Shown here: in pieces, positions 1 to 64,000 of the stretch | Numbering within the stretch: position 1 is the first letter of the stretch | Layout of the letters: every line of letters begins with the position of its first letter | Assembly: GCA_918797485.1 (NCBI GenBank) | Contig: CAKKNE010000006.1 | Location: forward strand, 248,001 to 312,000 | Direction of reading: 5' to 3' | Source: Pelagomonas calceolata | Taxonomy: Eukaryota; Sar; Pelagophyceae; Pelagomonadales; Pelagomonadaceae | DNA: 64,000 nt | Notes under the pieces: generated by a model | What the model was told of the DNA's origin: nothing | Databases searched by the model: none | The model's input: the letters and a program-made list of their open reading frames with translations, nothing else | Translations under genes and position numbers: made by a program

Positions 1-2870
1 AGGCGACGTACAGCGGCGTCTGGCCGTCCTTGTCCGCCCGGTCGACCTTCGCGCCGTTATCTAGCAGCAGCCGCGCCGCGTCGACGTGGCCGTACCTGCA
101 GGCGACGTACAGCGGCGTCTGGCCGTCCTTGTCCGCCCGGTCGACCTTCGCGCCGTTATCTAGCAGCAGCCGCGCCGCGTCGACGTGGCCGTTCTCGCAG
201 GCGGCGTACAGCGGCGTCGCGCCGTCCTTCGTCGCCCGATCGACCTCCGCGCCTTTGTCCAGCAGCAGCCGCGCCGCGTCGACGAGGCCGTTCGCACAGG
301 CGGTCCATAGCGGCGTAACACCATTCTCCGTCGCCCGATCGACCTCCGCGCCTTTGTCCAGCAACAGCCGCGCCGCGTCGACGTGGCCCTCAGCGCAGGC
401 GACAAACAGCGGCGTCTGACCGTACTTGTCCGCCCGATTGACGTCCGCGCCTTTATCTAACAACAGCCGCGCCGCGTCGACGTGGCCGTTGTCGCAGGCG
501 ACGAGCAGCGGCGTCAATCTGTCCTCATCCGCCCGGTCGACCTTCGCGCCGTTATCTAGCAAAAGCCGCGCCGCGTCGACATGGCCGTTCTGGCAGGCGG
601 CATACAGTGGCGTCCGGCCGTCCTTCGTCGCCCGGCCGACCTTCGCGCCGTTGTCCAGCAGCAGCCGCGCTGCGTCGACGTGGCCCTTCTCGCAGGCGGC
701 GTACAGCGGCGTCCTGCCTTTCTGCCATCCCTCTGACACCGCCCGATCGACCGCTGCGCCGTTGTCCAGCAATAGCCGCGCCGCGTCGACGTGGCCGTTC
801 TTGCAGGCGTTGTACAGCGGCGTCCATCCGTCCTTGTCCGCCCGGTCGACCTCCGCGCCTTTGGCAGCGCGCCGCACCTCTTCCTCGCGCTGCCGCCGTG
901 CCTCCTCCTCCTCTTCCTCGCGAGCGGCTTTCGTCGCGGCGGCGCGGCGCGCGTCCTCATCATCATTTTCGATCCGAGACCCGTCGTCGAGCGCTTCGAG
1001 AAGCCCTGCGTTGCCGCCGAGGGCCCTCGTCAAATTGTAAATCCGGTGCGCCGAGCCCTTCACCTCGAGGAGCCGCGCGAGCGACAGTTGCAGCTCGCCC
1101 ACGAAGCCGGCGATCTCCACGTTCACGAGCACGTCGCGATAGCCCGAGTTCTCGACCGGCCTATTGATGCGATCCTTGGCGCGGCGGATCAAGAGATCGC
1201 CGCTCCTACCGAGCGCAAGAAGCTGAGCGAGGGCTTGCCCGCAGCTCACGAGGTCGTCGAACACGCCCGTCGCCCGCACCACGTCCACGACCCGTGCCAC
1301 GTCGTCGTCATAGTCGTCGTTCGCCTTGGCGCGAATCCGATCCTCTAGTTTCAGGGGCCCTTTCTTGTACGTGCCGCCGGCCTCCTCGACGATCGGCCGC
1401 AGCGTCGCGTGGAAGGCGTCGCTCGCATCTCCCGCGCGTGCGAGCAGCTCCTCCGCACTAGCAATGGCCACGGGCTGCCTCACGATCCCGTCAGGGGGCG
1501 CGAACGTCTCTTCGAGCTCGGCGCTCGCCATCTTGAGTTCGTCGATCGCCTCGCGTTCGGCACCGCGGACGCAGTCGTCCCAAGCCCTCGCATACGCGTC
1601 GGAGTCCTTCCGCTGTTCTTCGGCGAGGAGCTTGTGGACCTTGGCGAGCTCGGCCTCCGCCCGCGCCGCCCTGTCGAGTGCTCTGTCGTCGCGGGGCGCC
1701 GTGGATGGCGCGGCGACGGCTGCCTTCAGCAGCCAGTGGTCGAGGTGCGCCTCGACATTTTCGCTGCTGTTGAACTGCGGCCGAGGGGCCGGGTCGACGG
1801 TCAAGCAGCGGCTCGCCAGATCCAGGAGCTCCGGCGCGGCGACGCTGGCCGCGTCGGGGAGGGGCGGCGGCGGCGGCGGCACGCCGCTTGCGGCTCGGGC
1901 GACCAGCTCTTTGGGCGCGAGCTCGTCCCAGGGGGCCTTCCCAGAGAGGAGCTCAAGGAGCACGCTTCCGTAGGACCACGCATCACATTTTGTGGGCTGG
2001 ACGTCGGCTTCGTCGCGCAGCAGCTCCGGCGCCGCGTAGCGAGAGCCCGCGGCCGCGCGCTGGGTGGCGGCCGCGACGCCGCCCCCGAAATCCGAGAGCT
2101 TGCAGTGAACCGTCGACCGGTCCGCCAGGAGCACGTTCTCGGGGTGGAGACCGAGGTGTGAGATACCGTGCTGGTGAAGGAAGTCGAGGCCCAGCGCCAC
2201 GTCGCGGGCCGCGCGGACCGCGTCGAGGCGGTTTCTGCCGAGACCGTCGCGAATGCCCGCTGCCAGCGACGCCTTCGCCAGCTCCATGACGACGTTGAGC
2301 TCGCCGTCGACCGACGCTACGCCGTACATCTCCACGACGTTGGGATTCGGCAGCTCGCGCAGCGCGAAGAGGTCCGCAGGCGCCACGCGCGCGCGCGCGT
2401 CCGCGTCGCCCCGCGCCTTCGGCCGTTTAAGCGCGACGCGCATCTCTTCGCGGCGCGACCGCTGCCAGGTCGCTGCGCTGACCACGGTGCCGAAGCGGCC
2501 TTCGCCGACCGTCCGTCGATCTCGCGCCACCTTCTCGCCGTCGAGGCGCGGCGCATCCGCGGTCACGGCCGCGAGTTCCGGCGGCTCGACGTAGACCCGC
2601 GTGCGATCGCGGAAGCTGTCGTCGAGGATCTCGTCGGCGCGCGCGCGTAGGTGCCCGAGGGCCGAGACCACCTTCAGCTTGTCGAGCCGCTTCGGCGCGA
2701 CTTCGTCCACGTCCGCCTCTTCGAGCAGGAGCGCCGTCGCCGCGTCGAGCTCGTTCTCCCGGATGAGATCCACGACCACGGACGGCTTGCCGGCCTTCTC
2801 CGCGGCCTCGGCGAGGTCCTCCCAGCCCAGGTTCTGCACGCTGACCGTCGCTCCCCCGCCTTTCCCCATT
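1..2870 (-). CDS. SAM-like / protein kinase-like / RelA-SpoT-like / ankyrin protein (3' partial)
   Basis: The frame is open from an ATG at 2870 to the left window edge (about 956 codons), so the C-terminus is missing. Residues about 8-70 form a helical SAM-like region. Residues about 115-360 are a kinase fold: glycine loop VGEGRFGTVV, lysine strand VALKRPK, SDFGG, and YAAPELL and WSYGSVLLELL in the C-lobe. The catalytic loop reads HLGLHPENVLL where HRDLKPEN is expected, so the catalytic Asp is Gly and the domain may be a pseudokinase. Residues about 500-620 resemble a RelA/SpoT nucleotidyltransferase (RAKDRINRP, GYRDVLVNV, FVGELQLSL). A Glu/Arg-rich helix follows, then ankyrin repeats to the edge. 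Such kinase/RelA-like/ankyrin combinations are, to my knowledge, common in stramenopiles. Substrates are unknown. The domain order is read directly; the RelA label is by motif only. Confidence 0.85.
2..870 (-). repeat. 99-bp tandem repeat array encoding ankyrin repeats
   Basis: About nine near-identical 99-bp units encode 33-residue ankyrin repeats (core GHVDAARLLLDNGA, then DGQTPLYVAC). The unit near 710-735 carries a 15-bp in-frame insertion. Conservation at the DNA level, including silent positions, indicates recent expansion or homogenisation. The array runs off the left edge. Confidence 0.9.
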
Positions 2871-3352
2871 TTTATTGCTCTCCTCGCTGGATAGCTGCCT
2901 AATTTGTCATTCGGCTGCTCTCGCGGCTGTAGGTAGATGCCTGTGTTGAGTGAGGGCAGCCCACAGCGCCCGGTCCCACATGCAGAGGGTGGCAAGCAAA
3001 ACTCGGTTGTGGACCAAGGCGTTACGGAAACGCCAGTCTAGGAGTCAGTAGGGAGTCGTGACGAATAGGGCTCCCATTAGAAACTTAAGCGGGTTTTGTC
3101 TCTAAAAATTATACCCGGCCGCGTGGGCCGGCCCGCGGCGCCCAACCATCAAGTATCTGCGGTGGGGCGACGTCTACGTCGCGGGCGCGCTCGCGGAGCT
3201 CGAGCTCGGGCCGTCGGCGCGGAACATCGCCGGGGCAAGGCTTGCGGCAGAAAGAATCGTCGAGGGGGCGTTGTTGAAGGGGCGTGTGTAAGTTGTATTT
3301 CTGTTACATATCTAACGGGCTAGTCCTAGCGGCCGCACTGTCTGGGTGCGCG
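2871..3352. other. Intergenic interval upstream of the kinase-like gene
   Basis: This 480-bp gap separates the start of the kinase-like gene from the 3' end of its neighbour; both genes are on the minus strand. It should hold the promoter of the kinase-like gene. No full copy of the window's GCTAG palindrome is present, only a loose GCTAGTCCTAGC near 3320. It also contains a short coding-like stretch, listed separately. Confidence 0.5.
3106..3291 (+). other. Short coding-like open stretch, unassigned
   Basis: One plus-strand frame is open from a stop at 3103 to TAA at 3289 and contains IKYLRWGDVYVAGALAELEL followed by GPSARNIAGARLAAERIVEG. The composition is protein-like, unlike other frames here, but there is no ATG. 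It could be a terminal exon, a gene relic or chance in GC-rich DNA. I do not recognise a family. Confidence 0.25.
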
Positions 3353-5074
3353 TTAACACCCACCGCCACACCCACCGCCACACCCACCGTCACACCCACC
3401 GTCACACCCACCGTCACACCGCGCCAGACATAGTAGCGGGCATAGTAGTACCTGAAGTAGTACCCCGGCACCGGCGGCTAGTCCCCCGGCACAGGCGGCG
3501 ACGTAAATACCGCCACATCCTCGACGAGCTGCGCATAGTGAGCATCTTACAGTCGGGCAGCAAAAACAGCCGGAACGAAACCCGTCTGCGCTCGTCCAGT
3601 CATGCGTATTTCCGTGGGCGCAGCGCGTCGTGACTTCAAAAGTATTGCCGTGCTTACGCGCCAAGTGAAGGTCCCAGCATAGAGGAATAGGAATACAACC
3701 AGGAAGAATATGAATAGGCAGGAACATGATCGTCCAGCCCTTGGCTTGGTAGGAATTGCTGTCATGAGATATGATTTTTTCGCATGAGAAAGGGACAAAT
3801 GGAAAGCACGGAAAGCAGGTACAAAAGTTTCCAGCGAACGACCGCGCGTCGGGGAAAGCATGGCTTGGAGGACTCGAATGGCCCTCGGATAGACGTCCCT
3901 CGGGCTCCGGCACCGTCTCCACGCCCATCAGCGGGCCCGACGGCGCCCGCACCTCGCGCGTGCCGCCGGTCGGCGCCGGTCGCGCGGCCCGGGCGACGGC
4001 GAAGCTCAGGACGCGCCCGGGCCCCGCGGCGGCCGCCTGGAGCTCTCGAACGATGTCGTGGCCGTACGTATTCGGACCGCAGACGAATAACGATCGGCCC
4101 GGCGCTCGGATGCTGACGAGGCGGTTCCCGACGTCGACGCGGAACGCGAGGGGGCTCGAATGCGAGACTCGGACGACGCGGTGCGAGTTGCCGACGTCGA
4201 AGTGGAGCCCTAGCCGCCCCGCGGGGACCTCGATGTCGAGGGACGCTTCCAGGCGCATCGCCTGCACCGGCACCTCCTCGTCTGTGGAACCTGGTAGTGC
4301 CGGCACGCGGATCGTGAACGCCTCGCCCGCCGCGAGGCCCGCCGGGATGGGCGCGCGGATGCTGCGGCCGTCGGGGAGGGTCGTCGTCACCACGTCGCCC
4401 GCGGACGCGCCGGCCGGGCAGCTCACGCGCACGCGCAGGTCCGTGGCCGCGGCGTCGGCGTCGGGACGCGCGTCGGGAGCGTCGGGCGCCGCCGCGCGCG
4501 ACGGATCGGGCGCCGCCGCGGGTGGCGGCGGCCCCCCGAGCAGGATCGCGCGGCAGCGCGCGGCCCGCTCCTCGCTCGTGCCGCTCGTCTCCGCGACGCC
4601 GAGCTGGGCGCAGGCCGCGGCGAGGACTTGCACGTTCGTCCCCGTGAGGCGCAGGTGCGTCCGCAGGTCGTCGCACATGGTGGCAAAGGTCGAGACCTCG
4701 GGCGGCGGCGGCGGCGGCGGCCGATGGTCGGGCGCCGGCGCCCACACATAAAGCTTGTCGCCCGGCGCGCGGTAGCAGTGCGCGAGTTTGACCTGGTGGT
4801 CGAAGCGCTTCAGCACCGCGACCGAGCCGCAGAGCGACAGCACCGAGTAGCCCCCGGCGCGGGCGAGGTCCTTGAGGCCCTCGATCACATGATCCGCGCG
4901 CCAGTTCGGGATGTATTTGAGGTCCTTCTCCTGGTCCACGACGGCCACGTTAAAACCGAGGTGCTCGGTCCAGGCGCCTCCCTCTAATGCCGCGCCGTCA
5001 CCGATCTCGCGCCAGCGGAGCTCCGCGCGCAGGCGCTCGTCCTCTTCTTGCAGGCGCTCTAGGTCCGTCGCCAT
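3353..5074 (-). CDS. Protein with coiled-coil start, PDZ-like domain and Cys/Gly-rich tail
   Basis: A 573-residue protein starts at ATG 5074. Residues 1-20 are a short charged helix. A proline run (about 118-126) precedes a helical segment. Residues about 215-265 hold a pattern frequent in algal proteins: VSCPAGASAGDVV, then LPDGRSIRAPIPAG, then GEAFTIRVP. Residues about 280-375 look PDZ-like (RLGLHFDV, RLVSIRAPGRSL). The tail is rich in Cys, with a hydrophobic stretch (VLLQVLLCPLLCLAR), and ends in CDGGC-type repeats encoded by a 12-bp minisatellite. The region around residues 420-480 reads less like protein and may contain an unrecognised intron. Function is unknown; a membrane-associated scaffold is one possibility. 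The gene is divergent from the 5394 gene. Confidence 0.6.
   Translation of the reverse strand: MATDLERLQEEDERLRAELRWREIGDGAALEGGAWTEHLGFNVAVVDQEKDLKYIPNWRADHVIEGLKDLARAGGYSVLSLCGSVAVLKRFDHQVKLAHCYRAPGDKLYVWAPAPDHRPPPPPPPEVSTFATMCDDLRTHLRLTGTNVQVLAAACAQLGVAETSGTSEERAARCRAILLGGPPPPAAAPDPSRAAAPDAPDARPDADAAATDLRVRVSCPAGASAGDVVTTTLPDGRSIRAPIPAGLAAGEAFTIRVPALPGSTDEEVPVQAMRLEASLDIEVPAGRLGLHFDVGNSHRVVRVSHSSPLAFRVDVGNRLVSIRAPGRSLFVCGPNTYGHDIVRELQAAAAGPGRVLSFAVARAARPAPTGGTREVRAPSGPLMGVETVPEPEGRLSEGHSSPPSHAFPDARSFAGNFCTCFPCFPFVPFSCEKIISHDSNSYQAKGWTIMFLPIHILPGCIPIPLCWDLHLARKHGNTFEVTTRCAHGNTHDWTSADGFRSGCFCCPTVRCSLCAARRGCGGIYVAACAGGLAAGAGVLLQVLLCPLLCLARCDGGCDGGCDGGCGGGCGGGC
3357..3420. repeat. 12-bp minisatellite in the 3' end of a coding region
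   Basis: Five 12-bp units, CACCCACCGCCA or CACCCACCGTCA on the plus strand, plus a partial unit encode the terminal Cys-Asp/Gly-Gly-Gly repeats of the minus-strand protein above. The units differ by one C/T position. Confidence 0.9.
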
Positions 5075-5393
5075 GATGGGCAGCCCCCGCTTTGCCAGCG
5101 CGACTTAAATATATATCTTTGCTTTGCTTAGAGCTAGGCCGCCTAGCTACCCGGCCGCCGCGGGGGCTGCGTGACCGGACGCCCGCCCCGCCCTTTATTT
5201 TTGCGCAGATCTGCAGATTTGCGCGCGGGTCTTTCACAGCTCCCGTCTCCCGTCGCACGCAACAGGTGCTGTGGAGGCACCAGGCAGCCGCAGAGGTTGG
5301 TTCCGACGTCGCAAGGTGCTGTGGAGGCCCGGGGCCGGAAGCAGCAATTGATTCCGAAGTTGGGTGTGCCAGAGGGGCTGCCCAGCGCGCGCC
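5075..5393. promoter_or_regulatory. Divergent intergenic region with compact GCTAG palindrome
   Basis: This 319-bp region lies between divergent genes starting at 5074 (minus) and 5394 (plus). A perfect palindrome, GCTAGGCCGCCTAGC, sits at 5133-5147 and may be a compact relative of the element found upstream of other genes here. An AT-rich run (TAAATATATATC) is at 5105-5116, and GGTGCTGTGGAGG occurs twice near 5265 and 5315. Confidence 0.45.
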
Positions 5394-6299
5394 ATGCTGC
5401 TCGCCCGGGCGGCGCGGCCGCTGGCCCGCGCGCGCGCACTATCGACGCCGACCTTCACGCTCCACGCCTTCACCGACGGCAACGACCTCGGCTTCGGCCG
5501 CGGGGCGCAGTTCTGCATGCTCAATTTGAGACATGACGCCCTGTTCGCGGCTGACAACCCGGCCGCGCTCTACGCGGCGAAGTACGAAGCGCGGCGCGCA
5601 CGCATAAAGCGACTCTTCGAGAAGTTGGACTCACTGGAACTGGGCGCGCTGGACCGCGCGGCGCTGAGCAAGGGACTCGACGACATCGGATTGCCTGCGT
5701 CGCCGGAACGTCTGGATAGAGTGTTCAACCAGTTTGAAAGCGGGAGCGGCAACCTGGCGCTCGAAGGATTCGAGGCGTTCCTGGTCGAGACGTGGGGCTT
5801 TCCCCTGCACGTGGAATTCTCGTCCGAGCTCGGCTCGATGGGCCTGGGAGGCACGCAAGCGATTGCCTGGGTCGGCCGCACGGTGCCGGCGCACTTTGTT
5901 CTGCGCGCGCTGCGCCAGCTGTGGCCGTTGGATGTGGAGGACATCGCCATCCTCCGCAACGACGGGCCCAACCCAGATCTGGACCCGCAAAGGATGACCT
6001 TGCACGACAGAACGTACACGCCATCAGTCGGGAAAGATACAGCGACGGCGGGCGGGCTCGCGCGGACGCTGCTCGCCCAGGACCCACTCGACAAAGGCGG
6101 CTTCGTCGTCCGCGTCACGTCGACCGGCGGAGACGTGACGTACGTACCGCTCCGGGGACTCCGCTACAGCGGCGCCAAGCCGGCGGCCGTAGCCAACCCG
6201 GAGGTGACCGGCGTCGAGTGGGCATTGCGGTCTGGTTTGGGGGCCGTTGGTTTGGGCACCACCCTTTGGTTGGGTTTGGTGATTTTGAAGGGCGGCTGA
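5394..6299 (+). CDS. EF-hand-like, probable mitochondrial membrane protein
   Basis: I chose ATG 5394 over an in-frame ATG at 5364 because it gives a typical mitochondrial presequence: MLLARAARPLARARALS, Arg-rich with no acidic residues. That yields 301 residues. Residues about 60-130 look like a pair of helix-loop-helix units of EF-hand type (KRLFEKLDSLELGALDRAAL, then RVFNQFESGSGNLALEGFEA), but the loops lack most calcium ligands. The C-terminus has a hydrophobic segment (LGAVGLGTTLWLGLVIL) that could anchor it in a membrane. No enzyme family is recognised. Calcium binding is doubtful from the loop residues. Confidence 0.7.
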   Translation: MLLARAARPLARARALSTPTFTLHAFTDGNDLGFGRGAQFCMLNLRHDALFAADNPAALYAAKYEARRARIKRLFEKLDSLELGALDRAALSKGLDDIGLPASPERLDRVFNQFESGSGNLALEGFEAFLVETWGFPLHVEFSSELGSMGLGGTQAIAWVGRTVPAHFVLRALRQLWPLDVEDIAILRNDGPNPDLDPQRMTLHDRTYTPSVGKDTATAGGLARTLLAQDPLDKGGFVVRVTSTGGDVTYVPLRGLRYSGAKPAAVANPEVTGVEWALRSGLGAVGLGTTLWLGLVILKGG

Positions 6300-6368
6300 T
6301 CCGTAGCCCCATTTTGTTTCCGAGCGTCCGTGCGCTCCCGCGTTTCCTAGTATCATATGTATAAATTT

Positions 6369-6392
6369 GCTAGTGTCTTACAGGACGCTAGC
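6369..6392 (+). promoter_or_regulatory. GCTAG palindromic upstream element (copy 1)
   Basis: GCTAGTGTC, loop TTACAG, GACGCTAGC: a 9-bp dyad with one mismatch, 189 bp before the TRAPPC2 ATG and 70 bp after the previous stop. Confidence 0.65.
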
Positions 6393-6580
6393 TCGGCCGC
6401 TTTGGTGGAGTTGTCAAGGCCAGCCGCCAAGCGGGCCAGCTCTGCCCAATTTCACACGTGCGTGACGCCTGGCCAGCACTGGATCCCTCTCGTGGCGTTG
6501 CGCCAACGCCTGCCCGCGCGGCACCCTAACCTCGGCACCCAACAAGGCCAAAAAGCCAGCCGCAGCGCGCGACGCCAACC

Positions 6581-7003
6581 ATGGCCGCCAAGGACACAAC
6601 TTCAAAAATGTTCGTCGTCTGCGGTAGAGATGCGGACTTACTCTACGAGGCCGAGCTCAACGCCAATTTCGACGCGGAGTCCCCGACGGCGCATTTATCG
6701 CACTTCGTGCTGCACGCGGCGCTGGATAATGTCGATCATCTCATAGCGACGACGCCCGACGTGTATTTGAGGGTCGTGGACAATTTCAACGAGAAGCGCG
6801 TCTACGCGTTTTGTACCGGCGGACATGCGAAATTCCTACTGCTCCATGAAGGTAGAAACGAGGACGCCGTGCGCAATTTCTTCAATGATGTGTATGACAA
6901 GTACGTCCAGGCGCTGTTGAACCCGTTTTATGTGCCGGACTCGGAGCTCACATCGCCAGCCTTCGATCGAAGTGTGAGAGCTGCTGCCAAGAGGTATTTG
7001 TAA
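6581..7003 (+). CDS. TRAPPC2: TRAPP complex subunit 2 (sedlin family)
   Basis: The 140-residue length matches sedlin/Trs20. Family landmarks are FVVCGRDADLLYEAEL at the N-terminus, HFVLHAALDNVDH, YLRVVDNFNEKRVYAFCTGG, KFLLLHEGRNEDAVRNFFND and LNPFYVPDS near the end. TRAPPC2 is a small longin-fold subunit of the TRAPP tethering complexes that act in ER-Golgi and intra-Golgi transport. It is single exon, with the GCTAG palindrome 189 bp upstream. Its stop codon abuts the stop codon of the convergent MFS gene, so the two 3' UTRs must overlap. Confidence 0.95.
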   Translation: MAAKDTTSKMFVVCGRDADLLYEAELNANFDAESPTAHLSHFVLHAALDNVDHLIATTPDVYLRVVDNFNEKRVYAFCTGGHAKFLLLHEGRNEDAVRNFFNDVYDKYVQALLNPFYVPDSELTSPAFDRSVRAAAKRYL

Positions 7004-8398
7004 CTATGTGATCAGTAGGTCTCCCCCTAGTGGTGGTGTCCTTCTCCCCCGCGCAAGAGATGGTGGGGCGAGCAATGCTCGCACCTCGTGCTGCGCCCGG
7101 TCCTCATCCTCGATACCATGTGCTCTACCAACCAGCGAAAAGGCCACCGCCGAGGTCACCAGACAAATACAGACGCAGAGGAACAGCGGGTCCCTTACTT
7201 TTGCATCGCCGGGGTCGTGCGTCGACACGGCCCAGGGACCCAATGCGGCGACGGCCTGGTTGCAGACTAAGAGTAGCGCCACTTGTGTGCCCATGGATTT
7301 TGTAGGGACGTCTTCCACCAGTAACGACATGCCCGGTCCCAGCCAGCACTCCGACACGAGGATCAGGAGGAGTAAACACGTCAAAGATCCTCCAAAGGTA
7401 GAAGCGTACAGACACCCATAAGCCAGAGGGACCGCTAAGACGGCGCCGATCGCCGCGACGTCGCCGTGGGCCCCTTTGCGCCGCACGGCCCAGGCGTCGG
7501 CGATGTATCCCCCTCCTGAGGAGGAGGCGGCGCCGCACAGTAAGGTACCAAGGGCGTACGACAGCGAGAAGGCGACGGCGTCCTCCGGAAACGCTCTAGA
7601 ATAGTAGGTCGGCAGGTAGGTCCATAATGAGACGGTCGCGGCCATCCGCACGGACGTCGCGCCGTACAATCCTAACAGTCGCTTGACGCGCAGCACGTAG
7701 AGCACCGCTCGTCGCAGCGACACATATAAGCTGTCGGACGGGATGGTCCGCCTCGGCGGCCGGTCGACCACGAGCCACAGTAGCGCCGCGGCAAAAATAC
7801 CTACCACGCACGCCATCGTCGTCGTCTGGCGCCAGCCGACGCCCATGGCGAAGAGCAGCGAGAGTGTAGATAGAGCCGAGCCCGCATACGTCCCCATCGA
7901 ATAGCAGCCGTTCGCCGAGGCGCGCTCGTGCACCGCGTAGTGGTACGCCGTTACTGGATACGCGCACGGGGCGTTGAAGCCCTCCGCGACGCCCGTGATG
8001 AACCGCGCGAGCACAAGCATGGAAAACGAAGGATAGATGACGGGCAGGAAGCCTGCCAACGCCCAGGTCAAAGCGGCTCCGGCGTGCAACCGCTTGGCAT
8101 CGAGCCGATCCGCCAAATGGCCGGCAGCCAACCCAGACAGTGCGAAACACGTCGTGAAGGCGACGGACGCGAGCAGCCCGTACTGGCGGTCCGAGACACA
8201 CGCGGCATCTCTGATCGAGTAGTAGGCCGCGTCGGCGCCCGCGCGACACGTCTGGCACTCGCCGCACTCGTCGTTCTCGCACACATCACACACCGGCACG
8301 AAGGCCGCGTTCTCGCATTCTTTCAAACACTGAGGTGGGATGACGCTCGCGAGCGCGTAAATGAGGTTGCGCTGCCAGAAGTTCGAGGCGTTGGCCAC
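7004..8398 (-). CDS. Major facilitator superfamily transporter (spinster-like)
   Basis: About 464 residues with some 12 hydrophobic segments. The A-motif is present as GHLADRLDAKRLHAG (residues about 95-110), followed by MLVLARFITGVAEGFNAPCAYPV, the segment typical of spinster-like and organic-anion MFS carriers. A Cys-rich extracellular loop (CDVCENDECGECQTC) sits between the first two membrane segments. The given end at 8398 is a GTG. The frame continues upstream as LALAALTVANASNFW without an in-frame ATG before a stop near 8545, so the true start probably lies in an upstream exon. Substrate is unknown. Convergent with TRAPPC2, stop to stop. Confidence 0.8.
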   Translation of the reverse strand: MANASNFWQRNLIYALASVIPPQCLKECENAAFVPVCDVCENDECGECQTCRAGADAAYYSIRDAACVSDRQYGLLASVAFTTCFALSGLAAGHLADRLDAKRLHAGAALTWALAGFLPVIYPSFSMLVLARFITGVAEGFNAPCAYPVTAYHYAVHERASANGCYSMGTYAGSALSTLSLLFAMGVGWRQTTTMACVVGIFAAALLWLVVDRPPRRTIPSDSLYVSLRRAVLYVLRVKRLLGLYGATSVRMAATVSLWTYLPTYYSRAFPEDAVAFSLSYALGTLLCGAASSSGGGYIADAWAVRRKGAHGDVAAIGAVLAVPLAYGCLYASTFGGSLTCLLLLILVSECWLGPGMSLLVEDVPTKSMGTQVALLLVCNQAVAALGPWAVSTHDPGDAKVRDPLFLCVCICLVTSAVAFSLVGRAHGIEDEDRAQHEVRALLAPPSLARGRRTPPLGGDLLIT

Positions 8399-8890
8399 GG
8401 TCAGCGCCGCGAGGGCGAGCCGCCGCCGCGCCGGCGGCGGCCGCTGCTGGCGCCCGCTCTGGAACTCCGTCGTGTTTTGGTGTCCTTTCGGGTGCCGCTG
8501 CCCACGGCGCTCTTCCAGCTCCCAGCGCTGGATTTTCCCCTAGCACCGGCTGCCCCCGGCGTCGGAGTACCGGTGCGCGTGCGTGCGACGAGCTGTGCCG
8601 CCGCCGACACGCCGCAACGCCCCCAAAACGCACGATGTTTGAGGCTGGAAACCCGTATTTTCGCCTGAATTGCAGCTGAGGTTGAACGTCGCGAGAAGCG
8701 CTATTTTTTGCCTTCATGGGCAAGGGACGTGTCCGGAGTTGGCCCAGGACCGACGCGGGGTGAAGAAGTCGCGCTCGCGCTCGGACGCGGCGGCCGTGCG
8801 CAACACTGGAGCATGAATAAATCCCCGGCCGGCGCATCGACCATTCCCAATTACAAGAAACACATTATATATTACAAATTCGCCCGCCGC
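8399..8890. other. Intergenic / probable 5' region of the MFS gene
   Basis: About the first 145 bp (8399-8545) continue the MFS reading frame and probably belong to the coding region. A minus-strand ATG near 8716 (MKAKNSASRDVQP...) could be its first exon, but I could not place an intron with confidence. The rest is the 3' flank of the metallopeptidase gene. No GCTAG palindrome is visible. Confidence 0.35.
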
Positions 8891-11800
8891 TCACGAGACA
8901 AGCTCCGCCTCAAGCGCCCTCGACGCCATCGCCTTCTCCCGCACGAGCTCCGGCGCCGTCGCCGTTTTGAGCGCGTCGACCGCGACGCCCAGCGCCCCGC
9001 GCGCGGCACTCCGCACCGAAGAAAGCGAAAAGGGCGCCGGCCCGCGCCTTTCTTCAAACGCCGTCGCGTTCTGCGAATCGGCCAGCAAAAGCCTTAAACG
9101 TTCGAGCCAGGCGCTCGCCGTCGCCGTCTCGAGGACTTCTGAAGAAGGCAGCGGCTTTAGTAATTTCTCCGTCAGCGTCGACAAGACGGCCGAGTTATCC
9201 CCCTCGAGCCACGCGAGCGTGTCGTACCAGCGCAAACAAGTCACGTGTAAAACGTGGTCCATGGACCGCGTCCTTCTCTGTAGAGCGCCCTCGAGCCACA
9301 GGTCATAATCCGAGGCGAGCCCCCACTTGTATTCATTATCATCGAACGCGGCGGCGCGCTTCAGTAATGATAACGGGGGCAGGGCCAGGCCCGGGTCCCG
9401 CCAGGCGTCGCCTAGCAACTCCAAGGCTCTTTGACGCGTCTCCTTGGCTACGGGCTTCGAGAGCTCGTCATAATTTGTTCTGTCGTAGTCGAGACCCCGC
9501 ATATATAAGACGAGCAGCTCGCCGCAGTCGCGCCACCAGGCATTTAACGCTCGCGACGCGGCCGCGCGCTCGTACTCCCGCCGCCTCACGAAGACGTCCT
9601 CGTATCGCGAGGCCATCGCATCATCCCCCAGCCGCTCCAGAAATCTCTTCGTGACTCTCCTTTGTTGCGAACACCATTCGGTAGCATCCTGGCTGAGGTC
9701 GTAGGGCCTAGCGCGTGGATCGTTCGACGCTAGTTGGTCGCCGTCGTCCGATCTGGCGAGCGTCGGGTTGCCGTCCGCTTCTTGAGCGATGGCCCGGAGC
9801 TCGTCCTCCGAAACGACAGAGTAGCCATACTTGATGCAGAACGCGTCGTAGATGCCCACGCCGTCCATGAAATATTTACCTTGGTCTTTCTGGTCCTCCG
9901 CGACCACGGGCGCGATGTAGTCCATCACTGAAGATGCGACCCTACCTTGCTTGCGCTTCGTCGCGTCGTGGATGTCCTCGAGCTTATGGAGTGCCGAGGC
10001 CCGGAAGTTGTGCCTCAACCCAAGCGTGTGGCCCACCTCGTGCGCGACGACGTCGACCAACCCGGCCTCGACAAACGTCTTGGAGTCGACGTCGGCGTCG
10101 CCGCGCGCGGTGAGCCCAACAGCTAAGCCCTCTAACACTTCATGTGCCGACCGGTGGCAGTGGCGGTGCGCGTCGTGGCCGTGGCCGTGGTCGTGGTCGT
10201 GATCATGGCCCTGCCCGCCGTGGGCATGTCCCACGGGCGCGTGGTCGCCGCGGTCGTGGCGCCCGGACGGGTCGTGGCCGATCGAGGCCTCGTCCAACCA
10301 GCTCCCCGTGAACGCGCGGATCCAGCCCTCGCCGAACACGATGTTCGCGTAGAGGATCTCGCCCGTCCGGGCATCCACGACGGACGGGCCGATCGCCAAT
10401 CCTAGGTCGGGGTAGGGCAGCCAAGTGATCGAGGAAAACCGCACGTCCCCGGGATCATACTCCGCCGGCCAATCAGCATCATCCGGTTCCACGACTTTGA
10501 TGGCTTCCTCGAAGCCAATCGCTTCAAAAGCTGGCTGCCAAGTCAAGACGCCGCGCTTGATGGCTTCCCTCAAAGGTTGTGGTACGGTCGGGTCGAGGTG
10601 GTACGTGATTGGTACCCTGGGTTTGCAGAGTAGTCTCCGACCGTGAGCCAATCGACGTTCGGTGCAGTCCTCATCTTTTTCTAGACGCCTCCTGTGTGGA
10701 AACCAGTGCGTCGGGTGCACCGACAATTCTTCACTAAGTCATTTCTTCGCGATGACGCGGCCGTCCTGGCTCGGTCGAGCGGCGAGGAACCGGCATCGCC
10801 ACGCCATCGAGCAGGCGTCGCGTCGATGGCGTGGAGGACGACGCGACGATTCAGCACGAACGCGCCGTAAAATCTTGATTTCCACACAGGCCGTCGCCGG
10901 TTTATCAAGTTCACTCTCCGGTCCGCATCACTATAGGAAGCATTCGGCGCGTCCGTGTGGAAATCTCTCGGGAGGGGTCCGAGCTGCTCGTACGTCGTCC
11001 CGAAGAAGCCCACCCTATCATCAGCGCGCCTCGGCGTCATCGGCTCGTCGGGCAACAACGCTAAAGAGTAGGCTATTTCTACAGCCGTCGGGTCGTTGGC
11101 GTACACATCTTCCACATCCCACAATGAACACGCGACGACGAACTGCACATTTCGGGGAAACGCCGAGACAGATCGCAATTCGAGCTCGCCGTGGCAGCGC
11201 TTCGGAATATCTACAATCGCGGCGCCTTCGTTCAGGATCCAGCTCCAGGCGTTGTATACGACTGCGCCGTCGCCGCAGTCGCCCGCCTTCGGCAGCGTCG
11301 CGACCCAGCCCACGGCACCCAGACCGTCCTCGGCGGCCGCCGCGTACGTGTCCGTCACCGGCCTTACACTTAGGGGTGGCCGCGTGACGCGCGCGTCGCC
11401 GCCGTGTGCTGATTCTCTCAATGTGAAATAGCTGTCCTCGACGCCGACGCCGTAGTGGGCAAAGCCCGCGTCGCGGCCGGTTGTCCTTCGTGTGGTAGCT
11501 ATCACCGTGAACGGCGCGGAGAGCGTTTCGTTGGGGATCGTCAGGAGCAGCGACTGGCTCGCGTAGTCGGCGTGCGCGTGCCACGTCGCGTTCGTCGCGT
11601 TTCTAGCCGCGCAGGCTTGCTTGGCCGGGTCCGGCGGTGGTGGCGGAGGGGTCAGTAAGGTAGCCAGCGTGAGCTGCAGCATTTCTAGAGTGGTCGCGAG
11701 CGACGGCTGCCGCGGCGTCGCGGCGACGGCGTAGGCGATGAGTGCGACGACGACCGCGGCGCCCGACGCGCCGCAGCACGCGCGGAGCCAGCGGCGTTTC

Positions 11801-11907
11801 CTTTGCGGTGGTGGCATGGGTCTGCTGCCGTTGCGCGACGGGCTCGACGGGCCCATCAGTTCGATGCCGTCCTCCTCCGAGTGGTGTACTGGGTTGTACT
11901 GCACCAT
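8891..11907 (-). CDS. Membrane-anchored zinc-dependent metallopeptidase (DUF5117/DUF4953-like)
   Basis: Two exons, 10898-11907 and 8891-10691, joined across a 206-bp introner give a 936-residue protein and restore the family block DDRVGFFGTTYE...NLINR|RRLEKDED. That block matches the 'DPRVGFF...INRWRLEK' region of this metallopeptidase family. Residues about 40-65 are a transmembrane anchor after a short basic tail. The zinc site HEVGHTLGLRHNF follows in exon 2, at about residue 555. A His/Asp-rich insertion (GHDHDHDHGHGHDAHRHCH) just before it is unusual and could bind extra metal. The family is mostly bacterial, so transfer from bacteria is possible but not shown here. Substrate is unknown; the topology suggests a lumenal or extracellular catalytic domain. 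Confidence 0.85.
10692..10889 (-). mobile_element. Introner element forming the intron of the metallopeptidase gene
   Basis: Termini are CTGTGTGGAAA at one end and its inverse TTTCCACACAG at the other. The central inverted repeat is CACGCCATCGA...TCGATGGCGTG. Flanking 8-mers (10684-10691 and 10890-10897) are diverged copies matching at 5 of 8 positions in the coding sense. Reading frame and family alignment fit an intron 10692-10897 that starts with GC in the upstream flank and ends with the element's terminal AG. A GT two codons further in would also keep frame. Confidence 0.85.
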
Positions 11908-12136
11908 GGGTTACGGCGAGGTGCGGCGGCAGTTTTTTACGGCCGTTCCTGGCTTTTTAGCACCGCTGCGGTAGCGCCGGCCCAGTGGGTTTCGGAGATG
12001 AGTTAGGCAATGAGGGTTACGGATGCTCTGAGGGCGCAGGAACCGAATGGCTGCTAATTTTAGACCACAAAGGCGATACGAGCAATCGTCAGCTGTGCTC
12101 CCGACGCGAATCGCGCTGTGCGGCCTGAAGCTGCTC

Positions 12137-12160
12137 GCTAGTGTCTTACAGTCCGCTAGC
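12137..12160 (+). promoter_or_regulatory. GCTAG palindromic upstream element (copy 2)
   Basis: GCTAGTGTCTTACA followed by GCTAGC, 230 bp upstream of the metallopeptidase ATG, in the 383-bp gap 11908-12290. The rest of that gap shows no gene. Confidence 0.6.
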
Positions 12161-12290
12161 GCTCCGCGACGCCGCACGCCTCGACGACGACGACGCGCCG
12201 CCGCCACGCGCCAAAAAAGGAAAGAAAAGTCACCAGAAGCTATTTTTATACGGCCCCCGCCCGCCCCCTCGGCCCGGCCACGCGCGTCAC

Positions 12291-13126
12291 TTACATCATC
12301 GACGGCATGTGGAAGTTGCCCTCGAAGGGGATCATGTAGTTGCCGTCGTACGGCGGGATGAAGGTCAGGACCGGGACCGAGCCCGGGACCTTCGAGGCGC
12401 TCATGAAGCCGAAGATGCCGAGCATCGCCGCGCGGCCGTTGTTGATCTCGATGAGCCGCCCCCGCGCGCGCTTCTCCTCCGTGTCCATGCGCTTCCGGAG
12501 CGATCCAAAGGGGTCGAAGAGGTCGAACGGCACCGGGTGCGGGTAGCCCTCGCCCTCGGCGTACGCGTCGGAGAACGACGGGAACATGCCGGGCTTGCGG
12601 CCCATCATGTAGTGCGGCGCGACGGACTCGTCGAAGAGCTCGAGCATGCCGACCTGTGCGTAGAACGTCGCGTCGACGCCATCGCCGCGACCACAAAAAT
12701 TCGAGTTTCGACGCTGAACCAAACGAAGAGGATAATTTGCCACTTGCTCGCGGCCGGGAGCGCGTCCCACTGCTCCGGCGGGGAGCCGGACGGCCAGTCG
12801 GCGCCGCCGAGCGTCATCTTCGTCGCCCAGTGGCCGCCGTTCGCCTGGACGCAGTAGCCGACGAAGGCCGCCATGGCCACGCGGCCGTGCTTGATCTCGG
12901 CCTGCCGGTACCACGCGATCGTCTGCTCGTTGTTGAAGCCGTAGAGCGAGCCCGACGCGCCGGCGACGTTCAGGGGATCCCAGAAGCCAATCGTGGGGTT
13001 GAGGCCCTTCGCCAAAGCCTCGAGGTCCGACTTCGACTCCTGCAGCCGCGTCTCGGCGGGCGCGGCCGCCGGGCCGACGAACGCGGCCGCGGCGGGGAGG
13101 ACCGCCAATGCGACGGCGAGCTTCAT
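12291..13126 (-). CDS. Fucoxanthin-chlorophyll a/c-type light-harvesting protein
   Basis: Exon 1 (12725-13126) and exon 2 (12291-12653) join as WQIILF|VGMLELFDES, giving 254 residues. The N-terminus MKLAVALAVLPAAAAFVGP is a signal peptide followed by an A|FVGP site, the bipartite leader used for red-derived complex plastids. The two conserved chlorophyll-binding helices read EIKHGRVAMAAFVG and EINNGRAAMLGIFGFM, with the Glu-Arg pair in each. The protein acts in thylakoid antennae. The 71-bp intron 12654-12724 is GT-AG and carries the GTCGCGGCGATGGCGTC core seen in the other introns. No membrane segment appears missing. Confidence 0.95.
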
Positions 13127-13897
13127 CCTTCTCTCTGCCTGTGCGATGAACGACGGTGGCGGGCCCGCCCGCAAGCAGTTTTCTCGCGGGCGTTGTGTGT
13201 ATAGCCAAGCAGCGCCGCGGCCAGGAGGTCCGCGGCCAGCGCTATGCGTATACGCAAGCAGCGCCGCGGCCAGGACCAGAAGTCAATCCCAGCGGTACGA
13301 GTCGCGTCGCGGCAGGATTCTTGTGTGTAGAGCAGCAGCGCGCAGCCCAGCTTCCGCTAGGCGTGGTCATCCGGTCGTCCGAAGCCTTTGTAGGTCGCCC
13401 TTTTGGCCCAAGGGCTAGGCTAGCGGGCAGCAGGCAAAACAGATGGCCAAACAATGGAGCTCGAGTGCTCAGCCGCGCCGGCGAGCCGCAGCTTCAGATT
13501 CGCAGGGCTGTCGCACCGCTCAGTTCGAATGCTATTCTCGAATGTGCAGCCTTGGGAGACTCGCAGACGCGGAGCACTGACCGCTTTTACTGTCCTTGAC
13601 TCGATCCAGCCCAAAAAATGGGTTCGGGTTGCTCGCCTGCGACCGCAACAATCACGCCAAAGTTTCACCCCGGAGGCCGTTCTTCGCGATGACGGCGACT
13701 GGCAAAACGCAGGAATCGCCTGCCGGGCTCTAGAGGACACTAGACTTGCTCAGGGCAGCCCTTGGCCGGTGCAGGCGCAAAAGGCGCCGCGGCAGCCGCA
13801 GCGGCGCGCATGTACGCACGTTTGATCAAGGTGCAGTGAACTACAACGAACAGCGACGAACGGTGACGCTGCGAGGACGCGTGGGACCACACCAACT
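13127..13897. other. Long intergenic region between light-harvesting and LRR genes
   Basis: 770 bp between divergent genes. It contains a direct repeat, CAAGCAGCGCCGCGGCCAGG, at about 13204 and 13256, and a palindrome at 13727-13745 (CTCTAGAGGACACTAGAC) that resembles the GCTAG element, 153 bp before the LRR ATG. Another GCTAGGCTAGC lies near 13414. No convincing gene is visible. Confidence 0.5.
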
Positions 13898-16604
13898 ATG
13901 AGCCGCCGCCCCCACCCCAGCCAGCGCTTCATGGCGCACGCCCAGGACGCGTCGCGCAATGACGTGCTGCAGACGGAGACGAGTAAGAGTTTGAGACAGG
14001 TGCTGCGGGCCGCTCGAGCGACGGGCGCCCTCGCGCTGGCAGGTAGACGGTTGCGAGAACTACCGGTGGAAAGCTACGCCCCGACGCCGGACGATTTGGA
14101 CGAGGGCGAGAAGTTCTGGGAGATCGTCGAGTTGAAATCCTTCGATTGTTCCCACAATAAGTTAGATGAACTGCCTTCGGATTGGCGCGCAATTTCGACG
14201 CTGCGACAATTACGAGTGGCAAGGAACTCTTTAAGTATGCTGCCGGAGGCCCTGCTGTCGGACCTGCCTGCCTTGGAATTGCTCGACGCGGGCGACAACC
14301 GGCTGCGGAGTTTACCTCCTGTACCCGCGGCGGGTTGTGCGCTCAAGACGTTGTTGGCACCTAGAAACGCGCTAGAAAAGCTAGAAAGGTGGAATATTTG
14401 TGAGTGTTTGACGCTCGAAACCCTGTCGCTATCTGATAATGAGCTGATTAAAGTCCTGCCGTCACTGCCGAAGCCGTTGCGAGCTTTAGATGTTGAAAAT
14501 TGTAGTTTACAACACCTCCAGCCCACCCAGTTCCTCGAGACGCTCGCGGCCGCTAGGAACAAGCTGAAGGGCGTGGACGTGGGCGGCCTGCAAAAACTGA
14601 AATATTTGGACCTGCGCCAGAACGAGTTGCAAGGCTCTTTACAACTCCCGTCCTTACCCGCGCTGGCCGAGTTATTCATAGGACACAACCAGCTGCAGCA
14701 CTTCGACTTGAAGCCGTCGCCATTAATAGCGACGATCGACGTCTCTTCCAACAGTCTACAAAAGCTCCCCGAGAGTCTGGGCCGATGTATCAATCTCAGA
14801 GCCCTCGACGCGTCGAACAACGACCTCGCGGAGTTGCCCTGTTCCCTCGGCACCTTACCGAAGCTGCAAAGGATCGCGCTGGACGGCAATCCGTTGCGAA
14901 GCGTGCGGCGCGACGTGATAGAACGCGGCTGCGAGGCCATCAAGGCGTTTTTACGGACTAGGGCAGCGACGCCGGCCGAGAAGACCAGTGACGATGACTT
15001 CGACCCCCTCGCGCTGGCGAATAGGGTGCGGGACCCCGTATGCGTGCGGCGTCTTTTTTTTACTTCGGATGCCGAGCTCTGCTGCGATGCCATCGACGCG
15101 AGTCGCATCGATGGCGTATCACCGATAAACCCCGCAGGACGCGCGCGGCGTCCTGAACCTCGCCGGCAAACATTTACGACATTGGCCGCTCGATCGGGAC
15201 GTCTGCGCGAAGGTGCGCGAATCCCTAGAACAGGACGAGGGCCTAGACGCCTACGTCGACGACGCCCAAAAAGCCTCAAGGACGGCGCGCGTCAAGAGTA
15301 TTGATATCTCAGAGAACGCCCTGTCCGAATTACCGGAGGCGTCGTGTCTGCTGGCTCTAGGTGATAGTTTGCGAGAGCTGAAGTGCGCGCGGAATCGCCT
15401 ACGCCAACCACCTTTGCTGAGTTTGGCCAATGTCCCGCTCAAGGTGTTGGACGCCTCGCGCAACGAAATTACCAATGATGACGCCGACACGCCGCTGCCG
15501 GACGCGTGTGCCCTCGCGAGGAATCTGTCCGAGCTCGACATGAGCGGCAACCGGTTGATACGCATTCCCCGATCTTTATTTGGCTTGCAGGCTTTGAGAA
15601 GTGTCACCCTGGCTCGGAATGAACTCTCGGGCGACTTAGGCCGGGGCTGGGCTTCACTATTAGCGCTCGAGACGCTGAACCTGGCCGACAACCGACTAGG
15701 AGCTCTAGGTGATGTTCATAAAGCCCCAGTCCTCCGAACGTTGGATCTGGGCAACAATTGTTTGCGGAGCGTCCCGCCCGAGTTGGGATTATGCGACTGC
15801 CTGCGCTCCTTGATCCTGCACGGCAACCCGCAGCGCGCCATCCGCGCGGAAACGCTGCCAAAGGATACGCTCAAAGTACTAGCACGGCTGCGCGACCGGT
15901 TACCCATGGATGTCGTCGAGCGACACATGAAGCGGGAGGAAGATCTACAGTCAATAGAGGACTCGCACGAGTCTTTTGACGAAAGGTATACCTCCCCGCC
16001 GCCGCCGACGGGGCCGCCGCCGAAAACGGGGTATGGGAGCACGCCACCGCCCCCAGATGGCCCGCCACCCGTCCTATCGGACTACGCGCCTCCTTCCGCG
16101 GCGGCGCGCCTATCTTCGGCCGTCGACAATAGAGCATGTCGAGCGATGGCCTGGTCGCCGGCACCGGGCCAGGGCCGCGCGATGGCCTGGAGCCCCCAGG
16201 ACGGCCAGACGATCGAGCGAAAGAAGAAGCCTCTACCAAGGGAGAAGAAACGGAAACCTTTCGAGTCCGTGCGAGCGCCGCGGCCGGTCTTATCATTACC
16301 GTCGCCGGTCCTAGGGAAAGGCGTGCTACCGCGCCAGTCGCCTCGGACAGAGGAGAAGAAGGAGCTGAAACCCAGCAATCGGCCGCCCGCGATTGGAAGG
16401 TCGTCCAAACCGTCGATCGCGCCCGAGGACACCATTACGTTGAAAGGTCTCAACGAGCGCGTGTCTTCCTTGGATGCTCGTTTAACCGAAGATGGGGCGT
16501 CGCTGTCGCAAGCGAAAGTCTACGCCCTGAAGAAGCAGCTGGCGCGCGCGAAGGCCGATAGAATTCGGTTCGAGCGGCAGCTCGCGGCGGAGCCGGACAC
16601 GTAA
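13898..16604 (+). CDS. Leucine-rich repeat protein, LRRC40-like
   Basis: Exon 1 13898-15037 and exon 2 15138-16604 encode 868 residues. The intron 15038-15137 is 100 bp, phase 0, GTATGC...CCGCAG. Exon 1 holds about twelve LRRs in a regular L-x-x-L-x-x-N-x-L pattern. It ends with LDGNPLRSVRRDVIERGCEAIKAFL, the hallmark between the two LRR blocks of LRRC40. Exon 2 restarts with GVLNLAGKHLRHWP and a second LRR block, ending again in HGNPQRAIR. A proline-rich disordered region (residues about 640-790) and a C-terminal coiled coil (VSSLDARL...KKQLARAKADR) follow; these are extra to LRRC40. Role unknown, probably protein binding in the cytosol or nucleus. Confidence 0.85.
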
Positions 16605-16654
16605 CTTTACTAGTATGTAGTACGCCGCCGCCGCGAAGACTAGAGAGACCATAC

Positions 16655-17581
16655 TTAGCAGAGCTGCAGCTGGAGCCCCCGCCGCAGCGCCTGGTCGCGG
16701 AACGGCCCCGCGAAGCGATACAATAATTGGGCCTCCCCGAACTTGTGCTCCCTCCCTCTTTCAATCTCCTTGTAGATGCGCAGCCAGGCGTCCCAGTCGT
16801 CGGGGTCCGCGTCTACCGCGTCCTCCGCCAAGCCCGCCACGTCATCATCAACAAGCCCTCGTACGGGAGGCAGGACGTCATTCGGTGGATCCGCGTCGAC
16901 CACAATGATGGCCCTTATCGAAACCCAGGGCCCGAATTTTTTATGCGCACATAGACCGCCTGGTAAAATTTCGACCAATCCTGCCAATGCCGCACACGCC
17001 CGAAAATCTACGGCGTCGCCAGGTTGGTCGTCCCAGACGTCCGGTAAATCACCAACGGGTCGTTGGATGGGCTCCTTGGCGTGGGGGCACTTGGGATGGT
17101 GGCCCATGGCCGACAGATAGCCGTTGATCGACTTGCAGCCTGGTAAACAATCTTCGTGCAGCGTCTGCCGTTGACCCCTTGTAAAGTGCGTTTCCTTCAG
17201 CTTCTCAAAGTCCAGGAACTTGTAGTCGCCCTGGTGCGCGAACTCGTAATGTCGCTGCGTCCTTCTGTGTAGGTTAGCGTCGTCGACCGCCTCCAGCACG
17301 GCCTCCTCCACGAACGAGTCGAAGGCGTTTAGCCCTCGGCTGTTGTTCGGGTGGTCGGGCCAGGCGCTCCGCGGCTCGCAGCGCAGGAAGTACTGCCAAA
17401 TATGTTTTGAACTGCCGACCGCGAAAGCCAAAGCACCGTTCCGCCGCCCGAAGTCGTGCAGTTTTTTATTCGAAGTGGTGTCGTTGTAGGCCTTCGTCGA
17501 GAAGGCTGCAGACAAGTCGAAGCCCTTCTTGTACAGGGCGGCGGGCAGGAGCTTCTCGATGTCATTGTCTAGGGCTGCCAT
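16655..17581 (-). CDS. MMACHC-like cobalamin-processing protein
   Basis: 308 residues from ATG 17581. Several stretches match the MMACHC (CblC) family: RNGALAFAVGSSKHIWQYFLR for the 'LAFLV-ST-ALWP-FL' strand, FGPWVSIRAIIVVD for the 'FGGWFAIRGVVLL' strand, and the C-terminal W-x-x-W...KFGEAQLLYRFAGPFRDQAL pattern. MMACHC removes the upper axial ligand of incoming cobalamins using glutathione or flavin. That fits an alga that takes up vitamin B12 from the environment. A CLPGCKS...HHPKCPH segment in the middle is Cys/His-rich and not typical of the human protein. The assignment rests on motif recall, not on a profile search. Confidence 0.65.
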   Translation of the reverse strand: MAALDNDIEKLLPAALYKKGFDLSAAFSTKAYNDTTSNKKLHDFGRRNGALAFAVGSSKHIWQYFLRCEPRSAWPDHPNNSRGLNAFDSFVEEAVLEAVDDANLHRRTQRHYEFAHQGDYKFLDFEKLKETHFTRGQRQTLHEDCLPGCKSINGYLSAMGHHPKCPHAKEPIQRPVGDLPDVWDDQPGDAVDFRACAALAGLVEILPGGLCAHKKFGPWVSIRAIIVVDADPPNDVLPPVRGLVDDDVAGLAEDAVDADPDDWDAWLRIYKEIERGREHKFGEAQLLYRFAGPFRDQALRRGLQLQLC

Positions 17582-17914
17582 TGACTGCTCGCGACGGCTG
17601 CCCGGGCGCGGCTGTTGGTTTCAAGGTTGTCGATGCTAGCTCTAGGGCCCGAGGCTCGATTGATGCCGCACGATGGAAAGCCGCGCCCAGCGCCGGCGCC
17701 GCTGTGGTATTCGTATGGTATCGTATGGTATGGATCGTGCCGGGGGGGGGTCCCCCGTCGCGTCGATGGCTTCGGCGGCCCCCTCGACGCCGTCGCCGCG
17801 ACGCCATCGGCGACTCGCGCGGGACGCTGCGGTTGGCACTCCCGACGGACGGCGCTCGTCGCCGGCCGCGCCCACGAAAGCCCATAATTACTACGGAAGT
17901 TTTACACGACTAGT
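17582..17914. other. Intergenic region with a repeat core
   Basis: 332 bp upstream of the MMACHC-like gene. It contains TATGGTATCGTATGGTATGG near 17715 and, at about 17758-17815, an inverted pair GCGTCGATGGC / GCGACGCCATCGGCG. That pair is the same core found inside the introns, here outside any recognised gene. It may be a 5' UTR introner or a decayed copy. Confidence 0.45.
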
Positions 17915-18244
17915 CTACTCCGCGGCCACGTCCCGCGTGAAAATCCACTGCGTGTGGTGGTAGGAGACCATCTTGATCATGCCCTTCTCCTGGAGCTCCT
18001 TGATCGCTGCCCGCGCGAGCGCGCCGTTGATCTTCAGTCGCTCGACGAGCGCCGACGGCGTGATCAGCTTCATTTTGGGCACCTCGGCCAACAACCGCGC
18101 GTAGGTGTCCTCGTCGAACAGCACCTTGTTCGCGACCTGGTCGCGGACCTTGCCCTTGGACCACTTCTTCTTCTTGGACTTGCCGCCGGCCATGGCGGCC
18201 GCCATCTTGGCCTCTTTCGACTTTTGTTGGACCTTGGGCGGCAT
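17915..18244 (-). CDS. RPS25: 40S ribosomal protein eS25
   Basis: 109 residues, the usual length. The Lys-rich N-terminus ([17 protein letters not shown]) precedes the winged-helix core: [19 protein letters not shown], then [20 protein letters not shown], ending with [16 protein letters not shown]. All are family signatures. It is a component of the small ribosomal subunit head near the mRNA exit and is needed for some IRES-driven initiation. Single exon, ATG 18244. Confidence 0.97.
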
Positions 18245-18852
18245 CTTTGCGGTCCCTCCTCCTCAGTGCTATCTGTTCAGTGTGCCTGCGGGTGGCGGGC
18301 GGTGAGCGCTCTCGAGTTCGTGCGGTGCGGCGACGGCGTGTTGGGTGTGAGCGCTCTCGAGTTCGTGTGTCGACGGCGTGTTGGGTGTGCCAGGCGCCCG
18401 CGGCAAGGGTGCAGAGCCAGCGTGTAGCCGTGCTCGGCGCGCTCGAGTAGAGCGGCGGCGTGGCTTCGTGTGGTGCAGCGACGCGTGCTGGCTGGGCCAG
18501 GTGGCTGCGCTCGGGGCGCAGAGCCAGCGCGTGGCCGTGCTTTGCCGCCGCGCCGTGTTTTTTAGCCGTATAAGCTGCGCTTTTGTGAGCTCGCTATATA
18601 CGTCGCCTACGGCTCCGCTGGCGGCCCTCGCTTCGCACACCCGTGTTCGCAGTGGTTCAAAGGGCTCCGGTAACACACCGAATCGGTCTATCAGTCCTCC
18701 CGCGCAGCGTAGTTTGCAATAAACTCGGCGCTCGCTGGTCTGAATTAGCAAGTTTAGGCAATCCCGAAACTAAAAGCAAACAAAGGCGTCGCAGCCGCCT
18801 GCCGGCCCAGGAGAGCGCTCCGCGACAGGTGGAGGGCTTCGTCGATTTTTGA
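18245..18852. repeat. Intergenic region with imperfect direct repeats
   Basis: A unit starting GTGAGCGCTCTCGAGTTCGT and ending TGTTGGGTGT occurs twice between about 18301 and 18390. A second pair, GCAGAGCCAGCG-n-GTGGCCGTGCT, is at about 18411 and 18519. These lie upstream of eS25. TATATACGTCG occurs near 18595. No open frame looks like a gene. Confidence 0.5.
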
Positions 18853-18874
18853 GCTAGCGGTGAAAGACACTAGC
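18853..18874 (-). promoter_or_regulatory. GCTAG palindromic upstream element (copy 3, inverted)
   Basis: GCTAGCGGTG...GACACTAGC, the minus-sense form with a 22-bp span, 205 bp before the ATG at 19079. Confidence 0.6.
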
Positions 18875-19078
18875 GCAAGCAGCAGCTCGGACAAACAACT
18901 CGCTTTTTGCGAGCGAATTTGCACGAAAAAATCAGAATTCGCATTGCTGTGGACTGCCACACGACCTATCATCGCAATTCTACAATCAATTTGCCCCCGC
19001 TGTACTGCACTGCCCACACTCAGTGCGCACCCTCATAACACCGAGCACAACTCGCGGCGCGAGCACGCCATCGCAGCG

Positions 19079-19933
19079 ATGGGCGCCAGAAAGCGCGAAA
19101 AGGCCCAGGAGAAGAAGGCCAACACCCGCAAGAAGCAGGCGGACTACGAGCGCCGCCGCGACGCGTACAACGCGAAGCGGCGGCAGGCGGGTATGAGCGT
19201 GTTACGGGGGCTCCATAGAATCTTCCTCGTGATTCTGGCGGTCGGCCTGATGATGCGCTTCGCCCGTTTTAAGTTAGAAAACAACGAGAAATTGACGCGG
19301 ACGACGTCCAATGAAACACTAGTAACAATCAGACGGGACGTCTTCGGGGTCGCCGTGCGAGCGTCGTTAGATACATGTGCTGTTGGAGGCTCTTTCACTA
19401 GTAAGGGTCTGACCGAGGCCCGGTCGAAGCTAAAATGCCTGTGGCCCCTCATGTCCAACAGAGATCCGAACGCGACGTACTTTGTTCTGAGAAGAAGAAC
19501 GTGCGAGGCGTGGCGGTTAGCTGTCTTCCGGCCCGTCGTCGGCCAGGCCTACGCGGCGCACTCCATTGATATATGGTCTGGAGATAATGTATCTGCCGCG
19601 TTACTGGACGAGAAATGGCTAAATGACAAGGGCGGACAACGGCAAGCGCGCGAGGATTTAGTCAAGAGTTTGGATGCGGCCCCCTTCAGCGAAGGCGGCT
19701 GGAAGGGCTCGGCCGAGATTCTACAAAGAGCGGCGCATTTTAGGAGGCGGGACGACGACTCGTCGTTCCTGGCTTCTCTGGCGAAAGTGTCTCCACCGGA
19801 AAATTCGCTGGTACGATTGAGGGGCGACTCATTTTATCGCGTTAGTGATGCTGTCGTACTGGAGCAGTACCGCGTGCCCGAGCGTTCGTTGCGGCGCGTC
19901 GATCACTGGAGAGAGGAGACTAATGTCTGTTGA
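19079..19933 (+). CDS. Single-pass membrane protein of unknown function
   Basis: I prefer ATG 19079 to the upstream in-frame ATG at 18860, because the earlier one lies only a few bases after the palindromic promoter element starts and would code through the 5' leader. The product is 284 residues: a strongly basic N-terminal helix (RKREKAQEKKANTRKKQADY), one transmembrane segment (IFLVILAVGLMMRFA, residues about 50-65), then about 215 residues with no motif I recognise. The topology suggests an anchored protein with a lumenal or cytosolic globular part. Convergent with COQ5. Confidence 0.6.
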   Translation: MGARKREKAQEKKANTRKKQADYERRRDAYNAKRRQAGMSVLRGLHRIFLVILAVGLMMRFARFKLENNEKLTRTTSNETLVTIRRDVFGVAVRASLDTCAVGGSFTSKGLTEARSKLKCLWPLMSNRDPNATYFVLRRRTCEAWRLAVFRPVVGQAYAAHSIDIWSGDNVSAALLDEKWLNDKGGQRQAREDLVKSLDAAPFSEGGWKGSAEILQRAAHFRRRDDDSSFLASLAKVSPPENSLVRLRGDSFYRVSDAVVLEQYRVPERSLRRVDHWREETNVC

Positions 19934-20030
19934 AACTTACTTGTACCCTGCGCGATGGCGTGGCGATGGTTCCACGCCATCGACGCGGCGTACATATGGG
20001 GCTAGGCGTCAATCAAACTTACTTGTACCC
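19933..20030. repeat. 16-bp direct repeats flanking a short insert with the introner core
   Basis: AAACTTACTTGTACCC occurs at 19933-19948 and 20015-20030. The second copy contains the COQ5 stop codon. The 66 bp between them hold GCGATGGCGTGG and CCACGCCATCGACGCG, the inverted core of the introns. A 16-bp duplication is longer than the 8 bp seen at the intact introners. Confidence 0.7.
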
Positions 20031-20873
20031 GCTGTGCACCGCCACAACTCCAAAGGTCATGTCCCGCACCGTCGGCGACTTGAACCCCGCCATGGCTAAC
20101 TGCGACAACAGCTCCAGTTGCGACGGGTGTTTTCTGATGGACTCGACCAAATAGTCGTAGGACGCCCTATCATCAGCAACCCGATGACCAATTTCTGGAA
20201 TAATATGCTTCGAGTAGGCGTCATATAAAGCTCGGAGCGGGGCGGGCTCGACCTTACTAAATTCCAAACACTCGAAACGACCTCCTTTTTTGAGTACTCG
20301 CCGCATCTCTCTCAGAGCCGCGTCGATGTCCGTGACGTTCCGCAGACCAAACGAGATCGTAATGACGTCAAAGGTCTCGTCCTCATAGGGTAAGGATTGG
20401 GCGTCGCCGACCTCAAATTGCAGACAGGACGCGTCGATGCCCCTTTGTTGCTGCCGTTCGCGACCAACGCTCAACATCTCCTCGTTCGGATCCGACACCG
20501 TCAAGGGGATGGCACCGTCCTCCTCGAGCGGCGGCAGCCACGCCGCCAGACTCTCGGCCATGCGGAAGGCGATGTCACCCGTGCCACCCGCGACATCTAG
20601 GCATCGCGGCGCCTGGCCCGTCGCCCTCGCTACCGCGGGCAGGTTCAATCGCCCCACGAAGTCGTCCTTCCAGAGCCGGTGCATGCCGCCGGACATCAAA
20701 TCGTTCATGAGGTCGTAGTTGTTCGCTACCGAACTGAAGACGCCTTTGACGAGGCCGGCCTTTTCCTCCGTCGGTACGGTTCTATCGCCGAAGTGCGTCG
20801 TCGTGCTGCTCGCGCTGCTCGACTGGCGTGCCGCGACGGCGCGCGCGTGGCGCGAGGCTTGGCGCATCAGCAT
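20019..20873 (-). CDS. COQ5: 2-methoxy-6-polyprenyl-1,4-benzoquinol methylase, mitochondrial
   Basis: 284 residues. The N-terminus MLMRQASRHARAVAARQSSS is an Arg/Ser-rich mitochondrial presequence. The UbiE/COQ5 family signatures are present in order: VFSSVANNYDLMNDLMSGGMHRLWKD, the SAM-binding LDVAGGTGDIAFR, NEEMLSVGRER, ITISFGLRNVTDIDAALREM, and the C-terminal LLSQLAMAGF...GVVAVHSGYK. It catalyses the C-methylation step of ubiquinone synthesis in the mitochondrial CoQ complex. Full length; the ending matches other COQ5 proteins to within a residue or two. Confidence 0.96.
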   Translation of the reverse strand: MLMRQASRHARAVAARQSSSASSTTTHFGDRTVPTEEKAGLVKGVFSSVANNYDLMNDLMSGGMHRLWKDDFVGRLNLPAVARATGQAPRCLDVAGGTGDIAFRMAESLAAWLPPLEEDGAIPLTVSDPNEEMLSVGRERQQQRGIDASCLQFEVGDAQSLPYEDETFDVITISFGLRNVTDIDAALREMRRVLKKGGRFECLEFSKVEPAPLRALYDAYSKHIIPEIGHRVADDRASYDYLVESIRKHPSQLELLSQLAMAGFKSPTVRDMTFGVVAVHSGYK

Positions 20874-21033
20874 GGTGATTGAGAGAGCTGCTGGATTGGA
20901 GCTAGCTGGGTGCAGCGACTTCGATCGCTGTTGGCGTTGGTGGCCTGAAAGGGTCGCTTGGCTTCGTTTCTTTGGCTTCAGGCTGCACTCGTACGCTCGA
21001 ACGCGACGACTTGCGCGATGAGGTGTCGAGTTA

Positions 21034-21055
21034 GCTAGCGGTGTAACACACTAGC
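21034..21055 (-). promoter_or_regulatory. GCTAG palindromic upstream element (copy 4, inverted)
   Basis: GCTAGCGGTGTAACACACTAGC, 161 bp upstream of the COQ5 ATG in the 333-bp gap 20874-21206. The same gap holds CACGCCATCGACGCGACGC near 21157, another intron-type core outside a gene. Confidence 0.65.
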
Positions 21056-21206
21056 AACGTACTAGCCTGAGCCTGAGTGGCGGAGCGGTGTTGCGGCACG
21101 TCCACGTTTGGCGAGCGGTACGAAAGCTAGCTCAAAAGCGACTTTCTCTCTCTCTCACGCCATCGACGCGACGCAGAGCGGCACCGTTTCGTAAGACGAT
21201 TTCATG

Positions 21207-22821
21207 TCACTTACTCCTCGGCGCGCAGAACGCCCCGCGACACCGATAGGTAGTCCGCGCGAGGACCTCGGCCCTATTGGTCTTCGACACCAGACCAGGC
21301 TTCGCCGCGATGGCCCCCATCGATTCCAGCGACTTCTCCGCATCTAGTAGAGTTTGCAAGTCGTCTTTCCGAGGCTTCGGCTGGCCGGCCGGCTCGCCCT
21401 CTTCGGTAAGAAAGGAGAAGGCCCGCCGGAACGACGACGGCCCGGCCTCTATATTGTTTTTGAGGTGCGCGGGCACGACGCGCCTAAAATCCCATTTGCA
21501 GACAGCATCGACCCAGTCCAGCGTCTCCACCGGATTTCTGTTGAGTATGAGCGTCTGGATGATCGGCGCGACCAGTAAAGCATCTTTGCTATCACCAGAT
21601 AAAGCCCGGAACGCTTTCACATCATCCCGCGCCCAGTCCCACGGGTAGATACCGGCAAAGTCCGCATTGACGTCCGGCCGCCGCTCTGACCAGGACTGAG
21701 GTACGGAGTGAATATCAATAGCAGCAGGCATGAAATATAAACCAAAAAGTTGTACTCGGCGCCATCCTTTTCGTAATTGATTCATATCGGACGGGTCGAT
21801 CCTATCAAGAATGCCGTCGCGGGCATGGTAGAGTAAAGGCTTCTTCGCGGCTTCGTCGAGCAGAAAGATCTTCGGGATGTCTGCTGAGACTTGCTGCACG
21901 GCGTCCGTGACGAAAAGAGATTTCGTGGGTTTGTGGAAGAAGGCCGTCTCGCCGTAGGCGCCGTCCCGCGAGATGAAGGGCCCCAAGGTCGCCTGCTCGA
22001 AGTCGTGGGCCCATGGGGTGTCCGCCGACGATGCCTGCGCGGAACGACGCCGTCGCGGAACTCTCCCTGACGAGACGCGTAGACTCCCACGCGGCCACGT
22101 CGACGGCGTCGAGGCGGTGCGGTCTCATGAAGACGCCATCGCCGCGACCCCGGCAAGTTCAAGTTCATTTTTCACGCAGAGTCAGCACCGGTAGGACTCT
22201 CGTCCTTCCGACCGGGAAGCCCGTCAACTCCGGAGGTAGATCAAGAGGAAAGTCGTACTGCCCCGGCTGGAGCCACACTGTCGCCTGGGGAAATTTTTGA
22301 GAGAAGACGCCGGCGTACGTCTTGTGTTCGATGGCTACGGTCCCGAGCACGACGTGCTTGACGGGGCCGTGTTCTCTCTCCAGCGAGCGGACCATGTCCA
22401 AGAGTTCGCGCGTCGCGGCGATCGGGTTCAGGATCCAGAGGCCTCCTCCACTCAATTTCACGATCGACATCCTGACTGGAACTTGCACGTTCAGGATGCC
22501 GAATTTCTGGTCTATGGTCCAGACCTGACCGGGTACGATCGTCTCCAGCGGTGCGGACCGCTTCGCTTTGTACGGTCCCACCGGCAGGACGCCCCACAGG
22601 CCATAATCATACGGTTGAGGCTCGCCGCTCGCCGCGGCGCTCACCGCGAGGAGGCCGCCGCCCACCAGCGCCGCTCGGCGGTCGACTCGTGGTTCGTCGG
22701 GGACGTCGTCGAGCGTGCCCGCGTTTTGGATGGTGCGTCGCTGCGTCTGCGGCTGGCTGATCGGCTGTAAAGCCAACGCACAGCTTGATGCCCATAACAC
22801 AGCGAGGGCGGCGCCACGCAT
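21207..22821 (-). CDS. DUF4336 family protein, probably plastid-targeted
   Basis: Exon 1 22189-22821 and exon 2 21207-22034 give 486 residues, spliced as RTRVLP|ASSADTPWAHDFEQ. The intron 22035-22188 is 154 bp, phase 0, GTGCTG...CGCAG, and contains GTCGCGGCGATGGCGTC. I chose ATG 22821 over 22863 because it starts a signal peptide (MRGAALAVLWASSCALAL). A second hydrophobic stretch (RRAALVGGGLLAVSAAASG) resembles a thylakoid or Tat-like leader. DUF4336 landmarks are QKFGILNVQVPVRMSIVKL, PVKHVVLGTVAIEHK and GETAFFHKPTKSLFVTDAV. DUF4336 is related to the metallo-beta-lactamase fold but lacks its metal ligands. Function unknown. Confidence 0.8.
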
Positions 22822-22935
22822 CGCGATTTTCGCTAGGCGTCCGTCCAGAGCAGGGATGTACACGAGAATCCAATTCCTGAGTCGCGTCGGCAGCGTTACG
22901 CGGAGGTAGAGGCCTGATCAAGCAGCCAGGTCACC

Positions 22936-22957
22936 GCTCTAGTAGGTTACGCTAGAC
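22936..22957 (-). promoter_or_regulatory. Divergent variant of the GCTAG palindrome
   Basis: CTCTAGTAGGTTACGCTAGA, a looser dyad of the same type, 176 bp before the pescadillo ATG and 115 bp before the DUF4336 ATG on the other strand. It is the only candidate element in this divergent 311-bp gap. Confidence 0.45.
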
Positions 22958-23132
22958 AAGGTCGAAGTTAATGTGGGCGAGGGTAGCTCTCAAGGGCAGA
23001 GCAATTGACGGAGAGACTCACGAGGCGCGCAGAGAGCTCCAAACGCTGCATTATATACCAGCAGCCCCGCGCTTGACCTTTCCGCGATCACAGAGCGATA
23101 AGCACTGCGAGAGCAGCAACTGCAGCGCAACC

Positions 23133-24509
23133 ATGGGCAAGAAGTACAACAAAGGACGAGGCGGCAGCGGCAAACGAGGAGGCCCAAAACACACCGCGAA
23201 GGCCACCGTCAAAAAAGGCTCGAAGGCCCGCCTCGCAAGGTTCGGCAAGATCGCGAAGCAAGGGCAAAGTGGCATCAACAGCGCCTACATGACGCGCGGG
23301 ACCATTCTGAGGAGGCTGCAGCTCACGCTGAAAGATTTTAGACGCCTATGTATCTTGAAAGGAGTGTATCCGCGCGATCCCCCGAAAACGCCCACTGCCG
23401 GTAAAGATAAAGTCTACTACCACGCCTCGGACATCCAGCAGTTGGCGCATGAACCGCTGCTCAAGGAGTTCCGCGACTTCAAGGCCGCCATGGTCAAAGT
23501 CCGGAAAAGCGTGGGCCGGAAGGACATCGATCGGGCAAGATCGAGGTACGAAGAGGCGCCCCAATACGATGTACATCATCTAGTGAAAGAAAGGTACCCG
23601 ACCTTCGATGCGGCATTAGCTGATCTAGATGACGCCTTATGCACGATCGCGCTGTTCGCGACTCTACCAGCCGCGGGTCGCGTCTCGCCGGAACACACGT
23701 CAGAAAGCAAGAAAGTACTAAAGTGGTGGCAGCAGTACGTCGCGCATTCCCACTCCCTGCAGAAGGGCTTCATCAGTGTGAAGGGCGTGTACTTCCAGGC
23801 TTCTATCCAGAAACATACGGTGACGTGGTTGGTGCCACATAGCTATACGCAGGACGTGCCTAAAAAAGTGGACTTTAGGGTCATGCTTACCTTTTTGGAG
23901 TTCTATACCGCTTATGTGAAATTTGTACTTTATAAGTTGTACAAGGAGTCTGGTCTAGCCTTTCCGCCCGCTACGGCAGACACGACGTCGCAGTTCTTCG
24001 AATTAGTTGGGAGTGACCACGAGGGCCCGTTGTCCGGTTTATCTTTGTCTTTGCGGCGGGAGGCGTCCTATTCTTGGCTCGACTTCGCGGCTTGTAGTGC
24101 CGGTGCTCGAATTGTTGATGAAGCGGAGTGTACGCATATCGTAGCTGATCGAGTTCTGAAAGATATTGATAGCAATAAGGAGCACGTCCAGCCCCAGTGG
24201 GTCATCGACTCCTTGAATGCGGGCCGGGCGAAGCCCTGCGCGCCGTATCAACCGGGTGGTAGTGCGCCGCCGCATTTGTCACCGTTCGTCGAAGCCGACG
24301 ACGAGGAGGATAGTGATAGTGAGGACGAGGCCGACGCGCCGCCTTCACCAAAACCGGAAAAGGAGGCCAAGGACATGGCGAAGATGCTCATGTCGAAGAA
24401 GGCCAAAAGATTGTATGGCAGGATGCAGCACGGCCGCGAGCGCAAGCAGGCCGCCGTCGCGAGATTACGGAAAAGGAGGGAATTGCTGGCCGCGCGTTCT
24501 AGGCAGTAG
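23133..24509 (+). CDS. PES1: Pescadillo homologue, ribosome biogenesis factor
   Basis: ATG 23133 (MGKKYNKGRGGSGKRGG) begins a 458-residue protein. The pescadillo N-terminal domain is clear: NSAYMTRGTILRRLQLTLKDFRRLCILKGVYPRDP, then DIQQLAHEPLL and VSPEHTSESKKVLKWWQQYV. GFISVKGVYFQASI and VTWLVPHSY follow. A BRCT-like domain (residues about 290-385, ending QPQWVIDSLNAG) precedes an acidic run and a basic C-terminal tail. PES1 works with BOP1 and WDR12 in 60S maturation in the nucleolus. It is shorter than animal PES1, mainly in the acidic C-terminal region. Single exon. Confidence 0.95.
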   Translation: MGKKYNKGRGGSGKRGGPKHTAKATVKKGSKARLARFGKIAKQGQSGINSAYMTRGTILRRLQLTLKDFRRLCILKGVYPRDPPKTPTAGKDKVYYHASDIQQLAHEPLLKEFRDFKAAMVKVRKSVGRKDIDRARSRYEEAPQYDVHHLVKERYPTFDAALADLDDALCTIALFATLPAAGRVSPEHTSESKKVLKWWQQYVAHSHSLQKGFISVKGVYFQASIQKHTVTWLVPHSYTQDVPKKVDFRVMLTFLEFYTAYVKFVLYKLYKESGLAFPPATADTTSQFFELVGSDHEGPLSGLSLSLRREASYSWLDFAACSAGARIVDEAECTHIVADRVLKDIDSNKEHVQPQWVIDSLNAGRAKPCAPYQPGGSAPPHLSPFVEADDEEDSDSEDEADAPPSPKPEKEAKDMAKMLMSKKAKRLYGRMQHGRERKQAAVARLRKRRELLAARSRQ

Positions 24510-24799
24510 TAAGGGGGAACTCTGTGAATCTACGCGACTAGTTACCGGCAAGTAGAAGAGCACCTGCTCGCGGCGCGCGCGTGACGGCGTTGGCGGCGCG
24601 GAGCCTTCCTCAAGGTATCGCGTTGATGGCGTAGAAGTGGTGTGTGCCGCCTCCTCCACGCTATCGAGCAGACGCAGCGCCAGAGACATCGTCGCGTCGA
24701 CGGCATGGACTGGCTGCGGTGACGCGTCGACTCGCGAGCCGTCTCGCCGTCGAGCCTGAGGCAGTACTAGTAAGGAGGAACTCTGTGAATTTTACGCGA
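24501..24799. repeat. About 37-41-bp imperfect direct repeats at the pescadillo 3' end
   Basis: A block starting AGGCAGTA and containing AACTCTGTGAAT...TACGCGA occurs at 24501-24537, overlapping the pescadillo stop, and again at 24759-24799. The 221 bp between them carry CGCGTTGATGGCGTAG and CACGCTATCGAGCAG, degenerate forms of the intron core. The arrangement parallels the COQ5 3' end. Confidence 0.65.
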
Positions 24800-24810
24800 T
24801 CGAGAGATAA

Positions 24811-25812
24811 CTACTTCGCGGCGAATAAAGTCTTCTTCTTCAGGGGTGACGGCGACCGGTTCTTGACGGGCGTGCGACCTTTGGGGACGGGTTGTGGGCT
24901 TCTAGGACCGTCGATGCGCACGCTCAGCAAATGAATCGCCTCCTCCGCGGCCATGACGGACCAGTGGCCCGAGAAGGGATCTGATAAATCGCGCAACACG
25001 AAATAGAAGAGCGCCGTCGCGGCGACGCCGGACGCAAAAACCACGGCTTCGACCCACTCGTTGTCTAGACTTACAAGTGAGAAGGACGCGCCGATGAAGA
25101 GGGCTAACGTTTCTAGCGTGCGCCATTGTAATAACGGTAAATCGGCGTTGATATTCGAGATTCTTTTCGCGGCGCACCGGTGCACGTCTCGTAACGTTTG
25201 ATGCACCGCAGCGGCGGCGCTTTCCGAGGTGATGGGCCCGTCGGCTACTAGTCGCAGTAAGTCGCCTAGTTTGACGGTCTTGCCACCAATATCAAGCTCA
25301 ACAATCAGTGTAGCCGCATTCGAGAGACCGCCCGCCAACAGGTGGTCCGCGTAGGCCTTGATCATGCGCTCGCCGGACCGTAGAGCCCGTTCGTCCGCCA
25401 GCGTCGCGCCCAGCGTCTCCCAGAGCCGCCACAACGCCACTGATTCTTCGAACGCGGCGTCCTGAATCGCGCCTTGTCTGGCAAAATAGTACTCGTAGGT
25501 CTGGCCGATCATCACCGAAAAGACGAGGCCGACGACGGCCTGCATGACGCCGAAGCCGTCGCCATCGATCGTCTGGAGCCCATAGTATGTTTTTAATGGT
25601 GTCGCGAGCTGCTTGTGTGTTATTAAGGTAATAACGAACAGGAGCAGAATCCGCACGAACAAGTTCTTGACGATGTCCGGGTCGTAGATCATCCTGTATA
25701 AATTGGGTGGGGCCGGTCTCGAATGCTGCTTGCTGGGGCTGCCGGGCGTCGCGAAGGACACGGCCGGCGGCGGCAGCGCGAGGGGCGGGGGCTCGGGATC
25801 GGTGGTGCGCAT
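24811..25812 (-). CDS. Bestrophin-like (DUF4239-type) membrane protein
   Basis: The frame extends to 25941, but the first ATG is at 25812 (MRTTDPEPPPLAL), giving 333 residues. After a proline-rich head there are hydrophobic segments near residues 55-75, 95-110 and 230-275. The motif LRDLSDPFSGHWSV near the end of the membrane region is typical of DUF4239 proteins, now grouped with bestrophin-like channels. FGVMQAVVGLVFSVMIGQTYEYYF also fits. A basic Ser/Pro tail (KGRTPVKNRSPSPLKKK) ends the protein. Ion transport is inferred from the family name only. Confidence 0.6.
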   Translation of the reverse strand: MRTTDPEPPPLALPPPAVSFATPGSPSKQHSRPAPPNLYRMIYDPDIVKNLFVRILLLFVITLITHKQLATPLKTYYGLQTIDGDGFGVMQAVVGLVFSVMIGQTYEYYFARQGAIQDAAFEESVALWRLWETLGATLADERALRSGERMIKAYADHLLAGGLSNAATLIVELDIGGKTVKLGDLLRLVADGPITSESAAAAVHQTLRDVHRCAAKRISNINADLPLLQWRTLETLALFIGASFSLVSLDNEWVEAVVFASGVAATALFYFVLRDLSDPFSGHWSVMAAEEAIHLLSVRIDGPRSPQPVPKGRTPVKNRSPSPLKKKTLFAAK

Positions 25813-26279
25813 GGGGCTGCCCCGGGGGGCGCGGGTCGGTGCTGCGGGGGGCGCGCGACCGGTTGGGCCGCCTCGCTGCCTTGTCAAGCCAGCGGGAGCA
25901 CCAGTTGCGGCGCGGGGCTGCCTCCTCCTTGCAAATGGCAAGCAAGCAGAATCAATAAATCTCGCGCTAGCTAGAAAACCGGTCGTCCCACGCGTGATTC
26001 GTCTGTGACGCCTCGGTGAGGCGTTGCTATCGAGTCCCCGGCGGGGCTACGTTCAAATTTCATATTCGAGCGGGTTTCGCGGGGGGTTTGGCCGTCAAAA
26101 CATCGTTTGCGTCGCGCATTGCTGCCCGCGTGACGCATACGCGCATACGTTCCCAAGCTCGCACGCCGCGGCTGCCCGACGCCGTCGCTGCAGCAGAGCC
26201 ACCCAGAACGGCTGCCCAAAGCTGAGCTGGGCCCAAAGCTGAGCCGGGCTGTCACAAAGCTGCCCGAGGCAGAGCAGCC
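25813..26279. other. Divergent intergenic region
   Basis: 467 bp between divergent genes. GCGCTAGCTAG at about 25966 is a half-site of the palindrome. AGCTGAGCTGGGCCCAAAGC and a near copy occur just before the plus-strand ATG at 26280. Nothing else is recognised. Confidence 0.35.
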
Positions 26280-27473
26280 ATGGTGAAAGCCGGCGTACCT
26301 GGCGCTACTTATCAGTGGTCCAGTCAAGCCGCCTTCACGAAGATCGAGCGCCTCACGCCCCGCGTCTGGCGCGTGGAAGCGGACGACGAGTCGTGCACCT
26401 ATGTCATTGTCGGTACGGAGCAAGTGGTGCTGGTGGACGGCTATGCTTCAGCTTACGGCCCCTGGGTCGACAGCTTCTTGAAAGCGGCGCTGCCTCACGC
26501 ATCGAAGCTGCCGCGGTTGTGCGTCAACACGCATCGCGAGCGCGCCGGCGGCAACGCATCTTTACAAAAACTCGGCGTGGAGGTCGCGGCTTCAGCAAGG
26601 CCTAGACCGGCGGCCCAACATACCTTCGAGCCCTACACTATTGATCAGTGGCTCCACAACGAGGAGGCCATTGATCTAGGTGATGATCACCAACTGAAAG
26701 TGCTCCAGACGCCGGGGTACACACCAGACTCATTGTGTCTCTGGTATGCGGAGGACCAGATCCTCTTCACGGGCGCCACGATCATTGCATCCGAGGGGGA
26801 AGACACCGAGGCGCTGCACCGGTCCGCGACATTACTACAAACCACGTATCGCGGGCGCGTCGCCAAGCAGCAGACGCATGAGAGGAAGGCGGCATCAATA
26901 CCAAAGCCGACGCCAAAGAAGAAGTCGCTCTGGGGCACACTGAGAGGGGCCACGTCGTTGCTCCGGTCGGGTTCGAAGCAGCGCCTCGACGAGTTGCCGA
27001 CGCCCTCGAAGACCACCAAGTACCGGACGACGCGCGACCACCGCGCGCGGCTCGTCGCCTTCTACGAGAAATATGACCCCTCGAAACTAAGTTCGGTCGA
27101 TGCCGTGTTAGAGGCTTGTGCGGGCAGCGAGGTTGATATGTGGAAATTGTTGCGGGCGACGTACGAGCCCATCCAGGAGGAGGCGAAGGAGGCGCCTCGG
27201 GTAAGGGTGCGCGCCGACGCGGCTTCGGAAGCATCGAGCTTGTTCGATCTGCGCGACTCGCTTAGTCGATTGGCCTTCGTCGCCGAGGACGTCAAAAAAG
27301 TATGTGGAGGCCGCGGCCCGGTGCTCGGACGCGACGCTCTCGTAGATTTACTGAAGCTCGTCGAGGACGCCGTCACGCGCAAGGTGAAGCCTGTCGAACG
27401 GAGCGCTGGGATCGTGTTCTTCGAGCGAGGGGACGCGTCTTTTAGAGCGAGGGCCTACGAGCTCCAGATGTGA
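26280..27473 (+). CDS. Degenerate metallo-beta-lactamase-fold protein with IQ-like motif
   Basis: 397 residues. Residues 15-185 follow the metallo-beta-lactamase fold: VWRVEADDESCTYVIVGTEQVVLVDGYAS (strand with the usual 'LVD'), LCVNTHRERAGGN at the HxHxDH position, LKVLQTPGYTPDSLCLW at the 'HTPGHTPGS' position and ILFTGATI at 'LFTGD'. Most metal ligands are missing, so it is unlikely to be a hydrolase. A basic IQ-like helix (ATLLQTTYRGRVAKQ, about 185-200) could bind calmodulin or centrin. A later segment (FYEKYDPSKLSSVDAVLEAC, about 262-282) is a short helical domain seen in many protist proteins. Function unknown. Confidence 0.7.
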   Translation: MVKAGVPGATYQWSSQAAFTKIERLTPRVWRVEADDESCTYVIVGTEQVVLVDGYASAYGPWVDSFLKAALPHASKLPRLCVNTHRERAGGNASLQKLGVEVAASARPRPAAQHTFEPYTIDQWLHNEEAIDLGDDHQLKVLQTPGYTPDSLCLWYAEDQILFTGATIIASEGEDTEALHRSATLLQTTYRGRVAKQQTHERKAASIPKPTPKKKSLWGTLRGATSLLRSGSKQRLDELPTPSKTTKYRTTRDHRARLVAFYEKYDPSKLSSVDAVLEACAGSEVDMWKLLRATYEPIQEEAKEAPRVRVRADAASEASSLFDLRDSLSRLAFVAEDVKKVCGGRGPVLGRDALVDLLKLVEDAVTRKVKPVERSAGIVFFERGDASFRARAYELQM

Positions 27474-27601
27474 CCCTCGCGCCCTCCTCTCGCGGCGACG
27501 CGCTGTCGGCGACCCTCGCGCTGTCGCGGCGATGGCGTCACGCTCGCGCCGCCGATGCGACCGGGAAAGTAAGAATGGTGTGTGTCTTAGATCCCCCAGA
27601 C

Positions 27602-28981
27602 CTACTTGCCGATCGATACCAGCCCGCCGCCCCCGTCCACGGCCACGACGCCCTGCGCGTCCGTGAGGAAGCACGCACCAATTGAACTCGTTTCGACCGA
27701 CACTAGGTCAGACCAGGGCTTGACCTCGCGCACGACCACATTAGTAGTGGTACTCACGACTAAGTACTTGCCCGAAGAATCGAACGCCACGGAAGCACCC
27801 GCACCGTCAACCTGGAAGCTTTTCAGTTCTTTGAGCTTCCGCAGGTCCCAGAGCTTCACCGTACCCCCTTCGTCACACGACGCGAGGTGGTAGCCGTTCT
27901 CCGAGAAAGCGACAGATGATATGGGTGCCGAGTGCCCGTCGAAGGCGTGCACGGGCTTCTGGTCCTTCACCTCCCAGACTTTCACTCTGTGAGCACCATT
28001 CGTCGAAATTGCAGCAGCCACGATCATCCCATCAGGGTGAAATTTGATGGAAGAGGTCGCCGCGTCTCCGGGGTCGACCGAACTTTCAGCCAGTACCGTT
28101 TTGGCTTCCAACGAGATCAGGGACCAGGCACCCGTAGCTTTGAGGGCCACGGCATATTTACCGGTGTTGTGCGCGTCGACACTTTGGTACGTGCCTTGAA
28201 TGGTCCCTTGCTCCTCCATACTTGATGAATAAATAGTGATGTTGTCACCACACGTTAGTAACCCTTGGGGCAGGAAGCAGGCGCCTGAGGTCGGTTTGTC
28301 CACGACCAAAGGTTTTTTCGCCGAAGAGCAGTAGGCAATGCCCTGCGGGCCCCAGACTAATGTGGAGCCGGACTTGACGTCGTGGGCCAGACCCGACGCG
28401 CTTCCGAGGACCTTGGCGGGCTTTTGCGGAGACCAGGTCTTGATTTGAGATGCGGATGCCAATTGCGCGGGAGCTTTTCTCTTCTTTCGCGTCTTCGACG
28501 TCGCCTTCCAGTAGTCTTGCAGACAAGCGTAGGCCTGCTCCAAGGCGGCCTGGTCGACCTGCTGCGTGACTACTACTCCTTGACCTGATCTAGCCAGTGC
28601 CAATGCATCATCACGCTCTTTCGTTAATCTCGCTATGACTCTACAAGCGGCGTCGTGCTGGTATAAAGCGTGGGAGAGTTCTCGCCGCGTCGCGTGCAAT
28701 TGCTTTCGTGTCGCGTGGCTTTCGACGACCAAGTCGTCCCACTCGTTCTGGAACATCGCGAGCATAGCTGGTAAAGATGTGGCCGAGAGCGGTCTTGGCC
28801 TCTGGGCCAGGTCGCAGGCGACCGGGAGCAGGTCTTCCGGTTTTAATTCTTCTCCGGTCACGGGGCACCGGTTCTCAGACGCTTGGAGTGCCTTTTCGAT
28901 TAAACGTCTCTCGAACAGGTGGCCGGTCTTCCGGCTCACGACGGGTTGCTGGGGGACCTCGCCGGAGATGGCGCAGTACAT
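27602..28981 (-). CDS. PRP19: Pre-mRNA-processing factor 19, U-box E3 ligase
   Basis: 459 residues. The N-terminal U-box is intact: MYCAISGEVPQQPVVSRKTGHLFERRLIEK...CPVTGEEL. It is followed by the Prp19 tetramerisation coiled coil with SLPAMLAMFQNEWDDLV and LSHALYQHDAACRVIARLTKERD. The C-terminal half is a WD40 propeller, with blades recognisable at HSAPISSVAFSENGYHLASC and VKLWDLRKLKELKSF. PRP19 is the core of the NineTeen complex, which activates the spliceosome. Single exon, typical length. It shows that a full splicing machinery operates on the unusual introns of this genome. Confidence 0.97.
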   Translation of the reverse strand: MYCAISGEVPQQPVVSRKTGHLFERRLIEKALQASENRCPVTGEELKPEDLLPVACDLAQRPRPLSATSLPAMLAMFQNEWDDLVVESHATRKQLHATRRELSHALYQHDAACRVIARLTKERDDALALARSGQGVVVTQQVDQAALEQAYACLQDYWKATSKTRKKRKAPAQLASASQIKTWSPQKPAKVLGSASGLAHDVKSGSTLVWGPQGIAYCSSAKKPLVVDKPTSGACFLPQGLLTCGDNITIYSSSMEEQGTIQGTYQSVDAHNTGKYAVALKATGAWSLISLEAKTVLAESSVDPGDAATSSIKFHPDGMIVAAAISTNGAHRVKVWEVKDQKPVHAFDGHSAPISSVAFSENGYHLASCDEGGTVKLWDLRKLKELKSFQVDGAGASVAFDSSGKYLVVSTTTNVVVREVKPWSDLVSVETSSIGACFLTDAQGVVAVDGGGGLVSIGK

Positions 28982-29789
28982 CTTATTGGCTGTTGTTTTT
29001 TTGTGTTTAAGAGGGCGCGCGGCGCTCGCTGGCGCTTTGGGCTGAGGCGGCGACGGCCCTGTTACGGGCCCTGGCGCACCGAGCGATGCGAGGCGCTAGT
29101 GTTTTGAGACAAGCGACACTCCAGGCAGTATATTAGTAACGTAGCACGGTCAGCGCGACCACAGGGACTACACGCTGCAAAAAAAAAACCTGTTTTGCTT
29201 CAATTTGTTTCGGGGGGTCCGGGGAAAGTCGTTCTTATTTTTCCATTTCTCTGATACTGCGTCAATGGAACGTCAATGGATTGCTACATCAAAATAGCAG
29301 CTTCTTTTAATGGGACGGGTTTCACCTCAGCTGTTCCTCTTCTTCGGGCCGTATTGTCCTACGGCGCCCACCGTGCACCGCCTCGAGCCTCTTCGCGCGT
29401 CGTGTGTCATAGCGGGAGGCGAAACGCACGAACGGACACCGCGTTTTGGCGGCTATCTGATGAGCACACGGGCTAATTCTTCACTTTACCTAGTCTTGCG
29501 TTATAGCGACCCCGCGCCGTGTTGCCGGGGATCCCTAGCTCGACGTCGTCAAAATGGTTTGGCGTGCTTTGCTAGTGTGTTACAGGCCTCTTAGCTAATC
29601 GCGGCCTTGGATGCGAGGCGTTTCCTCCGCGCCCAGGCACATTTTGGACGCGCCAGAGCATTTCGGGGCCACGTTGCATTGGCAAGAAAGCATAGAAGCA
29701 GCCACGGCCACTGCCGCCCGCGGTTCCCGCTCCTTGGCCAGACCGAAGACAGAACACCAAAACGCCATCGCCGCGGCGCACCCGCACCC
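28982..29789. other. Long intergenic region between divergent genes
   Basis: 808 bp, locally AT-richer (A-run near 29179, ATTTTTCCATTTC near 29235), with a tandem GTCAATGGA pair near 29260. CGCTAGTGTTTTGAGACA near 29095 is a half palindrome 114 bp before the PRP19 ATG. A full but degenerate element is at 29571. No gene is recognised. Confidence 0.45.
29571..29595 (+). promoter_or_regulatory. GCTAG palindromic upstream element (copy 5, decayed)
   Basis: GCTAGTGTGTTACAGGCC, then CTTAGC, followed by TAATCG as at copy 45602. It lies 195 bp before the ATG at 29790. Confidence 0.55.
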
Positions 29790-30692
29790 ATGGACGCCGC
29801 CGTCGACCGCCCCAACGCCCTGCGCACGACCACGAGCGGCACGGACGACGCCGGCCGCGACCCCATCGTTCTGGGAGACACGATCACGCCCGCCCAAACA
29901 CCGGCCCCGAACACGACGGGCCTGACGCCGCGTTTAGGAGCTGCCGTCATCGCGCCGGGCCTCCAGCTGCCCGAGCTCACGCTGACACAACCACCAGAGC
30001 AGAGGCCGCGTTGCGGCTCGGAAACCGATGGCATGAAGCGCGTCCGGTCCAAAAATGTTTTAGGAGACGCCCCGAAGGCGCCGCGCGTCGACCTACAGGA
30101 GGACGCGCCGACGGCGCGGCGGCGCGCCGAGTCCTTGCACGAGCAGCCGTCCCTGAATTTTTTTGAGGAGCCGACGCGGAGCGGGTACACGCCGGAGAAG
30201 GAGACGAGGGAGCGGTCCTCGACGCAGGAGCTGACTGATGATCAGCAGGACGAGTCGGATAGTGACAGTTCGGACGACGACGCGGCCATCGCGTGGCTAC
30301 AACGGCAAAAACGCCCGTCGGCGACGCCGTCCAAAAGATCGTCCGCGGGTTCGAGGAGGCGGTCCTCGGCGTCGCAAGCCCTGTCGCCGCCGCCACCGCC
30401 GCCGCCGCCCCAGCCCGAGAGTCCTACTCTACCCGGCTTCTCGCGGAAGACGCGCGAGTCCGAAAGTGCCAGGAAGGAACGCGCCGCGCAGCGGCCGGCG
30501 CCGTCGCCGAAGCCGCCGCCGCCGCCCCGAAGCGAGTCGAGCGACGACGGCGGCCTCGACGACCTCCAGGCCATCCACACGGCGCCGCGTTCGCGGGAAA
30601 AGCACTCGCGTAGTCACTCGCAAGGCGTCGCGCGGGCGATGGCCATCGCGAAGCGGAACGGGCAGCGGTCGGCGTCGCGTGGTGGGGGGTAA
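29790..30692 (+). CDS. Disordered Ser/Pro-rich protein of unknown function
   Basis: The open frame extends to 29607, but ATG 29790 (MDAAVDRPNALRTTTSGTD) fits better with the promoter element and the codon pattern; it gives 300 residues. The sequence is low complexity: Thr/Pro-rich at the start, acidic DESDSDSSDDDAAIAWLQRQ in the middle, a polyproline run, and an Arg/Ser-rich tail (REKHSRSHSQGVARAMAIAK). The AIAWLQRQKR helix is the only structured-looking part. A nuclear or RNA-binding scaffold is possible, but no family is recognised. Confidence 0.55.
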   Translation: MDAAVDRPNALRTTTSGTDDAGRDPIVLGDTITPAQTPAPNTTGLTPRLGAAVIAPGLQLPELTLTQPPEQRPRCGSETDGMKRVRSKNVLGDAPKAPRVDLQEDAPTARRRAESLHEQPSLNFFEEPTRSGYTPEKETRERSSTQELTDDQQDESDSDSSDDDAAIAWLQRQKRPSATPSKRSSAGSRRRSSASQALSPPPPPPPPQPESPTLPGFSRKTRESESARKERAAQRPAPSPKPPPPPRSESSDDGGLDDLQAIHTAPRSREKHSRSHSQGVARAMAIAKRNGQRSASRGGG

Positions 30693-30720
30693 CTCTATCG
30701 CGTCGTATTGCGTCGAGTGT

Positions 30721-30744
30721 GCTAGTGTCTTACCGGTCGCTAGC
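30721..30744 (+). promoter_or_regulatory. GCTAG palindromic upstream element (copy 6)
   Basis: GCTAGTGTCTTACC followed by GCTAGC, 142 bp before the ATG at 30886 and 28 bp after the previous stop. Confidence 0.6.
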
Positions 30745-30885
30745 TTCGCGGCTTTGAACTTTTGAGACCGCCGCGCTGACCGCATTTGTGCCCAACGCCG
30801 GCGGAGACAACCGGCAGCGCTCTAAATCCAATCGCTGCACTGCGCTGCGGCGCTGAACGAGCATCCGTGCGAAGTGCACAACACA

Positions 30886-32166
30886 ATGGATCCTGACCTG
30901 CTACAGCAGCGCCTGCGCGAGGCGCGCGCCGGCCAGCAATCGACTACCTGCGCATCACTGCCTCCGGAGTTACTCGCAAGCATTGTCGAATTCGCGTTTC
31001 CCTACAATCACAATCATCATTACACCTCGTGGAGCGGCTCATGGCTAGGCAGCTTTCTACGCATGGGCTGCATCAATTCTTCCTTTCTAGAGAGCCTGAA
31101 GTACGTCACCATGCTGCAGATCGACTTGAGCTACCGGCTCTTCCGGCGGTTTCCGACAGTGCCTAACGGGGTAATGCTTCCCGCGCGCTACGACGCAGAC
31201 GTAAGGCGGTGGTGCGACATCGCGAGCCGCCGACTGCGACATGTACTCATCGTGACGGAGTGTGGAGGGGGGAACGCGTTCAATCCCGTCCAGACGAAGC
31301 ATATTGTGGACTGCGTCGCCTCTTTCCCAAACGTGTGTGAATTTACCTTGAACAATACGGAGACGGTCTCTACCTGCATGTCACTCTCTGCGGCACTGCG
31401 CGCGGGGCGGTTCAGCATTCTCCAGAAACTTACTATAGATGGTGCCGGTGACATGTGCATTCTAAAAAAAACAACTTCTTCAACGTTCAACGTGAGGCGG
31501 ATAGCGAAGTTCGCCTTCCAAGAGCTCATCTCCGTGCTCCCGCCCGACCGAGGCATTGAGTGCTTGGTTGAAGGGGTATTTCCGGAGCTGATGGAAATCG
31601 GCGACGAGACTTCTTGGGGCCTGTGGGCCGCGACGTTCTTCAGCCTGGTCGGAAAGGGCGTGGACGTGCGTTCACGACCGATCCTTGGTGAAATTGCGTA
31701 CATGCATCAGAATAGCTACGAGGGCTTCCGAGAGTCTCTCGACGGGATGAGGACGTTCTACGGCACCGTCGAGCTGCTGCTCACGGAACACGGCGTCGAT
31801 CCTAATGCTCCTTATGACGTTGCGCATTGGATGTCTCGCACTCCGCTGTGGATGATATTGGACTCGCTCGCGGAGACGATTGAGGTTGTTCAGAGTGATC
31901 TTCTGGCCGAGGCTGACCCGGAGGTCGACTCTGATTTTGAACCGGAGATTGATTCCGAGCTGGTCGTGCCGATGCTTCGTTTCTTCATGCGCACCGTCGA
32001 CCTGCTCGTCCGGCACGGCGCGAGGAGCACGAGGGCCGACTGCGTGACGCGTTCCGGACGCGATGACACTACATTGCATCCCTGGATCCTCGCGCGCCCC
32101 GACTGCACGCAGGCGATCCGGGACGCGGTGGCCCGGGGGGAGCTGTTCCATGACAAACATGGATGA
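30886..32166 (+). CDS. F-box-like / ankyrin-like protein
   Basis: Two in-frame ATGs occur (30874 and 30886); MDPDLLQQRLREARAG from 30886 is the more natural start, giving 426 residues. CASLPPELLASIVEFAFPY at residues about 23-41 is F-box-like. The middle has beta/alpha segments without a named motif. The C-terminal third contains VELLLTEHGVDPN and VDLLVRHGARSTRADCVTRSG, which resemble ankyrin repeats interrupted by an acidic insert (EADPEVDSDFEPEIDSE). It may be a substrate adaptor for an SCF-type ligase, but the F-box match is weak. Confidence 0.55.
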   Translation: MDPDLLQQRLREARAGQQSTTCASLPPELLASIVEFAFPYNHNHHYTSWSGSWLGSFLRMGCINSSFLESLKYVTMLQIDLSYRLFRRFPTVPNGVMLPARYDADVRRWCDIASRRLRHVLIVTECGGGNAFNPVQTKHIVDCVASFPNVCEFTLNNTETVSTCMSLSAALRAGRFSILQKLTIDGAGDMCILKKTTSSTFNVRRIAKFAFQELISVLPPDRGIECLVEGVFPELMEIGDETSWGLWAATFFSLVGKGVDVRSRPILGEIAYMHQNSYEGFRESLDGMRTFYGTVELLLTEHGVDPNAPYDVAHWMSRTPLWMILDSLAETIEVVQSDLLAEADPEVDSDFEPEIDSELVVPMLRFFMRTVDLLVRHGARSTRADCVTRSGRDDTTLHPWILARPDCTQAIRDAVARGELFHDKHG

Positions 32167-32187
32167 TAAAGACTAATTTGAACAATA

Positions 32188-33807
32188 CTAGAACAACCGC
32201 AGCCCCCACGCCAGGATGAAAAGAGCAAGAAACGGCCGCACGACGCGGTCCCGCAGCACGCGACGCACCCTACCCCCGACACCCCCCGGCACGTCGTCGA
32301 CGGGCCGCGACACCGACACCGCGCCCGAGCTCCCGAGCCGCATGAAGACTCCTAAATCGACATCGCCCGGCCGCCGCGCCGGCTCCCGTAGTGTGTCGGG
32401 CGTCAATGAGACGCGCCCCCGCCGCAAGTCCAAATCAAAGCGCACCGACGCCACTTCATTCGCAGGCGAATCATACCCAAAGGTCACCAAGGCCGCCGGC
32501 GTCGGCGCGCGGAACACTTCCACAAATTCTGGTTCCGGTGGAGGCGGCGCCTCCTCCTCCTCCGTGGGTGGAGATTCCTGGTCGTTCTCTGCGCAAATCT
32601 CGACGTGCGTCTCGTGCTCGTGGGGGTCGTGGGGTTCCTCGACGACGACCGGCGCGGTTTTCTTCGACCGGCGCGTCCGTCGCGACAGGAGCCGCAGCCT
32701 GCGTGGAACACCGTCGACGCGGCGACGGCGTGGAGCTCGACGCCATCGATGCGAGGACGCCGCGCCGCACGGATCCATGTCCAAGACCGGGGGCTCGTCG
32801 TGGCCCGTGCCCGGCGGCGCGATCCGGATCGTCGTGGGAGCGAACGCTATTTCCGCCGCGTTCCTGACAGCAGCCGCCGCCGCCTCGGCGCGAGCATCCC
32901 CTTCAAAACACAGTTCCACGACCATCTCCCGCGCGACGATGCGCTTCGCGATGAAGGCGTATTTCTGATTCGGCGGCGTGTTGAACGAGGCCCAGCACTT
33001 TTTTAAGTCTGCCACGCGTGACGAATTGTCTACACTTCGCGCGTCGACGCCGGAGAAGGTCACTCTTAATGTAGCGTTGCTCCCGCGAGCAAAGGGCGTC
33101 TCTACCCTTCGCGCCACACATACCAACTCGTCAATCAAATAACGAGCGCCCTCGACGGTCGGGTGCTCGCGCATGTAGGAAGGTAAGGGCCCGAACAACG
33201 ACCGCCACTCGATGCCCGCTCGCCTTAACTCGGCATTGGTAGGTCGCTGCAGTTTTTGATCAAAGTCGAGCTCGGCCTTGGATATTCTAACCTCGAGTGG
33301 ATCTCTATTTAATGTAAACACCGACGTCCAAGCTATTGAGACCGCATCACAAGCACATCGCGTGAGCTGCAAGGGCCAGTTCGTGTCCGTGCAGAGCGGG
33401 TTGAACAGCTTGTTTATGGCTCTCGCGTCGCCATTCAACCGTCGTAAGGAAGCCCGGCCCCGCCGTGCGGACACAGCTAACTGCTCCTTCGGTTCGAAGT
33501 CCGGCAGCAGCACCTCGAACTGCCGCCGGAAGAGACGGAACACTAAAGCATCGTCGAAGTCGGCGCTCGTGACACTTCTCCTCCACGCGGCGACCTCGGT
33601 CTCGGCCTTCTGCTGGTCGGGCGACCACTGCCAGGGGCCCGTGACGGGCTTTGGGGGAGGGGGCGTCGGCGGCGTCAATGGCGGCTTGTCGGCGGGCGGC
33701 GGCTCCTGGGTCGCGGCGTGGCGCCGCGTCTTTGGGTGGTGTGGTGGTCGAGACGGCTGGAGCGCGACGCCGCAGACGCCTAGCAGCAGCAGGGCGCGCG
33801 TCGACAT
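32188..33807 (-). CDS. Secretory-pathway protein of unknown function with hidden 72-bp intron
   Basis: I chose ATG 33807 (MSTRALLLLGVCGVALQPS, a signal peptide) over 33837. The uninterrupted frame hides an intron at 32699-32770: GTGCGG...ACGCAG, 72 bp, so its length does not break the frame. It contains CATCGATGGCGTCGAGC. Spliced, DMDP|LRLLSRRTRR gives 515 residues. The middle (about 65-330) is mixed alpha/beta with FDDALVFRLFRRQFEVLLPDF and YLIDELVCVARRVETPFARG. An acidic Pro/Glu-rich region follows, then a C-terminal hydrophobic anchor (RPFLALFILAWGLRLF). No family recognised. The leader could also be part of a plastid bipartite signal. Confidence 0.6.
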   Translation of the reverse strand: MSTRALLLLGVCGVALQPSRPPHHPKTRRHAATQEPPPADKPPLTPPTPPPPKPVTGPWQWSPDQQKAETEVAAWRRSVTSADFDDALVFRLFRRQFEVLLPDFEPKEQLAVSARRGRASLRRLNGDARAINKLFNPLCTDTNWPLQLTRCACDAVSIAWTSVFTLNRDPLEVRISKAELDFDQKLQRPTNAELRRAGIEWRSLFGPLPSYMREHPTVEGARYLIDELVCVARRVETPFARGSNATLRVTFSGVDARSVDNSSRVADLKKCWASFNTPPNQKYAFIAKRIVAREMVVELCFEGDARAEAAAAAVRNAAEIAFAPTTIRIAPPGTGHDEPPVLDMDPCGAASSHRWRRAPRRRRVDGVPRRLRLLSRRTRRSKKTAPVVVEEPHDPHEHETHVEICAENDQESPPTEEEEAPPPPEPEFVEVFRAPTPAALVTFGYDSPANEVASVRFDLDLRRGRVSLTPDTLREPARRPGDVDLGVFMRLGSSGAVSVSRPVDDVPGGVGGRVRRVLRDRVVRPFLALFILAWGLRLF

Positions 33808-33986
33808 CGTTAGCTGAGGCCAACTGCTGGGCTGCACTCAAACCACCTCACTGTTGTCTGAGCGAATCGATGCCCTTCTTTTTCTCCCGCTGGCACAGGG
33901 CAGTAAAATAGCGCAGTCCTATCAATCAATCACTAACGCTGCTCTATGCGCTGAGGTACGGCCGGTTTTAAGATGAAAGGCTGTGT

Positions 33987-34010
33987 GCTAGTGTCTCACA
34001 TGACGCTAGC
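33987..34010 (+). promoter_or_regulatory. GCTAG palindromic upstream element (copy 7)
   Basis: GCTAGTGTC, loop TCACAT, GACGCTAGC, a 9-bp dyad 142 bp before the PKR1 ATG and 180 bp from the divergent ATG at 33807. It is the main feature of the 344-bp gap. Confidence 0.65.
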
Positions 34011-34151
34011 AAGCGGCCGGGTCGCGAGCTTGTAAAAAACACTCTGTGAGGCGCACTTTTGCAGCTCAAATCACGTTTTGCACTCGTGCCAGCGCCAGCG
34101 CGTCGCTGACTGCTCCGCTCAGCCACACGCCGTCGACGTGCATGCGCACCC

Positions 34152-34373
34152 ATGGGCTCCTTCCTCGAGGACCTGCTCGAGCCGGGCACTGCCATCAAAA
34201 TGGTGCCGGTCGCCAACGCGGCGCTCATAGCACTCATGGTGGTGATGCTGGCAAGTGCCGTCGCGTGGCCGAACATCGCGATCCATCTGTACGCGATGAC
34301 CGGGCTCGCCCTGGGCCTCTTCGGCTCGCTCAACTGGGTCGCGAAAGAGCTCCAGCGCGAAAAGGCAGACTAG
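34152..34373 (+). CDS. PKR1-like ER membrane protein (V-ATPase assembly)
   Basis: 73 residues, close to the size of the PKR1 core. FLEDLLEPGTAIKMVPVANA aligns with the 'LW.S.F.PGT.P.LL.A.NA' start of PKR1, and two hydrophobic segments follow (AALIALMVVMLASAVAWP; IAIHLYAMTGLALGLFGSLN), ending in WVAKELQREK, like the 'WF..EL' end of the family. Yeast Pkr1 is needed to assemble the V-ATPase Vo sector in the ER. The next gene follows within a few bases on the same strand. Confidence 0.65.
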   Translation: MGSFLEDLLEPGTAIKMVPVANAALIALMVVMLASAVAWPNIAIHLYAMTGLALGLFGSLNWVAKELQREKAD

Positions 34374-35718
34374 CACTCCTGCTTTTGCTGCACGCCGTCG
34401 ACGCCGTGAATCTGTACGATGTAGTCAGACGGCCGCCGCCGCGTCGGAGCGCGCCTTCATTCTTTGAAGTGCCTGCGTCGAACGGCACGCTCGTCCAGGT
34501 GCCCAAGTTGATCTACGCGACGGCGCACAAGCGCCACCGAACTGCGGAGCTGGTGAAGAAGGCGTTCGACGCTGGTTTCCGAGGTGTGGACACGGCGCAC
34601 GGCGAGCGGAAGCGGTACAACGAGAGCGCCGTCGGCGAGGCTCTGGTCGACGGCGTCTTTCTGTGCATAAATCAAATTCTCGCGGCGCGGCACATCAACG
34701 CGACGCCAGCTCGATGGCGTGGCGGTTGTGGGTCTTACACCACTCGATTCAGTCATCACGGCCTGCGCCCGGCTTACTGTTTGATTTGCGCACAGGCGTC
34801 TTCGTGCAGCTCAAGGTCCACTACACGGCGTCGTCGTCGGGCGATGCCGGGCGACGGTGCTACGCGGCGGCGCGGCGCGGCCTCGACGAGCTGGGCGTGG
34901 CTCGCGTCGGCGGTCTTTTATTGCGGGGCCCGTCGGAGGAGGCGCGGCAAACTAGCAAGCTGACAGACGACGACGTCGCGGCGTGGCGCGCTGTGTGGAA
35001 ATCAACCAGTGTGTCGGGTGCACCCGATAATTCTTCACTAAGTCAATTCTCGGCGATGACGTGCCCGCGCTGGCTGATACGCGTCGTCGTGAGAGACCCA
35101 CGCCGCCACGCCATCGAGCAGGCGTCGCGTCGATGGCGTGGAGGACGAAGCGATCACGCGCCGTACATTTGATTTCCACACAGGTGGCGCGCGCTGCAGC
35201 GCTTGGTGAAGGAAGGCCGCACCGATTTGATTGGCGTGTGCAACTTCCCGCCGCCACTCCTGGAAGAACTTCTACGATTGGACGGGCCTAGATGTAGCCT
35301 GCACCAGACACGGTTGCGAGCCGACCGCGCGTTCAACGGCGAGGACCGCGCTTTAGCTGAAAAACATGGCGTCGTGCTCCAGGCTCCTGGGCTTGTGACG
35401 ACGAACGCGCCCGCGCTGCGGCGGTCCTCGGCGCTGTCGGCGCTGGCGGCGAAGCGGGGCGCGACGCCGGAACGGACGTTGTTGGCCTTTGCTCTGCGGC
35501 TTGGTGTCGTCGCCGTCGTCGGTTCCGCGTCCCCGAAGCACGTCCTGGACGACCTCGGCGCTGTGGAGTTGGCGGCTTCGTTGTCTCCTTCCGACATCGA
35601 CGGCGTGCTTGCTGCCCATCCGGATCGGCACAAACCTGATACGCGGCGGGGGATGCGGCGCGGGCCCAAAAAACGGAAGCGGTCCCTGCGCGGCCGCGGC
35701 GGCGGGGCCCGCGTGTGA
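34374..35718 (+). CDS. Aldo/keto reductase family protein interrupted by two introners
   Basis: Exons (to 34652), 34796-34982 and 35184-35718 join as ALVDG|VFVQLKVHYT and DVAA|WRALQRLVKEGRTDLIGVCNF, recreating aldo/keto reductase motifs. GFRGVDTAH covers the active-site Asp region. The Tyr+4 and Lys positions are less clear (GERKRYNESAVGEAL). GVVLQAPGL, SALAAKRGATPERTLLAFAL and VVGSASPKHVLDD are the C-terminal strands and cofactor region. A basic tail (KKRKRSLRGRGGGARV) ends it. No ATG lies in frame between the PKR1 stop and the first conserved block. The frame opens with LALLLLLHAVDA, like a leader, so the start may be non-ATG, in another exon, or the transcript may be shared with PKR1. The listed start is only the PKR1 boundary. 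Confidence 0.75.
34661..34795 (+). mobile_element. Introner, variant termini (first intron of the reductase)
   Basis: Termini are CTGTGCATAAATCAAA and TTTGATTTGCGCACAG. The 8-bp target duplication is GCGTCTTT at 34653-34660 and GCGTCTTC at 34796-34803. The functional intron is 34653-34795 (143 bp), GC-AG: the 5' splice site is the first dinucleotide of the target copy and the 3' AG is the element's own end. The internal core is CTCGATGGCGTGGCGG. Confidence 0.85.
34991..35183 (+). mobile_element. Introner, canonical (second intron of the reductase)
   Basis: Termini CTGTGTGGAAATCA and TGATTTCCACACAG are perfect inverted repeats. The perfect 8-bp target duplication GTGGCGCG is at 34983-34990 and 35184-35191. 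Splicing from the GT of the first copy to the element's AG (34983-35183, 201 bp) restores the uninterrupted gene exactly. The inner inverted repeat CACGCCATCGA / TCGATGGCGTG is intact. Confidence 0.95.
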
Positions 35719-36000
35719 GTAATGCGGTTTGTGGTTATGATATTCGTGCACGGAACTTCTAGACGCTCATTGCCAGTCGTTGAGACGCGTGCGCGAGTCT
35801 GCTTTTCCCACCCCGATTTACAGTTATTTTGGCACAGCCTCTCTTTTTAGGGGTGATTTGCGAGGGCGCGACGGCGCGCGGCAAACAGTTACGTATCTCA
35901 CGTCGGTAACAATCACTCACACGGCGTCGACGCGAAGCGACAAGCCGAGATACGCCCCCGCGGTGGATAAAACCACAGCAGTAACTGATCGAAAAAAACG
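35719..36000. other. Intergenic region
   Basis: 282 bp with no open frame of note. It is AT-richer near 35820 (CAGTTATTTTGGCACAG) and shows no full GCTAG palindrome. ACACGGCGTCGACGCGAAGC near 35918 is a weak match to half of the intron core. Confidence 0.3.
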
Positions 36001-36447
36001 ATGCCGGCGACGCGGCGGACGCGAGCACAGACCGCCAAGGGTCCCAAAGTGAGCCTCGACACGATCCTGCTCGCCACCGCGGTCGGCGCCGGCGCCGCGG
36101 CGTATTTCTTCCTCGACGTCGCCCCAGAGGTCGTCGTCGCGTCATGTGTGGCGGCCGTGACGGTCGTGCTCATCTACGGCGGCAAGGTCCAGAAATACGT
36201 GCGGGGGCGCAAGCCCAAGGCCGCCAAGCCCAAGGCCGCGGCGTCGCCGAAGCCGACGCGCGTGCAGCCGAAGCGTTCGGCGACGCCGGAGCCCCTGAGC
36301 CGCAAGCCGAGCTCGCCCAAGAAGCCGGCCGCGAAGCCCGCGGCCAAGCCGGCGGCCTCGCCCAAGCCGAAGCGCGCCGCGGCCGCGTCGCCCAAGCCCG
36401 CGGGACCGCGGCGATCGGCACGGCAGGCCGGCAAGCCGGCGAAGTAA
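36001..36447 (+). CDS. Small membrane protein with histone-H1-like basic tail
   Basis: 148 residues. After a short basic head come two hydrophobic helices (LDTILLATAVGAGAAAYFFL and VVVASCVAAVTVVLIYGG, residues about 19-60). The last 85 residues are Lys/Ala/Pro-rich with repeated SPK/KPKAA units (PKAAKPKAAASPKPT, KPAAKPAAKPAASPKPKR), as in H1 tails. Proteins with membrane helices and a DNA-like-binding tail could tether chromatin to a membrane, but this is inference. No family recognised. Confidence 0.6.
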   Translation: MPATRRTRAQTAKGPKVSLDTILLATAVGAGAAAYFFLDVAPEVVVASCVAAVTVVLIYGGKVQKYVRGRKPKAAKPKAAASPKPTRVQPKRSATPEPLSRKPSSPKKPAAKPAAKPAASPKPKRAAAASPKPAGPRRSARQAGKPAK

Positions 36448-36736
36448 GGCCGCGCCGGCGGTCCGCGTCCGCCGCCCCGCGCCGCCCTGCCACGCGACGC
36501 GCTCCTGGATAGCGCGGCGCGGCCGGGCGGCCGGGCGCCGGCGCGGATCACCGACCAAGCCCTTGCGTTTGCCACGACCCCTCCCCTTTCCGATTCGCTT
36601 GGGACCGTAGGTTCAGTGAAAAAAACACTAGACAATCTAGCATCAGCTGCCGCAGGGACAGACACAGCGCTCGGCGCTCTCGCCCCCCGCCCCAGGGCCC
36701 AGGCTTCCATATTACAAGCTTACAGACGACGGAGCT
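36448..36736. other. Convergent 3' intergenic region
   Basis: 289 bp between the 3' ends of two convergent genes. It is GC-rich at the left and contains AAAAAACACTAGACAATCTAG near 36617. No gene is recognised. Confidence 0.35.
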
Positions 36737-38806
36737 CTAGTCGTCCTCCCCGGGCACCCGGAGCTGCTTCATGTATCGCGACGCCGTGTTGCCATTCGCA
36801 AACGTGATGGTGCAGCGGCCCCGGTATCCTAGCACCCCGACCGTAACGCGTTCGCCGGTGACGGAGTCGCGCATCACCCCCGAATCCAACGCCTTCTTAA
36901 AGTCCGTGTCCGACCATTCTCCCGTCGCACAATCAAATCCGTAGAAAAGAGGCCTATCATCCGTATGTTCATGCACGTATCGGCACCGTTCGGTTGGATC
37001 GGGACGGTTTTTTCTAGTGCAAGCAGAACCTTGTGGACATGGTTGGTTGAAGACCGCCAAGTCCAAATTGCCGGAACGTTCCGCAGCCATATTTTGTACT
37101 CGGCGCGTTTCCGCCTCGCGCTTTGCCAAGTAGGCCTCGCGGCCTTCGGTCCCCCTTTCCGATGGCAACAAGTCCTCGACCGACGGCCGCGGCGGCGCTT
37201 GAGCCGCAGAATACAGACCAGCAGGCGACCCCGTCTCCCTTAATATCATAGCATCATCTGCTTTGGGCTTCCTCGCCGCGGCCATATTTAAATACCAGGG
37301 CGCCGCGTTTGTTACTAGGCCGTCCTCACCAATGAGAAATCGGCGCGGCGTCTCCTCGTCCTCGGCCGACGCCTCGTCCTCCTCCGACGACGAGAACCCA
37401 GAGCTGCGCAGCTCGAGCGGTGGCAGCTTCCCCAGTAATGCATCGAGAGGGCTGTCCGGGAGCTGTTGCACGAGCACAAAGAGCTTTTCGTGCCCCTTGT
37501 CGCTCCGTAGCCTTCTCGGCTCCTCGAAATCAATCACTACTGGCGGCGTCACGTTGGGAGCGCACTGCCGCCGCGGCGCGAATATCGACGCCAGCGGGAC
37601 GTCGACGCCTCTGACTGAGCTGCGCCACGTGTTGCTCGCCTCGATCAGCATGCCCGGGCGTTCCGACCAGTTGTCCTCGTTGAGGGCCCAGTCGCCGTCG
37701 TCCTCGCCGCGCCGGAACTCGTCCTTCAGCAATTCTAAGGCTGCGTCCCCTGGTGCCAGCTCCGCCGTCGCGGTCGACATGGACGACGCGCCGGGCCGCC
37801 CCAACAACGACGGCACCGGGGGCGCGTCGTCGTCATCATCTGACGATGATGAGGCCTTCGCCTCCACGCCGGCCGCGGCCAGGAGCCGCGCGAGATGAGC
37901 GCATGTCGCAGAGTTACCACGCGAGGAAGAAACTGCGCCGCTGTGGAAGCGCAAAGTTGTGAGGAGCGCGTCTTTTCGATCAGCGCAAGTTTGAATCGCG
38001 GTGCCCGACGCCTCCCACCTCCAGACCTGACCATCCGCGCCGTCGCAGAGCGCACACCGGACCCTACCATCCACCAAAGCCTCAAACTGGCGCCGCGGCG
38101 TACCGTCGGCCGCCTGGAAGCCGTTCCTAAAACTTTGACCGGCGTAACTGACCGTAAGCACGCCGTCGAGCTGCGCCTGCAGGTACTCCACGCGCGTCAG
38201 AGGGCGCGAGCAGAACGCGGCCTCGTCGTCGGTCAAGACCGTAGGTACCAGTTGCGACTTCCGGAGCGGTACAACAGTGCCGCTCGTCGTGCGCACGTCC
38301 AGGGTCTGTCGAGCTCTCCCGCGGAGTGAAACCACACCGCGTACGGCCGCGTCGTCCTTGGCCTGCACGGGCGTGCCGACCGCGGGCGGTGGGGCGCCAG
38401 CGCGGGCCCACGGCGGCGGCGGTGCCGGCGCTGGCGCTGCCGGCACGACGGCGCCGAGGCCGCCGCCGAGGCCGAGCGACCGCATGAACGCCTCGTTCCG
38501 CGCGATGCGCTCGTCGCGCTCGATCTCGTACTGGGACTTGGGCGGGGGGACCTCGTCCGTCGCGTCCTGCGTGAGCGGGACGCCGCCGTCGGGTCTCTCG
38601 CCGCCGCTTTTCCGAGGCCTTCTGTTCGCGCTGCCAGGAGCGTCTCGCGGTCTCGCGGCCTTGTCCGGAGACCCGGGGCCGCGGCCGACCATCTCGAGCC
38701 GCCGCGCCGCGTCGTCGACGTCCGCATCGAGCGCCGATCTGCTGTCGTCCGCGCGTTCCTGCCACGTCATCGCGGCGTCGACGGGGTCCCCGCCCTGGTG
38801 ATCCAT
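36737..38806 (-). CDS. Large protein with CCCH-type zinc-finger motif, function unknown
   Basis: 689 residues. The N-terminal third is disordered and charged, with the helix SQYEIERDERIARNEAFMRSLGL (residues about 90-112). The middle has a Cys-bearing region (RVRCALCDGADGQVWRWEASG). Acidic stretches (SSSDDDDD, SSEEDEASAEDEE) separate modules. Near residue 600, PCPQGSACTRK...ERCRYVHEH has the C-x5-C...C-x3-H spacing of CCCH zinc fingers, often RNA-binding. The C-terminus TFANGNTASRYMKQLRVPGE is compact. A nuclear RNA-related role is plausible. It shares the divergent promoter interval with the gene at 39186. Confidence 0.6.
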   Translation of the reverse strand: MDHQGGDPVDAAMTWQERADDSRSALDADVDDAARRLEMVGRGPGSPDKAARPRDAPGSANRRPRKSGGERPDGGVPLTQDATDEVPPPKSQYEIERDERIARNEAFMRSLGLGGGLGAVVPAAPAPAPPPPWARAGAPPPAVGTPVQAKDDAAVRGVVSLRGRARQTLDVRTTSGTVVPLRKSQLVPTVLTDDEAAFCSRPLTRVEYLQAQLDGVLTVSYAGQSFRNGFQAADGTPRRQFEALVDGRVRCALCDGADGQVWRWEASGTAIQTCADRKDALLTTLRFHSGAVSSSRGNSATCAHLARLLAAAGVEAKASSSSDDDDDAPPVPSLLGRPGASSMSTATAELAPGDAALELLKDEFRRGEDDGDWALNEDNWSERPGMLIEASNTWRSSVRGVDVPLASIFAPRRQCAPNVTPPVVIDFEEPRRLRSDKGHEKLFVLVQQLPDSPLDALLGKLPPLELRSSGFSSSEEDEASAEDEETPRRFLIGEDGLVTNAAPWYLNMAAARKPKADDAMILRETGSPAGLYSAAQAPPRPSVEDLLPSERGTEGREAYLAKREAETRRVQNMAAERSGNLDLAVFNQPCPQGSACTRKNRPDPTERCRYVHEHTDDRPLFYGFDCATGEWSDTDFKKALDSGVMRDSVTGERVTVGVLGYRGRCTITFANGNTASRYMKQLRVPGEDD

Positions 38807-38975
38807 CGCGCGCGTGTGGCAGCAAGGTGTAGTCGAGGCAGATGATATGCAGTGGCTTCCAAAGCCGTAGGGTTCGTAAGAATTGTTGGAGGAGCTGTGA
38901 GAGTAAGCGTACGACTCCAGAGAGCTGTTTTATGCAGCCTCGCGGGCGAAATAGCCCCGCGGCGCCAGATTTTGC

Positions 38976-38999
38976 GCTAGCGGTCGGTAAGTCACTAGG
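38976..38999 (-). promoter_or_regulatory. GCTAG palindromic element in a bidirectional promoter (copy 8)
   Basis: GCTAGCGGTCGGTAAG, then CACTAGG. It is 187 bp from the plus ATG at 39186 and 170 bp from the minus ATG at 38806, the only such element in this 379-bp divergent gap, so it may serve both genes. Confidence 0.6.
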
Positions 39000-39185
39000 A
39001 AGCAGCGCGCGCACGGCTTTGACGCTGCGTAGAGCTCGTTGTGAGAGCTTTGGAGCTTAGCACCTGCCGTTCGCGATACGTTGGCACCTCGAAAAAGCCG
39101 CTGCTGCAATCGCGTCACGTCTGGTGACGCTACGCCGCGCTACCACTGAGCAGTCATACAAGCCGCGCCAAGAGACCTCGCAAAG

Positions 39186-40319
39186 ATGTCGCTGGTGAGG
39201 ACGTCCGGCCACCAGCTGGCGCACGGCGCTTACACAGAAAAACAGCAAGCCACAAGCAACGTGCTCAAACATTCGAACATCGACGCCGTAGAGATCGCGC
39301 CGCTCATGAACGACTGGCTCCAGCACGCGTTGGCGGGCGCGTACGGCGCTTCGGCACGCCACCGCTTCATGATCGGGGCGATGGCCGGCTCACGCGCCGC
39401 GGCTTTCGCGTCCGGAATGGCGATAGTCCACGCGCGCCGCGGCTTCCTGACGGACGCGTATGTGTGCGACGAAGCGCGGGCCGCGGTGGACGCCTACGAA
39501 CGAGTGCTGGCCGTCGCGCCGCCGCTGGAGGCCTTGATTGTGTGGTCCTTCGCGGACCTGCCGCCCGCCCTGGCCGCGCGGCGCACCTACTTCCTCTCGG
39601 GCTTGGAGTGGCTGGCGCGCTGCGGCTTCGCGCTCCTCAACCGCCTCATTCGGCAGCGGCGCCTCATTATGGACCGGGCGACGTTCATGCGGCTCATCGC
39701 CTTCCTCAATGCGGACATCTGCCAGTCGCGGCGCAACATCATCCCCGGGTGGTGCCCCGAAGACGACACGCGCGTGCGGCTCGTCGTCGTCAGCTGCGTG
39801 AACGTCGTCGACTTCGCGCGCGGCCACCCGAAGCACCAGCTCGAGCTCGCGCCGCTCCTCACCGCCTGCTTCGTCGAGACGTCGAAGAAGGAGATGGTCT
39901 CGACGGCGTCGGACCGCTTCTACAAGTACCCGATCCACCAGCACTTCCTCTACTGCCTCTTGACGCACATCGGCTGCTGCGTGCCGGACGCCGAGCTCCC
40001 CCAGGTGCGCCTCCAGTTCGGGGAGGCGTGCCGGTCGATTCGCCCGATGCATCATAACTGGGGCTTCGAGACCGCCGAGGCGGGCGGCTCCGCCGGCTCG
40101 TGGTACGGCATCCACAGCAGCGTGGTCGCGCCCCCGGACGACATCGCCCGCGCGCTCCGGACGCACGGTCCGAACCACCTCCTCGACCTCACCGACAAGG
40201 CCACCGTCAAGCTCGTCCTCGCCGCCCACCAGCGCGGGACGCCGTGCGGCGCGACGCAGATCGCGCGGCTCCTGCGGAGCCGCGACGACTACGAGACGCC
40301 CGCCGTCCCTCGGGTGTAG
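39186..40319 (+). CDS. Conserved-looking protein of unknown function
   Basis: 377 residues, ATG 39186, single exon, strongly GC3-rich. It is mostly helical with several Cys and Trp positions (DICQSRRNIIPGWCPEDDTR, LEALIVWSFADLPPALAARR). LYCLLTHIGCCVPDAELPQV is hydrophobic but probably buried rather than membrane spanning. No catalytic motif is recognised. Its strong coding bias relative to flanks supports a real gene. Confidence 0.6.
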   Translation: MSLVRTSGHQLAHGAYTEKQQATSNVLKHSNIDAVEIAPLMNDWLQHALAGAYGASARHRFMIGAMAGSRAAAFASGMAIVHARRGFLTDAYVCDEARAAVDAYERVLAVAPPLEALIVWSFADLPPALAARRTYFLSGLEWLARCGFALLNRLIRQRRLIMDRATFMRLIAFLNADICQSRRNIIPGWCPEDDTRVRLVVVSCVNVVDFARGHPKHQLELAPLLTACFVETSKKEMVSTASDRFYKYPIHQHFLYCLLTHIGCCVPDAELPQVRLQFGEACRSIRPMHHNWGFETAEAGGSAGSWYGIHSSVVAPPDDIARALRTHGPNHLLDLTDKATVKLVLAAHQRGTPCGATQIARLLRSRDDYETPAVPRV

Positions 40320-40365
40320 ATTGTTAAGCAGTCACTTGTTAAGAAACGCGCGACCGAACCATGTT

Positions 40366-40389
40366 GCTAGTGTCTTACATGCCGCTAGC
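40366..40389 (+). promoter_or_regulatory. Orphan GCTAG palindrome at the left edge of a tandem duplication (copy 9)
   Basis: GCTAGTGTCTTACA followed by GCTAGC, identical with its next 170 bp to 43776-43955 apart from one base. No start codon lies at the usual distance. It marks the junction where the duplicated ubiquitin-like/RING units begin. Confidence 0.7.
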
Positions 40390-40546
40390 GCGTAATTAGT
40401 TCGCAAGGAAATCCCGGCTTTACTCGCAGCGCAAAGTCGTCATGAATCGCAGATTCTATAAGCATTGCTCTAAGTAACCGTACGAGCAGCCCAAAGGAAT
40501 TCTCGCACTTCTGCATGGTGCCCGTGGTGTTATTAGTAACTTATTA

Positions 40547-41919
40547 CTACCCAGTGTGCGGCGTGGATACCCACCGGCGAATCCGCGATTCGGCGACGCG
40601 TGCCTCGGAATCCTCGTCGTCGTATAGGATGTCGTACAAGCGGTCGCCGCGAATAGCTGTGATCTTGCCGGTGAACCACTGGTTGCCGCCGCGCGACCGC
40701 ACCTCGACGCGCTGGTTAACCGCGAATGCGGCATTGTAGGATGGGCGCTCTCTCGCCGCCGCTTCCCTCGCGCGGGCGGCCTCGCGGCGCGCCGCCTCGT
40801 CGCGCTCCCTCGCGCGGCGCGCCGCCTCGTCGCGCTCCCTCGCGCGGGCGGCCTCGCGGCGCGCCGCCTCGTCGCGCGCGGCGCGGAGCTCGGCGCGGGC
40901 CCGCTCCGCCTCGCGCCGCGACCGCTCGACGGCGGCGCGCCGCTCGCGCTCCTCGGCGGCTTCGCGGCGCGACCGCTCGACGGCCTCGCGCCGCGCCGCC
41001 GCGTCCTCGTCTTCTCGCGCCGCTTCCCGCCGCTGCCGCGTCGCGTCGCGGTCCTGCGCCTCCTCCGTAGGGCGAGGAGTAGCGCCGACACTTTGTCCAT
41101 TGACGAGCAGGGCGCCGCCCGGGATGCTCCCGAAGCACACCTCGCAGAGGGCGTGGCCGCAGGGCAGGGCCACGACGGGTTCCGCCGTCTCTAAGCAGAC
41201 GGGACAGTGGGCCGAGGCGAAGACTCTGTTCCCACAGGCGCGCCGTGGGGGCTGCGTGCGGCAGATGGGGCAGGCGAGGACCCGATCGCGAGTCTGAAAC
41301 CGCACCTCATGTGAACCCACAATTCGCCCAGACCTGCCCACAAAACTCCGGTCGCCCACGGGGTTGATGTTGAAGACGTAGTCTTCTCCCGGCGGCTTTG
41401 GGGTCTGATGTTCAATGTGTTCGCTGTGTGTGTGACGGCCGTGGGCAGCAACCGCTCATCATTGCCGCGATAGTCCGCGATAGTGCACGGTATGCAATTC
41501 GCAATTGGAGGGACCAGGGCTCCCACGTTGATATACGAGTTGCCTTTTGCAGGGTCTGAGGACTCGGCGTTCGTGCAAAATAGAATGGAGACTAAAGTTC
41601 CATCTCCTGCTTCATTCTCGGACGGGACATCCCTCAGATCTGCTCCATTTACGGTGATTCTCTTTATCCACTGATGGTAACGGGCCCTGGGAGGTCCACC
41701 TCCTAACCGGAGGACCAGGTGGAGCGTCGATTCCATGTGGATGTTGTAGTCACTCAGCGTGCGGCCGTACTCGAGCTGTCTGCCGGCGTAGATGAGGCGA
41801 AGCTGGTCCGGAGGAACGCCCCTGTACCGGATCTTCTGCTTGACGCTGTCGATCGCGTCGCTCGGCTCGACGTCGAGCGTGAACGTCTCGCCCGTCATGG
41901 TCTTGACGAAGATCTGCAT
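40547..41919 (-). pseudogene. Ubiquitin-like/RING/Tudor-like gene, copy 1, frame-disrupted
   Basis: Starts at ATG 41919 with a ubiquitin-like domain ([20 protein letters not shown]) and runs in frame to NTLNI. Near 41390-41410 it is 4 bp shorter than copy 2 (GGCGGCTTTGGGGTC versus GGCCGGAGCTTTGGGAAAC), which shifts the frame. The RING-like, coiled-coil and Tudor-like parts continue intact in another frame to the stop at 40547. Everything else is almost identical to copy 2, so the break is recent or could be a sequencing error. If real, it would produce a truncated protein of about 242 residues. Confidence 0.7.
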
Positions 41920-42115
41920 ATCGGTGCAGCGCTGCGTCGCAGGGCGTATTTTGGCACCAGTTTTACCACCATCAAGCCAGCATTGGTGATGAGGCCAGCC
42001 TGTGCTGGTAGCAGCAGCAAACGGCTGCCTCGCGAGTAGGTGAATGCAAACGGGCTGCCCCCAAAGCGGCGGCGGTGAGCAGCAGCACGTCGCGATCCAG
42101 CAGCTCTCCGGATTT

Positions 42116-42139
42116 GCTAGTGTCTTACATGCCGCTAGC
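42116..42139 (+). promoter_or_regulatory. GCTAG palindromic upstream element (copy 10)
   Basis: GCTAGTGTCTTACA followed by GCTAGC, 197 bp upstream of the copy 1 ATG at 41919. Confidence 0.65.
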
Positions 42140-42198
42140 GCGTGTTGCGCAAGGAGCAGCCCAAAGGAATTGTCGCACTTCTGCAGGTGTTTAGTAAC

Positions 42199-43581
42199 TT
42201 ATTTATGCCCAGTGTGCGGCGTGGATACCCACCGGCGAATCCGCGATTCGGCGACGCGTGCCTCGGAATCCTCGTCGTCGTATAGGATGTCGTACAAGCG
42301 GTCGCCGCGAATAGCTGTGATCTTGCCGGTGAACCACTGGTTGCCGCTGCGCCACCGCACCTCGACGCGCTGGTTAACCGCGAATGCGGCATTGTAGGAT
42401 GGGCGCTCTCTCGCTGCCGCTTCCCTCGCGCGGGCGGCCTCGCGGCGCGCCGCCTCGTCGCGCTCCCTCGCGCGGCGCGCCGCCTCGTCGCGCTCCCTCG
42501 CGCGGGCGGCCTCGCGGCGCGCCGCCTCGTCGCGCGCGGCGCGGAGCTCGGCGCGGGCCCGCTCCGCCTCGCGCTGCGACCGCTCGACGGCGGCGCGCCG
42601 CTCGCGCTCCTCGGCCGCCTCCCGCCGCGACCGCTCGACGGCCTCGCGCCGCGCCGCCGCGTCCTCGTCTTCTCGCGCCGCTTCCCGCCGCTGCCGCGTC
42701 GCGTCGCGGTCCTGCGCCTCCTCCGTAGGGCGAGGAGCAGCGCCGACACTTTGTCCATTGACGAGCAGGGCGCCGCCCGGGATGCTCCCGAAGCATCCCT
42801 CGCAGAGGGCGTGGCCGCAGGGCAGGGCCACGACGGGTTCCGCCGTCTCTAAGCAGACGGGACAGTGGGCCGAGGCGAAGACTCTGTTCCCACAGGCGCG
42901 CCGTGGGGGCTGCGTGCGGCAGATGGGGCAGGCGAGGACCCGATCGCGAGTCTGAAACCGCACCTCATGTGAACCCACAATTCGCCCAGACCTGCCCACA
43001 AAACTCCGGTCGCCCACGGGGTTGATGTTGAAGACGTAGTCTTCTCCCGGCCGGAGCTTTGGGAAACTGATGTTCAATGTGTTCGCTGTGTGTGTGACGG
43101 CCGTGGGCAGCAACCGCTCATCATTGCCGCGATAGTCCGCGATAGTGCACGGTATGCAATTCGCAATTGGAGGGACCAGGGCTCCCACGTTGATATACGA
43201 GTTGCCTTTTGCAGGGTCTGAGGACTCGGCGTTCGTGCAAAATAGAATGGAGACTAAAGTTCCATCTCCTGCTTCATTCTCGGACGGGACATCCCTCAGA
43301 TCTGCTCCATTTACGGTGATTCTCTTTATCCACTGATGGTAACGGGCCCTGGGAGGTCCACCTCCTAACCGGAGGACCAGGTAGAGCGTCGATTCCATGT
43401 GGATGTTGTAGTCACTCAGCGTGCGGCCGTCCTCGAGCTGTCTGCCGGCGTAGATGAGGCGAAGCTGGTCCGGAGGAACGCCCCTGTACCGGATCTTCTG
43501 CTTGACGCTGTCGATCGCGTCGCTCGGCTCGACGTCGAGCGTGAACGTCTCGCCAATCAGGGTCTTGACGAAGATCTGCAT
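42199..43581 (-). CDS. Ubiquitin-like / RING-like / coiled-coil / Tudor-like protein, copy 2
   Basis: 460 residues. Residues 1-74 are ubiquitin-like, ending VLRLGGG. Residues about 80-200 form a globular region ([37 protein letters not shown]). Residues about 225-275 are Cys-rich: [10 protein letters not shown] comes first, then [25 protein letters not shown]. In ordinary C3HC4 RINGs the CPxCR pair comes last, so the order looks permuted. A long Arg/Glu/Ala coiled coil (about 295-400) follows. The C-terminal [19 protein letters not shown]...[14 protein letters not shown] is Tudor-like. An E3 ubiquitin ligase or ubiquitin-mimic role is plausible but unproven. This is the intact representative of units 1 and 2. 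Confidence 0.8.
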
Positions 43582-43775
43582 ATCGGGAAGCCAAGGAAAG
43601 CGGAACTAGTCCCGTGCCGCGCTGCGTCGCAGGTCCGCTTTGATGATGAGGCCAGCCTGTACTGGTGCAGCGGCAGCAGCGAACGGCTGCCTCGCGAATA
43701 GGTGAATGCAGGCGGGGCTGCCCCCAAAGCGGCGGTGAGCAGCAGCACGTCGCGATCCAGCAGCTCTCCGGATTT

Positions 43776-43799
43776 GCTAGTGTCTTACATGCCGCTAGC
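43776..43799 (+). promoter_or_regulatory. GCTAG palindromic upstream element (copy 11)
   Basis: GCTAGTGTCTTACA followed by GCTAGC, 195 bp upstream of the copy 2 ATG at 43581. Confidence 0.65.
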
Positions 43800-43955
43800 G
43801 CGTAATTAGTTCGCAAGGAATCCCGGCTTTACTCGCAGCGCAAAGTCGTCATGAATCGCAGATTCTATAAGCATTGCTCTAAGTAACCGTACGAGCAGCC
43901 CAAAGGAATTCTCGCACTTCTGCATGGTGCCCGTGGTGTTATTAGTAACTTATTA

Positions 43956-45413
43956 CTACCCAGTGTGCGGCGTGGATACCCACCGGCGAATCCGCGATTC
44001 GGCGACGCGTGCCTCGGAATCCTCGTCGTCGTATAGGATGTCGTACAAGCGGTCGCCGCGAATAGCTGTGATCTTGCCGGTGAACCACTGGTTGCCGCCG
44101 CGCGACCGCACCTCGACGCGCTGGTTAACCGCGAATGCGGCATTGTAGGATGGGCGCTCTCTCGCTGCCGCTTCCCTCGCGCGGGCGGCCTCGCGGCGCG
44201 CCGCCTCGTCGCGCTCCCTCGCGCGGCGCGCCGCCTCGTCGCGCTCCCTCGCGCGGCGCGCCGCCTCGTCGCGCTCCCTCGCGCGGGCGGCCTCGCGGCG
44301 CGCCGCCTCGTCGCGCTCCCTCGCGCGGGCAGCCTCGCGGCGCGCCGCCTCGTCGCGCGCGGCGCGGAGCTCGGCGCGGGCCCGCTCCGCCTCGCGCCGC
44401 GACCGCTCGACGGCCTCGCGCCGCGCCGCCGCGTCCTCGTCTTCTCGCGCCGCTTCCCGCCGCTGCCGCGTCGCGTCGCGGTCCTGCGCCTCCTCCGTAG
44501 GGCGAGGAGTAGCGCCGACACTTTGTCCATTGACGAGCAGGGCGCCGCCCGGGATGCTCCCGAAGCAGGCCTCGCAGAGGGCGTGGCCGCAGGGCAGGGC
44601 CACGACGGGTTCCGCCGTCTCGAGGCAGACCGGACATTTCGCCGATGCGAAGACTCTGTTCCCACAGGCGCGGCGTGGAGGCTGCGTGCGGCAGATCGGA
44701 CAAGCGAGGACCCGATCGCGAGTCTGAAACCGCACCGCATGTCGATCCCGGAAGCATTCACCAGACCTGCCCACACAACTCCCTCTGCCCAAGGTAGCGA
44801 TCCTGAAGATGTAGTACTCTCCCGGCCGAAGCTTCGGGAATCTGATATTCAATGTGTTCGCTGTGTGTGTGAATGCCGTGGGCAGCAACGCCAGGACACG
44901 AGAGCCGTTAGCCAGGACACATTCCCTTCGTCTGTCATCGCCCCCACGACATGTGATAGCGAACGCCTCTACATTCGACGATTCATTCCTAATTGGAGGG
45001 ATCAGGGCGGCCACGTTTATATACGAGTTGCCTTTTGCAGGGTCTGAGGACTCGGCGTTCGTGCAAAATAGAATGGAAACTAAAGTTCCATCTCCTGCTT
45101 CATTCTCGAACGGGACATCTGACGTCCTCAGATCTGCTCCATTTACGGCGATGCTCCGTATCCACTGATGGTAATACGGGCCAGGAGGTGCTCCTCCTAG
45201 CCGGAGCACCAGGTGGAGCGTCGATTCCATGTGGATGTCGTAGTCACTCAGAGTGCGGCCGTCCTCGAGCTGCCTGCCGTAGATGAGGCGCTGCTCGTCA
45301 GGAGGAATGCCCTCCTTGTCCTGGATCTTCAGCCTCACGCTGTCGATCGTCTCGGACGGCTCGACGTCGAGCGTGATCGTCTTGCCCGTCGGGGTCTTGA
45401 CGAAAATCTGCAT
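43956..45413 (-). CDS. Ubiquitin-like / RING-like / coiled-coil / Tudor-like protein, copy 3
   Basis: 485 residues, same order of domains as copy 2. Its ubiquitin-like domain is closest to real ubiquitin ([20 protein letters not shown], then [20 protein letters not shown]), but one residue is missing before GRQL and it ends LRLGG rather than LRLRGG. The middle region has an insertion relative to copy 2 ([20 protein letters not shown]). The coiled coil has additional ERDEAARR units. From the coil to the stop the DNA is almost identical to copy 1, while the N-terminal half is clearly diverged, suggesting gene conversion of the 3' half. Confidence 0.8.
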
Positions 45414-45601
45414 ATCGGGATGCCAAGGAAAGCGGAGCTAGTCCCGTGCAGCGCCAGGTCCGATTTGATGATGAGGCCAGCCTGTGCTGGTGTAGCAGCA
45501 GCAGCGAACGGCTGCCTCGCGAATAGGTGAATGCAGGCGGGGGCTGCCCCCAAAGGCGGTGAGCAGCAGCACTGTCGCAATCCCGATCGGCGGATTAGCT
45601 T

Positions 45602-45625
45602 GCTAGTGTGTTACAGGCCGCTAGC
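45602..45625 (+). promoter_or_regulatory. GCTAG palindromic element in a bidirectional promoter (copy 12)
   Basis: GCTAGTGTGTTACA followed by GCTAGC, 189 bp from the copy 3 ATG (minus) and 154 bp from the plus-strand ATG at 45779, in a 365-bp divergent gap. Confidence 0.65.
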
Positions 45626-45778
45626 TAATCGAGCCGACGACGCACATCGCAGCCCGGTCGCCAGTGACGGACTCGTCGAAGATTGCTGCACGTGGTAACA
45701 GCACTGCACGACCGCCCCAAGGCACCGCATCACTTTCGGCGCGCACCATGGGCCACAGCCTGAGTTGAGAGGGGAACA

Positions 45779-47639
45779 ATGCTGCGGCTGCGGACGCTGC
45801 TGCTCATCGCGGCGGCCGCCACGGCGACGACGACGACAACAACAACGACGGCCGGCCCCCACGACGGACGGACGGACGGCCCGACCCCCAGCAAGGCCCT
45901 CACGGCCCCCGCGACGTCGGCCGCCGTCTCCGCGGGCCCGCCCCGGACGGACGTCGCGCCGCCCGGACGAACGCGGGTGCGCATGGTCGTGTCCGGCCGC
46001 GACCGGCACACGCAGTTCTGCATTGGGGAGTTGGTGTTTCTGGACTCCTCAGGTAGAGAAGTAGCAGCTTCAAAAGCCACGGCGAGCGCGCCGCGCGCCC
46101 AGAAGGGCTTCGAGCCCAAACTACTCAGCGACGGCCGCCTGCACCACGACTTTTGCAGCGCCGAGCCGACGGGCTGGGTGTCGTTGGATCTTGAGGTGCC
46201 CCTACGCGAGTTAGCCGCGTATAGAATAGGATCGGACTGTGGGGAAGACACGCCGACGGACTGGACCCTGGAAGCCTGCGACAGCTGCGTCCACTCGGAT
46301 GAGGAAACGTGGGAAACGTTGGACGTGCGCACAGCAGAACCGTGGCGAAGTGGGTGTGACGGCGAGTGGCGCGACTATTCGATACAGAGGTGGAGAGTAT
46401 TGAGAATATCATCAGGAGTGCAGGACTGGTGCTTGGATGCTTTGAGATTGAATGGGGAAGAAAACAAACCGCTACGAATTAATAGCGCGAGGCCGGTCGC
46501 CGCGCCGGGCGCCACCGAAGCGTCAGGCGCGCGCGACTTCGCCCAGCGCGCCTCCACGATATCAAGGCTGGTGGGCATCGGCGGCCCGCCCTCGGACAAC
46601 GGGCAGCCGTGGTGCGGGACCGTGACGATCTGTGTGGAAATCAGATTTTGGGCGCCCGCCATCGACGCGATGCTGTACCTATAAATGCGTCTGCTCGATG
46701 GCGTAGAGTTCACGCCATCGACGCGACGTTGTCCCCTTGGCCGCGTCGGCTCGATGGCGTGGAGGTGCACGAAGGTCTCCGCAATATTTCTCAGGATAAC
46801 CTAACTCACTGGTTGATTCGACACAGGTCACGATGGGCGCCTTCGAGCCAAGTATGGCGACGTTCTGCGCGGACCTCGTGCATGAGAAGAGGAGCTGTGG
46901 TAGCTCAAGAGTCCTTGGTAAACGGGACACGGCCTCGGCCTGCGCGCGCTCTGTGCACCTTGATGATGAATGTAGCGGTCAGCGCTTCGAGTTCGATTCT
47001 GATAGTTCACACTGCGCGTGCTGTGCGTCCTCGGCGACGAAGCCCGGCGTCGGTTCTGTGTATGAGTACAACTACTGCGCTTCCCTCGTTGTTGATCTGC
47101 AACCTCAAGGTAGGGTACCTGTGGTAGCCGTACGCATAAGACGACCACAGAACGAGGCGCCAGCACCGATGAAATTGCGCGTGGACGGGTGCCTCTGGGA
47201 CCGGTCTCCACACGATGGGAAGCGGCTCCCCTTCGGCGGCTGCCGCCTCTGGAAGCGCCTCGCGACGGATACGAGAATCCAGTTTAACGGAGACGGCTGG
47301 GCCTTACTGTCGCTGCCCGGCGGCGTCGCCATAACGAAGTCCGCGCCGCCCTCTCATTTTTTCGACGAACTGGCGACGTCGCCCGGAGTGGGCACCGCGC
47401 GCGGCCCCGGCCAGGCGGCGCCGCGCGCGGTCGCCGTGGACCTGGGCGACCACGTCTGGGCGCCGGAACCCGACGGCGTGAAACTGCGGCGCATCAAGCT
47501 GACGCAATCTCATTTGCACGACATGTCGCGGATGAGTTCCGGTAGGGTCGTCTCGGCGACGTTCGCGCGCAATGTCAGTGGAGACACCTTGCTCGGGCGC
47601 AGCCGGGGCGACTCGAGCGTGATCAATATACGGATGTAA
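45779..47639 (+). CDS. Secreted or membrane-lumen protein with discoidin-like repeats
   Basis: Exon 1 45779-46621 and exon 2 46827-47639 join as PWCGT|VTMGAFEPS for 551 residues. MLRLRTLLLIAAAATA is a signal peptide, followed by a Thr-rich run encoded by ACG/ACA repeats. The first half (IGELVFLDSSGREV...GWVSLDLEVPL...TDWTLEACDSC...WETLDVRT) has the pattern of an F5/8-type-C/discoidin-like domain common in protist surface proteins. The second half is another beta-rich, Cys-containing region (SSHCACCASSATKPG, CLWDRSPHDGKRLPFGGCRLWKRL). It may bind carbohydrate or lipid on the cell surface. Its intron is an introner. Confidence 0.7.
46630..46826 (+). mobile_element. Introner with internally duplicated core
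   Basis: Termini are CTGTGTGGAAATCA and CTGGTTGATTCGACACAG, the latter slightly decayed. The 8-bp target duplication is GTGACGAT at 46622-46629 and GTCACGAT at 46827-46834. The intron is 46622-46826 (205 bp), GT-AG, phase 0. The GCCATCGACGCG / CTCGATGGCG inverted pair is present twice in tandem, unlike the other copies. Confidence 0.9.
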
Positions 47640-47670
47640 TGTTTTATGTACACAAAAACTATATACAAAA

Positions 47671-48069
47671 TCAGTAGAGGAGCGTCCCGCTCGAGCTGAG
47701 GTCCTGTAATGAAGAAGACCGGCAGCGGAGCAGGTAGCGCCAGGGGCTCTTGTCCTCGGGCCACGGCGGCAGCGAGAAGGCCTGTGTGTAGATGCCTTGC
47801 GTCGACGCCGTAGCGCGGACGAGGGGACGCGGGGGCGCGCCAATTGCGAATTCGCCGCCGCGAGCGTCGCGATGCGCGAAGCGGCAGACGACGGCGAAGC
47901 TGAGACTCGGCGCCAGGCCAAACAGCAACAACCAGACGCACGACGCGGACAAACAACCGAGCATGACGGGCCGCCGGCCGATCCTGTCGGATATCGCGCC
48001 CCAGAACGGGAAGCACAACTGCCCGAGCTGGTATGACGCCGCGGTCGCCGCACCACCACCACCTACCAC
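47671..48069 (-). pseudogene. MFS transporter fragment (minus strand)
   Basis: SYQLGQLCFPFWGAISDRIGRRPVMLGCL is a clear MFS loop 2-3 signature, followed by one further membrane helix (WLLLFGLAPSLSFAVVCRF). After that the frame loses MFS character and stops at 47671. The first helix and the remaining ten or so helices are absent. It starts near 48065 where another MFS fragment begins on the opposite strand. Probably a gene remnant; a spliced small gene is less likely. Confidence 0.6.
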
Positions 48070-48560
48070 GCCTCATGTGCATCGCGTTTTTTCTGGGCCT
48101 CCTCGCCTCGCAGGTGGGCCTCATCGTCCACGCGTGCTTGGCTAACGTGACCTATCCGCGCGCTCGCGCGTCGGCGATGGCAATTCATAGCATCTTCGAC
48201 GACCTCGGCAAGGGCGGCGGTCCCTGGCTCGTGGCCAAATTCATCAAGCACTACGGGCGCCGACGGACATTCGTCTGGACGACTATCATTGCCTGGGGCG
48301 GTGCGGCGTTCTTTCAATACCTGTGCTCGTTTACACTAGAAGCTGACGAGCGCAAGATCCGCGAGCGCGGCGGCGGTGGGGCGGACGTGCCCGTCGCGAG
48401 GCATTCGTGGCTCGCCAAGCAGTCGTCCGCCGACCTCGAGAGCGAGTTCCGCGACGCTGCGGACGAGACAACGTCGCTGCTGCACCGGAGGGATCGCGAC
48501 GCCGCCGCACCATCTCGCTTCGACACGGGGCAGTTCAGCTTTCGTGATGCCGCGCAATAA
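48069..48560 (+). pseudogene. MFS transporter C-terminal fragment (plus strand)
   Basis: From LMCIAFFLGLLASQVGLIVHACLANVTYP through ARASAMAIHSIFDDLGKGGGPWLV to TFVWTTIIAWGGAAFFQYLC this is the last third of a spinster-like MFS carrier, with an acidic and Ser-rich cytosolic tail to TAA 48558. The preceding 350 or so residues expected for such a carrier are not upstream on this strand; the fragment of another MFS gene lies there instead, inverted. The frame itself can be extended to an ATG at 48033, without homology. Confidence 0.6.
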
Positions 48561-48693
48561 GTTCGATAGACTACTCTCTGAGTTCACGCGCGTTCCGCGT
48601 CCCCCTAGCCCAGCTCGGGCGGCGCTCGGGTCCGTAGCTCGTCGTAGCCGTCTGGATCCATGATTTACGCGTCTGCGGCGTCCGATACGCGTG

Positions 48694-48724
48694 GAGCTAG
48701 GTAGTGTATCAGACACACTAGCTC
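48694..48724. promoter_or_regulatory. Long variant of the GCTAG palindrome (copy 13)
   Basis: GAGCTAG...TAGTGTATC...ACACACTAGCTC, a 31-bp dyad followed by a T-run, 191 bp before the giant-gene ATG in the gap 48561-48914. The nested TAGTGT/ACACTA arms match the other copies. Confidence 0.6.
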
Positions 48725-48914
48725 TTTTTTTTTGGTTTGCGGGGCGCGCATCGCAATCTGAAGCCAGCTCGCCGTGAGCGGTGCTGCCCGGAACAGCGAT
48801 TGTTCTAAAAACTATGAGTTCTGCCCAGGGGCAGCGCTCCCAAAAGCCCTCGACCTGAGCGAGGCAGCCACCAGTGAGTGAGTGCTTGCCCAGCCCTGGA
48901 AGGGCAGCTAGCTC

Positions 48915-51900
48915 ATGGACGGCTACGACTCGCCGCGGGTCCAGTACGCCAGCCCCCGGCGCCAGTTGTCGAGGAGCGGCAAGAAGAACACCATCGCCCG
49001 GGACTTGGATACGCGGACGCCGCGCTACTCGCCTCCGCCGCCTTCCACACCACCGCCCGCGTCGCCCGCCCGACGCTCACCATCACCGGAAGCGCCGTCC
49101 TACACAAGAAGAAGACCGTCGCCGCCGCCCTTCGGCTCGCCGGACACATTACGAAGCCAATACACGGTGCGGACGGGCGGTAGTGCGGCCGCGTGGGAAC
49201 GGGCTTTACATCGACGAGTGGCGGCTCTCGAACACCAGTTGAAGGCAGAAGTCGCGGCCAACGACGAACTTAGGAGGCGCGCCGCGGGCGACAATGTCGG
49301 TGATGATGATAGATCATTAGCAGCAGCCCAGGCCGCGTGGCGGAGGGAACGAAGGGTCTTGGAGAGACAGCTCCACGCGGCTCGAGCGGCGGCCGCCGAC
49401 GCCGTCTCGCGCAAACCCCATCCTACAGTAATGGAGGACGACGATTCCGTCGACCCCGCCGCGCTCGTCGGCCGGGCCGCGGATGCGCTGGACCGAGCGT
49501 CGTCGCTGCCGTCGCCCGTCCCCAAGCTCCGACGCAAGTTGAAAGCGTGGGCCCTGCGGTCGGCCTTCTCCGTGGCGTCTCGCGTACCTTATAGAGCGGT
49601 CGCGCGGCGGTTTGCCTTCTGGCGCGGCGCTGCTACGGTGCCTCCATTATTGGAGGGAGACGACCGCACGTTACGGGTTGTGGCAAGGGTCATGCGGCGC
49701 GTTTTGAAAGATTGGCTCCACGATAGTATGGAGGCGGCGTTCTGCGACTGGGTCGCTGTTGTGAATCGATCGCAAGGTGCCGATTGGGTGACGCGCGTCT
49801 TCTCGACTCACTTCACGCGACGAGGCTTTAGGAGGTGGCTCCGCGCCGCCGAGGCCTCCGTGCAGTCACGGCGCCTCGCCGAACTGACGAACGCGAGCGA
49901 CGTTTCTGGAAAGCGCCAGGCCCACGAGCTCGCGAAGTACGAAAAGGAGCTGCGCGAGGCCCGCGCTCGTCACGCCCTCGAATTGGAGAAGGCCGAGGCG
50001 CGACGAGCGGAAGCCGTCGAGGAATGTGCCGCGCAATTCAGGCAGCGCAACGCCGAGCAGCTCGAGGAGGCCGAGGACCGCTACCAGAGGTTAATTGACG
50101 AGGCCTGGCAGGCGACCGAGCGGTCGCGGGCGCAGGGCGTCGAGAGCGTCGGCGCGGTGACGCGGCACTTTGCCAATGCGGCTCTAGGCCGCTGCTTCGC
50201 CCAGAAGCCTCAACGATGCCGACTGGTCTTCTTCCGGCGCTGGGCCCACAACACGCGCTGCGACGCGCGGTGGAACGTCGCCACGAGGCGCCTGCGCCGG
50301 ACCATAGGAAGGTGGTCCTCGCGCCAAAAGTCGCAAGCGTGGCAGACGTGGGTCGACGTCGTCGAGGACGAACGGCGCCGGGTCGAGCGCGAACGCGACT
50401 CGGCGCGACGGCTCCGGTCGACCGTCGGACGCTGGTGTGAGCGCTTTTTAGCAAGAGCCTGGCGTGCGTGGATTGAGGTAGTGGAGTACGAAACTCTACT
50501 CGCTGCGAACGAGGCCGCCTCCGCGCGACGCCTCCGTAGCTGTATTCAACATTGGAGCCTGCGGAAGACGGCGAAAGCCTGGCGCGCCTGGACGGAAGCT
50601 GTTGAGGAATCAGCGCGGGGCGACCGTCGTTTGGCGCTGTCGGCGCGCGACCTGCGGCTCTGCGTGAAACGCTGGGTCTGTCGCGAAAGGGCGGCGGCGT
50701 TCCGGACCTGGCGCCGGTTCCTGGACATACAGAGACGCCTCGAGCGATGTTTGAAACGGTGCCTGAACCGCCACCTGGCGATGGGTCTGTCCAAGTGGAC
50801 GAGCCACTGCCACTTCACGAAGCGCACGCGGGAGCGCCAGGCCATGGCGTTTCGGACGCTGGAGCGCTGCGTCGGGCGGCTGTTGCATGGGCACCAGGCC
50901 GAGGCCTTCGACACGTGGCTCGCAGCCGCGGAGGCGCTGAGCGCCGCGGACGCCCTCCAGGAGCAGTCGACGTTCTCGCTCGAGAAATGTTTAAGGAAGT
51001 GGCTGCAACGCTTGACGTCGAGAGCCTTCCGCACGTGGACGGCCGAGTCGCAGCGCATTCTACACCGGAAGCGCGCCATGCTGCGGGCTTCCCGAAGATG
51101 CGTGCTGCTATGGGTCCGGGGGGAAGTTGCCAAGGCGTTCCGCCGCTGGTCCGGGCGCGCCTCGCGGCTCATGATCTGCGCGGACGCTTCCATGCGGATC
51201 GAGCGCATCATGATGCGGGCGCTGCGGCGTCTGGTCGCGACGGCGCGGGCGCGCGCCTTCGCCGCATTTCGGGAGGTAGCTTCGAAAAGCCGAGCCCTCG
51301 ACCACCTTGCCACAACAAGGCGCCTCGCCCTCGAGAAGTGTCTGAGGCGGTGGACGAAACGATCGTTAGCAAGGGGCCTCGAGACGTGGTCCACGACGAC
51401 GACCTTCTTCCACAACCTGCGGAGGTGCGTCCTCCGTATCCTAAGGAGACGGCTCGCCACCTCATTCGTCACCTGGTCGGGCGAGAGCTTTCATTTAAGA
51501 AGACGCGAGACAATGTTGAGAGACGCGGCGAAGGGTCTAAGACGGTGCTTGACGCTCTGGCTCCGCCGGAAGCGCGCGCGCGCGTATCGGAAGTGGAGCG
51601 GCCGCTGCTCTCTTATCAGATTAAGGAGCGACGCCATGAAACGCTTGGACCGCGTGAGACGAAGGTGTTTGCAAAGGATACGCCATGCGACTTTATTAAG
51701 AGCGTTGAACACGTGGGTCCATGGGAGGGACGTCTACCGCTTCCTGGAAGGCCATTCCATCAAAGCAACCTCTGCCCTACGAAGGGTACTCAAGAGATGG
51801 CTCCACCGCGAGAAGGCGAAAGCATTAGAGGCCTGGTTTAGGACCGTATCCTTCATCCGAGGCATGGAGCGCGTCGTCGCGCGGATTGTACATCGGCTAG

Positions 51901-54900
51901 TGGCGAAGGCGTGGGTCACGTGGACCGGGGACGTAAGTGCGGGCTTACATCGGAGGGCCTTGCATTTACGAGGGGCCTTGGATTGCCAGAGGTGCGTCCA
52001 GCTGTGGCTCCAACGGAAGCGGGCGCGCGCGTTCCGCAAATGGTCTGGGCGCATACTTGTATTAAGAGGAACGAGCGCCGCGATCCGCCACTTGACACGG
52101 GTGCGGCGGCGCGTTCTCTATAGGATGCAATCTGCAGATCTGAGCCGGGCCTTCTGGACCTGGTACGACTTGTATTGTGAACGACGGGCCCTCGACCTGA
52201 AAGGTGATGAACGAGCGTTAACGTTACTCAGGGTCCTGGGGCGGTGGCCGCGACGGGCCCAATCGAAGGCCTGGCGGAGCTGGGAACTACGAATACGATT
52301 GCTAAGGCAGACGGAGCGATGTGTGAGACGGTGGCGGAACAAGCGCCACGCGAGGGCAATGAGGGCCTGGACGGAACATGTATGGGAGCGTAAATCTCGT
52401 AGAGACGCCCTGGACGGCGCCGCTCGGACCATGGGCGTCTGCGTTGCGGCGTGGTCGCGCAAGAAGGTCTACGGAGCGTTCCGCGCCTGGTCCCGGCGGC
52501 GCGTCCATCTGACAAGCTTAACTGACGCGGCTCGACGGCTCCACCGTCTTAAATCACAATCCTTGCGACGCTTGCGGTTCCTTCATGTTGGAAGGGGCTT
52601 CACGACCTGGTATCGCTTCACCCATTCCATGCGCATGCTTGACAGTGTCCATTCGACGCACCGCCACATGCTGTCGAGGATCGTGAAGAAGTGGGTGCTC
52701 CGGACGCAAAGTGTTGCCTGGAGGACGTGGTCGCGACGCGTCGTGTTGCTGCGTTTACTCGCCAAATCAGTAATGAGGCTCGTGAGGCGGGAGGCGTCGC
52801 GAGGGCTGATGAAATGGATTGCCGTCCTCAAGAGAGATAAAAGGGCGAAGGCGGCTCTACGACGTGTGCTCACGATGTGGACGAAGCGGCGCTTCACGCG
52901 CGCGTTCCGGACGTGGGCCGGCCGCTTGTTTTTGTTCAGAGATCGGCGCCAAGCCGCGAAGCGTCTACAAAGGATCAAGGCCTCGGTCATCCACCAAATC
53001 CAGCTACGTAAATTAGCACGCGCTCTAAGGACGTGGCGCGCCTACGGCTCGTCGTGTAGGGCGCTGGATCGGAAGCTGACCCGCAACGTCTTCACATTGA
53101 AGAAAGTACTCAGGCGATGGCTCAACCAGACGAAGGCCGTAGGCTTCAAAACCTGGCACAAAAATTCTATATGGAAGCGCGACTTCCGGCGATGCGTCAT
53201 GAGGATGCTGCGGTTCCACCTCTCGCAAGGCTTTGCTGTTTGGGCCGAAGGGTCCTTCGAAATCGGTGTGCGAGGCGACGCCGCCCGACGTTTACGGAGG
53301 AAGATGTTTATCGTTGCCAAGCGCATCATGCACAACAAGTTGCATCAAGCATTTGTGTCCTGGCTTTTGGTCCTCGACGAGGCGAGAGATGAAGAAGCTC
53401 GTAAAGTCGAGGCGTCTTCACAGATGCGCCGCTGCGTCGAGAGGTGGCTCACGCGAGGACTGCGGGACGCCTTCGACAGTTGGGCCGACGCCGTCGTGTT
53501 GAGGAACGACTTTGAAAAGTGTGTGAGGCGGATGCTTTCCCGGCAATTGTCAGCGGCATTCACGACGTGGTCCGGTATTAGTTTCCTGCACAAGTTGGGT
53601 AGAGCGGATAGACGAGGCGCTGCTCATACTATAAAACGGACGTTGACACTGTGGCACTCTAGGAAGAAGTTTTCTGCCTTCCGCAAGTGGTCCGGCCGGG
53701 CCTCGTTCCTGTCGAGGCGCTCTAGAGCTCTCCAACGGACCTTACTGATAAAGCGGAAGACCTTCCACCGCTTCCGGAACCAATTGTGCGCCAAGGGCTT
53801 TCGGACGTGGGTCGAGCACGGCCTGAGACGACTTGTATGGAAACGCTCTCTGATTAAGCAGCAACAAACCGCGAAAAGAGTGCTGAGGCGGTGGCTCAAG
53901 CGGCACAAGTCGAGGGCCTTCCAGACCTGGATCATGCGCGTCATTTTCTTGCGGTGTCTGCGGCGGTGCCTGCTGCGGTTATTGCGACGGCGGTTGGCCG
54001 TAGGATTTACTACTTGGTCCGGGCGCTCCTTTAAGTTACGAGATGCACGACGACGGTTCCAGCGTCGAGTCTTTGGCGTGAGAAGGTGTGTGAGACGGCT
54101 GATGCACCGAGAATTGATGATGGGACTATCGACGTGGTCTAAATTTGTCGCACAATGCAAGGAAAAAGATATTTTTGAGAACTTCAAGGAGATCCAGGAT
54201 TTGAGGCAGCACCGCCAGCGCCTCGCGACCTTCTCGAAGTGCGTCAAGGCGTGGCAGAGGCGGGACCGCGGTCGTGCCTTTCGGACGTGGGCTACTACTA
54301 CTATGTTCCTGCGGAATCTGGGACGGTGCGTATCGAGGATGTGTCATAGGCAACTCGCTGCGGCTTTTGGGAAGTGGAGCGGCCGCAGCTTTGCACTGTC
54401 AAAAAGACGCAATCTTCACGAGGACGCGTCGAAGCGACTAACACGCAATTTGCAGCGGTGGCTGCGCTGGCGGCGGAACCGCGCGTTCCTCAAGTGGACC
54501 GCGATCGTCGGTGCCGCCAACCTCTCACATAGGGTTCTGATAACGGCGACGCGCGTCCTAAGGAGGTGGCTCCTGCGGCAGGCTTCAATAGCCTTCCGCA
54601 CCTGGCACTCCCTGACAATGATGGAGACGCAGTCGAAGCAGTTCGAGGCGCTGTGGGATTCGAATATGGGCCGTACTAGGAGTAGCGTCGTGCGGCGCCT
54701 GACGCGGAGCTTAGCAAGATGGTCAAAACAACGGAAATCCATGGCCTTCAACGCCTGGGCGCGTAGTGCGTTCGGCGACTACCACGGCGACCTGTTAAAG
54801 TGGTCCGGTGCGGCTCTGTGTCGACGGGCGCTGGAACGGCGGCATCGAGGCATCGTCCACTCGAAGCTTCTGAGGTGGCGCCGGGCGACGTTCCTGGTGA

Positions 54901-57900
54901 GAAACGCCGAGAAGCATCGAGCGGTCCTCGCGGACGCTGAAATGAGACGCCGCCACTCTGAGAGTGAACGCAAGGCCCACGCCGCCGCTCGCTTGCATCG
55001 GTTCCTGCGGTCAAAACGCTACGGGTGCTTAAGGTTGGGCTTCGACGCCTTCGAAGGGCACACCCATAGCCTGATCGAGGCCCAGGCCCATCTCACAAAG
55101 GTGCGATCCGAGAGCTTGAAGCGATGCTATTTGAGATGGAGCCGCGGTACGCGACGCGAGGCCTTCCGCATCTTGCAGGGACGGCATGCGACGCTCGGGA
55201 AGAGGCAGAGCGCGTGCCGGCGCTTCCGGAGAACGTTGGGTCGCTTCGAGGCGTTCTCTGTTTCCACGGCCTTCCAGCAATGGGCGAGAACCATCAGAGG
55301 CGACGCGCGGGCCGAAGTTATATTAAGAAGGTGCCTCGGGCGCCTCGCGAACCGGGCCGTGGGTCGCGCCTGCGCGGCCTGGTGGCGCGTCGTGTTTGCG
55401 TCGAGGCGGCGCGAGGAGCTCCTCGAGCGGGCCTCGTCATTGTTGTGGCGCGGCGGCGTGACCGCTGCTATCATAAGGTGGCGCCGGTCCGTGAACCTGC
55501 GGACGCGCCTGACGCGGCGGGAGGCGACGCAGCGCGCTGCTTTACGTTTAGTAGCAAGAGGTCTCGAGGGCCGCCTCTCCACTCAAGCTTCGGCTCTGAA
55601 GCGCCACGCGCTGAACGCGTGGTGGTCTCAAATCGCCAAGCGCGGCTTCGTGGAGCAGCGCCTCCGCACCATCGCCACCCGCGTGGGGGCCGCGCGGACG
55701 CGGACCGCCTTCGGGACGTGGCGCTCTCACAGTCTTGCAACGGAGAAGCTGGCCTTCTCCCAGAATCACGCCGCGCATGCGATCAAGCGCGTTCTAGGGC
55801 GGTGGACGAAGCGGCTGCAAGCGCAAGCCTTCGAGGTGCTCGCGCGCCGCGCCGCGACGGCTAGGTTCTTGATTCGTATATTGATGAAGATGCTGCGTCT
55901 CAAGGTAGCGTCGGCCTTCGCGTCGTGGATTGGCGACGTGGCCTTGCTGAAGAGTCGCAAGAACGCCCACAAGGCGAGCGTCTTGCGGTTACGAAGGGTC
56001 GCGAGACGCATGGCGCGGTGCCTGAGCTACTGGCTGAAGCGTATCCAACTAAGAGCATTCCGGACGTGGGTCGACCTGTTGTCGAGGGAGGTTTCGAAAC
56101 TTTATGCCACGAAACACGTCGGGTTCATCGTGACGCGGTGGCGTCTGAGGCAGGTCTCAAGAGCTTTAAGAGCGTGGCGCTACACGACCGGTCTCACATT
56201 ACAGTCGGAGCACTTTGAATTGTTGTGGCGCGGTTCGTTGGGGCGAGGCCAGGACGCGGCCGCGAGACAACTGCAGCGGTGTCTCACGAGGTGGTTCGGC
56301 AAGAAGCGAACCCTGGGCTTCCGGGCCTGGGTGTCTTATGTGGGCGACGCCGCGTGCCGCCAGAATAGTGCTTCGTTATGTCTCCGCATCTGTAAGAAGG
56401 TCGCGGCGCGCGCGTCCCGACGGCGGTTATTGCTGTGGAAGCGCGCCTCGTTTTTAGCGAGGAATGCGGAAAAGCACCGGGCGGTGCTCGATGACGCCGC
56501 GTTGCGGCGGCGCCACGCGGTTTCGGAGCGGAAGGGCCACGCCGTTGCTCGCTTATCGAGGTACCTCCGGAGCACGATGAATGGCAGGGTGCGGCGCGCC
56601 TGGACTGATTTGAAAATAAATGCGGAGCGGGGCCGGTCTCTCTTGCAACAGGACGCCTTCCTCGCGCACCAGCGCAGGCATGCGCTCCGAAGATGCGTTT
56701 CATATTTGAGGAGCGGTGCGAAAGCTATGGCATTCCGAGCCTGGTTAGTCAACGCCGATCTATTGAGGACGAAGACGGTGACACTACGACGCGTTTTGGG
56801 GAGGTGGACGAAGCGCGTCCAATACGAGGCCTTTGAAGTGTTGGCAAGGCGCGTCGCCACCGCGCGGTTCCTGAGCCGGGTCCTGCAGAAGATGCTGCGC
56901 CTCAAGGCATTGACGGCGTTCACGACCTGGACCACTCATATACAAAGGCGCCTCACTTCCCATAGATCGTTGCTCTCGCGCGCCCGGGCGTTGCGCCGGT
57001 GCGCCAAGCTCGTCAAGGGAGGGCGGTTATCACTCTACTTCCGGGCCTGGGCCTTGAATATAAGAAGACGCAGCCGCGCGGAGGCCGCCTGTCGCCGGAT
57101 ACAGCGCGCCACGACGCGCTACGAGCGCGCTACACGATTGCGATACGTGCGAAGGTGGCTTCAGCGCGTGCGAGATGATAAGAGGGCTTCCATTATCTTG
57201 AGGAAGTGCCTCGGCCGCTTCGCGCATCGGGCCGTGGGCCGAGCGGCGGCAAAATGGTGGGGGGATATCATCATTGAAAGAAGACGGGAAGACCTCCTAA
57301 CGCGGGCCACCGAACTCTTGTGGCGCGGGTCGGCGACAAGTGCCATCTTGAGGTGGAAGTGCACGGTGCAGATTATCGGAAGGTCGAGCGCTGCGTTCCA
57401 AAAGTTACGAAGGCGGCGGGGCGTGGCTTTAAGGTTGCTGAAGCGGGGCCTTGTCGGACGTACGACCAGGGACGCCGGAAATCGATTGCGGCGCGCGTGG
57501 TTCAGATGGCGGGGCCGAACTAGGTTACTGAACGCCCTAGCAAGGAGGCTCTCCCGATTGGCGACGGCCGAGGCGCGCTACCGACTGAGGCAAGCCGTTC
57601 GGGACTGGGATCGGTTCGCCCAGGCCAAAATTCTGATCGAGTTAGATGATCACGGTCTGAACGCTGTTAGGTTTGAGGAGGCTAGGGCGAATGCGTTGCG
57701 CTTAAAACGCCAGCGGTCGACGGTGCGCCACGTCGCGAACGCGCTGCTGCGGCCGGCGCTGGCCCGCGGCTTCCGAGCCTTCCGCGGCCACATGATGCGC
57801 ATGCGGCGCCTCGCGAAGGTCTGCCAGCGGGCGCACATGCACGCGCGCTGTACCGTACAGAAGGCGTTCTTCACGATGAAGGCCCAGCGCACGAGAGGAG

Positions 57901-60900
57901 ACGCGTTGTCCATTGTCCAAGCCTCGGGCCGGTGGGTCCGCGAGGCCGGCGCCCGAGCCATGCGGGTCTGGTTACGAAGGCGGGCGCGCACGTTCGTGCT
58001 GTGGGCCTGGCGCATTTGGATGCTTAATATCAACGAGCAGCGTCTTGAAAACCAGCGGCGCCTGACGTCCAACTTAAATCTGGTCCAAGGGGCGTCGCGC
58101 CTGGAACGGACGCTGAAACGGTGGCGCTTCGCTACATTAGCGACGGGTCTCCAAACCTGGCTTGACCGCGCGGCTCTACTAAGGCACCGCCACGACCGCA
58201 ACACGGCCACGGCGACGGCCCAGATCTTCCGCTCTTTACATAGGAAGTGGACGCAGAACGCGCACCGGAGACTCGCGGCGTGGCGCCGCGCCGCGTTCCT
58301 GCTGCGCAACGCCGAGAAGCACCGTTTAGTATTAGACGAGGCGGAGGCGCGCCGCGCCTTCGCCACGACGAAGCGCAAGGCGCACGCCGTGACGCGCCTG
58401 GCGACCTGGGTGAGGCGGTGGCACGACGGTAAAAGGGCAAGGGCGTTTGTGCGGTGGTGCCGCTTTGTGTTGAACCACGAAGCATCTTGTTTGAGAGGAG
58501 GCCTGCGCGCGGACTGTTTAAAACGCTGTCTGCAACGAGGAATCAATCGTTGGGCCCTCCACGACACGTCAAGAGCGTTCCGGGCCTGGAAATCTTATAG
58601 GGACGCCTTTAACAACGACGCGCTGCGATACGGAGCCCAGACGGCTAAGTTCAAGCGCCTGCTCGCCAAGCACGCGCGCCGCACGACATCATACATACTT
58701 CGGGCGTGGTCCCAAAAGGCGCGCGCCGAGGCCCGGGCCGAGCGCATTTTGAAAAGGTGCCTCGGCCGCGCCGCGCACCGGTCGCTCGGCGCGGCCTGCT
58801 CGAGCTGGTACGACTTTTTGCGCTTCCAGGAGATCACAGAAACACGTGCGGCCAAGCTCGCGCGCTGCGCGCGGCGCCTCCGGCAGCCGCAGCAGTTCCG
58901 CGCATTCAACAGATGGCGCCGCGTCCTCGCGCTGTCCACGCAACGTTCAAATGCAGCCGCGCGCCTCGAGCGCCTGGAGCGGCGCATTGTGCGGCGATTG
59001 GTGAATGCGCGGCTAGGGGCAGCTATGGACGTCTGGTGCGCCCAGCGGCATAAAGTGTCGAGGGCCGAGCGGGCGCGGCGCCGTTCAGTTGAGGCGCTGC
59101 GCAAGGTGCTCACGCGGTACGCGTCCCGTGATAAACGAGCGGCCTTCCGCCTGTTTGTGGACGTGACGCGGCTTCATCAGACGCAGAGCCGCGCGGCCCG
59201 GCAGTTGGTGCGTGTTTTCAACCGAGCGCTCCGGAAACAGAGGGCCGCCCACCTCGTTACGGGGATGCGCCATTGGCGCGCGTACGTCGTCGAGGCGCGC
59301 GCGGCGGACCACCGCCGCGATCTACGCCTCCTCGACCTGAGGAAGTGCGTGGCGCGGTTCGGTCGACGGTCCCTCGCCTTTGCTTTTTTGAGGTGGGAAT
59401 CATGTATAGAGGCCCAGTATCGATTGCGGCGCCTGCTGTCGAACTGCGTGCTCCACAAGCGCAAGGCGGCGTTCCGAGCCTGGGCGGAAGGCGTGATCGA
59501 GCGCCGCGACACGTCGGAGGCGGTGCGCCACCTCTGGCATATTCACCACCGCATCTTTGTGAAGTGGTCTTTACGGAGACAGTCGTGCGGGTTCGTGGCG
59601 TGGCGCGACGTCGTAAGGACGCAATCGAATCGAACCCGCGCCCTCGCGCGCGTCGCCCGGCGCTTTTCTTCCTACCGGCGCGCGCTCGCGTTCCGCACGT
59701 GGCTGCGCCTGGCGGCGCGCTCGCGGCGCCGGGCCGAGCGACTTAAGCGGCGGAGCGACTCGAATGATTCATTAAGAGCTCGGTCGCTCCAGCTGCTGCG
59801 GAAGGTTTTAGTCAGGTACTCGCGGAGCGCCGCGCGGCTCTACTTTGTGAGCTGGGCCGCGCGCGTCGACGCCCGGTCGCGAGCGGCCAAGCTGCTCACG
59901 AAGTGCGCTAGACGGTTAGCGCATTTGGCCGTCGGCAAGGCGTGTTATGCGTGGTACGATTTGATAGTCGAGGATCGAAATCAGAGGGAGGCCCTGGACG
60001 CTATGTGTAGATGTCTGAAGCGGTTCCAGCACGCGCGGCTCTGGGCCGCGTATCGCAAATGGATGCTGGGGGCCCACATTGCGCAAAGGCGCTTGCACGA
60101 AGCGAAGCGGATCTATCTCATCAGGCGCAAGGCCCTGCGGCGCTTCCGTTCAATGGCCAAGGCTCGAGCCTTCACGACGTGGCGCGTCATGTCAGAGAGG
60201 TGTAGACGCATGGCGAACAAGTCGTTGGTATTGTCCATCAAGCTCAAAGTACCTATAGATAGGTGGACGCACCGGAAATTGTACAGAGCCTTCGGGACCT
60301 GGCTCGAGCTTATGATGGGCCTCCGCAATATGACGAGGGTCCTCAAGCGCCTCGGGAAGCATCACCTCGCGATGTCCTTTGATGCTTGGAGCGGCCACCA
60401 CTTTACAATGGCCCGGAAGCGCGACGCCGCGGCGCGGATCCGACGTATTGAAAGGCGCTGCGTTTTGAGGTTACAGGCGCGCCAGGCTTCGCGAGCGTTG
60501 CGGACCTGGGTTGCTTACGTCAAAGCCTGCCGCCTGCTCGAAAGGCGCTTGCTGCGCGTCGAGCGCATCCTCGCGAAGACAATCAAAAGGTGGGTCTGTC
60601 GCGTCAAGAGCGCCGCCTTCAACAAATGGAGGGACGGTTTGGTCTTTTTGAAGCATTTAGAAAGACTTTTACTAAGATTCGTCAAGCGGCATTTGTTCGT
60701 GGCGTTCCAGACGTGGTCCGGACGTTTACTCATCATCGACCGGCGACGAGCCGCCGCGAAGCGGCTGCACCGCTGCCAGCGGCGGGTGCTGAGGCACTTT
60801 TATAGTGTAGCGGTGTGGATGGCGCTCCAGAACTGGAAGCAGCTCTGCTGGGAACTGAGGGCTCAAGATGGAAGGACGGCGAGTGGGCTCGGGATCATGG

Positions 60901-63752
60901 AGAGATACTTGAGACGGTGGCTGAACCGTAAGGTTGGGCGCTACCTCACCACGTGGGCCTCCATAACAATATGGCTGCGCAACCTCGAGAAGGTTGTGCA
61001 GCGGTTGCGACGGCGGCGCGAGGCGATCGCGTTCGGGACCTGGAGCGGCGAGCGCTTCCGGTTAGAAAGGCGCCGCGATGTGCTACGGAGGGGCCTCAAG
61101 GCCCAGCGGCGGTGGCTTCGACGCCTGCGCCACTTCTCGGCTCAAAGAGCGTGGCGGAGCTGGATGAGTCTCGTCCTTTCCTGTAGAGAAGTTGACAGGA
61201 CGCGCGGCGTCATCCGCAGCATCCTCCACAAATCAGTGAGGAAGTGGGTCAATCGGAAGGTCGCCAAAGCTTTCACCACATGGTCTTCCAACATCGTATT
61301 CCTGCGCAATGTGTACAGGGTCGTCTCGAGATTAGAACACCGTTTCGTGGCCAAGGCCTTCGACACGTGGTCTCTGAGAAACTTCGCTCTAGACAAGAGG
61401 GTGGATTCGATCCGCCGAGTGTTGTTGCAGAAGAAACGATTACTTAGACATTTGTGTCTGAGAAGGTGCTCGCGCGCGTTTTTGGTCTGGCGCTCCCGGT
61501 GTCTCGAAGGTCACATACTGGACAAAGAGCAGGAGCTCGGGTTCTACAAGCTGCGCAAAGCTCTGAGGAAGTGGCTCCGGTGCAAACAAATGAGAGCCTT
61601 CGAGACCTGGTGTTCATTGGTCGAATTCAAGCGGAACCTATCCAGAGTTTTGATGCGGTTCACGAAGCGCAAACTCGCGGTGGGTTGGCGGACCTGGACG
61701 GACCGGAACTTCACGCTTGTTAGGAGACGCGATTCCTTGCGACGTGCACTGCGGGCCAAGGACCGTATCCTGCGGAGGATGATCCTCAAGAGCTGCTCGA
61801 AGGCATGGAGGACGTGGCAGCCCCACGTGGTGTGGGATAGAGCTGTCGCGGCGGACCGGGTGCTGGGGTTGCGGTGTTTGCGGCGATGCTTGTCGAGATG
61901 GGCGAAGCGCGACGTTTATGCGGCCTGGCGCACGTGGGCCGCGAAGACGAGGAGGACGCATCTTGTGAGGAGGTGCTGCTTGTATTTGCAGAAGCGGCGC
62001 CTCGCCCTCGGCTACCGGGCCTGGGCGGCGCACGTCACACGCCTCACGAAGAAGGAGGCCGCCGTCGTGCGTTTGACGCGGCTGGCCACCGGAACTCTCC
62101 GGAAGTGGCGCCGCCGGGGCCTCGCGAAGGGTCTGCGGGCCTGGCGCGGCTTTGTGGCGGAGTGCACAGCACTCGAACGTAAATTCGCGACGGTCGTGCG
62201 CGCGCTCCGGGCGGGGTTGCAGTGGTGGGCGACGGGTCGCTTGAAGGTAGCGTTGAGGCGGTGGCACGCCACTATCGCCTTCTTCGACGATCTCGAAAGG
62301 TGCGTCCTGCGCATGTTGCGAAGGCGCCTCGCGGTCGGCTTCCAGACTTTGGTGTCCGTAGTGGGCCTCGCCACAAAGCGCCAACGGGCCATCCACCGGG
62401 TCCTGCGATCAAAGAAGCGTAGTATTAGGCACATGCAGCATAGGAGACTAGGCCGGGCCCTGCGCGTTTTATGTCTCAACGGCTCGTCAACAAGTCAGAG
62501 CTCCAAGGACAAGGGCACGGCCGTGGCTTTGCTCAAAAGGTACGCGCGGCGCTGGGAGGGCGGCCAGAAGCATTTGGCGGTGCGGATTTGGTGTAGAAAT
62601 GCGGCCGCGCGAACGTCCAAGGGCGCGGCGGCGCTGCGGGCTCTTAACATAGGCCAACGGGCTCTGAGGAGGCTTCTTCGACTCCGTCTTTCAATGTCAA
62701 TGAACGCGTGGCGTAGTAGAACGGTCAACGATCATCGGGCGATGGCCATCCTGGCCAAGGTCGCGCTGCGCTGGAGGGCCGGCGCCGTCAGCAGATCATA
62801 TAGGAGGTGGGCGTTGACGGCGCGCCGGTTCACGGCGCGCAAGGTCGCCATGGTTCAGTTGGGGAGGGCCCTGCTGCGGTGCGGCGCCAGGCACCGGCGC
62901 AATGGGCTCGGTGCTGTTCTGGTCGCGTGGCGCGCACTATGTGTGATGGAGTCCGACTCGGACAAGGACAAGCGCCACGCCATTTCTGTCTTAGCGCGGG
63001 GCGCTTTCAAGTCAAAACGCCTCGCGCTCATCCATGGCGTGCGGACGTGGCGCGCCCACGCTCTTATTATGAAAGACGACGCGGCGCGGGCGCGCATCCT
63101 GCACCTTTTATCAAATCGCTGCGGCCGCCGCGTTCTTCGTAGAGCCATCAACCAGTTGCGCCCTGTGTGGAAATCAACCAGTGTGTCAGGTGCTCATTTC
63201 TCGGCGATGACGCGGCCGTCCTGGCTCGGCCGATCGGTGAGCAACCGGCATCGCCACGCCATCGAGCAGGCGTCGCGTCGATGGCGTGGAAGACGACGCG
63301 ATGATTCAGCACGAACGCGCCGTAAATTTTGATTTCCCCACAGGTGGCGCCTGAAGCGCACCGCGCCCGCGAAGCGCGCGCTCAAGAGGCACGTCGTCGC
63401 CCGCGTCTCGGCCGTGTCCCGGCGCCAGCTCTTCAAGGCCTTCGTCTTCTGGCGGTCGAGCGCGCCGCGGGCCGCCGAGGACTTCTGGCACGCGAACGAG
63501 TACTTGAGAAGAGCCGTGCGCTCGCGGCGTCCCGCGAGGTGCCTTCTTTTGGCCGTTGCCGTGCGTACGGATGCTCTGCTTTCGCCGCGTGCGCATGACA
63601 TCCACCGCCCCGCGTCGAGGGCCGCGCCAGCAGTCCGAGACGACCCACGCGCGCCGCCACTGCGACGCACGCCCTCGACGCGACCCACACGCGCCGTCGC
63701 CGCCGCCGCGAGCCACGCACACGGTCGCCGCCGCCGCGAGACCCGCCAATAA
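48915..63752 (+). CDS. Giant Sfi1-like repeat protein (about 4,880 residues)
   Basis: Exon 1 (48915-63154) is a single 14.2-kb open exon; exon 2 starts at 63344 after an introner (spliced INQ|WRLKRT). Residues 1-85 are Ser/Pro-rich and disordered (RRSPSPEAPSYTRRRPSPPP), 90-160 a coiled coil, and from about 200 to the end the protein is built of helical repeats about 30-38 residues long. The typical unit is L-R-R-C-L-R-R-W-L-x-R-x-x-A-x-A-F-x-T-W. The spacing Leu...Ala-Phe-x-x-Trp is that of Sfi1 repeats, each of which binds one centrin. The unit count is over 100 by length. Sfi1 proteins organise centrin fibres at basal bodies and spindle poles; a structural role in such fibres is inferred. 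The last 70 residues (after RRAVRSRRPAR) look non-coding, so the true end may lie in a further exon. Confidence 0.85.
54880..60000 (+). repeat. Higher-order repeats within the giant gene
   Basis: A module with RNAEKHRxVLxxAxxRR recurs near 54895, 56455 and 58300. A CLGR-A-H/N-R-x-x-G-x-A-x-x-x-W module recurs near 55330, 57205, 58757 and (as CARRLAHLAVGKACYAWY) 59905. LLWRG-x-x-x-x-A-I-x-RW occurs near 55440 and 57310. Spacing of 1.1-1.9 kb shows that blocks of 400-600 residues were duplicated as wholes. DNA copies are now well diverged. Confidence 0.8.
63163..63343 (+). mobile_element. Introner in the 3' part of the giant gene
   Basis: Termini CTGTGTGGAAATCAACC and TTGATTTCCCCACAG, the latter with one changed base. 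The target duplication is GTTGCGCC at 63155-63162 and GTGGCGCC at 63344-63351 (one mismatch). The intron is 63155-63343, 189 bp, GT-AG. The internal core CACGCCATCGA / TCGATGGCGTG is intact. Compared with the copy at 34991 it lacks about 12 bp near the left end. Confidence 0.9.
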
Positions 63753-64000
63753 CCCCACAAAAACGCGCAGGTCACCTGCGTCGAGGTCCGCAACGACCCT
63801 TCATTAAAAGCTGCGCTGCGATCCTGCGTGCTGCGTTCGGCGAAGACCGAGCGAGGGTGGTTGCAATTGCAGGCGTGCTGCTTCGATGGGGATGGCGTCT
63901 ACCTCGGCCCGTCGCTCGCAATATACAGAGACGGTTTGACAGATGAAGTGCTGTTAGATGGCGGCGCGGCACAAGTGACCGGAGAGGGCTTTTGTGTGGA
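63753..64000 (+). CDS. Open frame running off the right edge (partial, unassigned)
   Basis: From about 63771 the plus frame reads VTCVEVRNDPSLKAALRS, later CFDGDGVYLGPSLAIYRDGL and GGAAQVTGEGFCVE, with good protein composition and no stop to the window edge. CGCAG at 63766-63770 is a plausible 3' splice site. A GT at 63516 in phase 0 would join it to the giant gene as NEYLRRA|VTCVEV, replacing that gene's poor-looking end, but a separate gene is equally possible. No family recognised. Confidence 0.4.

Follow-up and report, generated by a model that had tools for sequence, protein, structure and literature searches.

A short sequence recurs at thirteen intergenic sites in the 64-kb stretch of Pelagomonas calceolata DNA analysed here (hereafter the window), and the question that this locus raises is what one sequence does in front of so many different genes. 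We know of no account of promoter architecture in pelagophytes, and our literature searches found no description of the element. An earlier note on this DNA had listed the thirteen sites and read them as a palindromic, general promoter-type element. All thirteen are present: ten match GCTAGTGT...GCTAGC exactly on one strand (6369, 12137, 18853, 21034, 30721, 33987, 40366, 42116, 43776 and 45602) and three are degenerate (29571, 38976 and 48694/48700, with 3, 2 and 4 mismatches, respectively). A bipartite scan accepting up to 4 mismatches returns exactly these sites from the window and one site from the reversed window; two looser dyads that had been placed at 13727 and 22936 are absent among the matches at this threshold and were not counted. 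The sites are as follows.

6369..6392, plus strand: exact element, spacer 4, upstream of a Sedlin_N/TRAPPC2-like gene, 6581-7003 (+)
12137..12160, plus strand: exact element, upstream of a DUF5117 gene, 10681-11907 (-)
18853..18874, minus strand: element with exact arms, spacer 2 and 1 inner mismatch, upstream of 19079-19933 (+)
21034..21055, minus strand: exact element, spacer 2, upstream of a COQ5 gene, 20019-20873 (-)
29571..29595, plus strand: element with a degenerate right half, 3 mismatches, about 200 bp before 29790-30692 (+)
30721..30744, plus strand: exact element, upstream of an ORF, 30886-32166 (+)
33987..34010, plus strand: exact element, between 32188-33807 (-) and an ORF, 34142-34963 (+)
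38976..38999, minus strand: element with 2 mismatches, at the centre of the divergent pair 36737-38806 (-) and 39186-40319 (+)
40366..40389, plus strand: exact element copy with no start codon near, between convergent ends
42116..42139, plus strand: exact element, upstream of a ubiquitin-like ORF, 41191-41919 (-)
43776..43799, plus strand: exact element, upstream of a ubiquitin-like/RING gene, 42199-43581 (-)
45602..45625, plus strand: exact element, near the centre of the divergent pair 43956-45413 (-) and 45779-46684 (+)
48700..48722, plus strand: degenerate, nearly symmetric element, 4 mismatches, 193 bp before a 4805-aa ORF, 48915-63332 (+)

The site at 29571 also lies about 590 bp before a Prp19-like gene on its opposite side (27602-28981, -), the site at 38976 is 181 and 198 bp from its two divergent starts, and the site at 48700..48722, which is part of the 48694 site, also scored on the minus strand as 48696-48722. 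The 4805-aa ORF that follows the last of these has no Pfam match at 1e-3. That twelve of the thirteen sites lie 142-230 bp from an ATG is confirmed with both ORFs and gene models, 30721 being included on the basis of the ORF start at 30886 (the codon model favours a later ATG at 31063). The sole exception is 40366, which belongs to a duplicated ubiquitin-like/RING array and has a flank in common with 43776.

The consensus of the element, TT-GCTAGTGTSTTACA-NN-CCGCTAGC-T, is typically 24 bp long, with a spacer of 0-8 nt (mode 4) between ...TTAC and CGCTAGC. The description as a palindrome is right for the GCTAG/CTAGC arms, which are inverted, and fails for the inner parts, which do not match; the element is a directional two-part site in which the order of the halves is fixed. 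Genome-wide, the pattern CTAGTGTSTYAC-N(0-12)-CGCTAG has 2495 matches (reversed control, 0) and the exact form GCTAGTGTN(0-14)GCTAGC has 2198 (reversed control, 7), and a right half stands within 12 nt of 87% of the left 12-mers (2495/2857). Symmetric variants are nearly missing, with 16 left-left and 1 right-right arrangements against 2495 left-right, and on these counts the symmetric dimer site that had been suggested is not supported. Strict copies occur once per ~13 kb and relaxed copies about once per 4.6 kb; the viral contigs contain no exact match to CTAGTGTSTTACN(0-8)CGCTAG. The information content of the element is ~36 bits, a value inflated by the selection of matches, and lies far above the ~14 bits that would suffice to specify the observed copy number, an unusual excess if one ordinary factor were to read the site. 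Variation is uneven, most changes falling in the spacer or at a handful of two-fold positions, and the positions flanking the element carry at most ~0.3 bit each.

We examined placement relative to genes in 264 kb including the window, where the relaxed scan, again accepting up to 4 mismatches, found 57 sites (reversed control, 4). The gene models were built from ORFs and codon usage with introns left out, so that the distances from element to start carry error. Predicted CDS makes up 69% of the 264 kb and, on these intron-less models, holds none of the 57 elements, in agreement with the claim that none falls in a coding exon. Elements are found in 27 of the 46 divergent and 24 of the 58 tandem intergenic regions sampled, against 2 of the 44 convergent ones (Fisher tests versus convergent, 1.4e-8 and 1.8e-5, respectively). 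Elements stand a median of 197 bp from the nearest start codon (IQR 167-241), and 37/53 elements lie within 140-300 bp of a start, against 16.5 +/- 3.2 under random placement; in regions of at least 700 bp, 16/18 elements are no more than 300 bp from a start, where 7.0 would be expected (P = 0.0002). In compact divergent promoters the element lies near the centre. Orientation in tandem regions is 15:9 (P = 0.31) and thus free, as had been noted from the window. The element lies within 500 bp upstream of 72 of the 152 predicted genes and is missing from the other 80, and is therefore not universal. A k-mer search for further promoter words gave weak signals only.

The genes that carry the element are of unrelated function, judging by Pfam matches in the sampled genes, and include those for Sedlin_N (trafficking), COQ5 (ubiquinone synthesis), ubiquitin-like/RING proteins and dihydrouridine synthase, while many have no Pfam match at all. 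The diversity that had been claimed is borne out, and the gene names TRAPPC2, COQ5 and metallopeptidase are matched by Sedlin_N, COQ5 and met-zincin hits. At 1e-8, a Pfam match was obtained for 6/20 element genes, one of which falls under the curated cut-off, versus 8/20 element-free genes; this sample of 20 + 20 reveals no clear difference in Pfam content and gives no sign of functional coherence.

Retention was assessed in a diverged relative, MED672, on three contigs (L034, L042 and L029) that were assigned to pelagophytes by DNA match and contain eight elements; among the 16 loci found, L031 and a further MED672 locus, L054, were left out of the alignment. Across the three segments compared, all seven elements of P. 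calceolata are kept in the relative, and 7/8 of the relative's elements have a P. calceolata counterpart, one of them in flipped orientation; L034:461 has no partner. With classes assigned by hand, the element is present in both species in 7 orthologous regions, in the relative only in 1, in P. calceolata only in 0 and in neither in 4 (Fisher, 0.01). One orthologous pair aligns at 16/24 only. Random intergenic windows are partly conserved too (22-mers matching at 19/22 or more, 0-0.57 per region), and an ungapped conservation test was mixed, with the element clearly above background in only 1/7 regions (L029) and, in one other region with an indel between the two orthologues, below the background median.

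A general promoter-type DNA element, as the earlier note proposed, is well supported because of its position, its exclusion from CDS and near-exclusion from convergent regions, its free orientation, the unrelated genes that carry it and its retention in the relative. Uniform spread, coding copies and target duplications, the contrary outcomes looked for in the 264 kb, were not seen. Like sites of the general regulatory factor (GRF) type, the element is enriched upstream of the starts of unrelated genes, restricted in position, free in orientation, scarce or missing in coding and convergent regions and, in the small sample compared and with a mixed window test, retained in a related species. 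We consider it probable that the element is recognized as double-stranded DNA by a binding factor, in the proximal promoters of about half of the genes sampled, and most likely the 24 bases are the target of a putative transcriptional activator.

General regulatory factors such as yeast Abf1 and Reb1 or mammalian ZNF143 open nucleosome-depleted promoter centres and allow polymerase II to start. By analogy, the best reading is a lineage-specific general promoter element with a putative binder, which would work as the sites of these factors do. The yeast sites (Abf1, Reb1, Rap1) lie in proximal promoters of unrelated, often divergent genes without fixed orientation, and those of Abf1 are two-part. 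The pelagophyte element resembles them as a single proximal-promoter site with the same placement, but greatly exceeds them in length (24 bp, ~36 bits) and has a spacer that varies by several nucleotides. The mammalian ZNF143/THAP11 SBS is a long multi-module motif of some two thousand promoters, frequently bidirectional ones; in all these respects it is similar, although its sequence is unrelated and the pelagophyte element has two GCTAG-type arms. Oomycete core promoter elements of the Inr/FPR class are likewise stramenopile promoter motifs common to unrelated genes, but they act at the TSS, whereas the pelagophyte element lies ~200 bp from the ATG and is orientation-free. Oomycete core promoter elements are a subject of PMC3599244, and the main text of PMC3520976, on oomycete promoters, contains no CTAG string.

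Mechanistically, the element would be bound either by one multi-finger or multi-domain protein with a long footprint or by two proteins in cooperation, which would open a nucleosome-depleted promoter centre, from which polymerase II could then start on one or both sides. More tentatively, we hypothesize that a single long, directional element, both halves of which are obligatory, marks about half of the promoters in pelagophytes, that a lineage-private factor pair (or multi-finger protein) may read it and so position the middle of promoters that are depleted of nucleosomes and often bidirectional, and that this system, with its unusually over-specified site, could be the lineage's own substitute for the general regulatory factors that other eukaryotes use.

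That only 72/152 genes have an element within 500 bp upstream would also suit a specific regulator of a cell-cycle, light or nutrient regulon, which we regard as unlikely since the carriers range from trafficking to dihydrouridine synthase and, in the sample of 20 + 20 genes, their Pfam content is similar to that of element-free genes. A small mobile or gene-converting palindrome, landing in open promoter chromatin and spreading neutrally, appears less likely still. The unusually high information content, the common flanks of copies in the duplicated array, the flipped orthologous pair and the introner-type peak of intron lengths that is reported for P. calceolata are in its favour. However, no border direct repeat is clearly above shuffled pairs, the nearly uninformative flanks delimit no larger unit, sequence changes are unevenly distributed, as described above, and among the seven orthologous copies none is confined to P. 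calceolata. The element itself lacks repeat coverage in 53/57 cases, the other four all lying in one tandem gene array (40366-45602); repeat depth reaches 1 somewhere within 200 bp of six more. Introners, whose length class is reported for introns of this species, and terminal inverted repeats are alike in being short repeated DNA, here in a pelagophyte, but the element, with neither a larger unit nor clear target duplications and lying outside predicted CDS, fails as a MITE-like unit.

Replication origins or chromosome-architecture sites, found in promoters because these are open, would likewise be intergenic, promoter-centred and free in orientation; the density of the element, high for origins, and its tight spacing to start codons make them very improbable. 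Least credible is an RNA-level signal such as a 5'-leader hairpin, to which the short inverted arms and the location upstream of start codons would be suited. The element takes either orientation with respect to the gene, the inner parts pair only with a bulge, and the outer arms do not covary: position 0 is paired in 37/57 sites against 38.7 expected under independence, with 10 C-C cells among the 57. Nor was there any Rfam match at the gathering threshold in the window, L034, L042 or L029, and the hairpin is rejected for want of covarying arms and a fixed strand. Free orientation, non-covarying arms and the lack of evident target duplications thus speak against both the hairpin and the mobile palindrome, which had been offered as alternatives.

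Sharply defined and present at about half of the genes sampled, the element offers a handle on transcription start in pelagophyte genomes, and could serve as bait for the isolation of its factor and as a part for expression constructs. Its size of ~36 bits is puzzling, and points to a pair of readers, very strong selection or a history of copying. Pelagophytes include, according to a passage of PMC9481584, one of the most abundant eukaryotes of the ocean.

Loci L030, L035 and L036 were excluded as evidence. L030 has a spirochaete-type MgtE gene ~2 kb from a perfect 24-mer, perhaps through chance or a chimera. L036 has packed, bacterial-looking ORFs, and its element adjoins a HAD-ankyrin gene; the best match of that gene among named relatives (66%) bears the label unclassified Pelagophyceae, so that this locus looks chimeric.

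All 13 sites that had been listed for the element in the window were confirmed by direct check. Scanning with GCTAGTGTSTYAC, a spacer of 0-8 nt and CGCTAGC, and allowing at most 4 mismatches in total, we recovered exactly these 13 sites in the window and 44 more in 200 kb of contig 1 (C1:1000001-1200000; GC content is 63% in both samples), against 1 and 3 matches, respectively, in the reversed sequences and 3 in 200 kb simulated with a third-order Markov model of that sample. At 5 mismatches the signal (16 in the window, 71 in the 200 kb) is comparable to the reversed control (20 and 41), and the cut-off was therefore set at 4. Genome-wide counts refer to the assembly of 32,445,274 bases in 8 contigs, described for P. 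calceolata RCC100 as six nuclear, one plastid and one mitochondrial (PMC9481584). The pattern GCTAGTGTN(0-14)GCTAGC occurs 2198 times versus 7 in the reversed control, and CTAGTGTSTYACN(0-12)CGCTAG 2495 times versus 0. The left 12-mer by itself is found 2857 times versus 4 in the control, so that 87% of left halves are accompanied by a right half. We estimate about 7000 relaxed copies genome-wide, a figure extrapolated from 57 per 264 kb and not counted directly.

Across the 57 relaxed sites, GCTAGTGT is preceded by TT (38/57 and 41/57) and followed by S (C 40, G 15), T (57/57), Y (T 47, C 10) and then A, C, A; the 3' part consists of variable letters, CCGCTAGC and a T (34/57). The spacer downstream of TTAC measures 4 nt in 36 sites, 3 in 9, 2 in 5 and other lengths in 7. 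No position outside the element carries more than about 0.3 bit. The total information is 36.5 bits, a value inflated by match selection, or 40.6 bits for the 36 sites with a 4-nt spacer; about 14 bits are needed. The earlier note called the element palindromic: its arms do look inverted, but the site is directional, with only 16 left-left and 1 right-right symmetric forms in the genome. Six of the 16, read by hand from the match list, have GTGTGTCG centrally on one strand, and GTGTCG also occurs in 2 of 8 pattern matches within the relative's MAG (see below); these forms are a minor variant class. It is this long, obligately paired, asymmetric site that is unusual and that makes the element worth pursuing.

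Genes were modelled without introns, from ORFs and codon-usage scores trained on long ORFs; P. calceolata has 0.45 introns per gene (PMC9481584). As the earlier note had claimed for coding exons, none of the 57 elements lies in the coding sequence predicted by these intronless models, which makes up 69% of the 264 kb. Elements occupy 27/46 divergent, 24/58 tandem and 2/44 convergent intergenic regions. The convergent matches amount to four elements in two regions, namely a weak pair (3 and 4 mismatches) and those at 40366 and 42116, where the gene model missed ORFs 40456-41100 and 41191-41919. The distance-to-start analysis that had been proposed, run in the 264 kb on predicted starts, revealed clustering: the nearest start codon is 140-300 bp away for 37 of the 53 elements in start-bearing regions, versus 16.5 +/- 3.2 under random placement (maximum 30 in 5000 trials). 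Seven divergent regions with an element measure 341-409 bp; in six of them it sits at 0.48-0.55 of the length, for example 167/174, 177/167 and 173/178 bp from the two starts, and in the other at 0.29. The bare word CTAG peaks 150-200 bp before starts (67, versus 9-18 per 50-bp bin at 400-600 bp). In the same two samples GGGCAGCC is mildly enriched 0-150 bp upstream of starts, on the gene strand.

Window genes with an upstream element include Sedlin_N, COQ5, DUF5117 and ubiquitin-like/RING genes, and one element is located some 590 bp from a Prp19-like gene. Among contig 1 genes of suitable length, 20 of 49 with the element and 20 of 50 without it were drawn at random, and a Pfam match at 1e-8 was obtained for 6/20 and 8/20, respectively; neither this comparison nor the window neighbours revealed a functional theme. 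Three further features of the window are:
40366-45625, a tandem array of three ubiquitin-like ORFs (two with RING domains) with duplicated promoters, in which the element copy at 40366 persists without a gene start
12399-13009, minus strand, a light-harvesting gene (Chloroa_b-bind) split into two pieces (C6:260399-260533 and C6:260695-261009)
48915-63332, a single open frame of 4805 aa with no Pfam match at 1e-3

The inverted look of the arms invites the reading that the element acts as RNA. We observed, however, that in tandem regions the plus strand of the element is the gene strand in 15 cases and the opposite strand in 9 (P = 0.31), bearing out the earlier statement that either orientation occurs, and that pairing of the outer arm positions does not exceed the independence expectation over the 57 sites; because of this free orientation and the lack of excess arm pairing, an RNA-level role is unlikely. 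As to a mobile palindrome, direct repeats at the borders of the 57 sites are near the shuffled-pair level, the largest excesses being 2-mers (6 versus 3.5 at offset 1, 7 versus 3.6 at offset 3), alongside 3-mers at offset 2 (three versus 1.0) and isolated 4- or 6-mers. In a self-comparison of the 264 kb, repeats cover the element proper at 4/57 sites, all within the ubiquitin-like/RING array (40366-45602). A promoter element acting at the DNA level is by far the most likely reading of the sequence evidence. By analogy with known systems, a general factor might open promoter centres at the element.

A pattern scan of the sequence collection returned 16 loci with the element. Of the loci from the MAG 'Spirochaeta sp. 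MED672' (L029, L031, L034, L042 and L054), three were compared with P. calceolata and match its contig 6 in blocks of about 80-94% identity:
L034, to C6:2236569-2246679
L042, to C6:2669048-2678806
L029, to C6:477195-485026
They apparently come from a second, diverged pelagophyte whose undeclared DNA contaminates this bacterial MAG. The three segments contain 8 elements of the relative (at most 4 mismatches) outside predicted coding sequence, a count that excludes a ninth match inside a predicted gene (L042:7954, 4 mismatches). Seven of the 8 have a P. calceolata partner in the corresponding intergenic region, six of these lying inside shared alignment blocks or in the gaps between them and one (in L029) adjoining the last block, and all 7 P. 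calceolata elements in these segments are partnered. One orthologous pair is flipped (L034:5352, minus, versus 7293, plus, in the reversed L057, the P. calceolata counterpart of L034). Four promoter-type regions, assigned by hand, lack the element in both species at 4 mismatches; in one of them the two species share the position of a 5-mismatch match, a level no better than noise. Identity is 145/166 aligned columns over the seven element pairs and 300/720 positions in the flanks of the six co-oriented pairs, a comparison biased toward the element, both copies having been picked by motif. A 22-mer window conservation test of orthologous regions had a mixed outcome. From this small sample we read retention of the element with turnover.

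The words motif, palindrom- and promoter are absent from the main text of the P. calceolata genome paper (PMC9481584), and motif and promoter words from that of a 2026 paper on acclimation in this species (PMC13284251). Judged by title and abstract start, the matches listed for Pelagomonas promoters and motifs describe no such element, nor does any title among the matches listed for stramenopile core promoters, Aureococcus, pelagophytes and introners, or the element's own 8-mer, a search whose scope excluded supplements and most subscription papers. These negatives fall short of showing that the element is absent from print.

Exact elements also occur in three contigs filed as bacterial:
L030:2146-2169, in a contig that carries a spirochaete-type gene
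L036:5580-5601, in a contig where a pelagophyte-like HAD-ankyrin gene stands next to packed bacterial-looking ORFs
L035:3761-3784
The contigs of L030 and L036 are possibly chimeric.

A second CTAG-bearing motif, GTTACGGTGCTAGGACTAGTGGGCGG, follows stop codons in tandem regions (L009:4903, L016:7498, L017:2885, L021:6267 and L023:2276, and L034:299-455 and 2050-2172), in several cases directly upstream of the promoter element. It forms the beginning of a repeat of about 160 bp, and its 14-mer core has 231 copies in the genome versus 0 in the control.
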